Positions 1 to 27,770 of a stretch of DNA of 27,770 nucleotides are shown here, piece by piece. A program made the translations under genes and the position numbers. The notes beneath the pieces are model-generated. The model had not been told where the DNA came from and searched no databases. It worked only from the letters and a program-made list of their open reading frames with translations. Position 1 is the stretch's first letter. Every line of letters starts with the position of its first letter. The stretch is from Cytauxzoon felis (Eukaryota > Apicomplexa > Aconoidasida > Piroplasmida > Theileriidae): NCBI GenBank assembly GCA_020283715.1, contig JAIQCW010000119.1, positions 1 through 27,770 on the forward strand, given 5' to 3'.

Positions 1-23
1 TATCCTATCATCACTATCCATGT

Positions 24-95
24 CTTCCACTCGCCGTGGTGCCTCTTTTATTTAGTTATCCCTTCGCTTCCCATAGATCAGCTACGGGTTATTTT
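24..95. repeat. modular interspersed repeat, left-edge copy
   Basis: A partial copy of the window's modular repeat: a CCACTCGCCGTGG palindromic box, then a TTTAGTTA spacer, then a core with AGATCAGCTACGGG. It ends just before the stop codon of the minus-strand Myb-like gene. Confidence 0.85.
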
Positions 96-100
96 TGTTA

Positions 101-2426
101 TTATGGCCAGATTTTATTTAATAGATCTAGTAATATATCTTCAATAGATGATGGTATAAATGTAGTGATATCATCATAATTACTCTTACATTTCTAAATT
201 TATATAAAAAATATAAATAAAAATAAAAATACCTTTAATAAATCATTTATTAATTTTGATGTAATTTCTAAAATTTTTATCGCTATAGGTGTATCATAAT
301 TAGATGATAATGTTCTAAGATAATTTGATAAGTAATATATATTTTGTATATCATTATATGTAATATTTATAAATTTATTTAATGAAAAAATTGTATTTAT
401 TCTATATTCTAATATATTTGATTTATAAAATTTATACATTACATCAATTAATATTTTATCATTAGTAATATTAATAATTTTAATTAATTTATTACCAATT
501 AAATCAATATGATGCCAAAATCTATATATTGTAGGAATTTTTATATTTTTTTTATTAATTAAATCATTTAAATATTGTCTTATAATTTTTAATTGTTTTA
601 TAGCATTTATTTTATTAAATGTTGTATATTCACTAAATATTTTTGATCTACATTGTGATGATGATCTACCAGGTAATAAACTTGATATTTTACTCCAATT
701 TGTACCATAAGCTGAATATAATAATTGTAATTTTATATATTCTTTATCATTAAATGGATTATCAGATAATAATGTCTATATTTTTAAAAAATTTTTTTAA
801 ATATATATTTATATAATAAATTACCTTATTAACCTCACGCCAATGTAATCTACATTGTTCTGCTGTCTTATTAGGTAAAAAATTCGATATATACTTCCAT
901 GATCTAGTATTCTCTACATTAAAATGATGACCAACCGCTTCCATCAATATCGAATCCTCCTCCATTGTCCATTTACTCGTACATTGCTTACGCAATAATA
1001 CAGATAAATACTGATATACAGTAACATCCAAATCATTACATATGTCAATCACATGCCTATATTTAAATAATATATAGAAAGTTATGTATCGATAAATAAA
1101 TAGATTAATTCAATCACCTCTTCCACTCGTCGTTCCACTTGAGGTCCAGTCCGCCTCTTCTCCACTCGCCGTGGTGGCTTCATCTATTTACTTCCCCCTC
1201 AAACTCCCGTAGATCGTTTTCGGGTTCCACTTGAGGTCCAATAACTACTCTCACTCTTCCACTCGCCGTGAAGGCTTCCTAGATTTACTTCCCCCTCAAA
1301 CTCCCATAGATCGTTTTCGGGTTCCAATTGATGTTTATTCTTATTGGATTCAATTTTATTCAATAGTATAGTGATTATATGAGATTTGTTATGATGAAAT
1401 TTACAAGTGGATAATTGTGACTAAGGGGACCGAAGAAAATTCCACGATATAAATAAACTCAGAAGAACAGAAAATTCTACCCAGAGGAACAGACCTCGAC
1501 TATTGGTCCTGCAGACAGCTTCTCCACCTGAGGTCGTCCTGCCGTCAGCTTTTTTAATTAGTTCCCCCCTCCGCTTCCCTGAGATCAGCTACGGGTAGCC
1601 CACTTGAGGTTAGATCACTAACCTCTCTACTGCCACGATCTCCGGGAGTGGCATTACTCTTTAGAGATAGGTAATTGGAAGAGCTGACGGCAGGAGAACG
1701 CGAGGTTGGAACCTCAGGTGGAACGGCGAGTGGAGAAGAGGCGGACTGGACCTCAAGTGGGGTGGATTGAACTTCGAGTGATGGCGTGGTTATAAAGATA
1801 TAAAGATACCTATTAGAATTTTGATTATTGAAGATATATTGTGCGATTTTGAGTTGTTCATGGCTATTGGTTTGATTGATGATGATACCATTATCATATG
1901 AGTTAATAAATTTGATACAACAATCAGTTGGTAATTTGAAATGATTATAATTTTTGATATTTTTATTAATAATTGTAGCGATATTATTCCAGAATATATT
2001 TAAATTAATATTGGGTTTTTTATTAATATGATGTAAATTATAATAATAATTAATATCATATAATATTTTATATTGTTCAGATATAAATTGATTATTAATA
2101 ATAATATCAACTAATATATTTAAATCATATTTTAAATAAATTTTATATAATTCTTTAGATTTTATTAATTTTAATAAATTTGTTATCCTTTTTTTATCAT
2201 TAAATGTTAATTTATATATCTCAATTACATTTGATATCATTTTTATTATCTCATTAGATACTATTAAATGTAATTTATTAATATCATCTTTACTCCATAT
2301 TAATAATTTCTTATCATATTTCTTTCTATATATAGGTAATTTAGAATTAAATGAATATAATATCAATGCATCCATATTAGAATCTGGTCTATTACCATCC
2401 TCATCTATCAATTGACTAATCTCCAT
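101..2426 (-). CDS. Myb/SANT-repeat DNA-binding protein (SNAPc/Myb-like)
   Basis: Inferred exons on the minus strand are 2426-1810, 1056-825, 775-233 and 193-101. Every junction has GT/AG and the phases match, giving about 494 aa. Three Myb-like helix-turn-helix repeats are visible. The first begins near residue 44 (IWSKDDINKL) and has a long insertion before FWNNIATI. The second is at about 235-280 (KWTMEEDSILMEAV, then SWKYISNFLPNKTAEQC). The third is at about 290-335 (NWSKISSLLPGRSSSQC). Repeats two and three carry the regularly spaced Trp and the TAEQC/SSSQC recognition-helix pattern of the family. A role in nuclear transcription is inferred; multi-repeat Myb proteins of this kind include the snRNA-gene factor SNAPC4, but orthology is not shown. 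The ATG at 2426 is preferred over the GTG 12 bases upstream. Intron 1 (1809-1057, 753 bp) holds two repeat clusters; the other introns are 39 and 49 bp. Confidence 0.75.
1118..1335. repeat. modular repeat cluster in Myb-gene intron 1 (distal arm)
   Basis: Two consecutive units, each a CCACTCGCCGTG-type box followed by TTTACTTCCCCCTCAAACTCC and a core ending ATCGTTTTCGGG. Positions 1135-1172 are the exact reverse complement of 1723-1760, so this is one arm of a foldback. Confidence 0.9.
1490..1785. repeat. modular repeat cluster in Myb-gene intron 1 (proximal arm)
   Basis: Contains forward and reverse modules: a GCCGTCAGCT box with the GAGATCAGCTACGGG core, then the reversed variant with CGATCTCCGGGAGTGG and CTCTTTAGAG, closed by AGCTGACGGC. 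Positions 1723-1760 pair perfectly with 1135-1172. It is read through in the minus ORF downstream of the exon 1 donor at 1809, so that ORF tail is intronic. Confidence 0.9.
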
Positions 2427-2449
2427 TTTTTTATTCACAAATTGTAATA

Positions 2450-2545
2450 TCTATTCCAATCGAGGTCTAATCCAACTCTTTTCGTCCTGCCGTCAGCTCT
2501 TTTATTTATTTCCCCCTCAAACTCCCATAGATCGTTCTCGGGTTC
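2450..2545. repeat. modular repeat unit
   Basis: A CGTCCTGCCGTCAGCT box, a TTTATTTCCCCCTC spacer and an ACTCCCATAGATCG core, ending in CCACTTGAGGT, where the longer companion element begins. Confidence 0.85.
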
Positions 2546-2775
2546 CACTTGAGGTTATAAATCTAATCTCAACGAGATACGTCGAAGACACAGGTTTCTA
2601 TATTTGTTCGGATATCTCAATGAATATTGAATGAAATGAAGTGAAGATGATAATATTAGATAAAACATTAATAGCCCTTTTCAATGAAGTATCGAGATGT
2701 AAATTTCATCCAATATTCATTCCACAATCTTCATGACTTCATTTCAAAATGTGAGATTTTGATTGAAAAATGGGT
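2546..2775 (-). repeat. 270-bp companion element, diverged copy
   Basis: Same order of landmarks as the copies at 8868-9142, 19878-20142 and 23478-23751: CCACTTGAGGT end, ATCTCAACGAGAT palindrome, GATATCTCAATGAATATT, TTTTCAATGAAGTAT, ATCCAATATTCATTCC. The distal CCTCAGGTGG end is eroded. Orientation is the same as the 19878 copy. Confidence 0.75.
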
Positions 2776-3343
2776 ATTGAAATAAACCAGCTGCAATGGA
2801 TGTGAATTAAGTGTTATATGTCTCAAGTAGATTTGATACCTCAGTGATGCGAATGATATCTAATCCTTTCCCGAAAATACCGATTTTTACCTCATCAATT
2901 CCTTTTGAATGGTTGAGTTCCAGAAATTCATAACTTTAAGCAAGTCATTGGAATAATTTCAAGAAATTTAAGTATAGCCAGAGGAGATGTCTACTAGTAA
3001 TCATGTTATAAAGTCCTCTAACATCCATTTATAAACATTTCAACATACAATACATGGAGTATAGAAGATGAATACAATACCACTTTTAGAAAATCCCTTA
3101 ATGTACGAATGAATTGCTCTTTATATGTATAACCTCCATCCATTACATACAAAACTTCATCTAGTCACACTAAAACTTCCATATTGACTTGAATTAATTA
3201 TCCTGAGCAAATTCTATAAAGTTTACAGAACTATTTATCCAGGGGTAGAAGTACATTTAGAATATAAAGGTACCTCATGTAGCCAAGTGGGCAGATTACA
3301 ACATCAATTAGAGTATCTAAAATTTCAGAAGAAAATTAATACA
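2776..3343. other. intergenic stretch with possible minus-strand exon remnants
   Basis: No convincing gene. Two short open stretches on the minus strand, 3158-3018 (46 codons, containing VLYVMDGGYTYKEQF) and 2929-2807 (40 codons, containing VKIGIFGKGLDIIRITE), look more protein-like than their surroundings and could be exons or remnants of one gene. They cannot be linked by a clear in-phase splice, so no CDS is called. Confidence 0.3.
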
Positions 3344-3615
3344 ATGAATTTATTATTATTACTTTTATCGCTATTTATTATAAAATGTAATTCAAACGAA
3401 GTTTGTCTATTGTAATTCTTACACATCTACACACTCTATAGGACTTTGACAACACAACCATCAACGAAGATATAAAAAATGTAAACACAAATGAAGAAAT
3501 TAAGAACTTCTTCGATCAGGTGAAGTTTAAATCAAATAATTATCGAAATTTTAGAATCAACTATTACTAAACGAAAATATCCTCTTCATATCATTTATCA
3601 CAAAGACCAACCAAT
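3344..3615 (+). CDS. possible small secreted protein (three exons, unknown)
   Basis: The ATG at 3344 opens a strongly hydrophobic Leu-rich N-terminus ending in IIKCNSNE (19 codons, 3344-3400), which looks like a signal peptide. It is followed by a GT/AG intron (3401-3441) and an acidic exon starting DFDNTTINEDIKNVNTNEE. A further intron is likely after ...FFDQ. The 3' end is uncertain: the in-phase join gives about 20 more residues, while another frame is open longer (ending KPPKEKTKLTCD). No family is recognised. The signal-peptide exon and low-complexity charged tail fit the many small exported proteins of piroplasms, which is inference only. Confidence 0.35.
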
Positions 3616-3662
3616 AAAGCCACCAAAAGAAAAAACTAAATTAACCTGCGATTGAATTTTTA

Positions 3663-3905
3663 TCTACTCCACTCGATGTCCAATCCACCTCTCTTCTACT
3701 ATAATTTGTCTTTCCACTCGGCGTGGAGCCTCTTCTAATTACCTCCCCTTTCAGCTCCCGTAGATCGCTTCCAGGTTCCACTTAAGGTTACATCTCACTA
3801 CCTCTAACTTCGCCACGATCTCTGGGAGTGGCTATACTCTTTAGAGATATGTAATTGGAAGAAGCCACCACGGCGAGTGGAACAGTAGAAGGAAGTTGAT
3901 TGGAC
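3663..3905. repeat. modular repeat cluster, intergenic
   Basis: CCACTCGGCGTGGAGCC box, AGCTCCCGTAGATCGC core, a CCACTTAAGGT end, then the reversed variant CGCCACGATCTCTGGGAGTGGC with CTCTTTAGAG and a closing GCCACCACGGCGAGTGG. The two C-type boxes make a foldback. It lies about 50 bp from the stop codon of the Arf-like gene. Confidence 0.9.
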
Positions 3906-3956
3906 CTAAATCGGATAACAAGACAGAGAAATATGCATGAATATCCGATTGACTTG

Positions 3957-4753
3957 TCACATCACTGTTTCTGTGAGCAGATATTGTAGGGTGCTTGATA
4001 TGCCTTCGCCGTTGATGGAGCTTCCCTTTATAATTTTGATACTGGGGGGTTGTTCATCTTATAATGATATCAACTTACTTATTACTGAGATAATTTGGTA
4101 GCTTTAATATGCTTTCTAGGTTAGAAATATCTACATCATTGTATATGTCCTGGAAAATATTTGAAAAATAACTTTACTTAACAGCTCCCTAGATCGTAGG
4201 GAAAACTCACCCTTTTAGTAATGAAAATGACCAGCTTTGGTGACTGTTGGTAGTAAATATGCTCAGATATGAAAGTGATCACGTCATCTGTTATAACTTT
4301 GAGATTGTAATGATCGAACGAGTCAATGACATAAATGACGCGATCGCAAATCTAAAAAAAATCCATAGGAAAGTAATTACAAGTAACAAACCTTCATGTG
4401 TCGTTGATGGATATCTATAGAATCATTATAACCAAACTCATAGAGTTTAAGTTTGATTATCTCATTGTCACTCAGACTCTCATGTCCACAATTATGCGAT
4501 GATCTATAACAATAAGTACAAATTTCACAAGATTCTTCAATAATTGACCCTGTTGGCATCTATAATAATCATTAAATGATGTCCAAAAAAACTATACCGT
4601 AGCGATAAACTCCGATAGCTTTATACGATACAGCAATGAGCTTTTACCGACATTTCTCAATCCTATTATTAAAATTTTACGATAATTTGAATCATCTAGA
4701 CTAGAATATAAATTATATAGCCATTTTAATATACATTTAAATATTTTATACAT
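3957..4753 (-). CDS. divergent Arf/Arl-like small GTPase
   Basis: Five inferred exons on the minus strand: 4753-4598, 4559-4392, 4351-4211, 4149-4079 and 4041-3957. All have GT/AG borders and consistent phases, giving about 206 aa (the Arf family is usually about 180). The P-loop is GLRNVGKSS at residues 31-39. A PTGS segment at 54-57 sits where Arf proteins have the PTIG switch I. The G3 region reads YEFGYNDS (92-99) where the family has WDxGGQ, so the second Gly and the catalytic Gln are replaced. VIYVIDSFD (113-121) matches the usual VVDSxD strand. G4 is TKRD (153-156) instead of NKxD, and G5 is GSSINGEG near the C-terminus. The N-terminal 20 residues could form the amphipathic helix of Arf-like proteins. 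A membrane-trafficking role is inferred from the family; SR-beta is an alternative. GTP hydrolysis is doubtful because of the altered G3 and G4. Confidence 0.7.
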
Positions 4754-5110
4754 TTATTTAATCTGATGACCTTATGGAGTCTCATGAGCTTTAAAAAATA
4801 AAATTTTTATTATTAATAATAAATCTATACTTTATTAAATTTACTTTTAAAATGATTATTTATTATAATGTTTAATAAATTTATAAAATTATTCTACACA
4901 TTTAAGTGTTGATGGGATTTGTATCTCTACTTCAATTATGCTTCAATTTACGCGCGCTTCGCGCGATATAACTAGAGAATGATGTATATTCCCTTGTAAT
5001 TTACTCCTGATTCATGATATAATTCCAAATTTTTTTAATTTTTCATTCACAAGTCGCGTTACAGTTTGAAATACTCACATAATCCTCTATGAATATCATT
5101 CAAATTACAA
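4754..5110. other. AT-rich intergenic region with one GC hairpin
   Basis: Divergent promoter space between the Arf-like gene (minus) and the FAINT-repeat gene (plus). The only notable element is CGCGCGCTTCGCGCG at 4951-4965, a 6-bp all-GC stem with a 3-nt loop in otherwise very AT-rich sequence. No repeat module or ORF of interest is seen. Confidence 0.6.
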
Positions 5111-5252
5111 TTGCTTTCTATAATTCTTGATCGTCTACTTGAAATCCTAATGGACACTCACATATTAATCATGGCTGACTACTGCAGCAAAAATACGTAT
5201 TTGGATCTCCAAAATCTCCTTTTACATGATTATAGTATAAATAACTTTAAGA

Positions 5253-6341
5253 ATGAATCATATTATATTGTTCTTCAACATTATCCTTTTACCAGTCATC
5301 TGCATTTGGCACCCTATGACCTTGGACATTAGTAATGTATCTGATGAATTTTACATTTCCAATGACCTTCATGATAATATAACTTATACATCTATTAGAG
5401 CTTTACCTACATATAGAATTGTAAAGGTAGTAGATGATAATTAGGTGATATGGTCTGAAGAGTATGAATTGTATCCTCTATCAAGTATTTTATTACATTA
5501 TAAAGATAATGAATTCAATTTAATGTTCATATCTACAAAATTTGGTCATGATAAGAATAGTTTTTGTTTTTGTAAAAATGAAAATAATATTTGGTATAGG
5601 ATAACCATTGAAGATTACCTTAAGAAGGAGAGAGAATTAATGTACAATTTAGTATTGGATTTGGGAAAATCTCCTAATGATTTACATCAAGAGACAATAA
5701 TTACAAATTTTGGTAATAGTAAAAGATATTATAGTCCATTTCTACCAAAAAATATTACTGAGATTAGAGAAGGTGATCAATTAATATGGTCCAATGATAG
5801 TATTGATGAATATACAAGGCTAGTTATTCTAGTAAGTAGACGTGATGAACATAAGTTACTAGAATTTATATTACGTAAAGGTAGTATGACAAAAGATATT
5901 TACTATCTTGAAAAAGAAAATGGTATATGGAAAATGATAACAGAAGATGCACATTATAAAAAGTTAATGAGGATAGAAAATGAAATGATATTAGACATAT
6001 CTGATGCTAATAGTATAAATACCTCAAAATATGATATAAATTTCGATATATCAAATGGTCTACCGACAGTAATATATATCTCCAAAAGGAAAACATATAC
6101 TACAGAAGTTAAAGATAATGATATGTTAGTATGGGAAAGTGATGGAGATCTTAAATGTGTATACGCAATAGTAAATCTCAAAGATTATAAACCAATTCTA
6201 GTACAATTACAAATTGAAAATGAAACATCACATGGAAAATTATATTTTAACAAGTCCAATGGTATATGGAATACAATAGAGCGTATTGAATTTTATAAAT
6301 TGCTACAAGAATATGATGAGGAAATCAATAGGATAAAGTAA
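5253..6341 (+). CDS. secreted FAINT-repeat protein with in-frame amber codon
   Basis: The ATG at 5253 starts a hydrophobic stretch (HIILFFNIILLPVICIW) that looks like a signal peptide, followed by three repeats of about 100 aa. Each repeat has a central turn ending in hydrophobic-hydrophobic-Trp: KVVDDN-stop-VIW, EIREGDQLIW and EVKDNDMLVW. Each then has a strand and a closing xxGIW or NIW box (NENNIWYRIT, ENGIWKMIT, SNGIWNTIE). This is the pattern of the FAINT (DUF529) domain found in many exported Theileria proteins. The reading frame is 363 codons long and broken only by TAG at 5442-5444, which falls where repeat two has Gln and repeat three has Met. A single C-to-T change from CAG would explain it. 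The gene may be a recent pseudogene, be read through, or use a 24-nt in-frame intron (5418-5441 plus the TAG). Its exported role is inferred from the family. Confidence 0.7.
5442..5444 (+). other. in-frame TAG inside the first FAINT repeat
   Basis: An amber codon at the position occupied by Gln and Met in the next two repeats. The frame is open for 63 codons before it and 298 after it. Confidence 0.9.
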
Positions 6342-6349
6342 GAAAGATA

Positions 6350-6645
6350 TTGTCCACCACTCGAGGTCCAATCCAACTCTTTTCGTCCTGCCGTCAGCTC
6401 TCCACCCGAGGTCCAATCCAACTCTCCTTCCACTAGGCGTGGAGCCTCTTCTAATTATTCATCTCTAAAGAGTATAGCCACTCCCAGAGATCGTGGCGGA
6501 TGTGAAGGTAGTTATTGGACCTCAGGTGGAACCCGTAGCTGATCTCAGGGAAGCGGAGGGAGAAGTAAATAGAAGAGCCTCCACGGCGAGTGGAAGAGTA
6601 AGTGGTGAAGAGAGTTGGATTGGACCTCAGGTGGACTGGACGACA
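6350..6645. repeat. modular repeat cluster between FAINT gene and SSB gene
   Basis: CCAATCCAACTCTTTTCG, a CCTGCCGTCAGCT box, CCACTAGGCGTGGAGCC, the CTCTAAAGAG hairpin with CCACTCCCAGAGATCGTGG, then the inverted CCCGTAGCTGATCTCAGGG core and GCCTCCACGGCGAGTGG. The outer GAGTTGGATTGGACCTC at 6611-6627 inversely matches the opening segment, so the whole is a foldback. Confidence 0.9.
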
Positions 6646-6868
6646 TTTCAATTGAGTTGCTTATGTTGAGTGAGAGAGCATTAGAAGTGATCAATAATGT
6701 AGAATATTACTTGTCTAATTGTACTATTATAAAATTCACGACTTAATTAATGTCTTTGTAATATAGATAAAACTTATATATGATTATATCTGATGATTAC
6801 TATCTCGTGGTGTATATAGGACTCTGGAATAATGATACTTTAAAGGGGATATATAATATATTTTAATA

Positions 6869-7674
6869 ATGTTATTATTTCTACTAATTTTAAATATATT
6901 ACTGGTAAATACAGTTAATATAAATTTGTCATCTAGTAGAACTGCATTTATAAATCCATGGAATCCTGGATTGTATAGAGTAAAAGGTCAATTATATGAC
7001 ACTGATGACCAATTTACTGAACCTATTAATGAAGCTCCTTTAGAATTAGATGAAAGTCAAAATTTTTTGGAAGATGATACATCAGAAACACCACGTGAAG
7101 CTGTAAGTTTATTGATGTTTATTCAATTATGAATTTTATTACTATAGTTGGATTTATCATTTAATTCTGTTACTTTATATGGTAGAATCGGTCATATTTC
7201 ACCACCATATATATTTAATTCCGGTATTAAATGCCTAAGAGTGGCATTATCAACACAAGCTGTATGTAGAATTTTAAATTGATTAAATTAACTTTCAGCG
7301 CGGTAGAGATGGTACAACAAAGACAGATTGGCATAGAATATTAATTTATGGTACTAGAAATGTCGATTATATATTTTCAAACGCTAAGTATCATTAAGTC
7401 TATCATGTTGATGTAATATTCCTTTAGAGTTGGTGATCGCGCATTCGCTTTCGGTTGTTTAAAGTATTATGTACCAAATATATCAGGTAATTGAAAATAT
7501 ATAATAATGTGTAGAGTCAATTTCAAATTTATAGCTGATAATCTATCAATGTCACGTATAAAAATCGCTGAAATCTCCATCAGCTCATATAGAAGTGGAC
7601 ACAGATTCATATTATTACAAAGACCAAAGAATGAACCACAATTAGAAGATGATCGCATTGGATATAGCTTTTAA
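6869..7674 (+). CDS. single-stranded DNA-binding protein (OB fold), probably apicoplast
   Basis: Five exons: 6869-7102, 7148-7261, 7299-7387, 7428-7486 and 7517-7674. All borders are GT/AG and the phases are consistent, giving about 217 aa. The OB-fold signature of the bacterial-type SSB family is clear: SVTLYGRIGHISPP at about 85-98, LRVALSTQ at about 108-115, then TKTDWHRILIYG, with the WHRI motif at about 127-130. The N-terminus (LLFLLILNILLVNTVNI) is a hydrophobic signal-peptide-like segment followed by a Ser- and Asn-containing, later acidic, region. In apicomplexans that bipartite layout usually routes a bacterial-type protein to the apicoplast, where SSB would coat single-stranded plastid DNA; mitochondrial targeting is less likely. 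At the last intron the acceptor at 7516 is chosen because the one two bases earlier runs into a stop. Confidence 0.8.
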
Positions 7675-7753
7675 TCTTGTTAATTATTCCATATTTGTAA
7701 ATTAGTTACCTTCCATTAACTTTTTTAAATCAAAGTTATACAGACCCAAGTGA

Positions 7754-7825
7754 AGCAGCGTAGCTCAGAGGGAGAGTGGGGGGCTCATAACCCCCAGGTC
7801 CGTGGATCGAAACCACGCGCTGCTA
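7754..7825 (+). tRNA. initiator tRNA-Met (CAT)
   Basis: A 72-nt cloverleaf. Acceptor arm AGCAGCG pairs with CGCTGCT, discriminator A. The anticodon CAT is at 7786-7788 in loop CTCATAA, closed by GGGGG/CCCCC. The T-loop region reads GGATCGAAACC rather than GGTTCGA, which is the eukaryotic initiator form, and the run of G:C pairs in the anticodon stem is also an initiator trait. No intron. It ends 54 bp before the primase ATG, so its internal promoter boxes lie close to that gene's start. Confidence 0.95.
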
Positions 7826-7879
7826 TATTTTAGTTTTGTGGTAATTCCTCTTGTTCTTTTTATATTTTTACCCACAAAA

Positions 7880-10859
7880 ATGGTAATTAAAGATGATTCT
7901 ATAGTTACAGAAGCGAATTTGAGATTTTACTACAGTATGTATAGACAATTACTACACATTCTACAATTACCACAGAAAATCTATGTCCTCTCAAGGAATT
8001 AATACGATGGATCTCATATGAAGGTATTTGACTAGTAATTTTTTAATCTGAAATCCAAATGTGTAGATTCCAATCTCCTGTCTAAACGGGAAGTGTCATT
8101 TACATACCTGAGAGAAACATCCAGTGATGTCAATGAAATATATCTCAGATGGCAGGTTCGTTCAACCCATTTTATTAAACTAAAGTACATTAGAGCTTTG
8201 ATAATTATCAGCAATTCTACGATCATATTTGCAATAATGATAATGTACCCTTTAAATTTGATATCGGTATGTTTGATTATACTATAAGGGACTAAAATAG
8301 TGTTGAATTACACTTGTGATTGTTGATGGATGTGAGGGTAAATAATATGTTGTTGAATATAATTGGTTGACGTGAAGTGTCTGGAATAGACACTATCAAA
8401 TGTGCCAAATCATAGGAAACCCCGGTAAAGCTAAGTCAAGTACTGGTGGTAGTAGTACTGATACAGTTGCTGCAACACTTAAAGGATCCAGTGCAATTGA
8501 TGAACTTTTTGATACTGATGGTGCTCAAGGTATTCGTCACTGGTCTCCTATACCGACACTTGTCATTGGAATTCTGGATGAAATTCCTGACGGCGGAGGA
8601 CCTGGTGGAGTTAATGGCGGTACTAGTGGTGAGAATTGGGAGAACAGATGGTGGTGGAATCCTATAGGTTGGGGACCATTTCTACCATATACTAACAACC
8701 CAATATATATTCACTACAATGTTACATCATTCACTAAGGTTACAAACTTGTCCTTTACTCCAACATTTCTTCGTCCTCCACCTGAAGTCTTTCCACCTCT
8801 CTTCGTCTTGCAGACAGCTTCCTCTATTTACTTCCCCCTCCGCTTCCCTGAGATCAGCTACGGGTATTACACTTGAGGTCCAATCTCTAAAATTCACTAA
8901 CTTCATTTTTACCCTCAAATTCTGAAGAAAAATCTGAATTTCTGGGGAAACTACTGATGATATCTCAATGAATATTGGATGAATTTCTAATCTCAATACT
9001 TCATTGAAAAGGAATTTGATGATTGTATTGTGTTTAATAAATCTTACTTCATTCCAATTTATATCCATTGAGTTATCTTCACTTATATGAATTCCATCAC
9101 TTTATCCTTATCTCATCGAGATTAGGAATTACCTCAGGTGGAACCTGGAAGCGATCTCTGGGAGCTGGAAGGGGATGTAAATAGAAGAGCTGTCTGCAAG
9201 ACGACATCAGGTGGAACGGCGAGTGGAATGAAGAGTTGGATTATATTTCGTGTATAATTTATATAGTTTACAATTGATATATTATAGGTGCGATATATAG
9301 TAAGAGGATAGGTTTGATGCAATTGAGTGGTGATGAATTTAAGGCGGTTGAGCGTGAATTGGTATTTGATATAGATATGGATGATTATGATGAGTTTCGT
9401 AGTTGTTGTACTGATAAGAGGATATGTAATAAATGTTGGAGATTTATAAGTATAGCTGTAGAATTGATAACATTGACATTAAAAGAAGATTTTGGTTATA
9501 AGGATATATTATGGGTATATAGTGGTAGACGTGGTATACATTGTTGGGTATGTGATGATAATGCAAGAAAATTACCATCAGATGGTAGATCATCAATAAT
9601 AGATTATTTAAATTTAATAACATATGGTGATGGTCATAATAAAAAGTTAATTTATATAATCATGATTTACATCCATTAATAATAAGAGCATTTAAAATAT
9701 GTTATAGTAATTTTTATAAATTATTAAAAGAACAAAATTTTTTTAATAATAAAATACATCTTAATACATTATTAGAATATTTTCCAGAAAAATTACAAAA
9801 TGCACGTAAAATTATATTAAATACTATTAATAATAATATTAATATTAAAGATTCTAATATATTCTTTAATCAAATATGTCAAGCATTAAATATTGATACA
9901 CCACAATCATTTAAACCCAATAATTTCGATAATACAACACAACATATACCCACACTCTTTATCGAAGCTATTATCGCATTCTCATATCCAAGACTAGATA
10001 TCAATGTCTCCAAAGATATCGCTCACCTTCTCAAATCACCCTTTTGTGTACATGCCAAAACCGGTATACTAACACTATTTTTAAAAAATTTATCGCCTAA
10101 TCGTCATCCATCTAAGTCCAATCCAACTCTTCTACACCTTGTCTTCGTCTTGCAGACAGCTCTCCATTTGAGGTCTTCCCACTCGCCGTGGTGGCCTCCT
10201 TATTTACTTCCCCTTCCAGCTCCCAGAGATCGCCTCCAGGTTCTGCATTTGAGGTTACATCATCACTACCTCCATTTCCGCCACGATCTCTGGGAGTGGC
10301 TTTACTCTTTAGAGATAGGTAATTGGAAGAGCCACCACGGCAGTGGGAAGGAGAGTTGGATTGGACCTCAGGTGGAAAGCTGTCTGCAAGACGAAGACAA
10401 GGTTGTAACCTCGGTTGGAATGACTAGTTGATGATCCATATGGTTTGTATGATAATAAATTATATAGGTAGGATATGTGTACCGATAAATTATAAAAATG
10501 TGGATTCATTTCGTCCAGAGGATGTTCCGACATTGGGTAGGTTTGATGGAATCTGTTTGGGTGATGTTGTCTATTTGTATATGTTGTTTATGTTTAAATT
10601 TGTATTATTTAACTGTATATAATTAATTTTTATAGAGACTTTGAAGGAATATTATGATACAAATGGAGGTGTGTAGATTGATAATTGAGAATTGTATCAG
10701 ATTAATTATAGGTGATGTTATGAATTCACCAATTGGACCATATTTACGTTATTTCACTGAAGAATTCTTGGTTGGTTGTTTAAATAAAGGTGGAGGTTAG
10801 TTTATTATTGTTTTAATTTAATGATTGGTTAATTTTCAGATATTGAAGATATCGATTGA
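7880..10859 (+). CDS. DNA primase small (catalytic) subunit, PRIM1-like
   Basis: Nine inferred exons: 7880-7934, 7976-8023, 8067-8155, 8194-8266, 9288-10063, 10468-10536, 10636-10668, 10712-10795 and 10840-10859. They encode about 415 aa, close to the usual 420. Landmarks in order: LRFYY and LCPLKELIRW near residues 14-31; KREVSFT at about 40-47; FKFDIGAIYS at about 84-93; the metal-binding ELVFDIDMDDYD with Asp116 and Asp118; a Cys set (128, 129, 135, 138) that should bind zinc; and WVYSGRRGIHCW at about 164-175. Next come LLKSPFCVHAKTGRICVP, whose codons span intron 5, and a short acidic C-terminus. It makes RNA primers for nuclear replication with DNA polymerase alpha. Exon 5 needs one extra base in the A run at 9641-9645 to stay in frame. 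Introns 4 (1021 bp) and 5 (404 bp) contain repeats, intron 4 also a gene-family fragment; the others are 38-99 bp. Confidence 0.88.
8400..8765 (+). pseudogene. truncated multigene-family membrane-protein fragment in primase intron 4
   Basis: An open stretch of about 120 codons starting near MCQIIGNPGKAKSS and containing IDELFDTDG, HWSPIPTLVIGILDEIP and a Trp- and Gly-rich segment (ENRWWWNPIGWGPF). The landmarks xIDxLF, WSPI and ILD recur in the minus-strand fragment at 26578-27102, and the LDIL motif with a following Trp-rich end recurs in the 12.2-14.8 kb array. All are therefore taken as one family. The stretch runs directly into a repeat cluster at about 8775, which supplies its last codons and stop. 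It sits between the splice sites of primase intron 4 on the coding strand and has no start-proximal signal peptide, so it is read as a 3' family fragment, not a working gene. Confidence 0.55.
8775..8867. repeat. modular repeat unit in primase intron 4
   Basis: CGTCTTGCAGACAGCT box, TATTTACTTCCCCCTCCG spacer, CCCTGAGATCAGCTACGGG core. It ends at the CACTTGAGGT boundary of the 270-bp companion element. Confidence 0.9.
8868..9142 (+). repeat. 270-bp companion element in primase intron 4
   Basis: Bounded by CACTTGAGGT and ACCTCAGGTGG, which form short terminal inverted repeats. Internal landmarks are shared with the 19878 (inverted) and 23478 (same orientation) copies: TCTGGGGAAACTACTGA, GATATCTCAATGAATATT, CTTCATTGAAAAGGAATTTG, a reversed CATTGAGTTATC, and the ATCTCATCGAGAT palindrome. 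The minus-strand ORF at 8727-9068 is just this element read through. Confidence 0.85.
9143..9237. repeat. modular repeat unit in primase intron 4
   Basis: CCTGGAAGCGATCTCTGGGA core, GGATGTAAATAGAAG spacer, AGCTGTCTGCAAGACG box and a GGCGAGTGG box; the inverse orientation of the unit at 8775-8867. The two units bracket the companion element. Confidence 0.9.
10105..10430. repeat. foldback repeat cluster in primase intron 5
   Basis: Arms 10136-10161 and 10378-10403 are perfect reverse complements (26 bp, containing CGTCTTGCAGACAGCT). Between them lie CCACTCGCCGTGGTGGCC, an AGCTCCCAGAGATCGCC core, CGCCACGATCTCTGGGAGTGGC and the CTCTTTAGAG hairpin. The host intron is 10064-10467. Confidence 0.92.
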
Positions 10860-10958
10860 TTGTTGTGCGGCTTGTTGATGATATGTGGTCTAATTTAATT
10901 GTAAATTATTGTTGTTGAATATTTAGTATTATGTAATTTATTAGTATATTGTATAAAT

Positions 10959-13900
10959 ATGAAGTATGTAGTTGTGATTGGTGGTACTATGAGTGGTATC
11001 GGTAAGGGTACATTATTGAGTAGTATAGGTGTAGTATTAAGGTCTAATAATATAGCATGTTCTGCTATAAAAATTGATCCATATTTAAATCAAGATGCTG
11101 GTACAATGTCACCAGATGAACATGGAGAAGTAAATTTTTAATTTTATTATATATAATGATTATTATTATAGGTTTATGTTTTAGATGATGGAGCAGAAGC
11201 TGATTTAGATCTTGGAAATTATGAACGATTCCTTAATGTAAAATTAAATTATTATCATAGCTTAACATCTGGAAAAGTATTTAGACGTGTATTTGATAAA
11301 GAAAGACAAGGAGCATATCTTGGTAAAACTGTACAAGTATGTTGAAAGATGATAATATTATAAATGTGTAATAATAATTTTATTTTAAATTAAATATTAT
11401 TATTTAGGTTGTACCTCATATAGTTGATGAAGTTTTAGAATGGATAGAATCAATGTCTATTAAAATGGTAGATAAAAATAATTGGAGAAGTCCTGAAATA
11501 TGTCTATTAGAAGTTGGTGGTACTGTAGGTGATATTGAATCTGAAGTTTATATGGAAGTTATAAGACAATTAAAACTTAAAATAGGTCCTGATAATATCT
11601 GTATATGTCATTTATCATTTGTACCAATCGTTGGTCATGCACAAGAACAAAAATCTAAACCAACACAAAATTCTGTTAAAGTATTTTATCATCTGTTTAT
11701 TATTATCATTCATTCAGGCATTATTACAAAGAGGTATACAACCAGATATGATCTTCTGTAGATGTAATAATGAACTCACCACCGAAATCAAAAATAAAAT
11801 TGCACTCTTTACACAAGTCAAAGTCAAAAATGTAAGATCATTCTAATCAAACCACAAATATATTACAAATTCATGTCTCCATCCACTAGGCGTTCCACCT
11901 GAGGTCGTTCCACTCGCCGTGGAGGCCTCTTCTATTTACTTCCCCCTTCGCTTCCCTGAGATCAGCTACGGGTTCCACTTGAGGTTACATCACTACACCT
12001 CTACCTTCGCCACGATCTCTGGGAGTGGCTTTACCCTTTAGGGATAGGTAATTAGAAGAGCTGACGGCAGGACCAATGGTGGAACGTCGAGTGGAAGGAG
12101 AGTTGGATGTAACCTCAGGTGGAGATATTATATATCCTTTTCTTCCACTCGGCGTGGAGGCCTCTTCTATTTACTTCCCCCTCCGCTTCCCTGAGATCAG
12201 CTACGGGTTTAAAAATTGATATAGTGATGGTTTTATGGTTGTTGAGTTATAATGGTAATACCAGTGATCTAAAGAAATTGACTGATAATGGTCCTTCCAG
12301 CTATACATATAGCAGCGGCACAACTAGGCAATCTAAAGCTGCTAGTCCTCCTACTTATGTTATTCCTACTGGTAGTGAAAGAGTTAGTTTAGCTGAAGAT
12401 ACCTTCGATAGATGGAGTCTTGTAGCCAATCATTTAACCAAAAAAGTTAAAGAACAACTTGAAACAGAAATTAAAACTAATTGGACAACTACTATTACGA
12501 CAGATCCTATTGATAAACCTCTTAAAATATCTGCTGTAATGGCAAGTCTATCATTCCTTGGTATATTCATTGGGTTGATCATTTCATGCTTCATTAAATC
12601 ATCCAAGTTATATGTATTAATCGGTACTCTCTTTTCAATATTTACAGTAACATCTATATTATGTGATGTTTTGAGAGCTAATGAACATGACAAGGTTAAA
12701 CTTAATGCCATGACATTTAATGAAATCTCATTTCAATATAAAGGAGAGAAGCTAAAGTTAAATGATAAAACTTCTAGCAGTGAAAATATTGCTAAAGGTG
12801 ATGAAGGTGTACAAACTGTACCAGCTACCGATTTTAGGGCTAATAAAAATCACTTTTATATTGACGGAAAAGAAAAACCCAGGGTGGAATTTAAATCCGG
12901 TGCTGATACTTCAGGTATTGATAATCATACAGAAGGTATATCAGAGGATAATATTACCTCATTATTGGATATTGATTATAAACCTGGAACTCCTACGTGG
13001 AAAGTAATTGGACCCAATAGAAGGTGGTATGAGAATCCAACTGGTGCTGGTCAGGCTAATGCTAATAAAAATACAGAAGGCGCCGCAAATTATACATCTG
13101 ATAAACATCAATTGTGGCATCTTATGTGGATATTCATAATCCCATCTGTATTTATAAGATGATGTTGGAATATATTGAAGCCGGATTATAAGTCATGGGA
13201 AATTGGCGCTTTGCTTGCCGCTGCTAACAATCAGAATATCGATTATACAGGAAAGAAATATACCTGGGGCAATACTGAGAAACCTGATGGTACTTCTACT
13301 ACTGTTGTAGCTTCTGATGATGCCTATCAGAAAAATTCCAAGTTAGTTGAGAAACTTAATCATCAAACTGAAGGTGTTGGAGGGAAAGTCGATGATGCTT
13401 GGAGTCAAAATAGGAATAAATTATGGACAACACCACCATTTCAAGTACCTGTCTGGATATTAACTGTAGTTGGAGGAGTATTGGGTTTATTATTCATTAT
13501 GGGGATAATTATCACGATATTTGTTAATAAAAATATGCCATTCATTGTTGTTGGAATATCATCTTCTATTTTAACTACAATATCTATCATATCTCCTCTT
13601 CTTTCAGCAAATGGTAAAGATAAGGTTAGCCTTAAAAAAATAACAGGCATTACATATAAATATACCGGAATAACAGGATATAATACTAAACTCAAAGGTG
13701 CTGGTGCTGATTGGCCTAACACTGCCACAAATGCTAGTAGTGGTGAAGTAGATGATTCTGCGCTTGATGCTACAAAAGAAATACATTTTAAAGCAACCAC
13801 AGCTCCTACAGTAGTGGTTAAAACTGATTCTACTACTGAACTTAAAGAGGCAGAATTAGCTGAACTTAACATCATAGCCTTATTGGATATACTAGATGGT

Positions 13901-16726
13901 GCAGGTGTAGATGCTAAGGGACCAGGTGGAACTAAGCCTGATACTAATTGGTCTGCAGGAACTCGTATATATTGGCACGGTACACATTTAGCCTTTGTTG
14001 CATACTATGGACCGCCGATCAATGTTGGAATATATTGGAGCCGAAATATGAAGGGTGGTTACTGCCTATCATATTAGGAGCAGCCAATAACACGGATACA
14101 ACAACTCAAAACCTTGGACAGATTGATTACCAATACGGTACAGCTGAAGCAACTAAAAATACTGATGGTGATACCACAAAATATAGAGCTCCTAATAATG
14201 CTACACCAGTTAAAGCTGAAGATGATCTTGGTAAGAGATGGGGACTTGTTCTCGATAAATTTAATGGTAATGACGGAGTTGCAAAAAAACTTGGTGATGC
14301 TAAAGATAAAATTACTGATAGTACAGATGTCATTTTAACACCTCTTAAAATATCTAGTGTTATGGCTGGTATGTCATTCTTGGGTATATTAATTGGGTTA
14401 TTCATGGGGTGTTTCATAGAAACCTCAATGTTATATCTATTTTTCGGTGCCCTCTTCTAAATATTTACCATAATTACTATACTGTTTTGCATGTTAAAGG
14501 CTAACGGGGTTGATAAATTCTATCTTAAGCAGGTTAATATTCAAAAGGCTAATTTACAATATATTAATATTGTAAAATATCACAAAGGGGCAGAATATAA
14601 TAAACTTGATTCTGGTACTGAACCCGCTGGTGGTAATAATACTGTACCCGCTAGTACACTTGGTGAAAATAAAGTTTACTTTAAAGTGACAGCTGGTAAT
14701 ACTCCTACAGTACAAGTTAATAGCACAAAGGATATTAGTGGTCAAACATTAGGTATAGATGAACTACAATTCTTGCTTTCATGTGTTGAGATTTTTTCCG
14801 TAGCTGATCTCAGGGAAGCGGAGGGGGAAGTAAATAAGAAGGCCTCCACGGCGAGTGGGAGAAGAGTAGGATTGGACTTCGAGTGTACGAATGTCCCTAA
14901 TTTTCTTGATATATATAAATTCTTATAGGTTATAAGTGTTCATCATGCTGATGATATATATTCTGTACCATTGATGTTGAATAATCAGAATGTGGCAGAA
15001 TCGATATTTGAGGTTTATTTATTTATTGAATTATTTTACCTGACATTATTATAGCTTTTGAAATTTGAACCAAATAAAATTGATCCAATGCCTATAGAAT
15101 ATTCATTAAAATATTGGTCAAGATTCTGTGAACGTGATCATCTTGAAAATGTACATATCGGTATAGTCGGTAAATATACCGGATCTAGTGATTCATATCT
15201 CTCTGTACTCAACTCACTCAAACACTCCGCTATCGAAGCACAACTCAAACTACAAGTACACTGGGTCGATGCATCAACCATCACCAATGGTATGTTTATC
15301 CATACCATATCAATCATTGTCTTCATCTCCACCTGAAGTCCATTCCACTCGAAGTCCTGCCGTCAGCTCTTCCAATTACCTATATCTAAAGAGTATAGCC
15401 ACTCTCGGAGATCGTGGCGAAGGTAGTGATGGATCATCCATCATGGGAATGATGGAAGATGGTGCTAAGGATGTGTTCGATGTAACCTCATGTGGATTGA
15501 AGTGTAGTACAAGACCTCAAGTGGAACCCGTAGCTGATCTACGGGAGCTGGAAGGGGAAGTAAATAGAGTAGGCCACCACGGCGAGTGGAAAGACTTCTA
15601 GTGGAAAGCTGATGGCAGGACGACCTCAAGTGGAGTAGACGATATATGGTTGATTGTATTTGGTTTGGTTAAATGATAAATATTGTAGAAAATGTGGTTG
15701 ATTTATTGGATGGATTGGATGGTGTATTGATACCTGGTGGTTTTGGTACTCGTGGTTATGAGGGTAAAACTATAGCAACTAGATATTGTCGTTTAAATAA
15801 AATACCATTCCTTGGTATATGTTTAGCATTACAACTTGCAGCTACCGATATCGCTAAAGATTTCAATCCTAAAGCATGCCATGCCGAACTATATGAAAAT
15901 GAACCTTCCGAAAATCATGTCATCGTCTATATGCCAGAATATATCGGTACGTTCATTAAATTCTATTCGAAATCCAATCCAACTCTTCATCTCCTACCGT
16001 CAGCTTTCCACTCGAAGTCTAATCCACCTCTTTTCGTCTTGCAGACAGCTCTTCTCCACTTGAGGTCCATCCTGCCGTCAGCTCTTCTATTTAGTTATCT
16101 CTAAAGAGTATAGCCACTCCCAGAGATCGTGGCGGAAGTGAAGGTAGTGAGAATGTAACCTAGGGTGGACTACCCGCAGCTGATCTCAGGGAAGCGGAGG
16201 GGGAAGTAAATAGAAGAGGCTCCACGCCTAGTGGAAAACTGGTTGTAGCCTCAGGTGGAGGAGCTGTCTGCAAGACGAAAAGAGGTGGATTAAACCTCAT
16301 GTGGAGTGTTCGCTTGATATAAGTATGAATATAGGTGAGAATAACAAGGGAGGTTCTATGAGATTGGGTGCGAAATTGACGCGTTTAAGTGAGGGTACAT
16401 TAGCTTATAGATTGTATGATAATAAGAGTGAAATAAGTGAGAGGCATAGGCATAGATATGAAGTGAATCCTTTATATGTTGATAGATTGATAGATGCGGG
16501 TGTAGTATTTTCTGGTACAGATGAGACTGGTAAACGTATGAGTGTATTGGAATTACCAGATCATCCATTTTTTTTATGTACACAATATCATCCTGAATAT
16601 AATTCTACACCTATAACACCAAGTCCACCATTTTTAGGATTCATATTAGCATCAAAAAATTTATTGTCTGATAGATTTAAAATTTTTAATAATAAATTAT
16701 GTTCAGGTTATAGATATAAAAATTAA
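10959..16726 (+). CDS. CTP synthase (glutamine-hydrolysing)
   Basis: Eight exons: 10959-11129, 11172-11336, 11408-11680, 11718-11831, 14929-15012, 15055-15289, 15689-15946 and 16335-16726. Every junction is GT/AG and in phase, giving 563 aa (bacterial and eukaryotic enzymes are about 545-590). The synthase domain opens with [17 protein letters not shown] (P-loop), then [29 protein letters not shown] and [10 protein letters not shown]. The glutaminase domain begins near residue 285 and has [10 protein letters not shown], the nucleophile Cys392 in GICLALQ, GGSMRLG, and the His519/Glu521 pair in YHPEY. It converts UTP to CTP with glutamine and ATP in the cytosol. Intron 4 is 3097 bp and holds a repeat-flanked tandem pseudogene array. 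Introns 6 (399 bp) and 7 (388 bp) each hold one foldback repeat. Introns 1, 2, 3 and 5 are 37-71 bp. It starts 100 bp after primase. Confidence 0.93.
11878..12215. repeat. modular repeat cluster, 5' side of CTP synthase intron 4
   Basis: Begins 46 bp after the donor. Contains CCACTCGCCGTGGAGGCC, the CCCTGAGATCAGCTACGGG core, CGCCACGATCTCTGGGAGTGGC, the hairpin variant CCCTTTAGGG, an AGCTGACGGCAGGACC box, and a last unit (12144-12206) that is nearly the reverse complement of 14798-14858. Confidence 0.92.
12216..13162 (+). pseudogene. multigene-family membrane protein, array copy 1
   Basis: The open frame actually begins inside the preceding repeat at 12119; family sequence starts near 12216. 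It carries a Ser- and Thr-rich segment, two adjacent TM segments ([20 protein letters not shown] and [18 protein letters not shown]), then [14 protein letters not shown], a variable region, [13 protein letters not shown] and a C-terminal [16 protein letters not shown] at 13160-13162 ends it. Copy 2 then continues in the same frame with [12 protein letters not shown], so the stop may be a mutation inside a longer multi-domain protein or the true end of one copy. No start codon of its own with a signal peptide is evident. Family function is unknown; two-TM modules followed by variable Thr-rich ectodomain-like stretches suggest a surface or exported membrane protein. Confidence 0.6.
13163..14022 (+). 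pseudogene. multigene-family membrane protein, array copy 2 (frameshifted)
   Basis: Starts with [20 protein letters not shown]. Two TM segments follow ([20 protein letters not shown] and [20 protein letters not shown]), then [15 protein letters not shown], which matches ANEHDKVKL of copy 1, a Thr-rich variable region and [10 protein letters not shown]. It ends with [15 protein letters not shown]. Between this end and copy 3 the frame changes: the tail from TGG to the next TGTTGG is 50 nt here and 48 nt in copy 1. The repeated TGTTGGAATATATTG at 13163 and 14023 fixes the array period at 860 bp. Read as a decayed copy. Confidence 0.6.
14023..14797 (+). pseudogene. multigene-family membrane protein, array copy 3 (nonsense, truncated)
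   Basis: Opens with [20 protein letters not shown], then a Thr-rich region with [10 protein letters not shown] (compare [10 protein letters not shown] in copy 1). The first TM is [20 protein letters not shown]. In-frame TAA at 14458-14460 falls inside the second TM, after LYLFFGALF, and the frame continues with [20 protein letters not shown]. The copy is cut off at 14797, just after DELQFLLS, by a repeat module that supplies the last codons. The missing LLDIL-to-Trp C-terminal part shows the truncation. Confidence 0.6.
14798..14888. repeat. modular repeat unit, 3' side of CTP synthase intron 4
   Basis: CGTAGCTGATCTCAGGGA core, AGTAAATAAGAAG spacer, GCCTCCACGGCGAGTGG box. Its reverse complement matches 12144-12206 with about one substitution and a small length change, so the pseudogene array is bracketed by inverted copies. 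The acceptor AG is at 14928. Confidence 0.92.
15325..15640. repeat. foldback repeat cluster in CTP synthase intron 6
   Basis: Opens with CCACCTGAAGT and a GTCCTGCCGTCAGCT box, then the hairpin variant with CCACTCTCGGAGATCGTGG. It closes with a core containing CCCGTAGCTGATCTACGGG (a 7-bp perfect stem), GGCCACCACGGCGAGTGG, AGCTGATGGCAGGACG and ACCTCAAGTGG. The outer boxes are in inverted orientation. Confidence 0.9.
15965..16310. repeat. foldback repeat cluster in CTP synthase intron 7
   Basis: Arms 16020-16051 and 16261-16292 are perfect reverse complements (32 bp, centred on CGTCTTGCAGACAGCT). The interior holds CCACTTGAGGTCC, CTCTAAAGAG with CCACTCCCAGAGATCGTGG, GCAGCTGATCTCAGGG and GGCTCCACGCCTAGTGG. 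Confidence 0.93.
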
Positions 16727-16811
16727 ATTTAATTATCATTTTTATATGTATATATTATTTACACAATACACATTGTGCTTATATATCATTTATATTTTTC
16801 ATAATATAAAA

Positions 16812-18185
16812 ATGGATAATAAATTAAATGGTATACCAATTGATAAAATTGAACCACAAGATCCACAAATTAAAGATAAATATCAATCATTCCGTAATAA
16901 TATTACACAATCCGCCTTAAAATCATTAAGGGAAAGGATTCCACAAAAAATTATTTATTTCGATAAAATTATTGTATGTTTAATAAATTATTTTTTTTAA
17001 TTTTAAATTTAATACTATACTTAAATTATAGGATGATAATAATACTAATGGTTGTATATTCAACTCTGATGATCTTGATCAAGAATCCTATAGGCGTGTA
17101 ACCACCCATGAATCAGATACTAAAAAACAAAAACGGAATATCAACGAGGTTAAATCATATTATAATATCATCCATAATCATACAGGTCTTTGAAGGACAT
17201 GTACCTTCACACAAACAAATCTTTAAAGAACTCGAATATATCAAAAAAGAAGCATCAGAACTTATCGAAATCGTACGTTTCAATTACAATAAAACCACAA
17301 GTGAATTTTATCCTTACCAATCAATTAATACACCCTCTATACCACCTTTCCTTCCGCTCGAGGTCCAATCCTACTCTTCATTCCACTAGCCGTTCTACTC
17401 GGCTTTTCTCTCTTCCTCTTGCAGACAGCCTTCCACCCGAGGTCCAATCCAACTCTTCATCTTCCACATCTTCTTCCACTCGGCGTGGAGCCCCTTCCAA
17501 TTACTTCCCCGTAAACGGTAAAGCCACTCCCAGAGATCGTAGCAGAAGTGTAGTGGATTAGACCTCAAGTGGAACCCGAAGCTGATCTCAGGGAAGCGAA
17601 GGGAGAAGTAAATAGAGAAAGCTGTCTGCAAGACAAGGAAAGGACCTCAGGTGGAGTGGATTGCACTTCTCATTTCTTCTTATGATGATTAATGATATTA
17701 TAGATAAGTAATATAAAATTATGGATTCAATTGAATGTACCTAGAATAGAGGATGGTAATAATTTCGGTGTTGGTATACAGGAGGAGGTGATACAGGAAT
17801 TGACTCGTGTGGAGGATACTGCTTTTAATTTGTATGATTCTATAGTCAAGTATTATATGGCTAGGTATGTTGTTTATGGATAATTATTGATATTTAGGGC
17901 TAAATTATCTACTAAAGTAATAAAATATCCAAATGTGGATGATTATGGAGAGGTTTGTTGATTGTTAAATGTTATATGATATTATAGGCGATAAGGGAGT
18001 TGGATGAGAAGGAGTGGATACACATAAAGATAACAAAGGTTGATATGCGTAATAATTATAGTATGTTATATGATTTATTATGTAAGGTATGTATATTATT
18101 GGTATATTTATAATATATGTTATAGAATTGGGAGAAGGTGGTGAAGCCTAAGAATGAGGATGGCCGTTATCGTATGACTTATTGA
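16812..18185 (+). CDS. proteasome activator PA28/REG subunit
   Basis: Seven exons: 16812-16973, 17032-17148, 17186-17272, 17704-17864, 17898-17952, 17988-18086 and 18126-18185. All joins are GT/AG and in phase, giving 246 aa, the family's usual length. The N-terminal helix is followed by a charged, Asn-rich linker (exon 2). The C-terminal domain has WIQLNVPRIEDGNNFGVGIQ, the activation-loop region of PA28, then DEKEWIHIKI, NNYSMLYDLLCKNWEK and a short basic tail. It should form a heptameric cap that opens the 20S proteasome for peptide hydrolysis without ATP. The ATG at 16812 is preferred to an in-frame ATG at 16746 because the extension is hydrophobic and unlike the family. Intron 3 (17273-17703, 431 bp) carries one repeat cluster; the others are 33-58 bp. 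It lies 85 bp after CTP synthase, same strand. Confidence 0.9.
17345..17675. repeat. foldback repeat cluster in PA28 intron 3
   Basis: Begins with CTCGAGGTCCAATCC and a CTCTTGCAGACAGCC box. It includes CCACTCGGCGTGGAGCCCC and the third hairpin variant CCGTAAACGG joined to GCCACTCCCAGAGATCGTAGC. It ends with CCCGAAGCTGATCTCAGGG, GCTGTCTGCAAGAC and ACCTCAGGTGGAG. The first and last boxes are in inverted orientation. Confidence 0.92.
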
Positions 18186-18383
18186 TTATAATTATTGTAA
18201 AATAAAATGATTAATTTATTTGGATTGATCTACACACTGATATATATATGAATATTTTTCTTGTCTGTGATATTTAGATTGATATGCACCTTTGTTGGTC
18301 TGTTTGGAAAGTACAATATCATAATTTACAGGGTATGAATATATTTAGATAATATAATAGTAATAATAATAATTTGAGTAAAA

Positions 18384-19661
18384 ATGTCAAAATTGAAGGT
18401 GCCGTTATGTAAATTACGTAAGCGTGAAAAGAATGTTGATATGAATGAGGATGATTTATCTGCTGGTGATATATTGGTTGATGAGTCTGATAATGAATTA
18501 AGATTGGATGAACCCGTAGCTGATCTACGTGAAGCGGAGGGGGAGGTAAAAGGAGGAGCTGTCTGCAAGACGACCTCAGGTGGAGAAGGTCATCATGGTG
18601 ACTGGGAAGGTAGAACTTTAACTTCGGGTGGAGGAGCTGTCTTTAAGTCGACATCTGGTACAAATGTTGATGATACATTGGGTGTTGTTGGATCTAGTGT
18701 AGAATTAGAATCGAATATGGATGGTATGATTACAGATGAGATGATAGAAGATGATGATGATGAAGAGATTATAAATATGGATGATGATATGAAATATAAT
18801 GAGACATTAATATCATTAATATCAAAGATGCGTACAAGAAGTATAAATATAGAGAGTATAAGAAGTATGACATTAACATTAGATAATTTAAGTAATGATT
18901 TGACAACATTTCAAACATATTGTACAAATCGTTTAAATGATTTATTAAAAGATAATAATTTATCTAGAAAATGTATAGAAATTGTAGCACCATTATGCAG
19001 TAGTAATAAATTAATAGAATGTGAATCATTAAATAATTTATTAACAACAACATCATCATCAGATGATTGTTTAATAGATAATAATGAATTAAGATTAGAA
19101 GATGATAAGAAGAAAGAAAATGATTATCCAACATTACCAACGGGTATAAAATTTATTGATGATATAAATAATTTATTAGATTTATGGAATGATAATAAAT
19201 TATTACAATTTAATTTATATAAATTATTTAATTTATCAGCATTATTAAAATTATTAGGTGATCCTACTTGTGTTGATATTATTAATAATCTTGGTGGTAA
19301 AAAATTATTATCATTACCAGATGAAAAAAAATGGATACAAATATTACAAGAATTTAATACTAATAATAATAATAATAATTTATATAAAAATATATTACCA
19401 TTTATACCAAATAAAAATTTTAAATCATATTGTAATACTAAATTAATTAATTTACCTAAAATTGATATTAATACAACACAAAATTATACATTTAAATTAT
19501 ATTGGACTTATACTAATAATTGGCTCAATAAATTCTATGGACTCTCTATCAAAACCAATTATAAATTCCTTGAACCCACCAAAAAATGGTTCGTCAATCT
19601 TGAACATCAATCACAACAACTATTACTCAAACTCTCTAAATCACTCTGCTCTACACATTAA
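18384..19661 (+). CDS. unknown 425-aa protein with repeat-derived insert in frame
   Basis: A single open frame of 425 codons, no family recognised. The N-terminus is basic (LRKREKN), then acidic. Residues about 43-93 are modular-repeat sequence read in frame ([12 protein letters not shown], then GGAVCKTTSGG). A Asp/Glu-rich block follows (IEDDDDEEIINMDDD, about 121-135). The C-terminal 290 residues are rich in Leu, Asn and Lys, look mostly helical, and include a poly-Asn run. The end (YWTYTNNWLNKFYGL and TKKWFVNLEH) is aromatic-rich. There is no signal peptide or TM segment, so a nuclear or cytosolic protein is likely. The codon use of the C-terminal half matches the housekeeping genes, arguing for a real gene. 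The insert could be a retained or unannotated intron, but it contains no stop and keeps frame. PA28 lies 198 bp upstream on the same strand. Confidence 0.65.
   Translation: MSKLKVPLCKLRKREKNVDMNEDDLSAGDILVDESDNELRLDEPVADLREAEGEVKGGAVCKTTSGGEGHHGDWEGRTLTSGGGAVFKSTSGTNVDDTLGVVGSSVELESNMDGMITDEMIEDDDDEEIINMDDDMKYNETLISLISKMRTRSINIESIRSMTLTLDNLSNDLTTFQTYCTNRLNDLLKDNNLSRKCIEIVAPLCSSNKLIECESLNNLLTTTSSSDDCLIDNNELRLEDDKKKENDYPTLPTGIKFIDDINNLLDLWNDNKLLQFNLYKLFNLSALLKLLGDPTCVDIINNLGGKKLLSLPDEKKWIQILQEFNTNNNNNNLYKNILPFIPNKNFKSYCNTKLINLPKIDINTTQNYTFKLYWTYTNNWLNKFYGLSIKTNYKFLEPTKKWFVNLEHQSQQLLLKLSKSLCSTH
18508..18662 (+). repeat. modular repeat inside the 425-codon ORF
   Basis: CCCGTAGCTGATCTACGTGA core, GGAGGTAAAAGGAGG spacer, AGCTGTCTGCAAGACG box and ACCTCAGGTGGAG, followed by a second diverged AGCTGTCTTTAAGTCG box. 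Orientation is such that the core reads [10 protein letters not shown]. Confidence 0.9.
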
Positions 19662-19724
19662 ATACACATCGCCACCCTATTCTAATCTCATTTAATTCTA
19701 AATACTTTCTATGCTATATACATT

Positions 19725-19877
19725 CACCTGAAGTTACATCACTGCCTTCTCTTTTCCACTCGCCGCTCCACCTGAGGTCATATCCTTGTCTTGCAAACAG
19801 CTTCTCTATTTACTTCCCCTTCCAGCTCCCGTAGATCGCTTCCAGGTTCCACTCGAGGTCCAGTACTACACTTCATT
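19725..19877. repeat. modular repeat units, intergenic
   Basis: CACCTGAAGT, CCACTCGCCGCTCCACCTGAGG, a GTCTTGCAAACAGCTTC box and an AGCTCCCGTAGATCGCTTCC core leading to CCACTCGAGGTCC. Confidence 0.88.
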
Positions 19878-20142
19878 CCACTTGAGGTTAATTACTTATC
19901 TCGGCGAGATATGTCGAAGGTAGTGGTTTTCACATAGATGGAGATATCTCAATGAATATAAATTGGAATGAAGGAAGGATGAGTAAATCCAATACAATCA
20001 TCAAGGTCCTCTTCAATGAAGTATTGAGATTAGAAATTCATCCAATATTCATTCCACAATATTCAGTAGTTTCCCTAGAAATTCAGATTTTCCTTCAAAT
20101 TTTGGATGTAAAAATGAAGTTGGTGAAATTAGACCTCAGGTG
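19878..20142 (-). repeat. 270-bp companion element, inverted copy
   Basis: Bounded by CCACTTGAGGT and ACCTCAGGTG. Carries the ATCTCGGCGAGAT palindrome, GATATCTCAATGAATAT, CTTCAATGAAGTATTGAG, ATCCAATATTCATTCC and a reversed TAGTTTCCCTAGAAAT. The plus ORF at 19952-20143 is this element read through and resembles the minus ORF in the 8868 copy, as expected for one element in two orientations. Confidence 0.88.
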
Positions 20143-20425
20143 AAGAGTAGCTGGATTGTAACCGCAGGTGGACTACCCGTAGCTGATCTCAGGGAAGCGA
20201 AGGGAGAGGTAGATAAGAGAGCCTCCACGGCGAGTGGAAGAGGTGGAGTTAGTGATGTAACCTCAGGTGGAAAACCCGAGAACGATCTACGGGAGTTTGA
20301 GGGGGAAGTAAATAGAGGAAGCTGACGGCAGGATGGACCTCAAGTAGAGAAGGCACCACGCCTAGTGGAAAGACCTCAGGTGGAGCTGAAGGTAGTGATG
20401 TAACCTCAGGTGGAATGGGGGTTAT
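20143..20425. repeat. modular repeat units, intergenic
   Basis: Three consecutive cores: CCCGTAGCTGATCTCAGGG, CCCGAGAACGATCTACGGG and a box-only tail. They are interleaved with GCCTCCACGGCGAGTGG, AGCTGACGGCAGGATGG, CACCACGCCTAGTGG and three ACCTCAGGTGGA boundaries. Confidence 0.9.
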
Positions 20426-20554
20426 GGGGATATTAAACCTCACAATAATAATTTACCCCATAGATCTCCCATAATATTGTTAACTGTAGGGATAAAATTA
20501 TGGTGTAATAGTGATTGGTTCAAATGAATTTCATCATTATCAAATAAACTAGCT

Positions 20555-20645
20555 AAGAATATACAATGAATAGTTAATGAATTATACATTTCAATACTTC
20601 ATTAAAGAGGAATTTGATGATTATTTAATATAATCATCCTTCCTT
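20555..20645 (+). repeat. remnant of the 270-bp companion element
   Basis: CAATACTTCATTAAAGAGGA and TTTGATGATTATTTAATATAA resemble the middle of the copies at 8868 and 23478. No terminal inverted repeats remain. Confidence 0.5.
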
Positions 20646-20678
20646 TGTGGTATCTTATCGTGATTAGTTATAAGTATT

Positions 20679-22637
20679 TCATTCGAAACTTAGAATAGAC
20701 TCTCTGATATCTGTAGTAAATGATAATCGCATAGTAGTTTTTGCATTTGCAAGTGATTCGCGGATCCAATAGAATAAGGACTCTAAAAGTGTTTTATTTT
20801 TTGTAGGCCAATCTAAAAAATCAGATTTTTTATATGCTTTAAGATAACCATCACCTAATGGTAATATTATATTCATAACAGATAGGGTTAACATGTATGT
20901 AAATGATGTTAGAAATCAATTATATTCTGCTTTGCCCTGTTTACTTACAGAAGCATAACCTACACCTTTACATACATCTTTACATAATACAAATATTATA
21001 GTCATGGCATAGACTGATAATTTATTACCCTTTATACTCATGGCAAATTCTGACTTGTAATAATGTAGGCACATTATGGATAAAAATATAATACCAATAT
21101 AAGGTATGTAGAATAACCATGTTAAATGCCAATATTTATTGTTACCAACCCATTTAACATTAGGTCCTATACGATATTCGCATAAAAAGATGATTAATAA
21201 TGCAGGGAATATTGATAGTAAGAGTATAATCAAATCAAGTGTGTACGCGTCATTGATATTTAGAAATTCGTACGGTAAAACTGAAGGATAAATGAAGAAT
21301 AATAAACCAACTGTAAGTACACACAATAATATAGGAGACCATACAGCTGGATATTCAAACAAATCCACATAACAGCTACGTTCCGGTTGAGGCGGTGGTG
21401 TAGTGTGTTCACCATTCTTGTGAAACTCAGGTCCATTTGGTGTAGTTGCTCCTTGAGTTGTAGAACCCTGTAGTGTAGTTTGATGTACTTCAGTAGAATA
21501 TTGTGTATGTCCATGACTTGTAACCTCTGTAGTCATGTTAGTGCGATGTGTAGAAACTGCATTATTTGTAGACGTTTGATGTGTAGCGTTGGTACTATTG
21601 TGAGTAGACCTGTGATTTGTAGGTGAAGGATCTGTAACATCTGTTGTAGACGTTGAAGTAGTCTTCTTTTCTGATGTAGTTTCAACTTTACCAATTGTAC
21701 TATTAGCTGATGCTGTAACAACTACATCAGAATTAGTAGTTGACACATTTCCATCACCTTTTTGACTAGAAGTTTCAGGAGGTGTTGTAACAACAGTGCT
21801 AGTAGTAGCGGTAGGTGGTGGTGAGATAGGAGAAGGTGAAGGGGGTGCGGGTAATGTGGGTGTAGATGATGTATTTCCACCAGCAGTCGTATTTGCATTC
21901 GTCGATAAACCATCAACTCTCGTCGTATTTGAATCCTCCATAGTTGTACTCACTTCACGTCGTCCACGAGATACTTCCCTCATCTTCCCACTATCCTCCA
22001 CGGTAATATCACAAACAAGACCTCCATGAGTGACAACCCATAGTACTGCCGTTATAAAAGTCAGAAATGTAACAAGCATTAGCTGCCCGGTTACAATATA
22101 CAATTCGATGTTTACACCTTCCATAGAATTATAAATCTTTATGAAAATAAAATGATATAATGATGTAACAAGGCCAGAACAAGGTATTCCAGCATTATTA
22201 TAAGCTGCATTTTGTGAATCGACATCCATAGAGAATGATTGATTACATCCATGTATAAATGAGAAGAAGATAATACACCAATAATAAAAGGTTAGATAAC
22301 CAAGCTCACCACCGATAACATATGAAATTAATAACATACATGAACAGATAAACATTAAGAAATTTGTTATTACAGAAAGGGCTTTTGCTATACATTTATT
22401 ATTTGATGTAAATAATATTACTACATTAGCTAAAATAGTACCTAAAAATCCTGCCATTTCCATAGGACTATGTAATTGATTTATAAATAATCCAACCATT
22501 TTGGATGGTAAACGAAATCTTCTTACAGCATATTTTGCACATGATAATACTATTCTTAATGGCATTAATATAGTTAGGCCTACCATAAACATGGAAAGCT
22601 TCTTTAATATAGTATTATTATATGTCTCATTCTTCAT
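20679..22637 (-). pseudogene. 11-TM ENT-like membrane protein with in-frame TGA
   Basis: The ATG at 22637 opens a 573-codon frame ending in TGA at 20916-20918. The same frame then continues for 78 codons to the stop at 20679. Six hydrophobic segments precede and five follow a large central loop of about 200 residues that is extremely Thr/Ser/Pro-rich. That 6 + loop + 5 topology is the equilibrative nucleoside transporter (SLC29) layout. The last TM (FTYMLTLSVMNIIL) lies beyond the TGA. The TGA follows KAEYN, and a TGG-to-TGA change (Trp) would explain it. WHLTWLFYIPYIGII resembles [13 protein letters not shown] of the array at 12.2-13.2 kb, so a distant family link is possible. Transport activity is unproven. 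It may be a young pseudogene, be read through, or function as a ten-TM protein. It is flanked by repeat clusters on both sides. Confidence 0.65.
20916..20918 (-). other. in-frame TGA before the last TM segment
   Basis: The stop interrupts one continuous reading frame (573 codons before, 78 after), and conserved-looking hydrophobic TM sequence resumes within a few codons. Confidence 0.85.
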
Positions 22638-23340
22638 TAGAACTAAAAAATATTACAACTATAAATAAATAAAATAATGTAAATACAAGTTAATCTATAC
22701 TAAATTATTATATTATACATGAAATTTTTTTAATAATTTTATAATCGTTACTACTGCAACAATAGACATCTCCACCTCAACTTCAATATTATAAACCCGT
22801 ATAAATTATAAATATTGGGTAATTCATTTAAAGATCTAGTGATTTCTACATTGAATACAACATTTAAAATATATAAATGATGTATATAATGTGGACTTTG
22901 TAGTACTTGTAAAAAATTTTTACTGTATCAAAAGTTTTTCAAACAATACATCAACTATAAGAAAACATGTCCAAATGTTGTATTTATATATAAAAAACTT
23001 CATATATTCTTGAATAATATAATGATTTATCTAATTGTATAGTAATTAATCTTCAATAAAAGGGTAAGATGATTTAATGAATTATTACGTTGGGGTCTAT
23101 CATATCGATGATACAAATTTTAAGATCCTATTATTTCTATTAAAAAATATCAATAGATCTATAATATATAACTTACCAATAATTATAATAACAAATTAAA
23201 TCACATGTTTCAATCAAATTAAATGATACATGCAATAAATTTGTCCAAGTATATTAGAAGCGTCTATACCAATATATACCGTATCTCCAACTCACCATTA
23301 TAAATGATTTCCAACTGAAATTATCTTGCAGATGACTCTG
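22638..23340. other. AT-rich intergenic region
   Basis: About 700 bp of low-complexity AT-rich sequence upstream of the ENT-like gene. No repeat module, tRNA or convincing ORF is seen; it presumably holds that gene's promoter and 5' UTR. Confidence 0.5.
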
Positions 23341-23344
23341 TACC

Positions 23345-23477
23345 TGTGGTTACAACATCTGTTCCACTCGCCTATACCTGAGGTCTATCCTGCCGTCAGC
23401 TTCTCCACTCGAGGTCGTCTTGCAGACAGCTCTTCTATTCACTTCCCCCTTCGCTTCCCCGAGATCAGCTACGGGTT
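23345..23477. repeat. modular repeat units, intergenic
   Basis: A TCCTGCCGTCAGCTTC box, CCACTCGAGGT, a CGTCTTGCAGACAGCTC box, a TTCACTTCCCCC spacer and a CCCCGAGATCAGCTACGGG core. Confidence 0.9.
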
Positions 23478-23751
23478 CCACTTGAGGTCCAATCACTGTC
23501 TTCAACTAGTTCATTTTTACTCCCAAAATTTGAAAGAATTTCATCATTTCTGGGGAAACTACTGAAGATATCATAATGAATATTAAATGAATTTCTGATG
23601 TCAATACCTCATTGAAAAGGAATTTGATGATTGTATTTAATATACTCATCCTCACTTCATTCTCATTTATATTCATTGAGATATCCTTCCAAACATGAAT
23701 TCCGTCACTTTAGACGTATCTCTTCGAAATAAGGTTTATAACCTCAGGTGG
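23478..23751 (+). repeat. 270-bp companion element, intergenic copy
   Basis: Complete, from CCACTTGAGGTCC to ACCTCAGGTGG. Contains TCTGGGGAAACTACTGA, CCTCATTGAAAAGGAATTTG, TTCATTGAGATATC and ATCTCTTCGAAAT in the same order as 8868-9142. Confidence 0.9.
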
Positions 23752-23905
23752 AACCCGAGAACGATCTCAGGGAGTTTGAGGGGGAAGTAAATAGAAGAGC
23801 TCTCTGCAGGAGAATGCGAGGATGTAACCTCAAGTGGAGAGCTGTCTGCAAGACGAAGAGAGTTGGATTGGACCTCAGATGGAGCGGCATGACGAGTATG
23901 ATTGA
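23752..23905. repeat. modular repeat units, intergenic
   Basis: CCCGAGAACGATCTCAGGG core with the AAC/GTT-closed loop, GGGGGAAGTAAATAGAAG spacer, an AGCTCTCTGCAGGAG box, ACCTCAAGTGG, then AGCTGTCTGCAAGACG and GAGTTGGATTGGACCTC. Confidence 0.9.
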
Positions 23906-23948
23906 GTATATATGGAATTGGTATGAATGGATGATATTTAGATAGAAA

Positions 23949-24656
23949 TTAATTATGATTGAATAAGCTTGGGAACCAATAATAAGTAATATTATTATAA
24001 AAATCGATCCAGATGATTTGTTGTATAATTAATTGATTGATTAGATTAATAGTATGTTGTATATTCCAATTATATTCATTAATAATATCATTTAAAGTAA
24101 TACCTCTATTTAATTTAATAGATAGATTAAGACATTGTTGTAATTCATAATTAAAATTAATATTAGTAGTAATAATAAAATTATTATTATAAATATAAAT
24201 ACAATTATTACCAAATATTTTACATTGATTAATAGAAAAAATTATATCATTTTTAGTAATTTTATGATTTAAATTTAACATATCTATTAAATCTAATATA
24301 TTTATAATACCACCATTAATATATTTAGTTTTTATAGTTAAATCTATTATTCTTACTATTAATTCATTATAAAATTTTTTTAATCCTAATGATCTTGACC
24401 AATAATTATTTATATTTGATAATAAATCTATACCTAATACATCACACATTTCTATAAATTTTATACGTAATATTGGATCTTCATTTATTAATCTTTTATA
24501 TTTTTTAGAAAAATCTTCTAATGATTTTTTTAATTCTATTATTATATCATTATATAATTCTAATTTATCTTTATTTAATTCTTCTGATACTTTATTTATT
24601 CTCTCTTTATCTCTTTTATTATTTAATATACGTGAATAACCTATACCCCTCTTCAT
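23949..24656 (-). CDS. ESCRT-II subunit VPS22 (SNF8/EAP30)
   Basis: A single-exon 235-aa frame; homologues are about 250 aa. The N-terminus MKRGIGYSRI parallels the RRGVGL start of the family, followed by a charged helix (about 10-60). The conserved DPILRIKFIEMCDVLGIDLL (60-79) and the YWSRSLGLKKFYNEL and NGGII segments lead into two winged-helix domains. The protein ends at a short WFPSLF motif, matching the family's HYWLPALF end. It would pair with VPS25 and VPS36 in ESCRT-II for multivesicular-body sorting. Its ATG overlaps the stop codon of the upstream uL16m gene by an ATGA tetranucleotide, which is unusual for a nuclear gene. Codon use is strongly AT-biased. Confidence 0.85.
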   Translation of the reverse strand: MKRGIGYSRILNNKRDKERINKVSEELNKDKLELYNDIIIELKKSLEDFSKKYKRLINEDPILRIKFIEMCDVLGIDLLSNINNYWSRSLGLKKFYNELIVRIIDLTIKTKYINGGIINILDLIDMLNLNHKITKNDIIFSINQCKIFGNNCIYIYNNNFIITTNINFNYELQQCLNLSIKLNRGITLNDIINEYNWNIQHTINLINQLIIQQIIWIDFYNNITYYWFPSLFNHN

Positions 24657-25580
24657 ATTATATAACGTTCTCTTAATAAATTCCTCTTCTTCTCAATATC
24701 TAATTTCAATTTTCTATCCGTCTTCTCTATTATATTATCAATCTTAAAATTATTCTGCTGAGATCTATATGTACATACTACAGGTATATTCGATACTACA
24801 CGCTCAAATACAGAAAATATCGGCAACTCATTAAATAAAAATGGACTCAATTGTGGTAAACGTACTATAGGATAACCTATAAATATATAATATATATCAT
24901 TAAAACATCTCCACCTGAGGTTACAATCCACCTTTCGTTCCACTTGAGGTCCAATCCAACTCCTCTTCGTCTTGCAGACAGCTCTTCTAATTACATATCT
25001 CTAAAGAGTAGAGCCACTCCCGGAGATCGTGGCGGAGGAGGTAGTGATTCGAGTGTAGTTAATACTGGACCTCAAGTGGAAGTGAAATACCTGGAAGCGA
25101 TCTATGGGAGCTGGAAGGGGAAGTAATTAGAAGAGCTGACGGCAGGATGGACCTCAGGTGCAGAGCTCCATGCAATGGGAATGAGAGGTGGATTGTAACC
25201 TCGAGTGGAATGTGTAGTAGAGGTTAGAAGATGTGTTAGGTTGTAATATATTATATTTATATATTTGTATAATCATACCTGCTGGAATTCTGGCTACGTG
25301 ATGATGTATTTTGCCTTTTCCTTGTCCCATTTTAACCCCGTCTGGTTTTTTGGTGACGGGGTAAGTGGCATACGCGTCTAATATGAATTCACAATGTTTT
25401 TTTTAATATTCTCTTCAAAGCTAGACGTAATTTTTCAATTGATTCAGATTTAATACGTCTAGGTGTTAATGTTACTAAACATTTGCCTAGAAATATTTTA
25501 GGTTCTGTTAATGGTACTATTCTTCCTTTAGGTGCTTTATGTTGTATTGGCAATGGTAATTTATAAAAAGTAGGAGGCAT
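24653..25580 (-). CDS. mitochondrial ribosomal protein uL16 (L16-like)
   Basis: Two exons: 25580-25279 and 24876-24653, about 174 aa if one base of an A run is discounted. Exon 1 has GKCLVTLTPRRIKSESIEKL, like the LxPGxITARQIEAxRRA block of bacterial L16. Exon 1 also has YPVTKKPDGVKMGQGKGK and HHHVARIPAG, which carry the L16 signature PVTKKPxxVRMGxGKG. Between these blocks the frame changes at an 8-A run on the coding strand (25397-25404 on the plus strand); one A fewer keeps the conserved frame. Exon 2 (GYPIVRLPQLSPF to ERVVSNIPVVCTYRS) completes the domain and adds about 34 charged residues. A role in the large mitoribosomal subunit is inferred from the family. The intron (25278-24877, 402 bp) holds one foldback repeat. 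Confidence 0.75.
24905..25215. repeat. foldback repeat cluster in uL16m intron
   Basis: Arms 24911-24933 and 25186-25208 are inverted complements with 21 of 23 positions matching. The interior carries CGTCTTGCAGACAGCTC, CTCTAAAGAG with CCACTCCCGGAGATCGTGGC, CCTGGAAGCGATCTATGGGA, and AGCTGACGGCAGGATGG. Confidence 0.92.
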
Positions 25581-25746
25581 AATATATATTTATATACATA
25601 AAGAGTATATTTATACATTAATGTGTATAAAATTAGTAAGTTCACAAATAAATATAATTGATATTTTATAAAAATATATACTTCAATGAAATTATTATAA
25701 TTTATTTTACATTTTGTAATATGTGTTGTATAAAGTATGAAAAACT

Positions 25747-25819
25747 TAACGACGACGGGACTCGAACCCGCAACCTTCGGTTCCGTAGACCGACGCCATA
25801 TCCATTAGGCCACGCCGTC
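25747..25819 (-). tRNA. tRNA-Arg (ACG)
   Basis: A 73-nt cloverleaf on the minus strand. Acceptor GACGGCG pairs with CGTCGTT (two G-T pairs), D arm GCC/GGC, anticodon loop CTACGGA giving ACG, T arm GCGGG TTCGAGT CCCGT. No intron. Apart from four positions (anticodon base 34 and acceptor-arm bases) it is identical to the tRNA at 26113-26185. Confidence 0.95.
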
Positions 25820-26112
25820 TCTCAGGGTGGAAAAAATATTTAATTTATATAGTGATGAAATGTATAAAATAATACGCGATGTAAGAATAATGATAAATTT
25901 TTAAATTTTATGAATCTTAAATTAATTTGTGGTGTTTTTTATCTTGAAATTTAATTCTCTAAATTATGTAATAATATTAATATTCCAAATTTGAATAGAA
26001 TCTTGATATATTTATTAATGTACTAAATGAATATCATCAATTAATAATTTATACACCACTATAGTATTAGTACTAACATCATCTTAGGTTAAAAATTCTG
26101 CTCCGAAAATGG

Positions 26113-26185
26113 AGCGGCGTGGCCTAATGGATATGGCGTCGGTCTTCGGAACCGAAGGTTGCGGGTTCGAGTCCCGTCGTCGCTA
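26113..26185 (+). tRNA. tRNA-Arg (TCG)
   Basis: A 73-nt cloverleaf. Acceptor AGCGGCG pairs with CGTCGCT, discriminator A; D arm GCC/GGC; anticodon loop CTTCGGA giving TCG; T arm GCGGG TTCGAGT CCCGT. No intron. It lies about 290 bp from, and divergent to, the near-identical tRNA-Arg(ACG). Confidence 0.95.
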
Positions 26186-26344
26186 TGTGAAAGAGGATCA
26201 TTTATTAAGTGAAAATAAGCTTTATATTATCATAAATAATTATTATTTATACATTTAATTTTATAAATGTGAACAGTAACCACAAGAATCCACCAAAAGA
26301 TTCATATCCATTTCCATCTCGTCTATACAGTTTGTCTTCTACTA

Positions 26345-26560
26345 CACATTCCACCTGAGGTCCAATCACTATCATCTCCAACATCTCCTCGACCTGCCGT
26401 CAGCTCTTCCCTTTATCTCCCCCTCCGCTTCCCTGAGATCAGCTGCGGGTTCCACTTGAGGTCATGTACTAACTTCTGCCACGATCTCCGGGAGTGTCAT
26501 TACCGTTTACGGGGAAATAAATAGAAGAGGCTCCACGCCTAGTGGAACGGTGGTAAAAGA
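26345..26560. repeat. modular repeat cluster, intergenic
   Basis: CCACCTGAGGTCC, CCTGCCGTCAGCTC, CCCTGAGATCAGCTGCGGG, CCACTTGAGGT, GCCACGATCTCCGGGAGTG joined to the hairpin variant CCGTTTACGG, and GGCTCCACGCCTAGTGG. Confidence 0.9.
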
Positions 26561-26577
26561 ATTTGGTTGGAGAAGAC

Positions 26578-27102
26578 CTATGGTATAAAAGCCAACCAGG
26601 AAGTGTTCCATAAGTAATAGTTTTTTTGAGCGCCACTACTATTACCGCCCTTAAACCAATGTTTTCCACTTGGTCCACATTTAGGGGCAGCTTTACCAGT
26701 TGCGTCATCAATTATATCCAATATGGCTGATGGATAATAAGGATGATGGATAGGAGACCATTCCGCAGCATGTCCAGTATCATCAGGAGTAGCAGTAGCA
26801 GTTGTTCTAAGATTTTTAGGATTTTTATAAAACAGTTTGTCAATGCCTTTATTCCCATCTTCATTTTTACGGGCAGGAAAAGCACCAAAATCTATGGCCT
26901 CATTATCATTAGTCCCAGTAATTGTTTCCGTATCAATTATATCAAAGATTATATCAGTACCCGTAATAAAAATGGAAATTATGTCCTTCCATTCACGACC
27001 AATCCTATTATTAACAAAACCGGCATAATCAGCATTTGTAGCATTAGTATTAGGATCAGAAGCTTTTTTTGCTGGTGAAAACCATGTTTTTAGCCCTACC
27101 AT
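26578..27102 (-). pseudogene. multigene-family membrane-protein fragment (C-terminal part)
   Basis: A 174-codon frame from VGLKTWFSPAKKAS to YLWNTSWLAFIP. It shares landmarks with the fragment in primase intron 4 (IDKLF, WSPI, ILDIIDD) and the Trp-rich end with array copy 2 (WHGTHLAF against WNTSWLAF). No TM pair or signal peptide precedes it: the two-TM module seen in the array is missing on its 5' side, where repeats begin. It is most simply a 3' fragment of the same family, but a short gene or the last exon of a larger one is possible. It is flanked by repeat clusters at 26345-26560 and 27135-27340. Confidence 0.55.
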
Positions 27103-27134
27103 CTAGATATTACAATATACCCGTACTGTAGCCT

Positions 27135-27340
27135 ACGCATATCTTCCCGTTCCACCGTTTGCCATGAGACAGCTGCTCCACTGATGTCCAATCCAACTTT
27201 CATCGTCTTGCAGATAGCTCTTCTCCAACATTCGTCGTCCTGCAGACAGCTCTTCTATTTACTTCCCCTTCCAGCTCCCGTAGATCGCTTCCAGGTATTC
27301 CACTTCCACTCGAGGATACACTTACTTCACCCGAAGTCTG
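27135..27340. repeat. modular repeat cluster, intergenic
   Basis: GTCCAATCCAACTTTC, CGTCTTGCAGATAGCTC, CGTCCTGCAGACAGCTC, TATTTACTTCCCCTTCC, AGCTCCCGTAGATCGCTTCC and CCACTCGAGG. CGTCCTGCAGACAGCT is a hybrid of the two common box types. Confidence 0.88.
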
Positions 27341-27770
27341 TTGTCATGTAAAAAAATAACTTCATATAGTGGTTCTGATTTGAGTATATTAGTTAGTGAC
27401 ACATTAATGCAGCGTATTATAAAGTGTAAATTAATTAATCTATTATAGACATTCATATATGGACATCTCAGACAACTCCTGTCGCGGTCCAGAGATAATT
27501 ACACACAGTGACATTAAATAATGATAAGAATTCATGGATCATCAACTACTCAAATATTTATCCTCTTGTTTCAGATTATGGGTTGGAGATTTTGAGGTTA
27601 CGTTAGGTGTCAAATAATGATGTTACATCTCAATCGCGACCAGATTCCAACACGGAAAATAGGTTCAAAATCTCACATCAACAAAGATAATTTATATAAA
27701 TTAATATCCTCTCTTCATATACCATATGTAAGAAACACTAAAACAACGCGTTTTATATGTCTAGACACAG
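27341..27770 (+). other. unassigned right edge; possible exon running off the window
   Basis: No recognisable gene is complete here. A plus-strand frame is open from about 27594 to the window end, with ATG at 27617. It contains NRDQIPTRKIGSK and LYKLISSLHIPYV and could be an exon of a gene continuing to the right. A short ATG-started stretch (DISDNSCRGPEI) lies near 27461. The rest shows no repeat module. Confidence 0.3.

Follow-up and report, generated by a model that had tools for sequence, protein, structure and literature searches.

Complementary variable arms around a conserved loop in an abundant dispersed element of Cytauxzoon felis

Repeat blocks and genes of the window

The window, the whole 27,770-nt stretch of Cytauxzoon felis DNA analysed here, holds 33 exact copies of the core GATCTNNGGGA (expectation, 0.23; maximum among 100 shuffles, 2). 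The cores lie in repeat blocks that occupy introns and intergenic DNA and account for 15.9% of the 227,770 nt read (the window plus L009-L028). The blocks are described below by the 3-nt arms flanking each core. Over the 227,770 nt, class A (CAC/GTG) has 82 copies, B (GCT/AGC) 80, C (AGC/GCT) 35, D (AAC/GTT) 9, E (GAT/ATC) 3 and F (AGT/ACT) 2; a seventh class, G (GAC/GTC, with the loop GATCCATGGGA), has 4.

The contig start cuts the first block (9..90; core B 69-79 (-)). The intron 1057-1809 (-) contains a block with tandem D cores (1118..1326; 1205-1215 (-) and 1302-1312 (-)) and an A/B element (1462..1780; B 1576-1586 (-), A 1637-1647 (+)). Block 2460..2557 (core D 2523-2533 (-)) is followed by sequence (2600-2733) that repeats the AT-rich interior found in the long elements, and then by an A/C element at 3663..3907 (C 3756-3766 (-), A 3817-3827 (+)). 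Another A/B element (6357..6635; A 6482-6492 (-), B 6541-6551 (+)) lies downstream of an ORF with a FAINT domain. There are three long elements: 8768..9242 (B 8845-8855 (-), AT-rich interior 8890-9131, C 9153-9163 (+)); 19725..20518 (C 19827-19837 (-), interior 19889-20130, B 20185-20195 (+), with an extra D core at 20284-20294 (+)); and 23358..23883 (B 23456-23466 (-), interior 23501-23734, D 23763-23773 (+)). The right-hand part of the window carries an A/B element (26347..26547; B 26430-26440 (-), A 26483-26493 (+)) and a block with a C core (27147..27315; 27276-27286 (-)). A one-armed block (18510..18692), with the one-mismatch core loop GATCTACGTGA, lies in the open frame of a 425-aa ORF (18384-19661).

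The primase intron 10064-10467 holds the element 10114..10439, composed of a GGC/GCT core (10221-10231 (-)) and an A core (10285-10295 (+)). Three introns of the CTP synthase gene are occupied: 11832-14928 by an A/B element (11882..12209; B 11953-11963 (-), A 12014-12024 (+), and an extra B core at 12188-12198 (-)) and a lone B core block (14798..14885; 14806-14816 (+)); 15290-15688 by the block 15277..15639, whose core (15536-15546 (+)) has mispaired GCT/GCT arms; and 15947-16334 by an A/B element (15972..16303; A 16118-16128 (-), B 16182-16192 (+)). The PA28 intron 17273-17703 contains the element 17357..17663 (A-type with a G-T pair 17528-17538 (-), B 17584-17594 (+)), and the uL16-like intron 24877-25278 (-) an A/C element (24906..25212; A 25018-25028 (-), C 25099-25109 (+)).

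Thus, seven introns of the window are filled by repeat blocks, and six of them were confirmed through Pfam domains that span them. When the blocks and the sequence between blocks are subtracted, six of the seven retain 56-124 nt; Theileria introns average 75.6 and 63.8 nt according to PMC2612703. In six of the seven, 25-84 nt separate the splice site from the block on each side; in the seventh, 15290-15688, the block extends over the inferred 5′ splice site. The splice sites of all seven look like canonical GT-AG sites.

The core hairpin: arms, loop and covariation

Exact copies of GATCTNNGGGA number 7,145 (3,565 + 3,580) in the 8.62-Mb Theileria-like genome, and the reversed-pattern control gave 14 (8 + 6). 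A first-pass annotation had described every core variant as a loop between complementary arms. Among the 33 window copies, 30 have perfect 3-bp arms and two retain pairing by means of a single G-T pair, at 10221 and at 17528 (the latter being the GCTAC/GTGGC copy for which such a pair had been proposed), but the copy at 15536 is mispaired (GCT/GCT), which makes the word 'every' a slight overstatement. In the 227,770 nt the arms are perfectly complementary in 211 of 226 exact copies, and when the 3′ triplet is displaced by -4 to +7 no more than two copies pair. Mispaired GCT/GCT occurs 25 times genome-wide, against ∼370 calculated from the class counts if arms combined freely. The four arm classes originally listed were too few, the count being seven or more; across the genome, A (2,648), B (2,417), C (1,055), D (158), E (218) and F (89) jointly make up 6,585 of the 7,145 copies. 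As to the examples given, 14803-14819 and 25096-25112 are exact, but the GCCAC example begins at 12009 rather than 12010, and the one placed at 23763 begins at its loop, with the arm occupying 23760-23762.

A search with an exact pattern forces the loop to be invariant, and therefore non-A copies were searched again by their flanks alone, with arms and loop free. This gave 138 matches, 126 of them without a mismatch at the nine fixed loop positions, as the claim of an invariant loop had it; of the remaining 12, ten had one mismatch, one had four and one had seven. Perfect arms were found in 127 of the 137 matches with at most four loop mismatches. The non-A loop is thus conserved independently of the search, and its two N positions are variable. 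Loop length was fixed at 11 in the core searches; when loops of 3-12 nt were surveyed across the repeat blocks, 11 was the only length flagged, in agreement with the length first proposed. In the same 137 matches the outer stem is CCC/GGG in 99, CCT/AGG in 33 and mixed in five, and both this stem and additional short hairpins of the element covary.

Covariation was measured on 76 distinct non-A sequences (from 156 copies; A copies were excluded). After re-dealing of the 3′ letters, 77.6% of cells were paired, compared with 95.8% in the real arms, and the covariation score fell from 0.620 to 0.272; in neither case did any of 500 shuffles reach the real value, and arms slid out of register scored 0.030-0.147. 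The arms therefore pair better than shuffled flanks, the check proposed at the outset, and both partners change at all three inner pairs, as had been noted. There was no excess of pairs changed on both sides (4 vs 3.9 in shuffles) or of further pair types (11 vs 10.9), so that three of five measures exceed all shuffles and two do not. G-U did not consistently outnumber A-C: the counts were 9 vs 10 in class A (five pairs) and 10 vs 5 in non-A copies (three pairs). These results suggest that the core is a conserved single-strand fold, of RNA or DNA: the arms beat shuffled and slid controls, and the loop is kept in non-A copies when the search leaves it free. The original observation is borne out, and is stronger than first stated.

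Element architecture, orientation and predicted folding

The core belongs to a larger element with two ends and several hairpins. Convergent neighbouring cores number 87, and 85 of these are less than 460 nt apart, forming an inverted pair around a spacer. In most cases, closely spaced cores mark the ends of one dispersed element and converge on each other; one end is an A hairpin (GCCAC/GTGGC), the other a B-like hairpin. The outer cassettes of the two ends combine randomly (the same in 18 of 74 pairs; 17.7 expected), close copies differ by entire stems, and stem class is almost unlinked to neighbouring sequence (21 tree changes vs 24.9 when shuffled, with 8 of 200 shuffles as low), as though entire hairpins had been exchanged.

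Two rules for the pair were considered and set aside. Same-class convergent pairs are rare (3 of 95 vs 28.3 expected; 3 of 82 within 400 nt), which suggested that the left and right stems must differ. However, the outer cassettes show no such avoidance, the deficit is weak in pairs without A (2 of 18 vs 5.6 expected), and the genome has same-class convergent pairs ∼308 nt apart (C5:12424-/12732+ and C21:38454-/38762+); we read the rarity as the identity of the A/B element itself. Nine of the 11 loop positions are complementary between the two ends of a pair because both ends share one loop. Kissing is conceivable, but the NN positions are not compensatory (the same in 3 of 95 pairs vs 20.6 expected), and the idea is unsupported.

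Of 43 pairs located between coding sequences on the same strand, 30 have A first when read in the sense direction (p 0.014, a post hoc test in which paired cores are not independent), and in 34 of 46 when blocks are merged, also post hoc. Counted per core, again post hoc, 65 of 94 non-A cores are in the gene-sense orientation and 46 of 64 A cores are antisense. Read along the assembly strand instead, 30 of 67 pairs are A-first, which is no bias. The A-first sense orientation is the one in which both hairpins fold as RNA. By our reading, B-first copies place a polypyrimidine tract ahead of an AG on the sense strand, and hence avoidance of mis-splicing could yield the same orientation bias.

In predictions for 81 distinct non-A hairpins, the mean probability of the inner stem as RNA was 0.84 on the GATCT strand and 0.43 on the complement; as DNA it was 0.53 and 0.29, and RNA chimeras gave 0.07. 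The inner stem of the A hairpin forms on both strands (0.87 and 0.81). Seven single hairpins were no more stable than shuffles (z from -1.30 to +0.88). The best fold of the whole element pairs the left arm with the right arm instead of forming two hairpins, for RNA and DNA alike.

Candidate explanations and significance

The favoured explanation is that selection acts on an RNA folded within the sense transcripts of an element that moves or amplifies. Somewhat short of even confidence, we tentatively take the core as a folded-RNA motif; the dispersed element that carries it is very abundant and has no recognised coding content. Selection would then preserve the way the sense transcript folds. 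A factor may read the loop jointly with the outer stem (CCY/RGG) and the purine internal loop (GNA/GGA or GA/GA), and the inner stem would need only to pair. The whole foldback could pack the insertion away from the pre-mRNA, so that an intron of ∼400 nt might still act like the ordinary short intron that had received the insertion. Judging by its dispersal, the element is presumably mobile. The first-pass annotation proposed a protein-binding hairpin, a processing site or a transposition end; each is a candidate role, and the orientation and folding results point towards RNA folding within sense transcripts.

Several points count against the RNA reading: blocks also occupy intergenic DNA and, in one case, an open frame; G-U is not consistently in excess; the seven single hairpins are no more stable than shuffles; the best whole-element fold joins left and right arms; two covariation measures stay at the level of shuffles; and the orientation bias, tested post hoc, has an alternative in the avoidance of mis-splicing.

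One general class of structured RNA motifs has a fixed loop and a covarying stem. The hairpins of the element resemble it in their fixed loop, purine internal loop and variable paired stems, and differ in having no Rfam match above cut-off. Rfam at curated cut-offs returned only tRNAs in the window, and a relaxed search of window positions 6300-12300 added three sub-threshold matches that we regard as chance.

It had been held that chance drift would not produce such paired changes. Pairing is indeed far above shuffles, but that argument overlooked template switching and conversion of hairpin cassettes, both of which alter two arms together. Paired changes could then arise without function, template switching repairing one arm from its partner and ectopic conversion swapping cassettes between copies; according to PMC8794818, template switching can give rise to hairpins, preserve them and produce compensatory changes of several bases. 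The near-independence of stem class from its flanks, the random outer cassettes, the close copies that differ by entire stems and, by our reading, 8 of 248 copies that resemble chimeras joined within the loop all fit this. By themselves, these processes leave unexplained why the loop, internal loop and outer stem are steadier than the inner stem, and they give no gene-strand bias; few breakpoints fall in the loop, despite the homology that copies share there. We consider this explanation unlikely, if still a serious contender.

Unlikely to a similar degree, though also a contender, is that the hairpins are mobile-element ends recognised as single-stranded DNA, like bacterial REPINs moved by RAYT (Y1/HUH) transposases. 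According to PMC3116915, REPINs are inverted doublets that show compensatory changes and can fold either as a long hairpin or as a clover. The likeness is considerable: inverted short structured motifs converge around a short spacer, thousands of copies are dispersed, and the long foldback versus two local hairpins parallels the alternative REPIN folds. Unlike REPINs, the element resides in a eukaryotic genome, its ends are of different class, and it has extra covarying cassettes. A Y1 transposase was not found genome-wide in a search whose control matched in 5 of 14 genomes and from which introns could hide a split gene; non-A hairpins fold better as RNA than as DNA, and a gene-strand bias would not be expected.

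MITEs and foldback elements are short, non-coding and high-copy, with inverted-repeat arms, and occur in introns and intergenic DNA. All of this describes the present element, which differs from them in having no excess of target-site duplications, no fixed termini, covarying inner stems and free combination of cassettes. At 27 blocks with recognisable ends, the true ends being uncertain, flanking matches of 3-5 nt were as in permuted pairs, and one block had an 8-nt match; no empty sites were found in the 227,770-nt sample. Searches with Helitron_like_N and DDE_Tnp_1_7 (one DDE family) have no bearing, since no control matched either, and the search for a non-telomerase reverse transcriptase gave an RVT_1 match in only one 1,010-aa frame. 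The A hairpin 21-mer had four single matches in the prokaryote collection, regarded as chance, and none in viral contigs.

The block-filled introns of the window recall introners, insertions that create new introns; PMC7789003 describes those of Amoebophrya, also an alveolate parasite, as intron-borne repeats with inverted repeats predicted to form hairpins. In the window, by contrast, six of the seven introns (all but 15290-15688) have non-repeat sequence separating their splice sites from the blocks, and blocks are intergenic too. Since the splice sites of those six are outside the blocks, insertion into pre-existing introns fits better, and an introner origin is very improbable. A reading of the core as protein-coding (repeat peptide D-L-R/W-E), with the pairing incidental, is hardly credible: the variable loop bases match CTN-NGG codons and several open frames traverse blocks, including the one in the 425-aa ORF, but the complementarity spans codon boundaries in those 211 of 226 copies, blocks are held in introns and, by our reading, A copies with a CTGACGG cassette meet an early stop in the DLWE frame.

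Selection on folded RNA can be taken further, to a reading that is possible but doubtful: about one-sixth of a compact genome would be an undescribed, mobile, RNA-structured hairpin pair with interchangeable stems and a shared kissable loop, living in introns, folding out of pre-mRNA and swapping cassettes. Such an element is described in none of the titles and abstracts listed for Theileria, piroplasms or Cytauxzoon, a scope that leaves out most subscription papers, and an earlier description may exist. For the group to which this compact apicomplexan genome belongs, no transposable elements had been found earlier, according to PMC2612703. If the folded-RNA interpretation is right, a Theileria-like parasite would carry more than 7,000 exact cores whose recognition code can be read from sequence, with loop, internal loop and outer stem fixed and the inner stem any of several complementary triplets. 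Introns would tolerate insertions several-fold longer than themselves, and a single genome would offer a large natural experiment in which paired changes by selection could be set against those by template switching and conversion.

Covarying arms around a conserved loop

The assembly comprises 8,623,106 bases in 181 contigs, the window being a complete contig (C69), and our sample consisted of the window plus the first 10 kb of each of contigs C1-C20 (227,770 nt in total). The exact core motif, GATCTNNGGGA, which is the 11-nt hairpin loop GATCTnnGGGA, matched 33 times in the window, against 0.23 expected, and 7,145 times genome-wide; the backwards pattern matched 14 times. The 3-nt arms were perfectly complementary in 211 of the 226 exact copies in the sample, and shifting the 3′ triplet by -4 to +7 nt left no more than 2 of the 226 paired, in agreement with the complementary arms around a shared loop proposed by the first-pass annotation. 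Several covarying arm classes were also confirmed, but their number was not four: exact-loop copies in the sample formed six complementary classes (A, CAC/GTG; B, GCT/AGC; C, AGC/GCT; D, AAC/GTT; E, GAT/ATC; F, AGT/ACT), together 6,585 of the 7,145 genomic copies, and a seventh, GAC/GTC, has a different loop, GATCCATGGGA. When loops of 3-12 nt were surveyed throughout the repeat blocks (the repeat stretches around cores), only the 11-nt loop, the length originally claimed, emerged as a single loop shared by different stems. Four loops, all of length 10, were picked out in the slid control; these are the same hairpin with one loop base counted outside.

Hairpins of classes other than A (non-A, or B-like) were also searched by their flanks, with neither arms nor loop specified. 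All nine fixed loop positions were intact in 126/138 matches, and the arms were perfect in 127 of the 137 near-consensus matches, whose outer stems were CCC/GGG (99), CCT/AGG (33) or mixed (5). In a formal covariation count on 76 distinct non-A sequences, representing 156 copies, 95.8% of cells were paired versus 77.6% after shuffling, and the covariation score was 0.620 versus 0.272 (shuffled) and 0.030-0.147 (slid). The predicted covariation was thus borne out by pairing fraction and score, but two of the five measures, both-side-changed pairs and further pair types, were no higher than in shuffles. We conclude that the multi-class covariation around the conserved loop is genuine and strong.

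Further covarying hairpins were found in the blocks: xxx-WCCAC-yyy (88 of 106 matches paired; GCC/GGC 57, GGC/GCC 31) and, adjoining A, xxx-TTTA-yyy (76/93; CTC/GAG 57, CCG/CGG 14, CCC/GGG 5). With AGCT-xxxx-GCA-yyyy, 171 matches included GTCT/AGAC (72), CCAT/ATGG (6) and CTCT/AGAG (4); the other 89 lacked perfect pairing in that register, and among the imperfect matches listed 58 were a separate GACG cassette and 14 were GTCT/GGAC with a single T-G pair.

Element anatomy and genomic setting

The 153 blocks occupied 15.9% of the sample. Adjacent cores there were usually convergent, minus and then plus. At gaps below 80 nt, 43 of 46 convergent pairs joined A to another class (A+B 26, A+C 14, A+F 3), one was E+B, two had an arm of no class, and none was of the same class. 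At 80-400 nt, 21 of 36 were A plus another class and three were of one class (BB 2, AA 1), and tandem neighbours up to 400 nt apart shared their class in 9/18. Some wider pairs are elements in which two B-like end hairpins enclose an AT-rich interior (window 8890-9131, 19889-20130 and 23501-23734); these conserved interiors of ∼240 nt contain inverted repeats around ATCTCAATGAATAT. Left and right outer cassettes were the same in 18/74 cases (17.7 expected), that is, combined at random.

Blocks are present in seven introns of the window. Pfam domains span the joined exons at those of primase (10064-10467), CTP synthase (11832-14928, 15290-15688 and 15947-16334), PA28 (17273-17703) and a uL16-like gene (24877-25278, -); that at 1057-1809 (-) is without Pfam support. 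Beyond the outermost blocks, 56-124 nt of intron sequence is left in six of the seven; in intron 15290-15688 the block extends past the inferred 5′ site, leaving 49 nt. In an orthologous set, mean intron lengths are 75.6 nt in Theileria parva and 63.8 nt in T. annulata (PMC2612703). Coding potential was called on both sides of 89 of the 125 merged blocks (same-strand 75, convergent 10, divergent 4); 12 were short-flanked, and in 24 at least one side had no call. The same-strand excess suggests that many copies lie within genes, introns and tandem genes being unseparated for any single block.

Several other features of the window were observed. The 3.1-kb CTP synthase intron (11832-14928) contains open frames on the sense strand that extend over several kb (12119-14928), similar to one another and to an ORF at 8400 and flanked by convergent B cores at 12188 (-) and 14806 (+); they look like part of a gene family that the repeat ends have carried along between them. 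A 425-aa ORF (18384-19661) includes an in-frame one-armed block, as if a repeat copy had turned coding. The primase frame has a single shift at ∼9640-9660, upstream of the repeat-bearing intron, for which a small intron, an assembly error or a real break are candidates. Facing tRNA-Arg genes, ACG (-) and TCG (+), lie at 25744-26188, with 74-nt arms 96% complementary. The ORF at 5445-6341 encodes a FAINT/DUF529 domain, first found in T. annulata and T. parva, present also in T. equi, and given in PMC3505731 as unreported from Babesia bovis and Plasmodium falciparum; its presence points to a piroplasm of Theileria type.

Stem replacement and strand orientation

A tree was built from the A hairpin and spacer of 68 elements (97 columns) and had good support at 11 of its 65 inner branches. 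It requires 21 changes of stem class, close to the 24.9 obtained with shuffled labels, and 8 of 200 shuffles gave a count that small. Among independent pairs taken from the supported branches, the 3′ arm tracked the 5′ arm in 4.9/5 and the reverse never occurred (p 0.0625, the pairs being too few for <0.05). Close copies differ by AAAC/GTTT versus AAGT/ACTT (L020:8016 and L023:8011, in two sampled 10-kb pieces) and by GGC/GCC versus GCC/GGC (L009:2601-2985 and 3382-3777, in a third). From these changes and differences it follows that stems are replaced whole, repeatedly. Cassette exchange, stepwise compensation or template switching, a source of hairpin-preserving paired changes (PMC8794818), could each produce this; absent selection, none of the three explains why the loop is conserved or why so few copies are joined within it (8/248 by our reading; the mispaired GCT/GCT core has 25 copies in the whole genome).

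Fold probabilities were computed for 81 distinct non-A and 83 A hairpins on both strands. As RNA, the non-A inner stem had a mean of 0.84 on the GATCT strand and 0.43 on the opposite one; the corresponding DNA values were 0.53 and 0.29, and RNA chimeras with the 3′ half from another class gave 0.07. A hairpins fold on either strand (RNA 0.87/0.81, DNA 0.80/0.80). The covarying inner stem appeared in the minimum-energy folds of 7/7 single hairpins as RNA, whose stability was not above that of shuffles, and of 3/4 as DNA; for a whole element the minimum-energy structure is a long foldback (z -3.4 RNA, -3.5 DNA; -14 for a long element). No consistent G-U excess was seen in the sample copies. The hairpin stability, the foldback and the G-U count all speak against the folded-RNA reading that we favour.

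In an orientation test devised post hoc, 43 of 67 A/non-A pairs had same-strand coding flanks, and in 30 of these 43 A came first on the sense strand (p 0.014), an arrangement that lets the A and non-A hairpins both fold as RNA. Stricter flanks gave 22/31 (p 0.029), merged blocks 34/46, and pairs with one coding flank 2/4 (left) and 7/10 (right); relative to the assembly strand the count was 30/67. Per core, non-A was sense in 65/94 and A antisense in 46/64; eight lone cores were split evenly. Alternatively, the bias may reflect avoidance of mis-splicing, also at the RNA level: by our reading, B-first copies place a polypyrimidine stretch ahead of AG on the sense strand.

Mobility and placement

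Target-site duplications showed no excess at block ends, and no empty site was found in the sample. The genome search detected no Y1 transposase (control positive in 5/14 genomes); those for Helitron_like_N and DDE_Tnp_1_7 found no mover and were uninformative, their controls being without matches too. RVT_1 gave two matches only, both in one 1,010-aa frame (contig C56:73693-74436), possibly telomerase. The lack of duplications, empty sites and a mover likewise speaks against our reading. From dispersal alone we infer that the element is mobile.

The element resembles REPINs in layout, foldback/MITE elements in habit and structured RNA in constraint; we claim membership of none, since in each a defining feature failed or was beyond test. 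We think it rather unlikely that this is an undescribed mobile RNA-structured element, a pair of hairpins with interchangeable stems and a shared loop that lives in introns, folds out of the pre-mRNA and swaps cassettes: the covariation is strong, but the RNA step depends on a post hoc bias. PMC2612703 states that Theileria had yielded no transposable elements. The element is a two-ended multi-hairpin repeat that takes up much non-coding DNA in the compact genome of this parasite.
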